From Clitopilus passeckerianus (taxonomy: Eukaryota; Basidiomycota; Agaricomycetes; Agaricales; Entolomataceae), in the NCBI GenBank assembly GCA_944990035.1, contig CALYLX010000002.1, positions 1-64,000 on the forward strand: a stretch of DNA of 64,000 nucleotides. Reading direction: 5' to 3'. Below the pieces are notes generated by a model. That model did not search any database. It was not told the origin of the DNA and worked only from the letters and a program-made list of their open reading frames with translations. Positions 1-64,000 of this stretch are shown in pieces. The translations under genes and the position numbers were made by a program. Numbering within the stretch: position 1 is the first letter of the stretch; each line of letters opens with the position of its first letter.

Positions 1-80
1 CTCCAGTTCTCTACTTGCGAAGTCCTCCAACTTCCCTGCTCTTCATCTCAGGTGTTTTCGGCGATTCACATTTCATCACA

Positions 81-1449
81 ATGCTCGTCTTTTCCTGGTT
101 GGCTTCTTTCGTTGCTTCGGCAGTGATTTGCTCCACCGGAACCTTTGCCGCTCCAGCCACCAATGCGACTCACCTTGATGGCCTCAGCGAGCAAGCGCGA
201 GGTATTCTTGCCCGTGCCACGCCTGCTGCTCCACACTTCGTTGTTTATGGCGACGCGTGGGATGGTCAGAGTGGCCCCCCGCCGGTAGCAAACCTCAAGG
301 TATGTTGCATGTGCCCCTTGGTGTTAAAATTAGTGTCTGACATGCTTTCGATAGGGATTCAACGTCTAGTAAGGTGCCGTTCCTGGTTCTTTGGAATTCG
401 TACTAATCTTAGTGGCTCAGCACCTTGTCTTTCCTTCTCCTTGCTGGTGCCTGGGATAAGGTTAGATTGCACAACGACTTTTAAATCCTCGATGTTGATT
501 CTAAATTTAGGCCCAAGAATGGACTTCCTTGTCGGCTGACCAGCGCAATACCATCAAGTCCCAGTACGCTGCTGCGGGTATTAAGATCATTGTTTCTGCA
601 TTCGGGTCTACCGATATCCCCACCTCTACTGGTGCTGACCCCGTTGCTACTGCCAACAAGTTCGCAGCCTGGGTGAAGCAGTACAACTTGGACGGTATCG
701 ACGTCGACTACGAGGTGCGAAATCTTCCTGACATGTATACACAGTCCATCTGACAAACACACTTGTTCACAGGACTTCGGCGCCTTCGATGGTGGCAGGG
801 CAGAAGCCTGGCTCATCAGCTTCACAAAGGCCCTTCGCAACCAACTGCCTGCTGGTCAATACATCATATCTCATGCTCCCGTCGCTCCCTGGTACGACTA
901 TGTCTTGATGGTATTGAGCTGGAACTTACCCCTACTGTTTCCTAGGTTCCAGCCCGGCGGGAGGTGGCCCGGGGGAGGTTACCTCAACGTCCACAACCAA
1001 GTTGGAAGCCTCATCGACTGGTACAATATTCAATTCTACAACCGTACGGAACACTCGTTACTCAGTCTTTCCTGATATTCATTCCCTTCTTAGAGGGTGC
1101 CAACGAATACACCACTTGCCAAAACCTCATCACGACTTCTACTAACGCCTGGCCCAACACTGCTGTCCTCCAAATCGGCAAAAGTGGTGTCCCTCTTTCC
1201 AAGATCGTCATTGGCAAGCCGGCCACCGCTAGTGACGCTAGCAACGGATTCATGTCGACCTCGACCTTGGCTTCTTGTGTCTCTCAGGCTAAAAACCAGG
1301 GCTGGAATGGTGGTGTCATGGTCTGGGAGGTGAGTAATCCAAGGTCATTATGGCGGAGAAATGCATATCTGATTCGGACAATCAAACAGTATCCCCGCGC
1401 TTCTTCTTCCTGGATCACCACCGTCCGCTCGCAATCTTGGCCCGTATAA
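81..1449 (+). CDS. GH18 chitinase-like secreted glycoside hydrolase, copy 1
   Basis: Secreted family 18 glycosidase, expected to cut beta-1,4-N-acetylglucosamine linkages in chitin or N-glycans. The ATG at 81 opens a hydrophobic signal peptide. The mature part begins near VVYGDAWDGQSGPP. The catalytic DxxDxDxE signature is present as LDGIDVDYE (bases about 688-714), with the acid/base Glu as the last codon before an intron. I read about eight exons: 81-299, 355-368 (only 14 nt), 421-460, 511-714, 773-891, 946-1043, 1094-1329 and 1390-1449. All junctions keep frame, and the protein ends SQSWPV. The neighbour at 2605 is a tandem paralogue with the same intron positions. Whether it is an endochitinase or an endo-beta-N-acetylglucosaminidase cannot be decided from the sequence. 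Confidence 0.85.
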
Positions 1450-2604
1450 GGCGCCAACAATGAAACGAATGGTCTTCATCATGGTTTTTGTTTTCTTCGG
1501 GATGAAAAGATCAATGTATTTTTATTCAAGATAAACTTTATGGGAACCGGTATGTGGAGGCTCAGCACTCACACAATTAGAATACCAGAAATTGTTGTAA
1601 CACTTAGGAATTTGAATGGAATCCCCCTTTCTGTGGGAAATGCTATATCACGAGTACTCTCCTTCTACCACGCGAACACTCAACAGCATTCAACACATAT
1701 GGACAGAGGTCTAAATGCAGACGATCACCTTGAGCAGCTATTGCGTTATCTCCGAGTTCGCCGGATCCGTGCTGGAAACCTCGGCTCGGTCACCGGACTC
1801 AGTGTTCAATATGGCAACCAACACTAACAGCAGTTTCGACAAAGAGGAGTATTGCTGCACTTGCGATTGTGGAGCTCGAGAGAAGGTCGGCCATCTCACG
1901 AGACTGGGCAACAATATGGGTGTCTTACCTGGTCCTCTGTGTCCTGCGAGCGCCTCCTTGCTTGAAAACCTCTTGTTTTGTCCTTGCTGGACCTCAGCTT
2001 TACTCGTGTAACGCCCCGCAACCAGGCAATGTCACGGTCCTATGCCTTCGATTTCAAAGTTTACTGCGCCAGTTTCATGGGCCGCCGAAGTTAAGTCAGC
2101 CCGAGGTTCATCCAGCATGCAGCATCCTCTCAGATCCATGTGGCAGCATGAGGGCCGCCCGCCGAAATGACTGAAAAGGATCTACCGACGAGGTATATGC
2201 ATGCGTTTAGCTTCCGTAATTGGCTACGGACATCTCTTGTTTCATCGCAACAACCTGACGTAGCTTGGCTGAGAAGGCTGCACTCAGGTATGTCGCCCGA
2301 CTAACGATACCAAAACACCCACCTGGATGCACATTGCATATTTCCGTACGCGATTATCAATTCATGGACGGCATGCTGCCTCTGCATCGCTGCATGGGAT
2401 TTCCGTTCTTGGTACAACTCCTGTGCATGGGCTCATCTTCGGCATGCTATGGCATTCCTTTGTCCGCATGAAGCTTGTTACTTTTTTTTACAACACGGTC
2501 ATCAGTCTGCACGATCTTGTGAGCGGACGTACCAACTATAAAAGCTCGCAGAAAATGCATCTGGTCTCCAGCCTACAACCCAAGTAGCGGTCTTCAAATC
2601 GGCA
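1450..2604. other. intergenic region between the tandem GH18 genes
   Basis: No convincing gene is seen here. The short open frames have no recognisable domains and no consistent splice sites. The right end must hold the promoter of the second GH18 gene. The left end holds the 3' untranslated region of the first. Confidence 0.5.
2537..2544 (+). promoter_or_regulatory. TATA box of GH18 copy 2
   Basis: TATAAAAG lies 61-68 bases upstream of the ATG at 2605. That spacing suits a TATA-driven start site about 30 bases downstream with a short leader. A strong TATA box fits an inducible secreted hydrolase. The call rests on motif and position only. Confidence 0.55.
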
Positions 2605-4183
2605 ATGGTCCTCTTCTCAGCTCTCTCAGCCTTCTCTCTCCTCGCTCTTGCTCTCCAGGGCGTTCAGGCGTCCCCTGTCGCAAAGCCCAAGAACTCTACT
2701 TCCAAGGGTGTTTCCCCTCACCGAGCTCAGGATGCCGTTGCCCCTCACTGGGTCGTCTACAGTGACAAATGGGTATCTGGTCTGACTGGACCGCCACCGC
2801 TTGCTCAGGTTAATGTGAGTTTCTCATTCCACGACGACATAGTCCTCAAACTCATTGAGTGCTGTAACAGGGCTACAATGTCTTGTACGTGGCGTGATGT
2901 TTTTGGTCCTTTTCTAGCCTAAACCTCATCACAGTGCCCTCTCGTTCTTGTTAACCTCCGGCCCGGCTGACAAGGTATGCCTATTTGCTGGTTAACGTCC
3001 AAGCCGTCTAACCCGACTCTGTTCAGGCCATCGAATGGACTCAACTCAGCGAGTCTGATCGTTCAACCATCCGAGCGCAATACAATGAAGCCGGAATCAA
3101 GCTCATTGTCTCCGCTTTCGGCGCGACGGACGCACCAACCTCGGCTGGTGCTGATCCTGTCGCTACCGCGAACACCATGGCCGCCTGGGTGAAGCAATAT
3201 GGATTGGATGGTATCGATGTTGATTACGAGGTCTGTCCCCGAGCATCCTTTCATCAGTAGAAGCTTAACGGAATCAATACAGGACTTTAACGCTGTCAAC
3301 GCCGGAGACGGAAAGGCTGCTGTCAGTTCATCTTATTATCCCTCCCCTTACGAAAGCTGACTCCGAAACTCGTAGGCTTGGTTGGTCTCTTTCACTAAAC
3401 AGCTCCGCGCTCAACTCCCCTCCCCTGCCTATATCATCACACATGCTCGTGAGTATAATTCATCCATCAGAATCTGAGCAGGCACTGATAAACTATTGTA
3501 GCCGTCGCACCCTGGTAAGCAGCCTAACTCAATATATAAGAAAAACCTCTTAAACGTCTCTGAAGGTTCTCCCCGAAATTCAACGGCAACGGGTACCTGA
3601 CAGTTCACCAGGGCGCTGGAGACCTCATTGACTGGTACAACGTTCAGGTAGGGTCATTCAAATGAATTACAGGCTACATACTCTGACCGCAGTTGACCTG
3701 AATATCTCTAGTTCTATAACCGTAAGTCTTATCGGTGCCTACAACGCCCACCACGCGCTGATGCATCATACGTGATATAGAGGGAACCAGCGAATATACA
3801 ACATGCGACGGCCTCCTGACAACCTCCTCAGCCACCTGGCCGCAGTCTTCCCTGTTCGAAATCGCCAACAGTGGTGTTCCTCTCTCCAAACTTGTCATTG
3901 GAAAGCCGGCCACCTCAGGTAGTGCCAATAACGGTTACATGGATACTGGTTTGCTGGCCCAATGCCTCAGTCAGGCGAAAGCGAAGGGATGGAGTAAGTC
4001 TTCACTCGACAGGCCACGAATCATGACGCTGACGAGACTCTCAATAGACGGAGGAGCAATGGTCTGGCAGGTAAGCCTCGACCCGCTCTTAGATGAAGGA
4101 GAGTACTCACATCACCCTGACAGTTCCCTGATGCCGCAGCTTCCTGGATTCAGAGCGTCCGTTCCCAATCATGGCCACTATAA
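2605..4183 (+). CDS. GH18 chitinase-like secreted glycoside hydrolase, copy 2
   Basis: Tandem paralogue of the gene at 81. The ATG at 2605 starts a signal peptide (FSLLALALQG core, cleavage probably near VQA-SP). The GH18 active-site signature is LDGIDVDYE (about 3205-3231). The conserved downstream blocks DLIDWYNVQ, FYN, EYTTC, SGVPLSK and GGAMVWQ are all present, each exon ending at a GT-AG intron. It has about ten exons, including a 14-nt one matching that of copy 1, and ends RSQSWPL at a TAA (4181-4183). No disruption was found, so both copies look functional. It probably remodels the fungus's own wall or digests foreign chitin. Confidence 0.85.
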
Positions 4184-4482
4184 GGTCGTAAAACATCTAT
4201 TCATAGGTCACTATTTTGTAGAAACAAGTGTCTTTGTATTATCTATACCAAATATACCAAGTTCGTGGAAAAAAGTCGATCCAATTTTAAACATCGTCCC
4301 AAAAGCGGAGTCATAAAGTCTTCGGTAATAATCACTCAGCGCGTAAGTGTCCTGAAAGGTAGTAAACGGTAGGTAAATAAAGGCGTAGATAGGAGAAATG
4401 ATAGGGTTGTCCGTAGAGTAAAAGAGCATGCACGTGCAGTAGACGGTGTGAAGGCCCGAGGTCCTTAGGCGACATACAATTT
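4184..4482. other. convergent 3' intergenic spacer
   Basis: This is the space between the stop of the second GH18 gene and the stop of the minus-strand secreted-protein gene. It is AT-rich and presumably holds both 3' untranslated regions. No gene is seen. Confidence 0.45.
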
Positions 4483-5658
4483 CTACGGGTAATTGTGAAT
4501 ATCCGCCTCATGTTCGTAGAAGGATAATACACATACCACGAGAGTGACGCGAGCGGCGTTGCTATCCCTATTGTAAGCGTTAACGTCCCCAACGAAGAAG
4601 AGGGAGTTTTGCTCCGAGTCATAAACCAGGTCGGGCTGCACTGAGCTTTGGTCGAAGTTGATGTATCGAGCTAGCGAGGTGGTGATCGGTATCGGGATAC
4701 TTTGCAGGTAAACAGAATACTTACCGGTGAGTTGCTTAGTTCGGGGATCAACCGACCAGATAGCGGATTCGACGAGATTGCTGGCATCGTAGGTGGAACC
4801 TACAGGTATAGACCGAGCGGGGGCTAGAGAAAGCAGACAATGAATAAACAATCTAGACCTAAAGTAGCGTGTCACCTACTTTGCTGCACGTTCGTAAATG
4901 CCAGGGTACTACAATGAGGCCGGATCAGTCAATGTCGGCATAAGCCATCACAATGGCGAACTCACTCCGTGCCATCGAGCCGAGTCTTATCACCTCCTCC
5001 AGGCCGCGAGGCACCAACGTAAAATGGCGCCGGGAACGTCGGATTCTGTTGTGTTCTGTTCTCAGAATTTGCGTCCGGAACGTCGGGTGAATGCAACCTA
5101 CGGTGACAATGACATCGAAGGGACCTGTTCCAGACCTTGGCGATGTGAACCTGACCTTGAGATCGTAATCGGCGTTACCGGATTTATTGATTCCACCACT
5201 AAAATTCACCTCAGTCAGGACACGCATGGAACACATGTAGGTAGTTACTCACATTGTAGTAGAAGTGTTGGTGTTTTGAACAGAGCCGAGGACATTGTTC
5301 CTCCTGTCGCGAACTTGAAGGCAACCATCGAAGCTAGCGTTGAACAAAAGTGAGCGGGAGATCTTGGCGGATGGTTCACAGACTCACGAAATGGGAGGCA
5401 GCGCAGAGGCCTGCCCACGTTTCGCAACTAAACTCCTTCTCAACTCTGTCTTCTTGCATTCAATAGCAGTGAGAACATACCTTGTACCGGAGTAGGCTCT
5501 CTTGCTAGCAATCCAGGAAGACTACGCGCAAATTTAGGAGGGAGTGGCGGAAGGCCACGAGCTAAACGTTGAGCATTGGTTTCCCTGGTAGGCCCACAAG
5601 AAGAAGGGACGATCGCAGCGAGAAGCGTGACTAGGAGGACGGGAAGTTGCACAAGCAT
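4483..5658 (-). CDS. small secreted basidiomycete-type protein (unknown function)
   Basis: Multi-exon minus-strand gene. The ATG at 5658-5656 opens a signal peptide (LPVLLVTLLAAIVP), followed by TNAQRLARGLPPLPPKFAR. That tract is commonly seen near the N-terminus of secreted agaricomycete proteins of unknown function. Later exons read GCLQVRDRRNNVLGSVQN, then a KSGNADYDLKVRF block, NPTFPAPFYVG, TLAFTNVQQ and a last exon with VESAIWSVDP. About six exons can be joined through GT-AG introns, ending at 4483. The pattern of repeated short beta-strand blocks suggests a secreted beta-rich protein. No catalytic motif is visible, and I assign no function. Confidence 0.7.
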
Positions 5659-6650
5659 CTCGAACGGAAGAACGAACGTCGGGAGGGAAAGAAAAAATGA
5701 TTAAACGTTGGGTATAATAAAGGCCTGTCAGAAAGTCCCAGAGGGCGACAAGGCGGGAGATCAATCTAGGGCAGTTTAGGGCTGATAATTACATCGAGGA
5801 CGGTGTAAGCGGCATGTTGAGGCCGCCCGCACGCCTTCACCCAACAACACGTTTCACTCAGGAAGAAAAGCTTCAGGCTAATTTTGGAGGTGTGATAACA
5901 ATGCCCCTTCCATGATGTGGACGCTTTGATCCTTACCACCAACTTCTACAAGCATTCCTCGGTTCGAGTCACACGCCAGCAAGTTTCGAGAATGAGCTCC
6001 ACTTGGTCATTTTCTGCATGACGGACATACGTATTTGCACCGGTAATAATTTCAAGAGTCGTATGGTCAACGGACAGGTACAAACTTGAAGGGCCGGATT
6101 TGCAGATGATGTCAAAAGCCAGAATAGACAGACCCCCAAACGTCGCATATATTGCAAGGGATGAGCATGCCGAGAGCGGTCAGGTCCAATCCAAAGCCTT
6201 AAGGCAGAACAAGAACTCGAGTCTGACAGATATCGAGATAGTCCATTTTCCTGTGTAGGTGTGTTGTGATGCATCATGGCTGATTTCATGCAAGCTGTCT
6301 GTCCAAAGATTTCTCACGATACGATGGGACGATTACGGTGATGAGCGCCTGTTCGGGTCGAAATATTCTGCAGGGATGCGTGAGGCATTCGAGCGATCTT
6401 CAGCCGCAAAATTATACATGGGAAAATCGATGAGAAATCGATGGCAAGAAACTAATTACATTGGTATTGTACATACAATTGTTTACAGTGAGGGTGACAA
6501 GAATGCAAGAATGAACAATGCATGGAAGAAAATGGTACATGTGAGAAGTAATGCAACAAAACACAAATAGTTGAAGTGGATAAGATAGCGCTCGAAGTCC
6601 CAATGTCAAGTCACAAAAGGGTATCAGATATCAACAAAGGAACGTTTATT
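5659..6650. other. intergenic region
   Basis: About 1 kb separates two minus-strand genes. The right part would carry the 3' untranslated region of the kinase gene and the left part the promoter of the small secreted protein. No supported gene, tRNA or repeat is seen. Confidence 0.5.
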
Positions 6651-9600
6651 TTACTGGATGGCACAGTTGGAATCTTTCTTCCGATGGCGGCGTGTATCCA
6701 TCGTCAAGGATCCGGGTATAGCGTCGGTGTAGCTGATTTCTCCATAGTCTGTAGTGTCAACTGTATCAGCTGTGGACTGCGTGGTGATCTTAGAAGGTGT
6801 TGGTGTTGGCTCAGCCAAAGGAGAGATGGCGGATTTGCCGGATGAGTTGGACCTGTCGTAGCGACCAGACGAGCTTCCCCCGCCAGTATTGGCACTTCGA
6901 ATGCTATTGGGGTCAGTTGTGTTACTCGCGGTGGACCGTGGCCGCTCGTGGCGTCCCAACTTTGAGGCTGAAGACCTCTTGCGGGTGGCGGACTCCGCCT
7001 TCTCCTTGGTCATAGTATCTGTAGTCAAATTCGATCGAGATCGTTTGAATGCACCCATGAACTTGTAGGCGGTAGGGGGAGAGACTGCATGAGTCGGGAG
7101 AGGAGGTAACGGGGATGCTGCACCGTCAATGCTCGTTCGTGGGGAATGAGATATGTACGGAACGTCTGATGCTGGCGCAACGGGGGTCCTAGGTAGGCCA
7201 TCTGCAGGATTGGAGTACATGCTAGTCGGGCTGCCTGCTTCGGCAAACTTGGCAATTAGGAGAAGCTGAGCGCGGAGATCGCATGTAGGGGGGGCATCCG
7301 CGGCGCATTTGGAATGGGCGATGAGGCTACATTGAGCACAGAGGACGGCACTCTTCTTGACGTTCAAGAGGCAAACCCTACATATCATTGCTAGGAGAAC
7401 ATAAGCTTCAAGACGATGCATAGGTGGATCAAAGAACGTACGTTTGCTGAAAGTCGTCTTCACGAAAGAATGTTCTCTGACCGAAACGTCATTGTCACCA
7501 CCCAGCACACTTTTGGAAGTACGCCTTCCAAGAGGAGATGGCACTGTTGGGGTTTGAGGGGAGAGATGAGAGGGTGAATCTGGAGTTTCGCCTTGCGAAA
7601 GTAGCCTCATGACATCGGACCGTTGTTTATGCAAGTCAGCGCTCACACGACGCAGGAAAGGAATACTATCCTGGGGTCGCAGTTCCTAGGTCAAATTCCT
7701 AAGTAAATATAGCAGACAAACTCTCAAGGTCCACCTACCGGATGGAGTCCCCAATTCTTCTTGAGCCAGGCATGTTCGAAGAGCAGTTCAGCGCTTGGCC
7801 TCTTCGTAGGGTCCTTATGGAAGCATTGGCGAAGGAAGTCATCCAGGAGAGGCGAGCAGTCGTCAGGAAGCGGGGGCGTAGGGTCCTCGACGATACGGAA
7901 CATCACTGCCAGTTATTAGCAAAGATCCAAAGAGATTGTCATTGCAGTGACTCACCAGACATGCTATTGGTGATCTCAGCATACGGAGGTCTACCAGTCA
8001 AGAGTTCCACGACGGTACAGCCCAAAGACCAGATATCGGATTTCGTAGAAGCACCTTTCAGCTCGATGACCTCAGGAGCCATCCAGTTAGGGGTTCCGGC
8101 AACATCTTTCTGATCACGTTCCATGGCGCGAAGGTTCAATGACACTCCGAAGTCCGAGAGTTTGACGTTTCCGGTTTTGGTAGTCAGGATGTTTGCAGCT
8201 TTCAGGTCACAATGTACGACATCGTTCTCGTGCAGGTAGTGAAGACCTTCAAGAATCTTGACGACGTAGTTCGCTACAAGCCGTTCATTGAGCTTCCCAA
8301 ATGCCTTCAAGGTCTGGCCAAGGGATCCGTTCTCGGCGTACCTAAATAGACAGGACGTTAGCAAGATGAATTAATTGAGAGTGCTTGGCTCACTCAAGGA
8401 CAATACTAAGAGTATCCTCGTCTCTCTCCATTCCTTCGTACTTGACGATGCTTGGATGGGATAAACTCTTCACGAGATCGACTTCTCTCATCAACTGGGT
8501 GACTTCATCTTCCTTCAAACCCTCCAGCCGGATGCGTTTGACAGCGACCGTTTGACCAGTGTTGAGATTGAGTGCCCGGTAAACGGTTCCGAACTGCCCT
8601 CGCCCGATGCAATTTCCGAGTTGCTAGGGGTTATCGTGAGTGAGCATCAAGACAAAAGAGGGATAGCAACATACGAAATGAACGGGTGCCTTTCCGTCCT
8701 CCCTTACGACAAGTGTCTTCCGCACAGCACTTCCTTCTACGGAATCCCTGGGAGAGCCCAAAAGATCACTAGCACTGGCATTCTTCGAGTTGGACCCAAG
8801 AGCACCCATGCTCTCAATTCTGGACCGTCGATCTGGCCGGAGACCATCGATAGACGTGGGCCGGGTTCGCCTTCGTGCACTTGAGGAATCAATGTCGCTC
8901 TGGAACCGGCCGCGATGAAGCCTTGGCCGCTCAATATGACCTGTTTCAAAGTTGTTGTATTCCCCTGATGTTGTCCGAGGGAAAGGAACAGGGGTCGACC
9001 CGGAAGCTTCGTGTGTGTCATCAAATGTGGGTTGAAGAACAAGTGGCCTTCTTGGGCTTGTGGAAGGTTTCGTACTATGGCGTCGTAGGAGAGCTCTGCT
9101 GGAAACCAGAGAGGTATCAGGGCTGCTCTCCCTTCGTTGGAAGCTTTCCCTGGGCATCAAGATCGGAGCATCCGCAGTCTGCCGAGCTAGATGGGTAGGC
9201 CTTCTAGGCAGTGGTTCTTGGCCGTCGTTTCTCTGCGTTCCTTCAACAATGGCGAGTTTCCTGGGAGACGGTCTTGAGGTAAGGGATACCGAGATAGCTG
9301 AAGAGGTTGAAACAGCGGAGCTGCTTGTCTGATCTTCCAAAAACGCCGATAGATCGGGGTCCATAGTACGAACTGGGCTTGGTCCTCGGAAGACATCCAT
9401 GAAATCGTCTGGCCATTTGCCTTTCCGGAGATGGATAGCATTAGACTTTTCTGGTCTTGAGGGCGTAAGTTGGTCCCGGTCCGCAGCACCTCCCCTCTCC
9501 CTATTTTTACCCCCGCTGCGTGAACTAGCCACACTTTCATCTCCCTCTTCCACTACCCTCATCACCTCGGCGGCATCGCTAAGCTTGATCTCTCGATGAG

Positions 9601-12150
9601 GTTTCGTAGGAGTTTCGGGCAGCCATTTGCGGGCGAGTTCGTCAGCGATCGCATTCCCTTCGGTTCGACTCATTGAAGGAGCTTCGGAGGTTACATCCGT
9701 CGTCATTGTGCGAATAGTGCCGAACTTACTATGTCCGTTGCTATACGTGCGCGATCTCCCAAAATCAAGGATACTCGAGACATCCGTCACGGCGGTGGAC
9801 TCGGTCAACGCAGATGAGGCAACGGATTGGCGCATAGCATAGGATTCGTGAAGTGAAGATGAATTTGGGAAGGATGAGGATAGTGGTGAGGGCGAAGAGC
9901 TTAGTTGGTATTTGTTGTCGCTGTTTCGCCTTGCAGATGGCCGAGCTCTGAGAGGGGAACGGGGAGGAGGAGAAAGAATGATCGGAGGGCGTTCAGTCAT
10001 GGATGGGCCCTCGGTCTCATCACCGCTATCCTCCAAGAAGACATCGGAATCGTGTGACTGGACGGGTGGAAGCCCGCTAGGAGGTGAATAACGCCTCCTG
10101 CCTGGGGATGTAGACAGCGACACCCGTGGCACGAGAGCCGGTGAAGAGGAGAAAGAACCTCTAGGTGGAGAGTCCATCCTGTTGTGACGAGGAGGAATCG
10201 CGATAGGGGTTGGCCGTTTGCCCTCCCCGCCAGAGAGGAACCTCGACTTCTCATACATTGGGGTCTCGACGTGTTTGATGAGAGCAATCACTGTCCTCGC
10301 TACACGGGCAAGCGATTCACCAGTTCCTTCGATGAGGTCTTCAAGCTGAAAGAGCTCGTGTTCCAGTAGGCCATGGGAGGAGCACGCTGCCAAGAATTTA
10401 TTGACGTTTGCAAGGCGGACGACTTTCTCTTCGCGTGGATCAGGCTTAACGACGAATCCAGATCGCATTTTGTTCAATAAACTAGCCAAGGAAAGACGTG
10501 AGCAACACGATTTTATGCTAGGATATGGATCACTCACTGGCAAAGAACAAAACCGTCCCTCAGTGTCTCACAGAAAAGTCGTCTTTCCCTCTCCTCGGCG
10601 CTGGTGAAACCGCTGGAAGTGGGTGAACTGGGACTAACAGAGCTCTTAGCCCACACTCTCTCGGCTCTCCTCAACGCATTCAACCTTTCCTCAACTTCTT
10701 CCCAATCTCTGGCGCCAGACTCATTCTTGCTCAAATGCATCGGCTTCTTCACCAATTCCTTGCAAAGCATTGATGTTGCCGTCCGTATCAGTTCACGGTA
10801 TTCAGGGTTAGGAGGTCCAGTCAGTGAGGTGGTTGACATATTGACGTGTCGATTCTGAGCATAGCTTCGTTGGTTAGGTGAAAGTGGTCTTGGCCGTGGT
10901 GTTGGCGATTCAACTCGGTGATAGGCCTCTCCAGAAACACGTCGAGGAGAATCGATGGAGGGTCGTCTGGTGGATTCCACAGAAGGTCGTCGAGGAGCAT
11001 CCGCCGAAGGCCTTCTAGCCTTGTCCAGCTGAGAGCGGTTAGGACTATCCATGGATGGCCGCCTCGCACTGCGCGTAGGACTGGAGGGGGTAGGAGGGAG
11101 GTCCCTGTTTGATGGTGTGACGACCCTGGTGGAGCGAGTCCTGCCAGGACTTGTCGTTCGAGGCGCTAGTGGACTGGTGTTCAACGGCAAATGCCCCGAA
11201 CTAGCTGCCACCCGGCGCGATGAAGAGTAGAATTGGCTAGAAGTGGTGGGAGAGGGTGGTGTTGGGCTGGGGCTAGAAGGAGGGCTCGGTAGTTCCGCAT
11301 CTTTTCTGCGTGAGTGAGAGCGCTCAGGAGGTCGTGCACTAGCTTCCGCTCTTCCAACTGGGGAAGAGGGCAGCTGATGGGAGGTTACGAGAGGAACGGA
11401 CTGTGTTGACCTATGACGACTTGGTGGTTTAGATGAAGAGGAAGGTTTACCCTGTTGAGCATCTCGCCGTGTGCCAAGTTGAACAGGTGTGCTGATCTCT
11501 CTATGAGAGGGCTGCATGCCTGATCGGCCTTGTCGGTCACGACTTGGAGACCTCTGCACGTCAGCGGTTGATGATGAAGCAGGTATGGGTGGACGTGATT
11601 TAGGAGAGGGTGTGGCTTGTGAAGATAAGGGCAGGGAAGGGGACGACATGGAGCCACCTCGAAGAGATGGCGTTACAAAGCTCGTAAAACCGGCTTGCCG
11701 TACTACATCGGATGCATCCTGTTTCGCTCGTACTGGAGGATTCGGGGAAGGGGTTAAGGATTCGCGACCTGCTCTTCCGAAAGTAACTTTCGATAATAGG
11801 ATATTCGATTTAGAGCTTTCCTTCGGCCTTGGAACCGGGACCGGGACTTCCTTCTCCTTGCCTTTGCCCTTTGGAGGCCGCGCCGTAATAGTGGCAAACT
11901 CATCCGTGTCAGGAGATGGCGTCTTCTTGGATCTGGTCGCGTTCCACAAACTCTGCCCTATGCTGGTGCGCATACGACCAAAGGCGCCTGTGGACGACTC
12001 GGCAACTGACAGTGCCCCGTTGATCATGCCAGTCTGCGGTGTCGACATGGCCGAGGATGAGGATGCTACATTTGTGCCGGGGTGCTCTCTGGTGCTAATG
12101 CGAAATGGGTTGGAGATACCTTTATGGGTGAGGAGCACAGCTGCTGTCAT
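6651..12150 (-). CDS. sepH: Cdc7/SepH-type septation initiation kinase with N-terminal CH domain
   Basis: Serine/threonine kinase of the Cdc15/Cdc7/SepH family, which drives the septation initiation network at spindle poles. The ATG at 12150 begins a long Ser/Pro-rich disordered region. A calponin-homology-like domain follows (LFCETLRDGFVLC / LLNKMRSGF / NVNKFLAACSSHGLLEHELF), spanning an intron at 10482-10537. A second disordered stretch leads to the kinase: IGRGQFGTVYRA loop, VAVKRI lysine, VVHCDLKAANIL, DFGVSL, GTPNWMAPEV. The HCD in place of HRD is, as I recall, normal for this fungal family. After the kinase come ELRPQDSIPFLRRVSADL and a Cys/His cluster (CRVCLLN..CAQC..H..C) like a C1 finger. 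At least seven exons. The C-terminus is Ser/Thr-rich. Confidence 0.88.
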
Positions 12151-13596
12151 ATAGATCTATTGCCTATAGCCAGCACTGGGGCTGTTGGTAACGTTTAAAG
12201 TGGTATATTGAACCGGTAACGTGAAGTCGTGGGGTATAAAGATGCGGTGGGCAATGTCTAGAGAGAAAACATGCGTCAGCGGTGATCATGGAGAAGGTGT
12301 GAAAGCCGCCTCGCGGCAAAGATGATAGATGGTGGCTGGAGACCACCTCGAGGACTTCTGTGGAAACATTCCAGTAGCAACAAAGATTGTAATGACTTAC
12401 TATCTTTAATAGATAATCAGAACCGCTTTAGAATGTTGCCAGGCCCGAATTGCGCTGCTATTTGCACGATCGCACAAAGATGAAATGAACCGTCCGCTGA
12501 CCGGGTCTAATGCCTTGCCTTGGGTTCGTGGCTTGATCAGTGTGTCATAAACCGCCAGCGACTGAAATTGGTCGTCAATGTCGTCGACACACGGGTAGAG
12601 CGTCGTCGTCGTCGTCGAAAGGCGAAGGGAACACGGCCCCGTCTGACGTAGAAATGTGACTGGTGTGGAGGGTGGTGGCCGGGACAAGGCTCGGAACGGA
12701 CGAGCAAGTCTTTACACAGAGTCACTCTTGTTCTGGTAACCGTTTCCAGTGATTTCCGCAATGGGTATATGTCGGATATTCAAAAGCCCAGATCTGTCAA
12801 TGCCGAGCTTCTCGATTTCCAAAAGCTTCATACATTGCTAACATTGACCCCTGATTACATTCAAAACTGACAAACTACACATCCTTTGCACATCCTTTCC
12901 ACCATTTCCAACTCCTAACCTTCAGCGACACTGAAAATCCTTTGAATCCACATCCCCTTATCAGCTCACAATGCAAATTTTCAACGAACCCACCCCACAT
13001 AACAACCAGGAAAGACGTTTTTATGACGCACTTCAATACATGGTCCCGGGGCATGTTCCGCCATATCGAACAACCGTACTGACAGGCTACAGGGGTGGGC
13101 GTCCAAAAGGTTATATGTTCGTCCAAATATGGCGGACCGGGGATATGTGACATCGGCATCTAACGCACCTGCAAAGCTCTGCCTTCAACTGCTCAGTCGT
13201 CCAAGTCGCATCTCGGGGCCAGTTCGATAGAAATAGGTTACTGGCCATTGTAAAACGTGTGTCACAACCAAGGTCGGCTTATACCATTCAGAGGCATGTC
13301 TTTTGAATTAGCCAGCCACAATACCTGACGAGGCAGTTGGATCTGTCATCAAATCGAGAACCTCGACAGAAAAGGTTAGGATGCCCAAATCGCATGGCTC
13401 GCTGAAAAGAACGAAGCTGTACTGTTGCCCCATCCAGAGCCATCACATCGTGTAGCTGCGCCTGACATCATCCACAACCAAAGAGGCAGATTGAGCTGAG
13501 CACACTAATCAGGTGCCGATAGAGAGGGGTTTAAGAGGCTATATCTCCGTATGTCCTCGAAATCAGTACCTGCTCGAGGACTCGGTCCAAGTAGCT
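12151..13596. other. intergenic region with a short CGT microsatellite
   Basis: About 1.4 kb upstream of the septation kinase. A run of CGT triplets sits at about 12600-12617. No open frame here shows recognisable domains or consistent splicing, and no RNA gene is recognised. The part next to 12151 should be the kinase promoter and 5' leader. Confidence 0.4.
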
Positions 13597-14302
13597 CTAG
13601 AACCCAGGCAGCCAGATCTTTAGGATTAAAGCACTGGTGCAAACGTTCGACAATGGGCTATCTCGACGAACGTTGAGAAGAAAGTCATGAGATACCGGAA
13701 CCGTAGCATCGGTCCGAAAGAAGGGCTGAACGCAGGGATGTCCAAGCCGGATTCCAGAGTTGGCCAACACGAGGCACTCGAGAAGGATCAGCAACACCAG
13801 CTGACTCAAGATGATGACAAGACAAGGCGGAAGCGAGTAGTAAAAAGTTTCCAGACGATAATTTGCCAGCCGGATCGCATATCCCATGAGTGATATTGAT
13901 TGGCCGACGGCAGTAAAGACGGATATATATACCGCATCACAAGGTAGGAGCTCCAATTAGGAGCTACACAGCACCAGTAGAAAGTATCGGCTTGAAAGCT
14001 TGGAGCAAGATGGAAGAGATGTCTTGAAGCAAAGTAGTCAAAGCTCCAACGGGGCCAAGATAGCGAGATGTTACGGCACTGATACGTGGAAAGCCGAGCG
14101 GCGTACATGAGAGCATGGTATATCTCCAGGATATATGCGTGGAATTTCTGATCATTTCGATGCAAGAAGCCCTTCGAACGTCAGATGACACATGGTCAAA
14201 GGCGATGGCTGTAAGCAGTCTAGAATTCGGCGAAATCAGAGCACGCATGGTTATCAAAGATGAGATAGACGCCAGAGACAAGGTAATCAGCAGATAGAAC
14301 AT
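13597..14302 (-). CDS. possible small membrane protein, gene model unresolved
   Basis: Three overlapping minus-strand frames cover this stretch. They contain strongly hydrophobic segments: MFYLLITLSLASISSL at the start near 14302, and SLPPCLVIILSQLVLLILLE further on. A spliced membrane protein is conceivable, but I could not find one set of GT-AG introns joining the frames convincingly. It could equally be a decayed gene or chance hydrophobicity. A TATATAA on this strand at 14318-14324 is too close to the first ATG to serve it, so a later start (for example near 14248) may be the real one. Confidence 0.22.
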
Positions 14303-14529
14303 GGATGGATGGGAGGTTATATAGGCCTGAACTCAAACAGTGATGCGCCTCCAGCCGCAGTGGCGAGCGCGTGTTTGCAACGTGGTTTAGGCAGTCCTTT
14401 GTTTGTTCCTATTTAATCTCGGTGTGATTGCTCGTGGGAATTCGGTCATCCGTCGGAGACTGAATCGTCATTGCGCATTTTGCTCTCAAACTCATACGGA
14501 CCACTGGACTAGCAAGCAAGGCTCTCAGG

Positions 14530-17500
14530 ATGAGCACACGATCTAAAGCAAAGCAGGCTGCTGCTGCTGCAACTTCGGCGAAATCTGCACCATCAAAAGC
14601 AGCTGCAGCAAAACCTGATCAAAAGCCCAAAAGTCGTGGTAGCAAGGCTGATTCTGAGAAGGAAAACGTCAAGACAAAAGCGAAGAGTAATCAGAAACCG
14701 GCGCCGGCTAAGCGGAAATCTCTGCGTTCTTCTGGGCCCGTCTACTGTACTTGTCAAAAGGGAGATGATGGGACACCCATGGTCCGTTGTGAGGAGTGTA
14801 AACTATGGTGCGCACACGTTCATCCAGCATGTCGCTCTAATGTGATTGTTTTACTAATGACATGATGCAGGTATCACTTCAGTTGCGTCGATGTGAATGA
14901 AGAGGATGCCGATGATATCCGTAAGTTGCAAGATTGCCTTATATGAGCTCAATGCTGATCATTCTTCTACGATCACAGATATTTACATTTGCCCTGCCTG
15001 TCACCAAGCTTCTGGCCTTCGTACCGTTTGTGAGTATTCAAAGTTCTACTCCTTAGGTAGAATGTTAGCGTTGTTATCCTCCGCCATATTCGTAGTGCCA
15101 GTGGAGAACTATGTTAATGTATTCATTTCGTCTCTACATAAAGTCCTGCTTGTTATTGGACAACCCGCCATACCGGTCTTTTGTTCCAAAGACTCGATAC
15201 GGACTCATGGCATCTCTGTCCACAAGAATGCCTATGCTATATGCCAGCGTTTTGTTGAGCAAATCCAAACGGCATTCTTGTGTATTGCGAAGTGGTTGAA
15301 GCCAATGCAGGCAGAGAATATGGCGAAGCGACATGCGGTGTTCTCAACTGCCATTTACAACGTTGATATAATTCTTTCCCCGAATCACTTTCATATACAT
15401 CATTCCGTGCCGTTGATCAGGGAACTGACTGAACTCTATTTTCGGGTATCTAGATTACTATGAGGGTCCGGACGCTGTGGAGGAAGTTGCAACAGAGGAA
15501 ACTCCTGCTGCCGTCCCCGCTCCCGTTCCAGCTGCTCCCGCCCCAAAGAAGCAGAAACGAGATAGCCCACCTCCCGAGGTGCCATCCGAGTCCGAAGATG
15601 ATCTATCAAGCGCTGATGAATATGTCGCCGAAGAAGACCTCAAGGCTCGACCCAAAGCCGCCAACAGGGTGAGCTTTCGCTTTCTTCTTTCTCATTAACC
15701 ACAACTAAGCTTCCACTAGCGTGCCTCTATGCTTGTTACTGAAGGCTCCGATTCGGAGGCAGACCTATCTGACTCCTCTAAACCCGCAAGGCGGTCTCGT
15801 TTCAAAAAGCGGGACACCCCTCCTGCTACGACGGCTAATAAACGTAAAGGCCGCGCGTCGTTGTCCCCTCCGCCGAAACGAAAGAAGACAGAGGCGGCGG
15901 CTGCTGCCTCGGTCACGGACGATCCCGCGAGGAAATACTGTCTTAACAAGTTGGAGGAAGTATTTCGAGAGGTGTTTCTTAAACATCACCATGTACGCTT
16001 AGGGGATCGAGAGGCAAATAATCTCGAACCAGAACTTGAGAGTTCTTCGATTCAGAGGCCTTTGGAAGAGTTGTCTGAGGACGAACAAGCCGCTTTGGTT
16101 GAAGAGTCAAAGCAGTTCGCTGCGGACTTGGAAGAAGCCGTGTTCAATATTTATTGTGAGCCAGATAAATTCGGTAACAACCATGCAGGACATAAGTACA
16201 AGTAAGCCCATCATCATTCTCATATACGGCACTCTTCTAACATCTACCACAGAGATCGTTTCCGAATGCTACAGTTTAATCTGAGCAAACCTGATCGTGT
16301 TGTTTTACACCAACGGATAGTTGGGGGATTGCTACCTCCGAAAGAAATAGCAGTGATGTCTTCCACCGATCTTGCGAGCGAGGAGGTGAAACAGTCGATT
16401 AAACAGGCGGAGCAGGAATCGCTGGAACACTCCATCCTTGTACCAACAACGATTCCGCGCGCTAAAATCACTCACAAGGGATTGGAGGATATTGAAGTCG
16501 TGAATGAGACTCCGAGTCAGCAGGATGAACGGTCTCGTCTTGAGCTTGAAGAGAAGCTAGAACGAGAACGTGTCGCTCGTTTGAGAGCACGCCAGCGTTC
16601 ACGCACCGAGTCCATTTCTATGCCTCCCGAATCACCCGTCGTCCCGCAAACGCCTTCGACTTGGGGTGGTCCCCCTCAGCTTCCTCTGCACGTTATGTCC
16701 CCAAGTACGCCCATCGACGCATCCATGCCCCTTCTACCCATGGCTTCCCCCATGTTAGCAGAGCCAGAGATTGACCTCTCGGACTTCATTAACATTGATG
16801 AGGAACCCTCGTCAAGTGTTGAAGCTCCAGTTCAGTCCCAGGCTACTCCTGCCTATGATACGAGCGAAGGCTCCTCAGAGGCGACTGTGGCGCAATCGCA
16901 AGATGAGCCCCCCTCACCTTCAAAGATGTCGCCCTCCGTCTCTTTCGACTTAAGTTCGCTCTGGTCACAAAGCCATCCTCTATCCACTACCCCTCCAAAC
17001 TCCCCTCCAGTTGACCGCCGGGAGACTTCAACTCCTCAGTCCGACAAGGACATGTCGATAGATTCCAATGATAACGCGGCGGACGACCAGGACTTTGACA
17101 TGTTCTTGGACGATAAACCAGAACCTGCCGACATGTCTGCTGAGGCACAACAAGCCGCACTTAATGCCTTGCCTCAAGTTTGGTCCGGCAAGGTAATGAT
17201 TCCACAAAACTGTCTAGATGACCTCTTGACTGACTTACCTAACAGATTAGCATGCCACTGGACTCGACTATACCACGGGAAACCCCTGTGGTTGCTCGTC
17301 AAGTCGCAGGCAAACACATTCCGAAGGATTCCGGCCGTTGGAAGGTTCTCTTCCCTGCAGAGCTTTTCAATATTGAGGGGCGCGTCCCCATCGAAAGTTC
17401 GCAGAAGTTCTTGACGCAAACTCGTTTGGCCAACGTCAAAGAGCTTCTGGCTGTCGCATTCTCGCCAGAAAATCAAGACAATGATGTGGACTTCAGAGTC

Positions 17501-18496
17501 CTCAGCGATTTCTTACTTGCTAAAGGGTTAGTTATTTACGTTCGTTTTATTGACTTTTGCTGATGCTGATACAATATTACTTGCAGACGGCACGGCCTAG
17601 TCTTCCCATGGGGAAGCCGTCCAAAGGAACATCACCCTGGACGAGAACTATACATTGTACCTCTGTTATCTAGCGATCCGGTCCCAGAATTCCTTGAACT
17701 TCTCGACGACCTTCGCCTTCCAAAGCTTCGGAAGCACAATCTTCTCATTGGAATTTGGATCCTTAACAAGGGTAGAGTAGTGTCACCTCCGCCTGCAACA
17801 CCTAAGCAGACGTCGAACCCATCCTTCCCGCATATACCTTCAATTCCAGCGCATACCCCTACACCGCCTCAAGATCCGACTCAACCGGCTCCGTTCGTTC
17901 CACCAACCCCAATCCCATCCAGCGCTTCCCCTCCAGCGCCTGCTGTCCTGCCGCCAAGCATCGTAGCCGAAGTTGCTTCTTTGACTCCAGAACAAATTAA
18001 TATGATGATACAAACCCTAAGCAATGGCGGATTTCCCCTTCCAGGTGTACCGCCTCAGCCACCATCTGTGCCACCCCCGCCGATTATACCACAAATACCA
18101 ACCTCTCAGGTTCCGGCGCCTCAGGTAGGCATCCCCCCTGTGGCTGTTCCGCCACACCATTGGTCCCCTCCCCCACCAATGCAGGGTTATGGTCAAATGT
18201 ATCCACCCCCGCCAGGTTTCCACGGCAGCCCACATCCGCCACCTCCACCAGCCCACCAAGCTACTCCCCCGTATGTACAACAATACCGTCGAGAATCTTG
18301 GGATAGACCCAACAGTCAAAGTCCCCCCAGGGACGGCCGTGGGGATCGTGGTGGCCGTACGTGGAGAGGAAATGGCAGAGGTCGTGGTCGGGATCGGTTG
18401 GGAACTGGTCAACAGGACCAAAAAGGGCCCGTTGATAATGGATGGCCACGAAAACCTCCCCATGGAGGTTCACCAGGACAGCCCTATAGGTGGTAA
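14530..18496 (+). CDS. bye1: PHD finger - TFIIS central domain - SPOC protein (Bye1-like)
   Basis: Nuclear transcription-elongation cofactor of the Bye1/PHF3 type, which binds RNA polymerase II and methylated histone H3. The ATG at 14530 opens an Ala/Lys-rich basic tail. A C4HC3 PHD finger follows (VYCTCQKGDD, CEECKLW, YHFSCVDV, YICPACH) over three exons. Next are acidic linkers and a TFIIS central domain (KYCLNKLEEVF ... FNLSKPDRVVLHQRIVGG ... MSSTDLASEEVKQ). The SPOC domain carries GRWKVLFPAELFNIEGRVPI and ELYIVPLLSSDPVPEFLELL. The C-terminus is very Pro-rich and ends in an Arg/Gly-rich patch (RGGRTWRGNGRGRGRDR). One intron, 15030-15453, is 424 nt, far longer than any other in the window. 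The stop lies 166 bases from the convergent dehydrogenase gene. Confidence 0.88.
15030..15453 (+). other. unusually long intron in the PHD/SPOC gene
   Basis: The exon ends ...CTTCGTACCGTTT, followed by GTGAGT, and the next exon begins after GGTATCTAG at 15454. The join restores a codon, and the protein continues YYEGPDAVEE. At 424 nt it is seven to nine times longer than neighbouring introns. Nothing recognisable was seen inside it. Confidence 0.6.
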
Positions 18497-18662
18497 ATTA
18501 TTAGATGATTAATGGGTTAGACCCTCATTTTGTGCATTGTGGATAAGAATCATTTCTGTTCTTCGTTTATTTCATTGTGTAACACCGTACATTTCGTACT
18601 TATTAATAATATAACCAAATTGCCCCCAGTATTTTTCCTACGAGATTCATTCTGTTTTCCAC

Positions 18663-20251
18663 TTAATCGGTGATCTGGACCTTGATAGCGCCCTGTGTGG
18701 GATCTGCTGCGACCTCAAATGCCTTCACGGCGTCCTCAAGACTGAATCGGTGGGTGACAAGGGGTTTGAGGTTGATCAGACCGCCAGCGACGAGGCGAAT
18801 GGCTTTGGGATACTGTTGAAATACATCAGGGTCGGCCCTTCCGTGGTTGCAATAAAACACACCTGGTTGCAATAACGGTACTGGAATTGAAGATCGATCT
18901 CGTTGGCACTGAGGTGCATGAAAGGGAACTAGACCAAATGTCAAATTCACGAGTATTATCAATCATAAAGGGATACCGACCGATTGCTCATTCTTTCCAA
19001 CCCCGATGACGAAGACCTTGCCACCAAATTGCATCGACTAGATGGGGGGTATCAGCATTTGATTAAAAAGTCGAGGATGGGGGTGAGCTCACGTATACAG
19101 CAGTGTGTATACTGCTCTCAACTCCAGTGCACTCCAAGGCAACTCGGAGGGGGCCACCAGCCGCCTCTTTAATCTTGTCAGCCTGCTGTTGAGGAGAGAG
19201 TCCACGCTCAATCAGGACGGTCCGAACGCCAGGGACGAGCTTCTTGGCGAAGTCCAATCGGCTCTGGAAGAGATCGGTGATGATGATAGGCTCGGCACCA
19301 GCTGCACGAGCAGATAGGAGAGATACAAGTCCAATAGGGCCTGCACCACTGGAGAAAGTCAGACTTTCAGCCATATGAAAGGAAGGGGAGGACCTACCAG
19401 ATGAGAGTGGGGTCACCGAGGCGAAGTTCAGCACGCTCGATTCCAGCAAGAGCTACAGCGAGGGGCTCGCAGAGAGCTCCCTCCTCGAAGCTGACATTGT
19501 CTGGCAATTTGTGAAGCCACTGAGCAGGGTGGAGATGCCACCTTGTCAAAGTTCCTGGAACGAGATGAGTCCTCGATTTCTGTCATTTATACCATGAAAT
19601 GCGTACCATGGAAGGGAGGGGTGGAGAAGAAGACGACGGTGGGGCAAGCATTATATCTTCCAGTGCGGCAAGCATCACAACCAGGATCTGAGCAGGGGAC
19701 GCCAGCTTCGATGGCAACTCGATCGCCTACGAGAAATCCAGAAATCAGACCAAAGATAGTAGAACAAGTGTCTTTATATTCTTACCGACTTTCCACTGGG
19801 TAACACCCTCGCCAACTTCGACGACTTCACCTGCAGATTCATGGCCTGATCCACACTGATCGGGACGTTTAACAGAAAGGTCTTGCACAGGCTGGTAATC
19901 CAACTTACCTCGTCTTCAACGACCATTGAGTCGCCAATCCTGCCATGCTTCCAGAAGTGGACGTCACTCCTGAAATGATCTCAGCCATGAGGAAAGGAAG
20001 GAGGGAGGTTGAGGTCAAACATACCCGCAAATACCAGTAGCACGAACATGAACTACAACCTGGCCGGGACCAGGCTTAGGCTTAGGCTTTTGGACGAGAT
20101 GAACCTCATGCTTGGGGTTATAGAAGCAAGCAATGTTCGCATCTGGGCCTGGCTTTTCCCCAGGTGTCAAAACCTTGAAATCGGGGTGATCGAGCACCTT
20201 CTTAGGGTGGTACAGGGCAGGGTTGCCGGATTCAAGAGAGATGTAGGACAT
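18663..20251 (-). CDS. lad1: L-arabinitol 4-dehydrogenase-like zinc alcohol dehydrogenase
   Basis: Medium-chain zinc dehydrogenase. By family it oxidises L-arabinitol to L-xylulose with NAD+ in fungal pentose catabolism. The ATG is at 20251 and the stop at 18663. Visible motifs are [17 protein letters not shown] (catalytic zinc Cys), [12 protein letters not shown] (catalytic zinc His and Glu), [18 protein letters not shown] (four structural-zinc Cys) and [10 protein letters not shown] (Rossmann loop). The acidic residue in [14 protein letters not shown] favours NAD over NADP. The C-terminus is [13 protein letters not shown]. About seven short exons. Sorbitol/xylitol dehydrogenase is the main alternative, since they share the fold and motifs. 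The gene faces the PHD/SPOC gene tail to tail. Confidence 0.82.
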
Positions 20252-20606
20252 GGTGGTGGTAGCTGTTAGAGAGTGGTTGAGCGCTTATAGATGCTAATCG
20301 CCCGTTTATTACTGTGGTTTGCATGGCGATACATCGTAGGAGGGCCTGGTCCAGATGACCGATAATGCGGTTGCCGTCGGACCGCGGCACCGTGCAAGAT
20401 TTATGACCCCAAATCTCCCCAATTTTCCTCCGGGCAATTTTTTTTTGCTCATCCGGCCAGGCTTTCGAACTCTAGATTGGGTACTGAACCACCGACCCTC
20501 CATTTATTCATCGGAATATACTGATACATCTGTAGATAGCAAACACAGAAAAGCACTCGAATAACAAAAGCTGCGAGAATGAGGATCGCAAAAAACCGGG
20601 AACAAT

Positions 20607-22604
<1,998 letters not shown>

Positions 22605-23609
22605 TGAGAAGGGAAGGCTTCGTGGTCAAGGATTGATATTGAAGTGCTGAAAGCTGTCAGGGTTCAGGCTCGTGAGGATTATATTTGAAGTACGAGGAAC
22701 GCGTGCATCAACTTCACAATGGTTGCCCAGGCGTCGTTGCAACCCAATGGAGTTGCCCGTCTTTAATAACACAAAGCCGAGCAAATCTTCTCAACCTTCA
22801 ACTTTAGCGTTTAGTTTGTACGTCTTTCACTTGAAAAATGATTAGCATGCTGGTCAGGGATCGTGCTACATGCTTCTAGTGCATGTCTACGTCTATCACG
22901 CATGCCAGTTTCTACGTAACTGTTCGGTCGGATGCAGTCTAAATCTACACATGGCTCGTCTTGCCGCCAACGGGATCCCGGCAACATCACTTCAATCGCT
23001 TTGCAACGGTGTATAGAAGACACTCGGGTCATATCCTCATGGAAGCAAATTTTCTGTAATATGTTCTCAAGAGGTCAAGCCTCGATCACCGATGGCGCCA
23101 CACTTCTGGATGGCCCAGGGTTTTGTCATAAACGACCTGAAGACATTGACTGGACTCTGAATCTGTTCACAACTGGCTGATCGCCAGGCGACAGCGGTGA
23201 ACATTTGAACAGGTGCTCGTCGTCTTGCCGACATGTCCAATGTTCAACAGTGGCTACCGTAAGCAATGAATGGGTAGACCTTTCATTGCCCAAGACACCC
23301 CTGTGCTGATAGTGACACAGAAAACCCTAGTACAGCGCCTGGACCTCAAGTGGCCTGACCTTACAAGATGTGCTTGAAAAGGTTATAGGGCTGCCTTCAT
23401 CTCCATGTTCGCGAGAAGAGTGCCCCAGTGAACTTAGAATGAGCAGTAGTAATTTTTAACGTAGCTGAATACTGTAAGAGCCCAAGACGCGTGGTAGCGA
23501 GTCACGACGCGTTGTGTAAAATGGCGATGGAAATGGACAACCCTAACCCGAGTTCCGCCACCAACGCGTTTCACGTTCTTCCGTCCCCATTATCCATAGC
23601 GCGACGCAA
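22605..23609. promoter_or_regulatory. divergent promoter region between cbk1 and the MBF gene
   Basis: Non-coding spacer of about 1 kb. It holds ACGCGT (MluI cell-cycle box) at 22699-22704 on the kinase side and three more at 23487-23492, 23507-23512 and 23564-23569 on the MBF side. No gene is seen inside. Confidence 0.55.
23487..23569 (+). promoter_or_regulatory. cluster of three ACGCGT (MCB) sites
   Basis: Three exact ACGCGT hexamers lie within 83 bases, 41-118 bases upstream of the ATG of the MBF-type factor. A fourth lies in its first intron at 23710-23715. ACGCGT is the known binding site of MBF, whose DNA-binding subunit this gene appears to encode, so autoregulation is likely. Confidence 0.6.
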
Positions 23610-26460
23610 ATGCAGTCGACTTCTAGGGCGCCTGGAACCTCACAGGCTCCAGTAAAGATATACAATGCCGTTTACTCTTCCGTACAGGTACTTTTTCCGA
23701 GTTTTTGCGACGCGTTGGAGTGCAGTCTGACAACTGCGCGATGTTCAGGTGTACGAATGCATGGTTCGAGGCATTGCAGTAATGCGCAGACGCGCCGATT
23801 CCTACGTGAACGCGACACAGATACTCAAAGTTGCAGGTGTCGATAAGGGCAGGAGAACGAAGATATTAGAGAAGGAGATTTTACCGGGAAAACACGAAAT
23901 CGTCCAAGGCGGCTATGGCAAGTATCAAGGAACTTGGTACGCAACATTTCACCTTCATACATCCCCTCCTTTATTGAATTGAATTGGTAAGGATACCATT
24001 GGAGAAGGGCAGGGAACTCGCTACTCAGTATGGTGTTGCCCCCCTGTTGTCACCGCTGTTTGATTTCCAACCCTCCATGAACTCAATGGCTCCTCTTCCG
24101 GTCACCACCGGAGGGAGAGCATCCCCGAGGCCATTATCTGCGTCCTCCTCATATTCGAGCCTCGGACCAAGCAATAATAACTATTCACACTCCCAACAAC
24201 TACCATCGTCTTTGGCGCCACCACCAATCATGCCAGGCTCCGCCCTGCGCCTACTGAATCAAGGACGGGCCCAAGGACTCTTCACACCCTCGACTTCGGC
24301 GCTACACGCGGCAGCGCGAAGCGCCGGGTTCGCTTCCCCTTCCTATAGTGGCAATGGTCAAAGCCAACCACTGCCACCTTCCGAGACGCCTCCGCCTGGG
24401 GGGAATCTGAAGAGAAATCGCTCCGAAGCCGATGTTGAACCACGTCCTCCGAGCACATATGCGTCTCCTTTTCCTTCGTCTTCGCAACCGCTTCCGTTGG
24501 ATTCAGCTCCGGATATCCAAATGACCGATAGATCCCGCCCAGCAACACCTGGTGTACCCAATGGTGACGATGGGCCTTCGCCTGCGAAGAGAGCTAGGAG
24601 GGAGCCGACCCCTCAAGATTCGGGCATTGGAAGGCAGATCCCCAGCAGAAGTCAGGCGCAGTCGTTGCCGTTCTTTCCCAGACCAGCTTCTCAGGGCGGT
24701 GCCATTCCCAATGGTATTTCTCGCCCTCCAAGCTCCCTGTCTGGCAACTCTCCAGCCGCAGAGCAGCAGGTCGATGCTACCCATGCGAGGTTCTCTACGA
24801 GGCCGTCGACAATGCGTCCGGCTGATCCAGCTGCCCCTCTCCGTGACGGCAGGCGAGCAGCCGTGGTTGCAGCTATATGCCAGCGCGATGATCCAACCGT
24901 AGTCCTCGACCTCGTACGCGAGATATCCCAAGACCCAGCGCAGCACCCGAACCACCCACCCGTTCCAAACGAAATTGACATTGACATGATTCTGGACGAC
25001 TCGGGCCACACCGCTTTGCACATCGCTGCGAGTATAGCGCGTCATCGTATCGTTGAGGCGCTTCTTGCCCATGGTGCTGATATCCATAGAGGAAACTACC
25101 TCGGCGAGACGCCCTTCATTAGGGCTTGTCTTTCGACGCATAATGCGGACCAGCAGAATTTCGATCATCTGGTGGCGACTCTGCATCCGTCCATCCGCAC
25201 CTTGGACACCTCTCGTAAATCTGTTATACACCATATAGTCTCCCTGGCTGGCGTCAGCGGACGAGCTGCTGCTGCGAGGTATTACCTCGACCAGGTGTTC
25301 TTCTGGATTGTGAATCATCAAAATGGTGATTTCAAGAGTTTGGTGGATTTGCAGGATGAGCATGGAGATACTGCTTTGAATATCGCGGCAAGGGTTGGGA
25401 ATAGGAGTTTGGTTAGGACGTTGTTGGATGTTGGCGCGAATAGGATCATGCCAAATAAGTTGGGGTTGAGGCCTGGTGATTTTGGTGTTGAAACTGAGGT
25501 TGGTGGCATTTCTCTTGTTCCTGCTCAAACTAATACTGACGACACGTTCATAGGAATTAAGCGGTGGGCCAAGGGCGGAGGATATATTGGCAAACCTTCG
25601 TACTGGGCCACCAGCACCCGTGCAGAAGAGCCAAGATGTCATTGCAGGTAACATACTTCGTTGTTGATCTCTGCCTTATTCTATTGCTGACCTGCAATGA
25701 AGATATGACAGCAATGATACAAAACCTCAGTACCGAGTTCCAAGCTGAAATCAAAGTAAAGCAGGACTCTCTGGATGTCACTCAGGCACATCTCCGTGCG
25801 GCCACGCGCGAACTTTCCGAACAAAGAAAGCAAGTCTCATTATGGCAACAACGTTGCGAGGAACTCGACCGAGTTAACCAACGCGTACGCAATGTTGAAA
25901 AGGCCATACATAAAGAGGACCAGTTCGACTGGACAGGTCGCACGGATCTCAATGGTCGGGATGGTAAGGATTCAGCGGGGCCTTCGTTTGCGTATAGAGG
26001 TCCAAAATCGACGATGGTGGGAATTGGAGGGTCTGTGGATATTTCGTTCAACGTTGACGCGGAGCCACCGGTGCCAACGTCGGATTCGTTGGCTAGTTTG
26101 ATCAGACTTCGGAGGTTGAGAATGTGGCACCTCAGGATGGAGGAGTTGATGCAGGCGAGGCTCCAGAATTTGCAAGGAGCAAGTATGGAAAAGGAGTTCC
26201 AGTGCAAGAAGATTGTGTCGCTTTGCACCGGGATCCCCATTGACAAGGTTGAGGAGGTGAGTAGACTGGACCGTTTCTCTGGAATCACCTCTGATGAGTG
26301 GTTTAGATGCTCGAAAATCTTCTCGTTGCTGTTGAGAGTGAAACACAAGTTGTCGACATAGGAAGGGTTTCTGGCTTCATGCAAAAGGTATTGTCCTGAT
26401 AAAGACCGGTCTGGGCTACTTTTAACGGATACAGTACAGGTCCGCGATGGGATAATCTAA
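23610..26460 (+). CDS. mbp1: MBF-type APSES transcription factor with ankyrin repeats (Mbp1/Res-like)
   Basis: DNA-binding subunit of the G1/S factor MBF. The ATG is at 23610. The APSES domain spans three exons: [11 protein letters not shown], then [42 protein letters not shown] and [13 protein letters not shown] long Ser/Pro-rich linker follows, then ankyrin repeats ([59 protein letters not shown]) with the usual long insert. A coiled coil comes next ([16 protein letters not shown] ... [15 protein letters not shown]). The last coding exon is tiny: VRDGII then TAA at 26458-26460. A long minus-strand open frame over 24503-25654 is an artefact of codon bias. Swi4-like function is less likely, as basidiomycetes usually carry one Mbp1-like protein. 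Confidence 0.88.
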
Positions 26461-26592
26461 TTCCTGATTCTGGTTCACACTGTGGATTTCGGACACCAAC
26501 GCTGTTATTTAACCGGTGTATTACTATGCTTTTCTTCCCATTGTCCATCTTATGCTGTTCAGCTGCAATACTACAATTCAATCGACCAGGTA

Positions 26593-28564
26593 TCATACAT
26601 CCTCTGGAGTAAACAACTGGAAATTCCTATTGTAAGTTCCTGAAGCCAGCATGTTTCCATCGCTGGAGACATCGACAGACATGACCTTACCAGAATCTGT
26701 GGTCAGAGTCCGCAACAGCTGCCAATCATCTGCACTCCATAATTTCACCAAGCCGTCATATCCGGATGATGCAAAGAACAACCCTGACCGATACTTCCAT
26801 TCCTCCCAAGCGACTGAAACTTTCTCTGGTGTATCGTGAGACTTGTCCTCGTCCATCCCGTCCATCGTGACGTCTTCGTTGGCGGTGGGTTTATTCTTAT
26901 TGAAGAACAAGTCGTTGGCGTGGAAGAATCGGACATCCGACACGTTGGAAAGATGTGCGGGTGCAGTGTAAAGTGCTTTTAGCGAGCGCATATCCCAAAT
27001 GCGGATTGTGTCATCTCCTGCACCAGTAGCAATTTGGTACCTGTTCAAGAGACAAAAAGTGAGCATAATGCAGAAGTGGAACGCCAGAGAATCATCCGAA
27101 CCCATTGGGCGAGAAAGCAAGTGCAAAGATGGCTTGGACGTGACCGTCAAGCACCATTGCTGTTCTTCCCGTTCTCAAGTCCCAAACACGACCAATGGCG
27201 TCAAGACCTCTGTTGCAAGGTTAGCGAGAGCTATCCAAGAATTTGACTGAAGACATACCCAGATGCAACGAGGGCACCATCGTTCTGAAAGTCGACCGTA
27301 TATACCTCCTTTGAATGACCTTCTTGGAGCAATAATTCCTTGGATGTCTTCACGTCCCAAAGGCGCCAGGTGGTATCAAAGCTGGCACTCGCTACGTAGT
27401 CTCCGGAGGGGTGGAAAGCTACACGACAGACACGTTCCTGGTGTCCTTTAAGGACTGATAGCGGTGTTTCTCTGGAAGAAACATGAGCGAACCTAATACA
27501 AAAACCTACCACATATACGCACTTATTCATTGACCAGAGAACAACGTCGCCTTCTCCGCCTCCGCTTACTAGATTAACAACATCTGCTCCTTGAGATAGT
27601 GTCGCCTGAGGGTGCCATGCAACACCACCAACCCGGTCAGTGTGACCTGGACATGATGAGTATACTTCTTAGCACCACAGATGGCATAAAACCAACCTCT
27701 CAAAGCACTTATTTGCGTGCAAGCCGGTACATTCCATAGTTTGACGGTACCTGACCAGCTTCCCGTCGCAAGAATCTCATTATTTGGCGCAAACCGCACT
27801 TGAGAGAGTGGTCGTTCGTCACCAATCTGCGAACCAAGATTTGCGAATTTCTAAGGGTAGAAAAACCTGTTTGGTATGGCAAAAGAGAATATTATTATGA
27901 GGCTTACTTTGACTTCCTCAAATACTCTCTTGCGAATGTCAACAACACGTCCTAGATCCAGTTTGCTGTCTATCCGCTGCTGGGCGACTCTCTTTTGAGC
28001 TCTGTCAGATGGAGATGCAAAAGAAATGTTGTAAGCACCTTTGTGCGTTTACTGATAATGTGAACCCAACCTGGGCAATGAATATTCTGCTATCCGCCGT
28101 CTTGCTTCCAGGAGCTCAAGTGATCCTGGGGTGTAGAACTCTTCCTCTTCCTACATAGTTGCTCATTAGTTGACACTCAGTTATATGGCTCTGGACACAC
28201 CTCATCGCTTGATTCTGACGACTCTTCTTCCACTTGCATCGCATCGTCTCCGCGAGCGGCATTAATTTGTGAGAGAACATATATGAGACGGTCTCGCCGG
28301 TCTGCAGCCTAAGAAATCCCTAATCTGATCAGGGTTGGATTCTCTCAAGGCTCGATTATTACGCACACGTTCACCAAACAACGTTATGGGCTCCCCAATC
28401 TCCCTGAGCCTGGTTTTGACGCGGTTATCGTCCGTCGGAACGGCCATGCTTCTGGCCTTTTTCTTTCGTTCGAGCTCATCGAGGATGACCTGGTTTTCAA
28501 TGCGCGCACGTTCGGAGCCAAGATAGTTTCCATCATCAATAAGGTTCTCGAAGGCGACCGACAT
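26593..28564 (-). CDS. prp4: U4/U6 snRNP WD40 protein Prp4
   Basis: Spliceosomal protein that binds Prp3 in the U4/U6 snRNP. The ATG at 28564 gives [24 protein letters not shown]-initiated extension to 28606 is not needed. The SFM/PRP4 motif reads [19 protein letters not shown], then [14 protein letters not shown]. After an acidic linker and a basic helix (RKRVFEEVK), seven WD40 blades follow, for example [48 protein letters not shown] and [18 protein letters not shown]. The protein ends [10 protein letters not shown] at 26593. The fifth-to-sixth blade linker is enlarged by an acidic insert ([15 protein letters not shown]). About nine exons. It converges on the MBF gene with 132 bases between stops. 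Confidence 0.85.
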
Positions 28565-28750
28565 GGCTTCAAGGACAGGCGAGGGGCCGTCAATGCGAAT
28601 GAACACGGTGGGGGAGAGGTGCTACCATATTTGGGAATGGTAGCCTTCTTGTGATAACAAATGCAATCAAATTTGCACAGCAACCTGAAGCCTTCCATGT
28701 TTGAATATTGACCGATGCAACAAAACTTGAACAAAACTGCGTATTCGCGA

Positions 28751-29947
28751 ATGCCCTTTCAGAGACTGCCTTCGGAGCTGCTTCGCGTCATTCTTAGCCA
28801 TCTGGCTGCAGAACAAGACAATCAATCTTTGTAACATGTAGAACCTTCGTTCCACTCACCAAGGCTGATCTCTTCCGCTCCTTTGTGATTTCCACCGAGG
28901 CCTCCGCCTTAACTGCTCTGAAAATGTTGGGACTACGCCTCATATCAAGGCGTTGATTAAGCGCCTACTCGTGTCCGAGACTGACAGTCACCTTGGATCC
29001 AGCACTCCAAGGCGATGCGTATACTCGTATTTTTATTGTCTCCATACACTTGTTCCCTCGATATTCATCAATACCGGATATCCCTGCTTTGATTTGTTTT
29101 TTGTGATCACAAATAGAATGCCTAGAGGAAATTTCCCTCAACGAGCAGCTGGGAGCCTGACAAACATCCATAGGCGCCGATTACGCTCTCCCCACTTTCT
29201 TGAATCACTTCCCGAAGCTGCGAGCAATCAACTTCAAAAATATGGCCTAACACAGGACGAAGCCAACGGAGGCGAAAGTAGCATGACCACTAAGTTTGCC
29301 GCCCCAGTATTTCAACTGGATAGGCTGGAGGTAGTTTACTATCTTGACACTCTGGTACTGGACTGGCTTACCTCGGCTCTGTCATCACTACAAATATTGC
29401 AAATTCGGTGTTGGGATGGCTCAAAAAACAATGCCGCATTTCCCAAGTTTGTTATCGCAGCTGGTCAATCTTTGCAACGGCTAGAGGCAGGACACGTGTG
29501 TGATGCATCCGATGCCGGTCAGTCACACCTTTTCCTGTAAGCCGTCATGTCGTTAATCTAGTTATCACCTAGAATTGAAGGCGTTAATGAGTGCAGTGCG
29601 AACGCACGTTATTAATCTACGCTCGCTCAAGCTTGTGATAACCGGACCAACATCCAAACTTCCCCTGTTGTGAATGGTGGTGCAGCTGCTTCTCCTCCTT
29701 GGCACACACCCATCTCCAATTCCTCGCCCTCGGAATCCGCCAACACGTCCTCAGAGACGGTAGCTCATATAAAGACCTGCAGGACCTCCTACTCGAAACG
29801 CGCTTTCCTGCGCTGAGAAGTGTCGAGGTTCATTTATTGGAGACAACTTCAGGATCGGGCCCAATCCCCACTGAGCCTATCCTTGCCGCTGCTCCTCTCC
29901 TTGTGCAGCAGAGGATGATATACGTATGTTCATCAGACTTCTGGTAA
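28751..29947 (+). pseudogene. decayed F-box-like gene (dead paralogue of 30352 gene)
   Basis: The frame starts MPFQRLPSELLRVILSHLAAEQDN, close to the intact copy's MPFQELPLELVHAILCHLAAKE, but stops after QSL. Later blocks line up with the intact copy in different frames: VFQLDRLEVVYYLDTLVLDWL near 29310, AAGQSLQRLEAG near 29457, and a C-terminal piece ending LLVQQRMIYVCSSDFW at 29944. Large internal segments are missing or scrambled, including most of the region corresponding to intact residues 30-150. The 3' flank also matches the downstream copy, so the whole gene was duplicated and this copy then decayed. Confidence 0.7.
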
Positions 29948-30351
29948 ATTTTGGCTCCATTCAATGCATAGAGCGCTTGTGCTTGTTGGCGGAATATTAC
30001 ACTGGAATTGATTCAATTATTTATCTTGATCAGGACCAATGAAGTGGCTCGAGTGTGAAACAGAAGCCAAACAGAAGAGAGTTCATTGAGCATAAATATA
30101 TGCGCCGTAAATTAGCCAGGTCATTGTATGACCAGAAGGCGGGAAATGGCTTCTACTAAGGACGGGTGAAGGGCCTTCCAGAATCATCCCATATGGGAAT
30201 GTAACCTTTCCTACAATAACAAGCGTAAGCAAAGTTGTGAGCAAATGTTTAAGTCGTCTTAAGCTCAAACTCAAATTTCAACATCGACTCAGGCAACGGA
30301 TTATCTGACGGTTCACGTTGCCCAAAGTGCGCTACTGCGCGTTCACCACGA
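29948..30351. other. spacer between the F-box duplicates
   Basis: Non-coding. Positions about 29996-30145 repeat the 3' flank of the second copy (about 31670-31985). The right part resembles the upstream flank of the first copy (about 28640-28750). It therefore represents a duplication junction plus the promoter of the second copy. Confidence 0.5.
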
Positions 30352-31612
30352 ATGCCCTTTCAAGAACTGCCTTTGGAGCTGGTTCACGCCATCCTTTGCC
30401 ATCTGGCTGCCAAGGAAGACCAACAATCTTTACGTGCATGCGCTTTAACCTGTAGAGCCCTCGTTTCACCCGCTCAGGCTGGCATCTTTCGCGCCTTATC
30501 CATACACACCGAGGCTGGTGCTGTGACCGTCCTGAAAATCCTGGAGTCTTCGCCTCACATTGGGCCACTCATAAAGCGTCTACGTCTAGTCGAAGCTCGT
30601 ATACCTTGGATCCAGTGCTCCGAGATGCTGCATAAGCTGCTAAGCTTACTGTCTCCGTACACCATTTCCCCTGATATCCAGCGGCGCCTTCTCGCTCCAG
30701 GGAGTCCCCGCTTTGACTGTTCTGCGTTGTCACGCCTGGAATACCTCGAGGAGATTTCCCTCAGTGAGAAACTGCTGCTTGGTGCCTTTCCAAGCACCGT
30801 AGGTAGTGATAATGCTCTCCCGACTTTCTTGAACCATTTCCCGAAGCTGCAAGCAATCACCTTCGAAAACTGCTTGATAGAGAACCACGCCATCTGTGAG
30901 GAGAGTGGCGTTGCCTCCAGGGTTGCCGCCCCAGTGTTTCAGTTAAAGAGGCTGGATATATGCTGGTGTCTTGACTCATTAGTGTTGGACTGGCTTATCC
31001 CTGCTCTTTTGTCACTGCAAACATTGCATATTCAGTACCTCGGTCCAGAAGGCTCGAAATATAGTACTTCTTTCTCCAACTTCATCATGGCTGCTGGCCA
31101 ATCGTTGCTTCATCTGGAAGCAAGTGGATTTGATGATGTTCCCTACGAGGGTAGGTCACTCCTTTCGTCCAAAACTCCAGTATTGTTTACCAACTTTTTG
31201 TGCAGACCTGCAGCTGCTTATGAACGCAGTACGGACATACGCTGTCAATTTACGCTCGCTCGAGCTCAGAATAGCTGGGACGATCAAGAGTACTGATGGT
31301 CCCGCGATGCAAGCGGTAGTGCAGACGCTTCGCTTGATTGACACACACAAGCACCTCCAACACCTTACCATCAGCATCAATCAATGGGATGTTCGTAGAG
31401 CCAGTAAGCCTTGGAATGAGCTGGAAAACCTCGCGTTTCCCGGCCCTGATAAATGTCGAGATTCGGTTGTTGAAGCATCCAGGAGCGAGACCCTTATTAC
31501 AATGGCCCACCCTCGACGCCATTCCTCGACTTGTTCGCAAAAAGATGATAAACATATATACTACTTCTTTCTAAGGTCCAACGACAGAATTTGGCTCTGT
31601 TCCGCATTTTAG
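30352..31612 (+). CDS. F-box-like protein with leucine-rich pattern
   Basis: The N-terminus has an F-box pattern (LPLELVHAILCHLA ... LRACALTCRALVSPA), which would dock on Skp1 of an SCF ubiquitin ligase. The rest is Leu-rich without clear repeat periodicity (LEYLEEISLSEKLL, FPKLQAITFENCLIE, LSLQTLHIQYLG). Such proteins usually select substrates, but the target is unknown. An intron at about 31150-31205 joins VPYEG to DLQLLMNAVRTYAVNLRSL. The 3' end is uncertain. Continuing straight gives a stop at 31612. The C-terminus that matches the dead paralogue (FPALINVEIRLLKH ... MINIYTTSF) is in another frame and ends at 31574, so a small deletion or an unrecognised intron lies near 31410-31440. Confidence 0.6.
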
Positions 31613-32117
31613 GGTGGGCTCTAGCCTGAGCAATCGTGTACTGTCTAGCATCATTGAAATAATATTAAAATGGAATTGATTCGATTATTTATCTTGCTCA
31701 CGACGGGTATTAGGTATCTACATGTGCTCAACAAAGTCCGTAATCATTCGTAAAAAGAAAAGAGTGGGAAATGTAGAGTAGCGAGGGAAGTGGGAAGGGG
31801 CACGATTGTGTTGGGAACGAGACGTGAAAGAAAGGGGTTGAAACAAGAGCGTGGTATAATAGACGACGGTGAGTAAGATTGGATTGATCAGGATTAATGA
31901 AGTGGTTCGAGTGCGGAAGGGGAGAGTTCATCGATCATAAATATATGCGCCGTGATTGAGCCAGACCATCGTGCGACCAGAAAACCTAGAAACAGAGACC
32001 AAAAGGCGGGGAATCAGACAGAGGAGACGCGAAAACATGATGCGGGTCGGTTGAGGCTTGACTTGACGAGCTTAATGATCAAGCCACGCAGAACTTGTCT
32101 TGCAATTGATCTTTCTA
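31613..32117. other. 3' flank of F-box copy 2
   Basis: No gene is seen. The stretch 31670-31985 repeats the 3' flank of the first F-box copy, with an extra segment of roughly 130-170 bases inserted. The remainder adjoins the PP2A subunit stop codon. Confidence 0.45.
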
Positions 32118-33968
32118 TTATGCAGCGCTATAGAGGAACAAATTGTTTGTAGCCGCAATCTGTGAAGAACGTTAGCGACGAGGTGTTTGTGAGAAATCGT
32201 TCGACTGACCGCTATCGTATTCTCTCTCGGGTGCCAGCTAGCATGCAAAATCTTCTTGTTGAAATCCAATGTATCCAATTGCATAGCCTCCCTGAGCCCT
32301 CTCTGACCATTCTTCATGCCCTGCTTGCCTGGAAGTGGTCCACCAATCTTCTTTTGCTTGAACGCTGACTTGTCGGCTTGCAGCACCACGTCGCTCAGGT
32401 TGTCGGCATCATATATGCGGAAGAAATTGTGGTATGATCCCGTCAGCACATGCCTACGTTGGTGTACCTGGTTAGTTACCTGACAGGTCGCACGTCGAGA
32501 TGAACATACTTGTCATCACCTCCCCATACACATTCGAACTTGTCAAAGATGCAATCATTCTCGTAGAGGTCGCAGAGTTTGCCACGAAGGTGGTCATGGA
32601 TGGGTATCGTCTTGAGAGGCTTGGATTCCATGTTTACGTCCCAGATCTTCAGCGAAAGATAGTCTCGAGACAGAATGTATCGGCCGTCGTGGCTGAACTT
32701 GACATCAGAGATCGAGGAGATGATCTCCGAGAAAAACGATCTTGTGCTAGGATCCTCTTCCTCTTCGAAGCCTGAACCAATGTTGGCACCAAGAAACCCT
32801 ATTCAAGAGAGTAAGAATACTTACATTTCGCGTGTGAGTCGCATAGAGCAGCCTCGCGCATATCCGCCAATTTGATGTTGCTCTTCGAGCTCGAATACAT
32901 GAAAAGATTGCAGTGTGTTGGGTGGAATTCGGTGGCTGTGATGACCTCTGTCAATTCTTCCATATTGGTAGGCTTGATGTCAACGATGTCTAGAAGGGTG
33001 GGGATCAGGTAAATTGACATAACTGCCTGAAATAGAACCACTTACTAAAGCTCTGATCGCTTATGTTGAGGTTCCAGAGGTTGATTCGGAGGTCGTCAGC
33101 TGAGATGTAGGTTTCTTGATCAGAGTTGACAGATATGGAGTGTATGTGGTAGGCATGAGCATTTGCGTAAACTTTTCTTGGGACGGCAGCGATGATATTG
33201 TCTTGAACGGCCATTCGAGGCAATCTCAGGTGTGTGGGTGATGAGGGAGGTGGGAGAGGCCGTTGACCATCGAAATGGTTTGATTCCGAGACGACTTTCA
33301 GAGATTTCTCGAAGACTTTCCAGAGTTTGATCGTCTTGTCTACAATGTGTAAGAATAAGCATAAAATCATTCTGTCCTATCAAACAAGGTCGTACCATTG
33401 GTTGAAAGAAGGAAATGTGCCGAATTCTGCCGTTTGCACCACCGAATTTTGTTGATTTTCTCCTCAATTTCCAGCGACTTGAGATAGTCAAACTCTGGTT
33501 CGTGCGATTGAAACTCGGTGTAGAACTTATATTCGCATCCTTTCTTCTGTAGTTTGGAACATTGTGCGATAAATGATCATAGATGTTGTCGAAGTGTGGT
33601 CGGATGAATGTATGGCCAGCCAGAGATAGTAAGTGACATAATCAACGGATCCAATCAGCAAACGCGAAACTCGACAGGCCGCACGATAACGTCGCCAATG
33701 CGTGGGGATCGAGACTGACCTGCTCGTTGCGCTCAAATAGGACGACGCGACCACCCTTGTCTCCAGTCGCGAGATAGTTTCCAGTAGAGTCAAATTCGAC
33801 AGTCGAGATGATGTCGGCTGATTGAATAAAGGTGTGAGCATCACACAGAAGACATTACGATCGGCAGCTTTGAGCGGTTACACACCCTCTGTAATGTCCT
33901 CTACTTCACCCTTATCTCCAAAACATTGAGCAAATCGCCATCCTCCAGAACCTGAGGGGTCTTCCATG
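32118..33968 (-). CDS. cdc55: PP2A regulatory subunit B (B55/PR55, Cdc55)
   Basis: WD40 regulatory subunit that targets protein phosphatase 2A in mitotic exit and stress control. The ATG at 33968 gives [20 protein letters not shown]. Diagnostic B55 blocks follow: [123 protein letters not shown] and [13 protein letters not shown]. The protein ends NNLFLYSAA with TAA at 32120-32118. About eight exons. The core is complete. It shares a 316-base divergent promoter with the cytochrome oxidase subunit gene. Confidence 0.9.
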
Positions 33969-34284
33969 ATTAATAAAGTGGGTCACGCTATTAGTTATCG
34001 GTCGATTTGAGTGGGTTTGAAGGTTTTAAAGGGCGTCCAGGTGTATGGAGTTATGCTGACCGACTATTCAAATTTAAAGATGGTGTATCGCTGAAGAACG
34101 TGGGCAACGACGAGCGAGACGATGATGGGCAAACGATGGCATGGGCGGCAAGCGAGCTGCATGGATGGCTCAGAGATGCTGACATAATCATATTTGGATC
34201 ACTTTGTGCCACTTGCGCCCGAAATCCTCCATACCGCCGTCTCCCCAACCACAACACCGACCAACCAAAAAAATCTCTTAAGAA
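33969..34284. promoter_or_regulatory. bidirectional promoter, cdc55 / cytochrome oxidase subunit
   Basis: The two ATGs face away from each other across 316 bases, so both promoters and both 5' leaders are contained here. I see no clear TATA box for either gene, which fits constitutive expression. Confidence 0.5.
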
Positions 34285-34579
34285 ATGGCCCTTGCTCCCA
34301 TTACTGGCATGCTCAGAAAGCGTTTCTGGGTCGACGTTACCTGCTCAATTGGCCTCGGAACCGGTCTGGGCTACGCTTACTGGTTCGTTTGCAGTCACTC
34401 TTGTTTTCATCTCTTGTGGACTAATTGTTGTTCCAGGTATGGCTACCACCTCAAAGCCCGTTAGTTCCCAATTTTAATGGTCGGCACCATTGTTCATTAC
34501 TAATTCGCTTCTAGTGGAACGCCAGGAGAACTTCTACATCAAGTTGGAGAGGGAGAGGGCAGCTGCGAACGGCGCATAA
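34285..34579 (+). CDS. cox9: cytochrome c oxidase subunit VIIa (Cox9-type), 61 aa
   Basis: Small single-span subunit of complex IV in the mitochondrial inner membrane. Exons 34285-34382, 34437-34459 (23 nt) and 34515-34579 join in frame to 61 residues. It starts MALAPITGMLRKRFWVD and the membrane span includes SIGLGTGLGYAYWYGYH. The matrix/intermembrane tail is ERQENFYIKLERERAA, matching the fungal Cox9/VIIa pattern (APITGMLRR ... GxGxxxGYxWWYGFH ... R..FY.KLE). The length is typical for the family. The small size and two introns make it easy to miss. Confidence 0.8.
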
Positions 34580-35594
34580 CGGGTTGGAAGCGGAAGGTTG
34601 AAGGAGGAAGATTCATTGTTTGGCCGCTAGAAGAAATACAGCTCCATAATCCGCCGCGTCCAAGAGGTGTAGCAAACATGTTCATTGATTGTTAACTCTA
34701 ATTCCCTGCCTCACCATCGAATTAAACATTCATTTCACTCTCACCACTGGTCTCCAAATGTCCACCCACTTTACGCGCCTCTACTACGGGCATACGTCGG
34801 CCAGTGAAACTGTCTTGCTTGGCCTGTTCTGAGTCGTAGGCGCGTATCGGCCCGCCCAGGCCTACCCCGTCCAAACCGCACTTCACGTCATGCTATGATT
34901 CCTCTCAGTTGGAACTTCGCCGCGGCTACATATTTGGACTGCTAGGTTTTAGAAACTTCACTTTGTAAGAGGGCTCCGTTGAATTGAAAGGGTTAAACGA
35001 AGTCTGATGCTTCCCCGCTGTGGGCATCAATCCTTAGTCGCAACCACAATGTGCAACACTTGTTTTTTGTGAACCAGCGTGTAAAATGACGACTAAATGC
35101 AAGAAAACCCAAGGTCCCATGCACAAATTACGGCACATATGGCGTGCAGTGTGGCAACTTGCCTCGAGGCTCATATGTTCCCCTTTTGGTATGTTCAGGT
35201 GATGGCTTATCGAACCCTCGCTGAGCCCAAAAACGTGTTGAACAGCCGGGCGCAAAAACTCGGTTAAGCAACTTGAACCCGACGGTGGTGATGACACGTT
35301 TCTGGAGAACAACAGCCTCGTTGTTTTCTGCTCTAGGACCCTTCCCCGAAACCCTCTTCCTTAGGTCTAATCGATAATCTGTCCAATCCGTGGCAACCTT
35401 TGTTTTTGTGGGTCCCGTTTGATGCCAGCGCCATCCCCGGTTAACAAGAACGGGACCTACATGAACCCACAAAAGATGATTCCCCTCCGGGGCATTGTTA
35501 ACCGCGATTAGCATCAGTTCGACACTCTCAGTTCTCTCCCCCCTTTCTCATCTCTTCATCCTCCCTTGGCCTTGATTGTCCAGGAAATTAGAAC
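34580..35594. other. spacer before the accessory array
   Basis: About 1 kb without a supported gene. Minus-strand open frames at 35034-35514 have no recognisable domain. A GTGGGTCCCG(T/C)TTGATG segment near 35409 recurs near 45339 upstream of pseudokinase C, hinting at shared promoter ancestry. This marks the border between conserved genes and the array. Confidence 0.4.
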
Positions 35595-37665
35595 ATGAGT
35601 TACCGACAACTGGATGTGTGCTCGCAGGAAGAGCTCTTCCAGAACCTTCGGACTAAACTCCAGGATAACTTTGACGAAATCCAAGTCATCTTGGAGAGGT
35701 GGTGTGGGTTAAGAAACTGCCCTCCCAAGGTATTCAAGCTGGCCTAGTGAGTAGACCTTTCTGATCAGCTCTCGATCATTTTTTGACCATGTCACCCCTA
35801 GTGTCGAGCTGGCCGAGAAGGAAATTCTCAAAGTTGTATCCTCGCTGGACGGGGAGTTTGAGCTCATCAAGAATTTGAACGCTGTAATCCTGCCTGGGTA
35901 CACCGTATCCTGTTACCCTGACGAGGGCTCGAAAGCGAAATATTTCGCTGTATTTTCGGACATGTGGACACGACCTCGGACTGGCCAGATATATACTATG
36001 ACGACAGAGAAGACGGAAGATATCGATACGATGATATACGACCTGTACGATCTACAGGCAGACCTGGGGTCGGCCTTCACAGAAGACGACGAGTGGCTCC
36101 AAGTCGTCCAGAGGAGTCAGAAGGAGGGCTGGTCCAGGTGTTTATTGGACCTTTTGACCTGGGTAAGGTGTCGGTCTTTCCAGATGTTGCCGTTACTTAA
36201 CTTAATGGAATCTCTAGCATATCGAAGTCAAGAGCCCAAACTATGACGCCCGGTTGTTGAACCTGCGCATACAAGTCGAAATGGTCAAGGACATGGGTGT
36301 GCTTCCTTTCAGTTTGGATTCAAAAGGCCTCGTCGAAGAACCCGGCGCAGATGAAGACTTCGTGGTATGCTTTGACTAGTGTTTAGTTTGGCTATAGCCT
36401 CATTCCAAGTCTCAAGGGTACCCGCAACGGGAAGCTCGGACAGCTTCCTGTGTGGATCAAATACTTCAAGAAGGTACCTCAGCAGGTCGGAGAGCAAGGG
36501 CAAACGGCACAAGAAAAGGTTCGCCCTCCTCGCAATTATGAGTCTCCCTTGTACTGACATATCAACAGGCACTTGAAGCCGTACTGGAGCATCGCAACCT
36601 CGCCCACCCAAACATCCTGTGCTGGTCTGCTGTTTGCTCTAGCGATCCAGATAAATGGACGTTAGTGAGCCCGAGGATCGAGCAGGACCTCGCTACGATG
36701 ATAAAAACACACAGAGGTGATGGCTTCAAGCTCACAGCAGTAAGGGAAAGTTCTTAGCAATTTCTGCTTCGCAAGGACTGAGTTTCTCTAGATCACGCAT
36801 ATAGCGGTTGGCCTTGACTATCTCCACGTAAAAGAGACGTGGCATGGAGAACTCTCCCTGGTAAGCTTGTTCAACGTGACGTTAGAGGTTCGTTTAATAT
36901 TTTTACGGTGTGTTTAGGCGAATGTACTTGTCTCTGGGACAACCTCAGCCAACAGGCGATTTTTGCTCACAAATTTCGGCTTGACATCCTTTGAGGGGCT
37001 ACCAAATGTCGACTACCAGGATGACGCCGATCGTACCGTTACCAGACCAGGTCGGGTAGTCAAGGATATTGAAGATTTCGCCCGGATTATGTACGATGTA
37101 AGGCTCGTGTGTTCCCTGCCTTGGTATATTCTTACGATCAGCACTTTACAGATATATCCTCGAAAAGTAGCTTTCAACGCCCTCAAACTTACTCACGCTG
37201 ATTGGACGACCTACCGAGAAGACGAGCCCGCGGACCTGGCCCTGTTAGGAACGTTGGAGGCTAGCGACCACTCAGCGGCCTTCAACCTTTCTAGATACGC
37301 ACGATTCATTAACCGACACTTACCTATTGTTAGTGACAAAAGAATTTTTCTGCTTTTACTGAAAATTTATCATATTGTAGCAGGACCCTGAACCTTGCGA
37401 ATCCAAACCCCCTCTTGAACCTGAGCCTCGCCATTCCTTACGACTGCCACCGTCGCTTGATCCGTGTAAAGCTGAAAGGAAGGCCATCATCGTGCAAGCC
37501 AACAACCTAGCTTATAATGTCGACCCGACTTTTTCAAAGAAGTACGAGAAGGTCAAAAATTCCACCCCTGCGCGAGGAAACAAGGGAAACGGGATAGGGG
37601 GGAGAGTAAAGAAACTATTTGGGCTGGGACGACAGCCACGGCTCGAGGTCCGGATAGAGGCATAG
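35595..37665 (+). CDS. PAH-like + pseudokinase family, member A
   Basis: First member of the array family. The N-terminus (MSYRQLDVCSQEELFQNLRT to LIKNLNAVILPGYTVSC) has the helix pattern and LNxxLPxG ending of a Sin3 paired amphipathic helix. The connector domain ends EGWSRCLLDLLTW. The kinase fold follows: VWIKYFKK (beta-3 Lys kept), LAHPNILCW, YLHVKETWHGELSLANVLV, FLLTNFGL. The catalytic Asp is Glu (HGE) and DFG is NFG, so it is probably inactive. The tail is basic, ending GRVKKLFGLGRQ. About nine exons. The third junction needs a 22-nt intron (36365-36386), or the frame is broken there. Its 3' end lies 268 bases before NLR1, on the same strand. Confidence 0.7.
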
Positions 37666-37932
37666 TCAATCTATATCTTTGTGGCTTGCTAAAATACCCG
37701 TCTTCTGCACCCGTGGGAGTCGATCCAAGTATGATTGGCAAGACTAATACCACAGGGCCGCTTCCCATACGTAGATGATTTCGCAAATTGAAACCTGAGA
37801 GTGTGCTGAAAATGGGATATGACCTTGTATAGGAAGGGTGTCATGCCTCTATTTTTGGTCCAAATTCGAACCGTTGGACCCCATCAGATCCCCGATAGCA
37901 CTCGCTCTATCCTCTCTTTCCTATAGACAGCC

Positions 37933-40900
37933 ATGTCACTATTCAGTGGTTGCAATGTCAACATTTACAACAGTCATCTTATCAATACCGAAGGGAACTT
38001 CTACTCCAATCATGTCGACGATACTAACACAGGTTGGCAACGCTATCTCCCTCAGTCAAGTATTTTTTGTTGAATTGACTATATTAGATGAAAGATTGGC
38101 GAGGCGGCTGAAGGCATCCCTAGAAACCCACTTATTGGATTTCATGAATGTCAATGCATGTACCGAAGGCACCAGGGTGCAAGTCCTCCAGGAGATACAA
38201 CATTGGATCAACATCGACTCCCCTGCCAACTCCAACCCACATCAAGCACACTTCACTCGCCCCTTCCAGCCAGACAGCCCTAGCATATTGTGGCTCACTG
38301 GGGCTGCTGGAACTGGGAAAACTGCTATTGCAGCTACCATTGCCCGGTCCTGTAGAGAACGTCGAATTCTCGGCGCGAGCTTCTTTGTATCCCGCTTTGA
38401 TTCCTCTCGGGCGAATCCGAAGTCAATAATTCCTGCCATTGCATGTGGGCTGGCACAGCGGAACCCAATATTCGGAGATAAATTCGTGAAGAAACTTGAA
38501 GATTACTGCGGACCAGGAGGGCTACTGGAACGTGATGCTATATTTCAGATCAATACACTGATCATCACCCCTTTACACGAACACCTCAGTGGTGGCAATG
38601 CCACTGGCAGCTCGGCGATTCACCCCGGGCCCTGCGTCGTCCTCATAGACGCCCTCGACGAGTGCCAACGCGATGACGAGTCTCGGCCAAAGGAGGAAAC
38701 GGTCAAAATCGTCACCGCAATATTGGAGAATATCAAGGACCTCACCCCCGTTCGATTCATTATTACATGCCGCCCAGAGCACAGGTTTCTTGACCTGATG
38801 AGAAAACATAAAGAGGCTATCACATCCTTGGAACTCCATGATAAGCGGTGGATGACAGAAGCAGATATCGAAAGCTACTTCCGTCGAGAGTTCGAAACCA
38901 AGTTGGAATATCTTGGTCCAGATTGGGTATCAGAAGACAATATCATCCGACTCACAAGATATTCCCAGAACCTATTCATTATTGCAAAAACCTGTATGGG
39001 GTATATAACGGACGAAATCGAAGGCAATCCTGAAGATAGGCTCTCAGCGCTTCTGGAACTCATTCAGAATCACGACACATCCTCATTCACCTCGTTCACC
39101 CCAGAATCCTCCCCCGAGCCAACTTCCAGCCTTGACAAACTTTACGAGGTCATTCTCAATCGAACGCCTCCGTATACAGATAGGCGTATGGTATCCATGA
39201 TGAGTGTACTTGGTACGATTGTTCTATGGCAATTACCACTCTGTGCTCGAGCTTTGGATAAGCTCCTCGGATACCACCAGTACGATGGCAGACACAGTCG
39301 GAACGCGCTCGAAGGGTTGCGCTCTGTTGTCACCATACCTGACAATGACGCAGAAGACAACGAAATGAAACTACTTCACCTTTCTTTCGGGGACTACATC
39401 ACCGACTCGACCCGGTGCAATCCTAAATTCTTGGTGGACGTTAGGCGACAACACGAATTTCTTGCCGAGCGCTGCCTGAAGATTTGGGAGACAGAGATGC
39501 ATGGAGAACGCAGGGGAGAGGTAGACCCAACCTTATCCCATTCCGTCACAGTGGAAAAGTCACACATCAGATATGCCGCCCAATTCTGGGGTGACCACCT
39601 TCGTGGTGGATCTCACCCAATTTCACCCAGTATTCACGCCAAACTCCTCCGCCTCTGCTCTTCGGAGTACATCCTTTATTGGATAGAATTCTGCGCTCGC
39701 CGTGGAATCCTTAGATCCGCACTTGCCAGTATCCATTCTGTTGCTCGTTTCATTGAACAGCAGAATAACGCTATGCGAGGGGATGCGGATCTATGTGAGC
39801 GTTTACGGCAAGCAGAGCAATGGATTCGTCAGTACTTCTCGTTATTGGAGGAAGCCCCACAACAAGTCTATCATATCCCCTTCTCCCCTCCCCTCCTTGA
39901 CGTCAAAGAACTCGATAATTCTTCCTCGTGGATCAGGGAGCTGGATTTCCACAGGAACGAAGATTTGTCGAAGATTTGGCAAATCGAAATGGCGTCTACT
40001 GCACGTAGCTGTGTCACCTTCATGCACGGCGACGACGAATTCATATTGGCCGCTACGTCTGGGAGCCTGGAGATATGGGATATGCTCAGCGGAACACAAG
40101 TCGGCGCCTTGAACGGAGAAGAAAAGTTTACATCCGTAGCAGTCAGTGAAGATGGCAAGACTGCAGCCTCGGGCTCCCGAAAGGGCGTCGTGCAGATCTG
40201 GGATCTGACCAGCGGGGTTTGCGAAAGGTTAATGGAAAAACACATCCATCCAGGGCTGATAACTACTGTGGCCTTTTCCCCTGTCACGAAACGGAGGGTC
40301 GTTTCAGGGGATGCAGAAGGGAACCTCGTTGTGTGGGATGTCGAGGGGCGATCAGCTACCAGGAAAACGAATCTCAGACATGAAAGTGAAATCGCTACCA
40401 TATCTTTTTCCGCAGATGGCTGCCTCGTCCTATCTCTGTCGAGATTTGACCAGGTTCTCTGCATATGGGATCCCGATACAGGAAGGGAGCGGATAATTTG
40501 TCATATCCCAGCCAATGTATCCGCTGCGGCCTTCTCGCCTCCGAGAGAAAACAGCAGCAGGACGATGGTGTGCGGAACCTCCGATGGAGTCTTCCGTTTG
40601 TGGAAGGACGGGACTGGTGGACTTCATTGGCTCAGCCAACCATACCCAGATTCATCTATTAACACCCTCTCATTCTCACCAAATGGGTCGCAAATAGTCT
40701 CCCTGATAGATGGTGACCAACAGCCCCTTCGCATCTTGCTATTTGAGCTAGATGGTGGCTCCAGCAGATGTATAGTTTGCCCCGAGTTTGGCATCGAATC
40801 CTTGGTTTTCGCCAGGGATGGCAAACATATTGTGACATCCGATCCACAACAAGGTCGAATCCGTGCCCGTGTCTGGAAACAACACCCGTCATTCGAAGCT

Positions 40901-42025
40901 GAAACCATCGACATTTGCAGCTCACCAGTTGCATGTACTCTGTTTTCGCCCCGGGGTGATATGTTCGCCATAGGCTTCCAGAGCGGGTCCATCATGCTTT
41001 GGAGTCTAATAAATGGCGTGGCCCGAAAACTTCCGGATTTCGAGAACTTGGTTGCAGGCGCCCGCGTGCTGGTTGCTGCCTTTTCGGCGGGTGGCACGAT
41101 GCTGGGCATTGGTCTCGAAGTGACCAACGCCGACAAGACACATTCCCCTCCAGCAAAGGCGGGTGCCATCTATCTTTCTAATGTTGTGAATCATTCCCAA
41201 GTTGACACAAAATTGCGGATCCTGTGGCGTTCTCGAGCTGTGGATAAGCTCGTGTTTTGTCCTATCAACGAGCATGTAATCGCCTGTTCCTCTGCAGACT
41301 CATCAGAAGTCGAGATTTGGGATCTTGGAAAAGAAGCCGTAACCAGTACGCTGCACGGGACCCACAATCCAGTCAATGCTTTGAACGACCTCATTTTTTC
41401 TCCGGATGGGACCAAGATAGCGACCGCCTGCCGGGATAATGTGATCGCGATATGGGACATCACCTCGGGAGCGTGTTTAGGGACCTTGGGGTTCAACAGA
41501 GGTCGGGCGGAGTCCATCTCCTTCACATCGGATGGGCGAGGGTTCATAGCCATGACAGTCAGTCGGGCTGTTGGGTTATTCGATATGAAGTGTTCTCTCG
41601 TCAAATTGGTCCCAGGCGGTGCTGTGGTGACTCAGAGGGGCATAGAGCCAACTGGGAGGTTAGTAGACCTTGTGGCGACCCTCGACAGATTTTGTGGTTT
41701 CAACTTGGTGGGAATGGGTTCAGCTCGGCGTGGGGACTTCTCGAGATACAATAGCGGAAAGCTCACTTCTTTCCTGGCCAACCTTGATAGAAGTTCACGT
41801 AGGCCAGGTGAAAAACCGGAGATGATAACTGAGGATGGCTGGTTGTGGTGTCTCGTGCGTAGGCGGCGAATCATGGCTATTCCCAAATCGTTGCGCGTCG
41901 ATCCAGATAGGGGACTGGCACATATGGGAGATTATGTCGTGCTTGCGACTGATAAAGGTCAAATCCATATTTTAGACATATCTAGAATGTTGCAAGAGTT
42001 GGATAGAGTAGATGCCAAGCTTTGA
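37933..42025 (+). CDS. NACHT-WD40 NLR (STAND) receptor, NLR1
   Basis: Intracellular signal-transducing NTPase of about 1345 aa. I start it at the ATG at 37933. Exon 1 (37933-38032) encodes MSLFSGCNVNIYNSHLINTE and a few more residues, and an intron (38033-38087) joins it in phase to exon 2, which is uninterrupted. The segment CTEGTRVQVLQEIQHWI precedes the NACHT domain. Walker A is GAAGTGKT (about residue 105) and Walker B is VVLIDALDEC (about 217). A helical middle region (RYAAQFWGDHL, QVYHIPFSPPLL) leads to a WD40-type beta-propeller region from about residue 680. Blade ends include LEIWDM, VQIWDL, LVVWDV, VEIWDL and IAIWDI. The C-terminal block DGWLWCLVRRRRIM is shared with NLR2. The propeller would sense a ligand and NTP binding would drive oligomerisation. 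No break was seen. Confidence 0.85.
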
Positions 42026-42464
42026 GTCAAGGCAATCCCTGATTCTTTCCAAAGTTGTTTAGCAAGCGCTTGTTCAAGTTGTAGGCGCCCGTTCAACAAA
42101 CCACAATTTGGGTCGCTTATGTCATCCACACAGACTGTCTTGCATTATACTGTAACGGAACGGTTCTTAAATTCACAAATGCATTCTGAATCCCACCGCA
42201 ACCATCGGCAGCCAACGCGTTTGAGGTGGAAAACAAGGGCAGTTTCGTCTAAGTACCATGCGCCTCCGAGGCTGTGGCTTACGGCAGCTTGGCTCATCCC
42301 ACTGTTACCAGGTGACCCACTGGCATTGTATCGTCAGAACAAAGAATCTCCATCAACGAGTGTCACAATGAAAAACAGGAAGGCCTTCTATCTCGAGCAG
42401 ATGTCGATCAACCTTTGAAACTCTTATATTGTGGCTCTGAATCTCCTCTCTTCATCACGCCAGG
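42026..42464. other. spacer between NLR1 and pseudokinase B
   Basis: 438 bases without a supported gene. It should hold the NLR1 3' untranslated region and the promoter of B. No clear TATA box is seen. Confidence 0.4.
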
Positions 42465-44810
42465 ATGAACTCTCAAAATCTGCCACCTTGCTACATTCGG
42501 CAGCGAGACTTGCCTGCGGCTCAAACTTACATGCTCAGACTACGAGACAAGCATTTCACTCAGAATCCAACCCGATACGCCACAGTTGTTAAATGGATCG
42601 AAGCTTGGATTCAGTTAGGGGATGACGCTCAATGGTACTAAACCTTAATCTCAACCATTCGAACGTGGCTGACATTCAAATCTAGGGACGATGCTATCTA
42701 TGAGAAGCTGAAGGCTCAACTACTTCAAATCGTGGTTTGGCTTAATCATGATGCTGCTCTCATCAGGGAATTGAATGCGATACTACCACCCGGAATTTCA
42801 GTGTTTTGTTCGCCTGTGAGCAAAGCCGTCGATGCCAGATCAAAATCTGCTCCTCTGCTTCAGGAAACCTATTTGGGCTGGCGGCTGCTCGAGTCGGCTC
42901 ACGCTGACCGACCCCTTCTTCTCGATGAATCTAATATCCATCCAACCGCTGAAGAAGCCGAGAGGCTCAAAGACCCGGGGGTGCGATATGTCACACTGGT
43001 CACTCGCAAATCTGGTGAAATACTCCCAACGATACCTCACTACAAGACTGGGCGCTACCACACCATTTTTGCTCTGGACGATCTCATATGTGCTATGCCC
43101 GTGGACGATAGCTGGGAAGTTGTTGAAGATTTTGCCCAGCGCCACGGCTGGGACCACTGTCTCATGGACTTACTGACACAGGTAAGTCGAATCGCTTCAA
43201 CCATGGAGGTTCCTCATAGGTGAATTTTAGCAAACCAACGATCATTCTTTGAACCCGTACTATGGCAGAATGGCGTTTCGAAGACAAGCCCAAGCGGCGA
43301 AGAAGTATGAAGCGTTGCCTTCTAGCCTTTACCTCCACAATGTGACGAAAACGTTGGAGCCACAAGTCAATAAGCCATCCGATGACCTACGATCTTTCGG
43401 AGTGAGCCAGGAATTGTCTTTGTTTGCCATTCGCCATTCTCATTCTTGAGGGTATCCTTAGACAATTTGGAAGGGAAACCTAGCAGATCAGTCCGTTTGT
43501 TTCAAAGTTGTTAGCATCGTCGCCAAACCGGGCAAGTCGCTGGAGGAGAACATACGTGCCCAAACTTGTTTGAAGGTAGGAATCTCGTGCTGCTGAGATT
43601 GTCCGTGCTTAGCATACTTCAGGCGCTCCTTCGTGAAGTCCTTTCATGGCATCGACTTGATCATGTCAATGTACTCCCCTTCTTGGGGGTGAATTGCTCC
43701 GAGTTCGGTTCTTGGGCATTACTTGTACCATGGAGGAGGAAACGGGATCTTCTTACCTATCTACAACGACGGGGCTCTACAGATGATTTAACAGTGTTCA
43801 AACAACGAGCAGTGAGCAGACCTTTATACACCTAACCTCTTGTCTATTGCTGACTTTTCTAACAGGTGTATGACGTTGCACAAGGTCTGGCTTATTTACA
43901 CAACCATGATCCCCCGATCTATCATGGCGACCTTCAAGCAGTAAGTCCTACCTCTGTTTTGTGTATCATCCACAAATTTTCTAACTACTCTTGGCGCTGG
44001 TAGTCCCATGTCCTGATCACGGACGATCTCCGGTGCCAGCTGTTCAATTTTGGTCTGTCATCACTTCCGGAAAGATACAGAGTACAGAGTAGGTCGGAGG
44101 CAGATCAATCGACCAGATGGCGACCACTTGAATATCTTCGGGTGGGTCCGGAAGCTGGGCGGATTAAACCTGCGATCGATATCTATGCATTTGGATGTGT
44201 CATTGCAGAGGTATGTCTATGTTTCAGTGCTCGCCACTACTACACAAACTGACGAGGATTAAGATATATACCGGAGATGTCCCCTGGGGCACGACAACAC
44301 CCGTCGACGACGTCCTTGCCAAGCTCATAGCTGGATCCATACCGGGATTTGGTACATCTTCGATTAAATCTCGAAGGACCGTACCGCCCGCAGTTCTCAA
44401 GGACTTCGCAGCCGAATGTTGGCTTAAAGAACCTTCAAAACGCCCTCAGATAACGGAGCTCGATATTCCGGTCAAGTACCGGAACCCCGAACCTCCCCAC
44501 CAGAAATCAACTTATACCACCGATTTCGTCGAATGGTTAGGCAACGAACGACGAACTCTCGAAGCTGATCCACATGGTTGCGATGGTATCTTAATGGTTC
44601 GCCACTTTGCATCTTGATCTTGGGCTGCGCCTCAAGCTTACTACTCTTGCACAGGCTGATACGATGGTTTTACCCAAAATCGATCAGGAACCTTCTCCTG
44701 CTTTAGAAGCAGTGTCTGGCCGCATGTCGAGGCCCACAAAACCAAAGCACGCGTCAAGGCTTCAATTAATACTTGATCACATGTACGAGAAGAGAGATTG
44801 GGACTACTAG
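42465..44810 (+). CDS. PAH-like + pseudokinase family, member B
   Basis: The ATG at 42465 opens the PAH-like helices (AAQTYMLRLRDKHF ... LQIVVWLNHDAALIRELNAI, then LPPGISVF). The connector is longer than in its relatives, and ends GWDHCLMDLLTQ. Kinase fold: TIWKGNLADQSVCFKVV (glycine-poor loop but beta-3 Lys present), LDHVNVLPFLGV, VYDVAQGLAYLHNHDPP, YHGDLQASHVLI, LFNFGLSSL. The catalytic Asp is kept, while DFG is NFG and the Asn after the catalytic loop is His. APE reads PLE. The final exon (ADTMVLPKI to EKRDWDY) is reached through an intron at about 44597-44654 and aligns with the tails of D-F. About nine exons. Confidence 0.68.
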
Positions 44811-45549
44811 TAAACCTCTATGATCTCTTTATGACTATCCCCGATGTACCAAATTTTATGTGTCCATGGCCATCCGGCACTTTCTAAGCTGGCTGGAACC
44901 TGTTAAATACATATCATCGTCTTTCTGCTGGGTGGGTTGTAACCCCAATTGATCTTTCAGATATCCGGAGCTCTCAGGGTTCTGTGCCAGTTTGGATCTT
45001 GTATTCTATCAAGCCCCATCTCAGCCCCCCGCAGACAATATTGCTTGTTGTCGTTGTCACGGCTATACTGTAGCCTAGGAAAATGATAGCCAGGAATCGG
45101 CACGATTCCCTAAAAGTACAAAAGTCGTTGGATGGATGGATTGGACATGTTTGAGGGGCTGTGTAGCAACGCAGGAAGAAAGAAGGCGACAGAATCTGAT
45201 ACCACCACCTCCGCTTCGGGGCGGAAGTAAAACAAACCCATTGGACGCATTGCAGAACAAAATACCGGTCACTAATGCTGTTGTTCTTTGCTGACAGACC
45301 ACCGCCACGATCTGTCAGTGTAGGCGAGTGTGGGTCCCGCTTGATGGAGATCGGACACATCACAACTCCCAAGAACGGAACAAACTGGACCTACAAGCAC
45401 CTGCAAGGACCCACACAAGGACTCATGTGTCAGGTCCATCTATCGATAGTAGAAAAGATGGCTCCTCTTGGTTATCTTCCGTCACTTCACTTTTCTTTCA
45501 TCAACCTTTCCCTCCTCGTTAAATTCTCCGACCGCTTGCTGGACAAGAC
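44811..45549. other. spacer between pseudokinases B and C
   Basis: No supported gene. A minus-strand open frame at 44974-45372 lacks recognisable domains. The right part is the promoter of C, with the GTGGGTCCCGCTTGATG segment near 45339 shared with the upstream region of A. Confidence 0.4.
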
Positions 45550-47631
45550 ATGGGCTACCAACCACCCGCATTTATCCAGCGAAGTCCCAGCGACGTTTTC
45601 CTAGCCTTGAAGAGCCTATGCCCTTCAAAGGAATTCAAGGATATTTTTGATCGTTGGCAAGATCTTCGTAATAATCCCCCTCAATCATTCAGTCGCGGCG
45701 AGTGAGTAGCTGAGGATGACACTATTCACATAGTCTTTTTTACTGATTCATACATTGTAGCATCAACAGAGTGAAGTCTGAGGTTATCAAATTTGTCCAC
45801 TCGCTCCAAGAGAATTTCGGTCTAATCCACGAGCTTAACTCGATACTGCCCCCAACTTTCACACTGTCCTGCCACCCCGAGGTCAAGGATGGTACCCGAA
45901 CGAAATACTTTGTATTGCTCTCGGACTCGTTTCGCCTGTGGGGTGAGATCTACTCGACCAAACCAGAACCAATCGAGGGCCTTGAGCCCGTCTGGACCTC
46001 AGACGACATCAACAGGATCGTCGGAAGAGAAGCTTGGCGCCAGACTGGAGTCGAAGCCAGCCAACGTGACGGTTGGCTGCCGTGTCTACTGGATTTATTG
46101 AGTTGGGTAAGGCGTGCGCATCCAAACAATATTTATCATGTTTACCCATTTCTTTCTCCAGGAACTCGAGTATCCCTGGCTTGATATTGGCTTCCGACAG
46201 CTATTGACGCGCACCCAAGCGGATCTGGTCAAAGTTGCTAAACAACTCCCATTCACTTGTCACTGGAATTATAAAGATTTGGAAGTGAAAACTTCCTTCG
46301 TGACAAACGGCCCAGCTCCAGTATGTATTCGTTGTGGTGTTGATGAACCTCTCAAGGTCAATGCTGATAGCCCATTCTTAGAAATGTCACGAGGGGTCCC
46401 TCCGAGGGCAAGGCGTATGGGTGCAATACTTTGAATCAAATGGGAGTGCCGGAAAGTTTGAGGAGAAGGTACGAATTTACGTTATGGCCTAAACAGGTCG
46501 GAACTTATGAGAACTGGCAGGTTATTGAGAGCGCTCTTGCATGCTGTAACATTCAACACCCCAATCTCGTTTCTTGGACGAGCCTATATTCTCCGGATAA
46601 TGAGAAATGGGTCCTGGTCACTCCCAGAGGTGGAGTCTCTAGTATGCAAGAGTTCTACAAAGGATCACGGAAAGAGAATGACCGTTTCAAACTGGATGTT
46701 GTAAGTTACTCCCATGGGTCTTTTCGCTGCTAATGTCTGAGGATCTATACAGGTCAAAAATATAGCTGAGGCTTTGTACTATCTCAATTGCATCGAGAGA
46801 TGGCGGGGAAGTTTTACGATGGTATCGTACCCATTTTTGTACGACCGCGTCTTGTCTCCTGACTTCCGTCTTCCATAGGCAGATGTGTTTATCGATTACA
46901 ACGGGCACTACCAAATCTCACATTATTGGGATAGTTTAATGCCTGAGGAGCGCCAACCAATCACCACTTATGTTGTCAAACACCCCAAAAGGTTCGAGCG
47001 GATGCAGCCGGATGCGGAAGCACTGGGAAGAATTGTTCATCAGGTGGGCTGGGAGAAACCTTTTTAGTAACTCAATATGCTCATCCATTGGTGGCGGGTC
47101 CAACTCAGATGTACCCTTCCGATTTACCATTGGAACACAGGCTACCAAGTTGTGACCCGGACCTAGACCCAAGTCCGTTGAGCAACCCTGGAAGCCCTTG
47201 TAATTCTGTAGAGGATCTAGTTCGTTGGCTTCTCCTTCTTGCAAGAGGATATCCTGGGTGGATCAAGGAGGACCTTCGCCGAGTTAGTTCGTTGATCGAC
47301 GGGGTAACACCTAATATTGAATTGGTATGTTTCGTGAAGTTTGGTTCGTCATCCTGTGTTGACTCGTCACTGCCTCCAGCGTGAACCCAAGCGTGAACCC
47401 AGTGAAGATTCGGACTCGGACTCGTCGACCCTTGTCCTCAGCTCTCCGGTATCTGAGGATGTAGACAGTGGCAATGCAGGTTTTCCTGCCAAGGAGGGAC
47501 TGCTCAACAACATTTTCAAGAGGGCGAAGCCTAAGCAACTGGTTCAATACGAACAGGAGAGCAAGAAGAAATACGGGTTTGGCTTCCCTTGGTCACGGAA
47601 GGGGAACAAAGGTGCTATCACGGTCAAATGA
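45550..47631 (+). CDS. PAH-like + strongly degenerate pseudokinase, member C
   Basis: The ATG at 45550 gives MGYQPPAFIQRSPSDVFLAL. The PAH-like part ends GLIHELNSILPPTFTLSC, and the connector ends DGWLPCLLDLLSW. The kinase fold is the most eroded of the family. The beta-3 Lys is Gln (VWVQYFES), the HRD region reads RWRGSFTMADVFI with no catalytic Asp, and the DFG region reads ISHYWDS. Kinase landmarks remain (IQHPNLVSWTSLYS, AEALYYLNCIE), so the fold is probably kept for binding. The intron at 46321-46381 matches the position of A's 22-nt gap. The tail is acidic then basic (NNIFKRAKPKQ ... KKKYGFGFPWSRKGNK), like A. A and C form one subfamily. Confidence 0.65.
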
Positions 47632-48098
47632 ACCGGGCCCGTTGTCCACTCTAGCATACCAGAGGTCAATTGTTCGCCACCTCTAGTTATCCATCCGTTG
47701 TAAATTATGAAACTTGTAACGAGATTGGTTAATAATCATGGCACATGGAAATTGCAGGGATGGTATAGGGCTGGAGCTTTCGCAAGCCATCGTCCTCGAA
47801 GTTAAGAAAATTGGACCCACACATCTAGGATGTGCTAAGTCCAGTCACACAGTCATAACGTGCCCATAGTGTAGGCTTGATTGTTTACGCAGCGTGGAGA
47901 CATACGTGGATAAGTAGATATGCTACATATCTGTGTGCCGTTAAGAGACAATTGAAGGCAAGCGGCTGTTTCATTCTTCGTGACCCATAGAACTGCAAGG
48001 ACCTTATATAAATGACTGGGATTGATTGAGGTCATGAGTTAGCTCGAAATAAGATCACAGACTTGATCACAGATGCCCGTAAGTTTCTCTTACACTTC
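47632..48098. other. spacer between pseudokinase C and NLR2
   Basis: 467 bases with no supported gene. It holds the 3' end of C and the promoter of NLR2. The sequence just before 48099 includes an ATG at 48073 followed by GTAAGT, which might be an alternative upstream exon. Confidence 0.4.
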
Positions 48099-51000
48099 AT
48101 GTTCGAAAACGCACAAAACCCTATAATTTATGGCGGCACGTTTGTGCTTCAGCAGGGAGATCAACATATAATACACAATACCGTGAACCATATTTACGGG
48201 TCGTCACTGGAACCAGGTAAGCAACAGTGCAGGTCGTATTGCAGGCCGTAGTAATCGATAAATCGAACGATAGAAGCAACGACACCTTCCGAGACTTTGC
48301 CCTTTTTCGAGACCCTTAGTGTGTCCGATATTCCTCGATGTACAGAAGGCACAAGAAAAAAGTTCATCTCGAAGATCCTCCAATGGATCAACATACGCTC
48401 GACAAAGGGCGAGATGCTGGGTAACAAACCGCCAGAGCTTCTCGTATCAGACAATGGTTCAGGTCACGTTTTCGACTCGGGCTCGCCGAAGATTCTATGG
48501 TTGGTTGGGGGGGCTGGTATGGGGAAGACGACATTGATATCCACGATTGCAGAGATTTGTTACAAGGAAAAGGTGCTAGGAGGAAGTTTCTTTGCAAAAG
48601 TCAACGTCCATGGTCGCAGCGATGCGAAATCAATCTTCCCCAGGCTTGCTCAAGGATTGAGCAAACACAGCCACATGCTTCACCCCAGCTACGGGAACCT
48701 GGTGGAGAAGAGCCTCCAAGATTGGCATCTCCTTGAACAACTGGAGTTCATCCCTCAATTGGACGAGCTTTTCGTAACACCACTTCACCACGTAGAAGAT
48801 GTCAAACCCAGCGTCATCATAATCGATGCACTTGACGAGTGCCAAGATCGGTCTGCCTCTGCCAGAGCTCTCGCAGCACTAGCCGAGAAGGTAGAGGAAC
48901 TATCCCCACTTCGTTTCCTAGTGACCAGCCGCAGAAACCAGGAATTCGAATGTGTTGTTAGGGAGCATAGTAGCGCCATCTTTATTATGGATATGGATAG
49001 AGAAGATCCCAGCGAGGTCACGGCCGATATCCAACGCTTCCTGTGGCGAAACCTCCGTTCTCCTAATGGTTGGTGTGCCACCAACGAGGAGATCATGCGG
49101 CTCACCTCTGCAGCCAACGGTCTCTTTGTCTACGCAGCAACTTGTGTCAAATTTGTCAATGATGACAACGTCGATAACCCTCACAGTAGAATCCAAGAGC
49201 TTCTCGATTTCCTGAACCATTCGAACGGTTCTTTCCCCAGCCTCAGTTCACTTTATGAACAAGTCATCTCCGGCATACCGCCCTATGAATCCAAGCCAAA
49301 TCGGCTCGCCGAATTCAAGAGAATCCTTGGCGCTGTTATCTTGCTCCGAAAACCGATGTCTCTCGAATCCCTAGCTCAGCTGCTTGGATTTGAAACAACA
49401 GAGGTCCGCAGGTACCTTAGCACCATGTGCTCCGTGGTGCATGTTCCCAAAGGTCTCGATGACGCGGACGCCGCTGTCCGAGTATTCCATGAATCCTTCA
49501 GTGAATTCATGCAAGACCCCAAACAATGCACTAGGTTTTGCATTGACCCACAGGCACACCACCTTTTCCTTGCGAGAAGATGTATCCATATTCTAAAAAC
49601 GAAGATGGATTCAGCTGCATCAGCGGCACGCCAGGCATCTCAGCTGGTAGACCCGACGGAAACGATGACGAACTCTAGAATTGCCTATCTTAACGCCATA
49701 CCCCTAGACGTGCGGTACGCAGCCCAATTTTGGGGACATCACTTATGTACTATCAACAATTTGACAAGCTCGGATGGAATTTTACCGACGCTGCTGGAGC
49801 TGCTCCAATCCCCCCTGATACTTTCCTGGATTGAGGTTTCCGCGAGCATGGGAGTTCTCAAAATGGCGTTCTCCGATATCGTGTCCTCTCGCTGCGCCCT
49901 CGAGAACCAGGCCAAGAATCCGTTTCACAAGCTGTCGCTCAATTGCCTTGAACGACTACGCAGAACTGAGCAATGGCTTCATCGTTTCTACAGTATCATC
50001 GACGAGACACCTTCGCAGGTGCCTCATTTGATATTCTCCCCTTTCCTTCTTGATGAACCACTGCACAACGAGTCATGGATTAAGGAAATATCTCTTCCTG
50101 GCGTGGAAACCCAACCATATTTCTGCGAAAGGGAGATCAAGGCCGATGGTTCTACCCGTTCAATTGCCACATTCATCGATGACAACAGAGACGAATTCAT
50201 CCTCTCTGCCACAGAGAAGCGGCTGTACATTTTCGATGTACTCACTGGAAAGCAAGTCAACTGCCTGGAAGGACATAAAAGCGCAATCTGGTCGATTGCT
50301 GTGAGCCCCGATATGAAATTCGCAGCATCCGCCTCCTCGGATAGGTCGGTTAAAGTATGGGACCTCAAAAAGGGACTTTGTCTGAAGACAATCGCCGCAC
50401 ATCAAAACATAGCTAGGGCAGTAGCATGGTCCCCTGACCAAAGATTCATTGCCTCGGGGGGACTGGATAAAAATGTGCGGGTGTGGAAAGCAGAAGGCAA
50501 GGGCGGGCACGGGGAGCAATCACCGCTCTTTCAAGGGGAGCATGACGATACGATCAGGATGGTGTCGTTTTCGGCGGATGGACAATACGTCGTCTCATGC
50601 TCTCCCGATAAGACACTACGTGTCTGGGCCCTCCCAGGCGGCCGCCGAATGGGCTGTGTGAAGAAATTCAAATCTTCCAAGGCGATCATTGCAGCAGCAT
50701 TCTCCCCTTGTGCGGAAACCCCCGGAGTAATGGCGTGTGCGACTTCAGGTGGACTAGTTTACCTGTGGGCGACGAACAATTGGTCCCAGGAACCCCAAGT
50801 GTTCGAGGAGTACGATGATCACCAAATAACATCTCTTGCCTTTTCTGCCGACGGCAGCAAACTCGCCTTTATCGCAGAGCTGCCCGAGAAAGCAATCTCA
50901 TATATCCATGTCTTTGGAATTCGCTCGAGTTTTGCGAACTGCATCGTTGCTCGCGAAAGAGGTCTTAGAACGATGACCTTCTCCAGGGATAGCAGGAAGA

Positions 51001-52178
51001 TAATGACTTCGGGCGGAGGATCAGGCTCAATCTCGATTTGGAGGCTAGAAGCCACAGCCAACAATACCCCCTCCAATCCAGCAGATCAACCCATTAACCA
51101 AGTCGTATTCTCACCGGATGGTGTATACCTTCTGGCGTGCTCGATCGACGGCTCAGTGAGGCTGTGGGAAATGAGGGAGCCTTTACGGCTTCTCACCAAG
51201 TTCCAACGACGTATGCCAGTGTACAAGGCCGTGTTCTCTCCAAACGGCCGATCTCTCGCCATCGGAGACGGTCTAGGGGGGTCGGATTATCCTAAATCTG
51301 CAGGTTCCTTATGTCTGATCGATGTCGCCCTGCACGCCCACCCCCAACATCTCACTGATTCCGCTTGGCCGGTCGGCTGTATCGTATTCTCACCAGACGG
51401 AAAGCACATTGCCTATTCTGTGGAGAAAGCAATTGTACAGATATGGAACCTTCAACAAAAAAGGATTTCTGCAAGGTTGGACGGCTTCCATAGGACACAT
51501 GTAATGCATGCTATGTCGTTCTCTGCCGATGGGACCAAAATCACGACAGTAGCGGACGACAGCGACATAGGTCTATGGGATGCAATCACTGGTCACCTTA
51601 TTGGATCCTACAGGTTGTTTCGCCACTCTGCAGTGGGAGTCGCTTTTACTTCGGATGGAAGAGGAATTATCGGTGTCACACCCGCGGGGGCAGTAGGACT
51701 GTTCGACACTGAGAAAGTTGGCTTGGTGGAGTTGGTAGGAGGGGGGGCGATTGAAGGCAGGACAAATGGGGGGCATCCAAGACGGGAGGAGCTTCTCGAG
51801 TTCCTCCAGGCAATGGAGATCCTGAAGAAGAATCAGCTTATCGGTAACAGGACTGGCGAGGGCACGGAAGAACAGCACGCTAGGAATTTTGGATCGTGGA
51901 ACGCATCACGACTTGCAGGATACCTGGCGGACTCCGGTCGCTATCAACGCTCACAACCGTCGCTCATGATCATTGACGACTGGTTGTGGTGCATGACGAG
52001 AAATCGACGTATAATGCCCGTTCCGCAATCCATAAAGGTCGGCGACCTGGCGCAAGGTGGCAATCTTGTGGCAATCGGGTCCAGAACGGGGAGAATATAC
52101 GTCCTAGATATATCTCAGTTAGTTAAAATGCTGGATGCGATTGACTTGGAGAAGGCTGGCGCTACCAAGGTTTCGTAA
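48099..52178 (+). CDS. NACHT-WD40 NLR (STAND) receptor, NLR2
   Basis: Paralogue of NLR1, about 1340 aa, with the same two-exon plan. Exon 1 (48099-48216) encodes MFENAQNPIIYGGTFVLQQG and about 19 more residues. The intron is 48217-48273, and exon 2 runs to 52178. CTEGTRKKFISKILQWI precedes NACHT. Walker A is GGAGMGKT and Walker B VIIIDALDEC. A helical domain follows (MSLESLAQLLGFE, VRYAAQFWGHHL), then QVPHLIFSPFLLDE. The propeller region has blade ends LYIFDV, VKVWDL, VRVWKA, LRVWAL, ISIWRL, VRLWEM, VQIWNL and IGLWDA. The C-terminus has DDWLWCMTRNRRIMPVPQS, homologous to NLR1. No frame breaks were seen. It lies between pseudokinases C and D, on the same strand. Confidence 0.85.
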
Positions 52179-52804
52179 AGGTCGCCGCCAGTCCATTGTG
52201 GCTGGGTGATGGTTTAGCGATGGCTTGGGCGGTGGGGGGATTCCCTTGAAGTTTCAAATTGTCCTATCTTACTACATATATCACTTCCTGCATCTGCCAT
52301 AATATTCCCGAGCTATGCACCTCTTGTAAGCATGCTGGTGGTGTCGCCCAAACCAGCTGGTGGACGCTTAACGTTTCGTGATAACGCCCAAAAACAGTAG
52401 TGTGTGTGTGTGTGTGTAAACCGCATAGGTCCCTAAACAGGAACGCGGCTCCGTGGTCACGCATTTCATTACAGCGCACCATGGGCAGAGCCTGTCACCA
52501 GTGCTGCTGTGAATTAGGGGTCGCATGGGTTAGTGACGGGGCCTACGTAAAAATACAGCAAGCTACAAAGCACAGGTACGCAAAGTGTACAGTAAACACA
52601 GTAAATAATATCCCCCCCAGCCTCACCCAACTTGTTCAAGTTGTTGACTAAGCTACATGTGGCTTAATAATCATCATTTTGAACGCCTACTTCGTGTCTC
52701 AGATCTCAGCATTGAGAAGCAACGGTCACTCACTGTCGCATGCCCCTAAATTACCATGTCTGGCCTTTTCCCCCCCTTAAATACCGTTGAATTATATGAT
52801 TAGT
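52179..52804. other. spacer with a (GT)n microsatellite
   Basis: No supported gene. An uninterrupted dinucleotide GT run lies at about 52400-52417. The right end precedes a candidate gene at 52805. Confidence 0.4.
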
Positions 52805-53649
52805 ATGGCACCTTTCACTTCCTTACGCTTTACCGAAAATCTGACTGCATTTTATAAAGAGCCAACCATCCCGACTGTCATTGGCAATGCTATTCAGCTT
52901 CGTTTCACATCAGGCTGGTACTCTTTTCTCAATTCTCTTCTGGACCGATTCGGCATCAACAATTGGTGAACAATATCTATGGTGCGACCAACGAATACGT
53001 GCGACGGTGTGGCTGGAGATGGGGGTGCGCATATCAACCCAACGATTCCTCTCGAGAAACCGAGGAAGACCTTTATTTTGTTGCCTTCGGAGAAGTTGGT
53101 CCGATGAATACAGGCACCGTTTTCCACTCTAATATGGTTTGTCTACCAACTTGTCGTCAATTCCTTTCTAACCTTGGACAATAGGAAAGTCATACTCCTG
53201 ACATGCGTTTTCATACGTTTTCGTTACTGTGCCCTACTATGGCTCTTCCGTCGCTACAGGCGAACTTTGCTGCACAAGTCAACGTTCTGTGTTTATCCCT
53301 TGATCTTGAAGAGTTGGAACGTCCGACGCCTCAAAATGACGAGTATCAATTTGTTGACTGCGTCCATGAAAAAGACGAACGGATATTCATCCATTTTACT
53401 GAGCACTCATACCCAGAGATCTTTGAACGGGGGGAACGGGTTCCATATAGTGGTGCAGGTTCTCCAGGCATCATTTCAGTCAATGATCGACCAAATATTG
53501 TTCACCTTCCCCACATTTTACGTCCAGGGATACTTTTAATTGTCCTTGTCAGCCTGGTGACATGGGTGTCATCAGAATTGTTTTTGAAGGTGAAGATCCT
53601 TTCCATCCTTCGTAACTACCTGCCGAAGGCTATTAGCGCCGGACTCTAA
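52805..53649 (+). CDS. candidate gene, C-terminal membrane segment, unknown family
   Basis: I do not recognise this gene. A first exon may start at 52805 (MAPFTSLRFTENLTAFYKEP ... FLNSLLDRFGI). A middle segment ends EEDLYFVAFGEVGPMNTGTV. An intron from about 53136 to 53184 then joins in phase to ESHTPDMRFHTFSLLCPTMA. That last exon runs to 53649 and ends in a hydrophobic stretch (PGILLIVLVSLVTWVSSELF) followed by basic residues, as in a tail-anchored protein. The junction after the first exon near 52967 is not resolved. Position between NLR2 and pseudokinase D suggests it belongs to the accessory array, but no role can be given. Confidence 0.35.
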
Positions 53650-54811
53650 TGTCGCGGGCGATCCACATCGTTGCGGATTCTCTGGCGGTCCCCGAGGTTC
53701 ACTCTCTATTAGTAGGTTTCGAGAATTTGATCTGCGTCCAGAACGTGGCATACCATGCCCGATCGTTCTCCTATTAGGGTAGATATAAAGTGTCTTCGTA
53801 TTAAACGTATCTCTAGTTGCAACTCCCATTATCTGATGCCTGTCCCATGTTGTAACTGCCTCGAGCATCGTGTGTGCTTGACTTAATCCAGTCAGATGTT
53901 CAGGTATTTTCCATGTCTCCTGAAATTATCTGTCTCTTCATTTGCAAATAGTTTCCCACAATGCTCTCTATGTGGGCCCGCGGTGCTCCCGGCCTCATAC
54001 TGTGCCGCTTTGTCTTCGTATCCTCTGATATTCCATCTGCCGTCTTTAAATTCGTCGTTTTTTGGGAGACACAACAGCCCTTGCATAATTTTCCACAGTC
54101 ACATTCATATCTGCGGTATGTATCGAATGGCTTTGGACTCAATTGGTATGGCCGTATCAACCCTAGAAGAGGATTCTGATGAGCAAGTTTTAGGCGTCTT
54201 GAGCTGTCTACTTCGGCTGACTTTCGTACGTAGGTGTCCCGGTCTGCAGGTATTGTGGCCCTTGCTATCCCCACGGAGTCATGCGGGTTGAAGAGTATTC
54301 TGACATTCAGGATCCTTGAACACCTTTCAGTAGCCAAATGTCACTTCTGTATGACATTGGGCTTTTGTCCTTGCGTATCGGGCTGCCGCGGTGCGAAGGT
54401 GCCGCTACGTACATTTTTAATAATAACAACGACGCAGTGCCTCTTGTATTGCTTATGTAACAGTGCTCTTCATGGAAGAACAATTACATCCTTGAGAAAT
54501 CACATTTCTTAACGACGAACGCCTACACTAAAGTCACGCTCAGGCATGCATTACCCCGGAGGAAACAAACGATCGATTTACTTTTGTTCTCTTGTCGTGC
54601 ACACGTCATGAAACGCCTTTTCTACTTACTCTTGTTCTCTTGTCGTGCTCATGTCATGAAACACATTTTTCTTTGAGCCCTTTGGATAACAATGGACTAG
54701 TTATGACCTTCTTAAGTCGCGTCCACACAGAGAGTTTTGTTCACTTTCTTCGTGCTGCCTGTTTCATCCCTGAACCCAAGCCCTTCCACACTCCCAAGAA
54801 GGAGAATAGCA
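53650..54811. other. spacer between candidate membrane gene and pseudokinase D
   Basis: About 1.2 kb of overlapping short frames on both strands, none with recognisable domains. It includes an imperfect direct repeat at 54584-54664. The right end must contain the promoter of D. Confidence 0.4.
54584..54664. repeat. imperfect tandem repeat, 48-base period
   Basis: Two copies of TTGTTCTCTTGTCGTGC, each followed by a (A/T)CA(C/T)GTCATGAAAC stretch, start at about 54584 and 54632. It lies about 150-230 bases upstream of pseudokinase D and could be a chance duplication or an upstream regulatory repeat. Confidence 0.6.
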
Positions 54812-56962
54812 ATGATGGCATGGGATTACCGTCAAAACGACCTGCCTACTGCCGTCGACTACCTTGATAAACTGCGAAGCAAGCTCGACGACGACCGGTA
54901 CTTCACTGTTCTCAAGCGCGCTGAAGCCTGGTCGAAGCAGAACCCTCATTCGTAAATTCATTCCTCACGTTGTTATACATACTTCCATGTCACTAAGTCC
55001 TTTGTTAGTAGCAATAGCGATATTCAACTGAAGGAACAGATAATGCAAATTGTTGCCTGGTTGGGGAAAGACTATAAATCAATCAGAGAGCTGAATTGTA
55101 TCTTTCCTCGTGGAATTGCGTTGCTGAGCCCACCAAGATCCGGGGACACTTCAAGCACATACTATGGTACTCTGCTCACGAAACAAGGAGGAGAGATCCT
55201 ATCACTCGAGCAGTCCCAAGACACTGGTGGCTTCCATGTTATCTTCACGTCGGATGACCTGTTGAGCGCTCAAGGAAACGAAACCGAATGGCCTCATTGT
55301 GTTGATGCCAGCCTTAAGGAAGGCTGGGGACCTTGTTTGGCTGATCTTCTATCGAGGGTATGAGTTATGCCATGGCAATCTGACGGACTATTATAACTTT
55401 GATTGTTAGGAGGTTGATGACCCCTCAAACGCCAAAACAATCCAGCACTTAGCATTTCGAAGACAAATTGATCTGCTCAAGAACCGTGATTGCTTTCCGT
55501 CGCACCTACTCCTACAGCAAGTTTTTAAAACTAGGAAGAACGCAGAAAGACTGTTCCTGTTGACTAGCTTTGCGGTGAGGCATGAGTCTTTCACACCGTC
55601 TGTCTTCCTCTTATACATATTATCAAGGAACGCTATCGGGGCAAGATAGGGGAAGAGCACGCTGAAGGCCGTGCTGTATGCTTGAGGGTATTTCAAAGGC
55701 CAACGGGACGTGATTGTGATGCTCAGGCTAATTATTTGTTTAAACGGGTCGGTCAATTATCTCGGCCTCCTTCGTTGCCACTGATTCTAACGTCAATTCC
55801 AGGATGTATTTCGTGAAATCCTACCATGGTGCAGACTGAGGCATCACAACGTACTTCCTTTCCTGGGAGTTAAGAAGATTTCAACGGGCGTGAAGCCAGA
55901 CGGGCTGGGCAGGTGGACCCTAGTTGTTCCATGGATCGAAAGAAAGGACATCCTGACGTACATCCGGGGGGAACAACCGGATCTTCAGTTCAAGAGGAAT
56001 GCAGTACGTATGAGATCTCTACTGGCTTCCAAACTGCCCTAATACCACCCTGGCAAGGTCTGCGACATCATACAGGGATTGGAATACTTGCATGGTCAAA
56101 TACCTCCTATTTTCCACGGTAATCTCAGAGGGGTGCGCATGAACGGTCCACTGACTTCTCCAAACTCGCTGCTTACCTTTGCCCTTAGTCCCATGTTTTA
56201 GTCGACGAAGACGGAACATGCCTACTGACTAACTTTGATACCTATCGACTAACCAGGGACCACGCCGCAAGTGCTACTCAAACCGCAGAGAGTAGTGAAA
56301 AGTGGCAAGCCCCGGAAGTATTCACAGGCGCCAGTCTGGTGACGGATAAAGCTGCCGTGGACGTTTATGCGCTGGGATGTGTCATAGTTGAGGTTGGCTG
56401 TTTCTTTTCTTCCTCCACTCCGAAGGCTGAAATTTACATTCAACATAGATTTACTCCGGCAACATACCGCAGTTCGGGACCGCAGGCCCCAATACCGATA
56501 TCAAAACACTGGTAAAAAACGGCGAGAGGCCTGATAAACCATCTGACATACCGGAGGAGATGGAAACCTTGATGACAAGCTGTTGGGAGAAAGAACCTGC
56601 CAATCGGCCCAAGATGATAGATCTGGCGAATGAATATCAGATAGATAGGGCACTCAGCGAGAAATGGTTATGGAAGCCTCAACCCGCACAGTTATCCGAA
56701 TGGGTGGCCAAAGAAACTCCACCTCTCCTAGCGCGAGGTGCACGGATGCAGGTATGCAAGCATGGTCTAGAAAATATGAAATTGCTTACCAGACAAACAG
56801 GAAGAATTACCGAAAATAATGTATATCAGCGTTGACGATGCGAGCATGTTGTGCACCTATCGACATTCTAAGCCCAGGGAGCCCACTGGATTCCTTCGTG
56901 TGCTCGATGAAGCTTACAAGCAAGCAGAGGCACAGGGTTTATCAGGGGGCCAGCATCTTTAA
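54812..56962 (+). CDS. PAH-like + pseudokinase family, member D
   Basis: Starts MMAWDYRQNDLPTAVDYLDK (ATG at 54812 or 54815). PAH-like helices end SIRELNCIFPRGIALL. The connector contains YYGTLLTKQGGEILSL and ends EGWGPCLADLLSR. A linker (LAFRRQIDLLKNRDCFPSHL) leads to the kinase fold: EGRAVCLRVFQRP (beta-3 Lys is Arg), LRHHNVLPFLGV, VCDIIQGLEYLHG, FHGNLRGSHVLVDEDG (catalytic Asp is Asn), LLTNFDTYRL in place of DFG, EKWQAPEVF and AAVDVYALGCVIVE. The tail EELPKIMYISVDDASM ... GFLRVLDEAYKQAEAQGLS ends at 56962. About ten exons, all junctions in frame. Three catalytic positions are lost, so it is probably not an active kinase. Confidence 0.7.
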
Positions 56963-57503
56963 ACAACTTTGTGTTCGCTCTTCCTTTCCTTCCAGTGGTT
57001 TCAAGCTGTGTTCCATATGATCTCGTTTTGATAATCTGTTCTCGTCTGGAATGGAGAGAGTCTCCCTGTTCTCAATCACAAGTGGCGATGCTGAACGGAC
57101 ATTAAGTGGAGACCAGTTGACAAACCCGCACGTCTGCGATTTACGTGCACACACACGCGAGCCTCACAATAACAAACGCTGTGAAAAGCCGTTGGTACAC
57201 AACCTCTGTCATTGATCACTGTGAACTGAGCCGCCTCGAGGACACTCGTTATTGAAAGAGCCTAGTCTTTGGGTCTATATGACTGGGAATGGAGACGAGA
57301 TCAACACAGGAAGTACCTTGTCCGGGCCAATGCACCCTCCCTGAAGCATAGCTGTATTAGCTGTATTCGAGCCAGGTACCAGTGACTTGTTGGTGTTGGT
57401 GAAGAATGGACCCACTTACCGACCACTTAAGCGGCCTTCACTTCGACGAGTTTATGCATATACTTCGCTGGGTCCAACCGTGCACATATTCTCAAGAACA
57501 ACT
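56963..57503. promoter_or_regulatory. duplicated promoter region of copy E
   Basis: The stretch 57180-57503 is strongly similar to 60896-61216 upstream of copy F, right up to the ATG. Shared blocks include CATAGCTGT(A/T)TTAGCTGTATTCGAGCCAG and CCAACCGTGCACATA. The 3' flank of D (TTTCAAGCTGTGTTCCATA at about 56998) also recurs after F at about 63408. This shows that the repeat unit includes the flanking sequence. Confidence 0.6.
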
Positions 57504-59657
57504 ATGGCATGGAATTACCGCCAGAATGACCCGCCCGCGGACGTAGCCCACCTGAGCAAACTCGGAGAGAACCTCGACGACAACCGCCACTTCACCATCC
57601 TCAGGCGTGCTACCGCCTGGCCAAACCGGGCCCAGAATGCTAGCTAGCTAGTTTATCCTTCATCCTACTACACCTGCGTGTCACAGAGCCTCCCTGCTAG
57701 CGAACCTCAACTGAAAGATCAGATAATGCAAATCATTTCCTGGTTGAAAGATGATCTCGAATCCATCAGAGAGTAAGTTGTATCCTTCCTCAAGGGATTG
57801 CGCTGCTTGTCCCACCGAGATCGTTGGGGAAGAACGCAAACAAGTATTATGGTACGCTACTCACGCAACAAGGAGGAGAGATCCTATCACTCGAGCAGTC
57901 TCCCGACACTGGTGGCTTCCATGTTATCTTTGACTCGGATGATCTCTCGACCGTTCAAGGAAATAACACCGATTGGGCTCATTGCGTCAAGGTCAGTAAG
58001 AAAGAAGGATGGGGAGCATGTTAGACGGATCTTCTGTCAAGGGTATGTATCATTTCATGCTATCCTGTCGGGATTCTTTAATCTCGAAAGCTAGGAGGTT
58101 GACGGGTCTTCTAACCCAAAGCACATGCGGCAATTGGCATTTCGAAGACAAATCGATATGCTCGAAAAGTATGAATACTTTCCGACACATCTACTACTGC
58201 ACGAAGTTACTCGGACTGGTAAGCGCTCGGAAAGAGCGGCTTACGCTCTTACTTTCGCGGTTAGCATGAGTCATTCGCCATGCACCTTTCCCACTAATCC
58301 ATACCGCAGGAACGTTATCGAGGCGAAATGGGGAAAGGTCGTGCTGTATGCTTGAGAATCTTCCAAAAGCCAGTAATGCGTGATAGTAACCCAGCAAAGG
58401 ACAACCAATTCAAGCGGGTAATTCAAACTTCCAGGTTGACTACACCCTTATCTGTTCTTACACCATCCTAGGAGGTCCTTCGTGAAATTCTTCCTTGGTG
58501 CGGACTCAGGCATCGCAATGTGCTCCCCTTCCTGGGGGTGAACAAATTCTCAACTGCAGCCTTGGTCACCCCGAACGAGAAAGGCAGATGGACTATGGTC
58601 GTTCCGTGGATGGAGAGAAAGGACGTCTTGACGTACGTCTCGGAGAAAAACCCAGATCTAAAGTTCAGGAGAAATGCGGTAGGTGTGAAATCGCCTTTTT
58701 TTTTTAACTTTGGAGTCGATCCTGATATCAGTCTGGCAAGGTCTGCGACATCATACAAGGATTGAAGTATTTGCATGAACCAACTCCTCCTATTTTCCAC
58801 GGTGACCTTAGGGCGGTGAGAATCAACATTGCTTCGCTTTCCGAGTGTTTTATCACCATATTCCTAGGGTCATGTTTTAGTTGATGAAGACGGCACATGC
58901 CTCCTGATCAACTTCGATACTTACCGACTGACGAGGGATCATGGCACCAGTTCTTCCCAGGCCCCGTTTACCAGTGAAAGATGGCAAGCTCCCGAGATAC
59001 TCGCAGGAGGTACCAATGCTCTGGCGGATAAGACTGCCGCAGACGTTTATGCACTGGGATGTGTAATGCTGGAGGTCAGCTTTCTTCCTTTAAACCATTC
59101 CGATAGCTGAAAAGTTGCAATGGTCATAGATTTACTCCAGAAAAGTACCCCAGTTCACCGATAAAGACGGCGATATAAAAAAACTAGTAACTGAGAAGGA
59201 CCGTAGGCCTGATGTACCCTCCGGGGTACCAGAGGAAATCTTAGAAACGATGGGCAGCTGTTGGGCGAGGGCACCATCCGATCGGCCTAAGCTAACGGAT
59301 CTCGTGAATGAATACCAGGCGGACCGGTCAAGCCTCTCAGGTGAATCGACTAAAAGCCTGGACCTTTACCAGAGATGGGCTTGGAAGCCTCAACCAGAAC
59401 TATTGTCGACATGGGTGGCAAAAGAAGTTTCGGCCCTTGGACAGAAAGGCGCAAAGGTGGAGGTACGCAAGCAACCGTCTTGTAACCGCGAACAATGCTT
59501 ACGGAGCCAGCAGGAGGACTTGCCAAAAATCATGTATGTCGGCGTTGACGATATGTCATGCAGCTATCATCATTCGGGTCAAAAGCCCAGGAGGCCAGCA
59601 GGATTCCTCCGAGTTCTTGATGAAGCTTATAAGCAAGCGGAAGCTGAGGGCTTATGA
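57504..59657 (+). pseudogene. PAH-like + pseudokinase family, member E, broken
   Basis: The start MAWNYRQNDPPADVAHLSKL is nearly identical to F, and most later exons are clean. Three lesions distinguish it. The first intron's donor is altered: F has CCGGTAAGT and E has CTAGTTTAT. One base is missing after codon GAG at 57771-57773, which puts TAA at 57774-57776. A CTG-to-TAG nonsense change lies at 58022-58024 in the connector. Downstream motifs remain: GKGRAVCLRIFQKP, FHGDLRASHVLVDEDG, LLINFDTYRL, ERWQAPEIL, and the tail to 59657. The spared 3' half suggests recent loss. A truncated protein or a kinase-only product from a later start is possible. Confidence 0.75.
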
Positions 59658-59802
59658 TTCATGATTCATGACGCCTGCTGAGCATTCTAAACGATGGCTT
59701 CACACTTCCTCTCTATTAGATACTTTCACGCTGTGTACATTGTATACCGGTTTATTAATTGTTCTGACTTGACGCCATGCGATGTGTTCTGTGTCCTCCC
59801 TG

Positions 59803-60717
59803 CCATACCAGAGGACATGGAAGCCTTAATGACAAGCTGTTGGAAGAAGAAAACCCTTCCCAGACTGCCCAAGATGATAGATCTGGCTAACGAATATCGG
59901 ATACATGCATCCGCGTTAACGAGGCACCGTTCGTCACTCTACAAAGGCGGCCAATTTGACCTCTATATCAAAACCTCAGAACATGGCGCAAAGAGTCGTG
60001 ATGCTGCGCTACCCGATGTTGGAAGGAGAAGAATGTTAGATTAGGGAGGCGGATGCAGGAACGCGAGAAAGCAGCAATCAAGAACAACGAGGTTAGATGC
60101 CACTCAGTCGAAAAGGGATACTGCGTAAAGGGCTGGTGAGCAGAGTGGGAGGTTACGCGTACGGCTGGAGGCTAGGGTTGTTCATCATTGCCGGCGGAAA
60201 GGGAGCAGGCGACAGAAAGGGAGTCTGGTATCAGGTCTCTTAGGTTTATTGTAGGATTTGGTTGCGAGTGTCTGAGGATGGTAACGGAAAGGGGGTATAC
60301 ATGCGACGTAGGATCCAGTGTGAAGGTTTGTGGCTCGGGATGGGCGCTGGAGGTACATGGGACTGAATGGGGCTCCGATGAGGTATAATTAGCCGGTGGT
60401 TCTGGGATGAATGATGGTATATGAGTGTATGTAGGTGATAGTGTTTGGAATGAATATGGTCTGATACTGGGTACTGTAGGGCGACGGATGAAAGAGAAGG
60501 TTGTGTGTTCTCTACTATGAGGAAAGGGGGGACGGAGTGTGTGTGACGGTAGGCAAGTGGTTTGGATGGTTATGATCGTGTTTGCGGTATTGTGGGCACG
60601 GGTATAATATTGTGGTATCGATCATGGGTTTGGGAGAGTATCAGGCAGGAATATGGTGTAGTGGTGATGGGTATGGGTTTGCGATAGGCGGGGGCGGTGA
60701 AGCTTACAAACAAGCAG
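59803..60717 (+). pseudogene. remnant of another pseudokinase copy, interrupted
   Basis: A fragment reading IPEDMEALMTSCWKKK then PKMIDLANEYRIHAS (about 59803-59910) matches the C-terminal kinase lobe of D (IPEEMETLMTSCWEKE ... MIDLANEYQIDR). Similarity fades through about 60095. A C-poor segment of about 600 bases follows, then GTGAAGCTTACAAACAAGCAG (60697-60717) matches the tail of D and E (LDEAYKQAE). So most of a former gene copy was lost and its last exon is separated from the lobe by inserted or expanded sequence. This adds about 1 kb to the E-F spacing. Confidence 0.6.
60100..60690. other. C-poor, G/T-rich low-complexity stretch
   Basis: The + strand here is dominated by G, T and A with very few C, with many short GGTAT, GTGTG and GGGTATGGG-like runs, unlike flanking DNA. 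It separates two parts of the pseudokinase remnant. No open frame with recognisable content and no terminal repeats were seen. Confidence 0.5.
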
Positions 60718-61216
60718 TCACACCGAGATTCATGAGGACCGCTTGACTTGAGGCCACTGCCATGCAATGTTCGCAAGCAGAAAACGGGCGATGCTGGTCG
60801 GACGTTAGGCGGACAACTCGAAGTCGACTACTCACACACATCTCGTCCGCCCTCATAGCCGACTCAAATGTTCCAACGGTAATCAACAACGACTGGTGTG
60901 AAAAGCCCTCAGGGTACCAGTTGATGCACACCAGTGTGGAATACTGTCCTGCCTCGAGGAGAGTCGTTGTTGAAGGAGCCCAGCCTTTGGGGCTATATGG
61001 CTGGGAATGGAGACGAGACCAACACACCCAAACGGCCTGCTTTGTCCTAGCCAGTGTACCCTCCATGAATCATAGCTGTTTTAGCTGTATTCGAGCCAGA
61101 TGGCGTCTTGTTGGTGAACAATGGACCCTCACCGACTACTTAAGTGGGTGTTCACCTCGAGGGGTTTAAGCATATACTTCGCTCGTCCAACCGTGCACAT
61201 ACTCTGGAGACCAACA
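60718..61216. promoter_or_regulatory. promoter region of pseudokinase F
   Basis: From about 60896 to the ATG at 61217 this repeats the upstream region of copy E, with near-identical length (321 versus 324 bases). Conservation of the promoter together with the gene marks a tandem duplication unit. Confidence 0.55.
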
Positions 61217-63371
61217 ATGGCATGGAATTACCGCCAGAACGACTTACCCACGGAGGTAGCCTACCTGAGAAAACTCCGAGAAAAGCTCGACGACGACCGT
61301 TACTTGACTGTTCTCAGGCGCGTTGCCGCCTGGTCAGACGCGGGCCAGAACGCTTGCCGGTAAGTCCATCCTTCGTATTGGTACGCCTACGTCTCACAGA
61401 GCCTTCTTGCTAGCGAACCTCAACTGAAACACCAGATAATGCAAATTATTTCCTGGTTGAAAGATGATCTCGAATCCATCGGAGAGCTAAATTGTATCCT
61501 TCCTCAAGGGATTGCGCTGCTTGTCCCACCGAGATCAGTGTTGGGGAAGAACGCAAACAAGTATTATGGTACGCTACTCACGCAACAAGGAGGAGAGATC
61601 CTATCACTCGAGCAATCCCCCGACACTGGCGACTTCCATGTTATTTTCAACTCGGATGACCTCTTGACAGTTCGAGGAAATAACACCGATTGGGGCCATT
61701 GCGTCAAAGCCGGTAGGAAAGAAGGATGGGGACTATGTCTGGCGGATCTTCTGTCAAGGGTATGTGCCATGCCATGCCACCCTCTGAAAGGTTCTAACGT
61801 GGGAAGTTAGGAGGTTGACGACCCTTTGAACCCCGAAGACACAAAGCAATTGGCAGTTCGGAGGCAAATCGAGTTGCTTGTAGATCAACAATGGTTTCTG
61901 ACGCATCTACTTCTCCACGATATTACTCGGACCGGGCAGGGCCCAGAAAGGGTCCCTTGTGCCTATACCTTCGCGGTTAGCATACGTCGTTCGCCATATA
62001 CCTTTTCCACTAATCCATACCGCAGGAACGTTACCGAGGCGAGATGGGGAAAGGGTGTGCCGTATGCTTGAATGTCTTCCAAAAGCCGAAAATGCGTGAC
62101 TTCTACCCGGTTAGAGACTACCAATTTTTGCGGGTAATTCAGTTTTCTGCGTCTACTGCGCTCTTTTCTGCCCTTACACCACCTAGTCGGTTTTTCGTGA
62201 AATTCTTTCGTGGTGCAAACTCAGGCATCCCAACGTGCTTCCTTTCCTGGGGTTGAACAAATGCTCAACTTGGCCCTCGTTCTCGAAAGGCAGGTGGACC
62301 ATGATTGTTCCGTGGATAGAGAGAAAGGACATCTTGAAGTACATCTCGGAGAATAAACCAGATCTGACATTCAGGAGAAATGCGGTATGTTGCAATCTCA
62401 TCTGCCTTGTGTAATCGGTCCTGATGTCAGTCCGCCCAGGTTTGCGACATCATACAAGGATTGAAGTATTTGCATGAACGAACTCCTCCTATCTTCCACG
62501 GTGACCTCAGAGCAGTGAGAATAAACGTTACCTCGCTTGCCTAGGTGTTGTAATTACCATGCTCCTAGGCTCAGGTTTTGGTAGATGAAGACGGCACATG
62601 CCTCCTGATCGACTTTGATACTTATCGGATGACCCAGACCTATGTCGTGGGAGCGGGTATGCGTCAACTCGAATATGGCAACGAAAGGTGGCAAGCCCCC
62701 GAAGTGCTTGACAGACAGCTTAATGCGCTGGACGATAGGGCTGCTGCAGACGTTTATTCGCTGGGATGTGTAATGCTAGAGGTCAGCCTTTCTTCCATTA
62801 TGCTATTCTGAAAGCTTCAAAGTTGGAATGACGATAGATTTACTCCGGAAAAAAACCCCAGTTCGCCGATTGGGATATAAGAAGACTCGTAGTCGTGGAA
62901 GGCTGTAGGCCTCAAGTACCCTCTGGTATCCCAGAAGAGATCCTAGAGACGATAGGCAGCTGTTGGGCGAGGGAACCGTCCGATCGGCCCACCTTAACAT
63001 ATCTCGCGGATGAATACGCTGCAAACAGGTCGGATCTCTCAGGTGACTCAACCGTACACCTGGACACTCACCAGAGATGGACATGGAAGTCGCAGCCTGA
63101 TGTTGTAGCAGACTGGGTGGCCCAAGAGGTTTCAGCGCTCGACAAGAGAGGCGAACAGATGCAGGTATGCATGCCACAGTCTTGGGGCCACGAACAATAC
63201 TTACGGGACCAACAGGAGGACCTGCCAAATATTTTGTATATCTGCGTTGACAACATGTCGGGTGCCTATCGTCACTCGAGTAAAAAGCCTCAGAGGCCAG
63301 CTGGATTCCTCCGTGTTCTCGACGAAGCTCGTGATGCCGCCAAGAAACAAGAGCCCATGGTTTTATCGTGA
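61217..63371 (+). CDS. PAH-like + pseudokinase family, member F
   Basis: Intact sister of the broken copy E. The ATG at 61217 gives MAWNYRQNDLPTEVAYLRKL. PAH-like helices end SIGELNCILPQGIALLVPP. The connector has KYYGTLLTQQGGEILSLEQS and ends GWGLCLADLLSR. Kinase fold: GKGCAVCLNVFQKP (beta-3 Lys is Asn), LRHPNVLPFLGL, WTMIVPWIERKDILKYI, VCDIIQGLKYLHE, FHGDLRAAQVLVDEDG (catalytic Asp kept, Asn is Gln), LLIDFDTYRM (DFD rather than DFG), ERWQAPEVL and AADVYSLGCVMLE. The tail EDLPNILYICVDNMS ... FLRVLDEARDAAKKQ ends at 63371. About ten exons, frame intact throughout. Low catalytic potential is likely, as the lysine and DFG glycine are gone. Confidence 0.7.
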
Positions 63372-63880
63372 GGCTGGATGACTTCGCCCTTTCTTTCCTT
63401 TAAATGCTTTCAAGCTGTGTTCCATAGCTTCTGTATCGATGTTTTTTTGATAATTTGTTCTCGGCTTGACGCCACGCAATACAGTATGTTTTTGGTATCT
63501 TTCCGAGTTCGAAGGTTCGAGTGGCGATGTTGTGGCTATGCGGAGGTGGACGAAAGGCGGACTTGGAGACAAACCATCGTCGCACATTTTCAGTGACCGC
63601 AGTCATTTGTTTCCGACTCATACGAACGAAAAATACTGTGAAATGCCTCGTGATGCACACCTTCTGCCATTGATTACTGCGGAAATACTCAGCAGCCTTG
63701 AGGATTCATCGCTCAAGGCTGTACTCGTCCCTGGGACCCACAATACAAAGGACACCTGAGGATGCGCTTTTCCGTCAAGTTGCACTGCCATACGTTCAAC
63801 AGCAGTTATGCATTGCCTAGTCCAACATTGATATAAACCATGTCATTTCCCCTCAAGGGCGCCCACGCACAATCTGAATC
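63372..63880. other. spacer between copies F and G
   Basis: The left part repeats the 3' flank of D (TTTCAAGCTGTGTTCCATA, about 63408-63426). TGTGAAATGCC near 63640 resembles the start of the E/F promoter block, then diverges. A TATAAA at about 63831-63836 lies about 45-50 bases before the ATG of G. Confidence 0.45.
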
Positions 63881-64000
63881 ATGGTCTGGCAACGACGCTT
63901 TGAAGACTACTCCAGCGAAGAGTGCGTCACCTTTAGGCGCTCGCTGCGAAAGACACTGGAGCGCCAAGGGGTGGACTCCAACTCCGTATCCTACGTGGAC
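63881..64000 (+). CDS. PAH-like family member G, partial (cut by window end)
   Basis: An ATG at 63881 opens MVWQRRFEDYSSEECVTFRR, continuing SLRKTLERQGVDSNSV to the window edge. The start is like the MAWNYRQ of D-F. The helix pattern (FRRSLRKTLERQGV) and the position one repeat period (about 2.66 kb) after F identify it as the next member. Whether a kinase fold follows lies beyond the window. Confidence 0.5.
   Translation, partial: MVWQRRFEDYSSEECVTFRRSLRKTLERQGVDSNSVSYVD

What the first reader, a model, noticed from the sequence alone, without database searches (positions are those of the whole stretch)
35595..64000. 28-kb one-strand array of PAH-like pseudokinases interleaved with NACHT-WD40 receptors
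Seven related genes (A-G, plus a remnant) and two NLRs are all on the + strand in the order A, NLR1, B, C, NLR2, candidate membrane gene, D, E(dead), remnant, F, G. The left neighbours are ordinary housekeeping genes on both strands. Co-orientation, copy-number expansion and dead copies are the signature of a fast-evolving recognition locus. In plants, pseudokinases act as decoys or adaptors guarded by NLRs (for example RKS1 and ZED1 with ZAR1). A fungal counterpart with NACHT-WD40 sensors and degenerate kinases would be new to me. Visible: architecture and layout. Inferred: functional link, allorecognition or defence role.
Basis: partly seen in the sequence, partly recalled or inferred. Interest (0 to 1): 0.92.

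Follow-up and report, generated by a model that had tools for sequence, protein, structure and literature searches.

The report
Paired NLR–pseudokinase locus with divergent haplotypes
A fungus, probably a mushroom-forming one, carries a 30-kb run of immune-receptor-like (NLR) genes interleaved with relatives of protein kinases that have mostly lost catalytic residues, and the stretch joining one receptor to its pseudokinases differs far more between two matching contigs (likely the two haplotypes) than its surroundings, so the locus likely recognises non-self.

Summary
The layout is real: A, B, C, D, dead E, a remnant, F, G (one kinase-derived family) and two NACHT-WD40 NLRs lie on one strand at 35.6-65.7 kb. 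New facts: (1) G has intact catalytic motifs. (2) The order reads as a duplicated three-gene module, A-NLR1-B and C-NLR2-D(E,F): A groups with C, NLR1 with NLR2 (B with D/F is weaker). (3) By the queries run, neither the family's N-domain nor this NLR lineage occurs elsewhere in the genome. (4) Contig C116 carries the same locus, likely the other haplotype. Against about 4% background difference, the 3' half of NLR2 and gene D differ by 15-21% (dS about 0.4-0.85, background 0.10); E and most of the 2.5 kb between NLR2 and D are missing, and F is frame-shifted; G and the flanks are ordinary. D and NLR2 stay constrained (dN/dS about 0.25). This fits a balanced recognition locus and ties a receptor to its pseudokinase. 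No interaction or phenotype is shown. 'PAH-like' is unproven (no Pfam match; weak fold resemblance). Other NLRs here are divergent too, so NLR divergence alone is not special.

The parts
35595..37665 (+). Gene A: helical N-domain + degenerate kinase-like region (K by alignment, uncertain/HGE/NFG) + basic C-tail; 548 aa if the weak donor GTCGAA at 36332 is used
   Evidence: junction 3 and the 37106/37152 junction are uncertain
37955..42025 (+). NLR1: NACHT/NPHP3_N-type P-loop NTPase + WD40 propellers; 5' end unresolved
   Evidence: NPHP3_N 68.1 bits, cut-off 24.8; WD40 92.3 bits; NACHT 34.9 bits, cut-off 26.7; 36% identical to NLR2
42465..44810 (+). Gene B: N-domain + pseudokinase (K kept, HGD, NFG), 9 exons, 636 aa
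   Evidence: (PF07714 E 3.1e-25)
45550..47631 (+). Gene C: N-domain + most degenerate kinase region (no HRD, no DFG) + basic C-tail, 541 aa
48073..52178 (+). NLR2: short leader (exons 48073-48078, 48153-48216), NACHT/NPHP3_N NTPase, WD40 propellers, C-terminal extension, 1324 aa; 3' half strongly divergent between contigs
52200..54650 (.). Stretch missing from C116 (which has about 0.3 kb of other sequence there): holds a 1.17-kb segment 84% like C153:526347-527516 and dispersed repeats; the 'membrane gene' candidate lies here
   Evidence: one piece tested without significant Pfam match
54815..56962 (+). Gene D: N-domain + pseudokinase (R/HGN/NFD), 9 exons, 571 aa; 81% identical in exons to its counterpart on C116
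57504..59657 (+). Gene E: dead copy, in-frame stops; absent from C116
59793..59921 (+). Remnant of an exon-8-like piece (C-lobe), 73% identical to D over 33 aa
61217..63371 (+). Gene F: N-domain + pseudokinase (N/HGD/DFD), 9 exons, 576 aa; the C116 counterpart is frame-shifted in exon 8
63881..64000 (+). Gene G, part of its first exon (gene continues to C2:65712): N-domain + intact-looking kinase (LCLK, HRDIKTAN, DFG)
49155..63371 (.). Divergent haplotype block: NLR2 3' part, 52.2-54.65 kb, D, E, F

Best explanation
The locus is a module of an NLR receptor gene flanked by genes of one kinase-derived family that have mostly lost catalytic residues, likely duplicated once as a block, and it likely works as a non-self recognition unit in which each NLR is predicted to watch its neighbouring pseudokinases as baits or adaptors. 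Shown: the gene order, the loss of catalytic residues in A-F (in differing degree), the intact motifs of G, the grouping A with C, NLR1 with NLR2 and (more weakly) B with D/F, the absence of the N-domain and of this NLR lineage elsewhere in this genome by the queries run, and a block from NLR2 to F that differs between two matching contigs far more than its surroundings. Inferred: the contigs are two haplotypes of one dikaryon or diploid; the block is old and kept by balancing selection; G, or something like it, is the active kinase that the pseudokinases mimic; a foreign or mismatched factor binds or modifies a pseudokinase, the NLR WD40 or C-terminal part reads the change, and the NLR oligomerises through its NTPase to start a defence or cell-death response. 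Neither NLR shows a recognised N-terminal effector domain in Pfam (NLR1's 5' end is unresolved), so the output probably runs through a partner, either the pseudokinases or an unlinked executioner.
For: Layout and models. Module duplication: {A,C} against {B,D,F,G} 100/100 (SH-aLRT/bootstrap) full length, 91.4/89 N-domain; {D,F} 100/100; B with D/F 78.6/73 and 92.9/94; A-C 32%, B-D 36%, NLR1-NLR2 36% identical. Privacy: F, G, C and B queries find the N-domain only on C2 and C116 (one chance-level row on C147, E 0.43); the NLR2 query finds full-length matches only at NLR1, NLR2 and their C116 counterparts, next best 155 bits and partial (36 of 409 candidates scored). Divergent block: 63 flank windows of 1 kb differ by 4.3% on average (sd 1.7, maximum 11.4), NLR2's windows at 50 and 51 kb by 14.6 and 20.7%, D's at 55 and 56 kb by 19.6 and 19.7%. 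dS: D 0.568, last ten of 13 NLR2 windows 0.29-0.65, G 0.093; 34 flank ORFs at most 0.216, 14 ORFs at 8 other allelic loci at most 0.331. Constraint: dN/dS D 0.23, NLR2 0.25, B 0.24, C (first 386 codons) 0.27. Copies differ by contig: E absent and F frame-shifted on C116. D and its counterpart are about equally distant from E (70.2 and 70.8% identical) and from F (68.2 and 68.3%), against simple gene conversion. No Pfam effector domain at either NLR N-terminus.
Against: No binding, expression or phenotype data. One genome, two sequences per locus; allele ages and frequencies unknown. Strong divergence or lack of a partner is common among NLR loci here: of 3 further NLRs searched as DNA, one has an 88% partner, one only partial matches, one no full-length match, and one of 4 NLR pairs reaches dS 0.33. 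Both haplotypes (if that is what they are) live in one genome, so a simple lethal mismatch between them is excluded. No array gene has dN/dS above 1 (the last window of B, with few changes, does: dN 0.033, dS 0.024). NLR1, A, B and C show only slightly raised dS (0.12-0.16), so the block covers one module, not both. B keeps the VAIK lysine and HGD.
Confidence: 0.45

Rival explanations
1. Ordinary tandem turnover: an NLR pair and a kinase family happen to share a fast-duplicating region; pseudokinases are decaying duplicates and no functional link exists.
For: E dead, F frame-shifted on C116, remnant present; other NLR loci are divergent in this genome; large NLR repertoire (87 scored NACHT places, both haplotypes counted together).
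Against: A groups with C and NLR1 with NLR2 in the same order, so the mix likely predates the duplication; D, B, C and NLR2 are constrained at dN/dS 0.23-0.27 although catalytic residues are gone from D, B and C; the N-domain and the NLR lineage were found only at this locus.
Confidence: 0.25
2. MLKL-like executioners: the N-terminal helical domain of the pseudokinases is the killing part, held by the pseudokinase and released when the NLR fires.
For: Helical N-domain + pseudokinase architecture; no Pfam effector domain on the NLRs; basic C-tails on A and C. HELL domains joined to kinase/pseudokinase domains are mentioned in PMC12881547 (passages).
Against: The model's best fold matches are harmonin-homology domains rather than HeLo/MLKL bundles, but weakly; the helices are followed by an alpha/beta part.
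Confidence: 0.15
3. The divergent block is introgressed from a related species, or a misassembly, not a balanced polymorphism.
For: Only two sequences; a block with high dS is what introgression also gives.
Against: Divergence rises step by step through NLR2 (window dS 0.04, 0.08, 0.15, then 0.29-0.65) and varies again in F (0.08-0.37); the contigs are collinear over the 94 kb compared, apart from the block and a 2-kb stretch only on C116 at C2:84.4 kb.
Confidence: 0.15

Closest known systems
Pseudo-allelic het loci of ascomycetes (het-B Bh/Bp, PMC10890737; plp-1/sec-9 as told in PMC10197012 and PMC12881547; passages seen)
   Same: Two adjacent unrelated genes with strongly divergent linked haplotypes; in plp-1/sec-9 an NLR watches a partner protein
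   Different: Partner here is a kinase-derived family; likely basidiomycete; duplicated module with several copies; incompatibility not shown and, by direct mismatch, not possible inside one dikaryon (PMC8229728, passages)
Plant NLR-pseudokinase guard/decoy pairs (ZAR1 with ZED1/RKS1; recalled)
   Same: NLR plus degenerate kinases; tandem expansion; decoy logic
   Different: Receptor here is NACHT-WD40, not CC-NB-ARC-LRR; pseudokinases carry a private N-domain; no shared ancestry tested
MLKL and fungal HELL-kinase proteins
   Same: Helical N-domain joined to a pseudokinase
   Different: No HeLo/HELL match in Pfam; best fold matches, weak, are harmonin-homology domains
Agaricomycete kinase-like proteins (e.g. 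P0002, Collybiopsis luxurians; P0001, Marasmius fiardii)
   Same: Kinase part and the linker before it (read by eye)
   Different: P0002 keeps lysine, HGD and DFG; P0001 has two kinase domains with lysine and DFG, HAD in one and HGC in the other; no match to the N-domain was found
Alpha-alpha hub domains (PAH, HHD, RST, TAFH, NCBD; PMC7948954, start of abstract)
   Same: Predicted helical N-domain; two HHD structures rank first and second

Membership tests
Pseudokinase | Kinase relationship by sequence | tested here: met
   PF07714 E 7e-28 (D), 2.8e-26 (F), 3.1e-25 (B); the pieces of A and C that were scanned (N-domains; A 36918-37388) gave no Pfam match, but A and C align with the family
Pseudokinase | Loss of one or more of VAIK-Lys, HRD-Asp, DFG-Asp | tested here: met
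   A HGE/NFG; B NFG only; C none of the three kept; D R/HGN/NFD; F Lys to Asn with HGD kept and DFD
Pseudokinase | Same, for gene G | tested here: not met
   LCLK, HRDIKTANILV, DFGLAS: G is an active-looking kinase
Pseudokinase | No phosphotransfer in an assay | not testable with these tools
   needs protein; some kinases lacking a motif are active (recalled)
NLR (NACHT-WD40) | NACHT-type P-loop NTPase domain | tested here: met
   NPHP3_N 70.2 and 81.3 bits (cut-off 24.8), NACHT 34.9 and 27.7 bits (cut-off 26.7); not among the 87 scored places (of 257 candidates)
NLR (NACHT-WD40) | WD40 repeats after the NTPase | tested here: met
   WD40 92.3 and 161.1 bits (cut-off 27)
NLR (NACHT-WD40) | N-terminal effector domain | tested here: inconclusive
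   none above cut-off; NLR1's 5' end is unresolved
PAH (Sin3) family | Pfam PF02671 match | tested here: not met
   not listed for D, F, B or the N-domains of A and C at E up to 10; 12 genome places found, none at the array
Alpha-alpha hub fold (PAH/HHD) | Structural match of the N-domain | tested here: inconclusive
MLKL / HeLo executioner | Four-helix HeLo/MLKL_NTD domain | tested here: inconclusive
   no Pfam match; no such structure among the rows shown (50 each), which does not exclude it
Pseudo-allelic het locus | Adjacent genes in divergent linked haplotypes | tested here: met
   NLR2 3' half and D, (that the contigs are haplotypes is inferred)
Pseudo-allelic het locus | Trans-species alleles, even frequencies | not testable with these tools
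   no other fungal genome or strain could be searched
Pseudo-allelic het locus | Incompatibility or cell-death phenotype | not testable with these tools
   needs strains

The most novel reading that the evidence does not exclude
This is the first fungal NLR-pseudokinase guard module and a non-self recognition locus of a dikaryotic fungus: an NLR with WD40 sensor and its private pseudokinase baits, derived from an active kinase still present at the end of the array, duplicated as a three-gene unit and held as old, co-inherited receptor-bait haplotypes.
Probability: 0.3. Interest if true: 0.92.

Novelty: new variant of a known kind. Interest (0 to 1): 0.7.

Why it matters
A 2021 review states that the mechanisms of somatic incompatibility in basidiomycetes remain completely unknown (PMC8229728, passages). 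A compact locus in which a receptor and its pseudokinase neighbour carry linked, unusually divergent haplotypes is a concrete candidate that can be knocked out. It would also show the NLR-plus-pseudokinase arrangement, known from plants (recalled), arising independently in fungi. My searches (open-licence papers only) listed no paper whose title or shown start of abstract describes such a module; 211 of the 236 papers and 7 of the 19 were not listed, and I saw passages of only six papers.

Tried and rejected
Rejected: that all array kinases are pseudokinases (G is intact); that gene A is broken (a 55-nt intron with donor GTCGAA keeps the frame in the model; unproven); that the membrane gene belongs to the array (absent from C116); that D's counterpart is a converted E or F copy. 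A first full-length tree used a wrong frame for A and is replaced; its N-domain tree stands. I first took the receptors for NPHP3_N and not NACHT, because one search shows only 25 of 58 and 63 families; one search shows NACHT above its cut-off.

Full report
What was checked. The window is contig C2:1-64000 of an unnamed 64.8-Mb assembly in 160 contigs. The seven best kinase-like relatives of gene D, of 16 found, bear names of mushroom-type fungi (their placement in Agaricomycetes is recalled), so the organism is probably one too; it was not identified.

Anatomy. Hand-built models with short GT-AG introns give B, D and F nine exons each at matching positions. C (541 aa) and A (548 aa, two junctions uncertain) read open to basic C-tails. 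G lies mostly beyond the window (63881-65712). NLR2 has two small leader exons and reads open for 1324 aa; the leader is almost unchanged on the second contig and found nowhere else in the genome. NLR1's 5' end is unresolved. Both receptors match NPHP3_N, NACHT and WD40 models above cut-off, and no N-terminal effector model does. E carries in-frame stops.

How degenerate. In the order VAIK lysine, HRD, DFG: A K (alignment uncertain)/HGE/NFG; B K/HGD/NFG; C Q/none/none; D R/HGN/NFD; F N/HGD/DFD; G K/HRD/DFG. The array thus runs from an intact-looking kinase to a form without any catalytic motif. The kinase parts of B, D and F score against PF07714, and the family profile hits 2640 solved-structure sequences; the 60 shown are led by EGFR, CTR1, TNNI3K, B-Raf and Src.

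A duplicated module. A and C group together against B, D, F and G (100/100 full length; 91.4/89 on the N-domain). D and F group (100/100). B with D/F is weaker (78.6/73; 92.9/94). NLR1 and NLR2, with their C116 counterparts, are each other's only full-length relatives found. The gene order A-NLR1-B then C-NLR2-D therefore reads as one old three-gene block copied once (identities 32%, 36%, 36%), followed by copying of the D type. That the NLR and two kinase-family genes were already together before the duplication is an inference from this.

Private to one locus. Queries with F, G, C and B found the N-domain only on C2 and C116, apart from one chance-level row (E 0.43). Kinase parts hit many ordinary kinases elsewhere. 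Searches go exon by exon and score only the best candidates (for F 76 of 117, for NLR2 36 of 409), so absence is within that sensitivity.

The second contig. C116 is collinear with C2 over the 94 kb compared, apart from the block and a 2-kb stretch only on C116 at C2:84.4 kb. Outside the array 63 windows of 1 kb differ by 4.3% on average. Inside, windows of NLR2 and D reach 14.6-20.7% (z 6.0 to 9.5). C116 lacks most of 52.15-54.68 kb (it has about 0.3 kb there), E and the remnant, and its F copy has a frame-shifting deletion in exon 8. dS per gene: A N-domain 0.119, NLR1 0.147, B 0.162, C 0.148 (first 386 codons), NLR2 0.356, D 0.568, F 0.165, G 0.093; the pooled value of flank ORFs with a ratio under 0.35 is 0.100 (that selection favours real genes; all 34 ORFs range from 0.016 to 0.216). 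dN/dS: G 0.088, D 0.233, NLR2 0.254, F 0.379, in no array gene above 1. The amino-acid difference of NLR2 is greatest in its last 200 codons (dN 0.19-0.20).

Controls and the results against. Eight other allelic pairs, four NLRs and four kinase-like loci, gave 14 ORFs with dS 0.007-0.331; the pairs were picked because a partner was evident, which biases them to similarity. Three NLRs searched as DNA without such a choice gave an 88% partner, partial matches only (86% over 648 bases, otherwise about 71%), and no full-length match. So NLR loci are often divergent here; what stands out at this locus is that the divergence runs on from the receptor into pseudokinase D and stops before G.

Reading. 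Linked, divergent alleles of two adjacent unrelated genes are what pseudo-allelic het loci show (PMC10890737, passages), and narrow footprints of balancing selection are reported for het genes (PMC11138114, passages). A review argues that direct allelic or non-allelic mismatch would kill a basidiomycete heterokaryon (PMC8229728, passages); since both contigs sit in one assembly, this locus cannot be a simple lethal-mismatch system between these two haplotypes. A guard or decoy system against outside factors, whose variants are held by balancing selection, fits better; PMC10197012 (passages) proposes such a route for fungal NLRs.

Verdict.

Noticed in passing
C130, C40, C142, C91, C126: NLR clusters followed by rows of ~126-bp repeats matching one another at roughly 80-96%, as in high-identity WD40-repeat NLRs (that label recalled).
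   Followed up: no
C96:383381 (L001) and C146:41122 (L005): NLR genes for which the DNA search found no full-length partner in this two-haplotype assembly: possible presence/absence polymorphisms.
   Followed up: no
C26:43400-47000 / C123:377400-381000 (L027/L028): Another NLR allele pair with raised dS (0.33 over 450 codons).
   Followed up: no
window 28712-31571: Tandem pair of related genes; two ORFs tested gave no Pfam match; locally raised divergence (10% in the 29-kb window).
   Followed up: partly
window 52726-53893 and C153:526347-527516: 84% identical 1.17-kb segment at two places, with dispersed repeats around it on C2; may be a mobile or captured gene fragment.
   Followed up: partly
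window 48153-48216: NLR2 leader exon (QGDQHIIHNTVNHIYGSSLEP) nearly unchanged between contigs; short N-termini of agaricomycete NLRs are reported to hold amyloid-like motifs (PMC9815663, passages); not tested here.
   Followed up: partly
window 37384-37665 and 47380-47631: Genes A and C end in basic tails (GGRVKKLFGLGRQPRL; NNIFKRAKPK...SRKGNKGA); possible membrane or partner contact.
   Followed up: no
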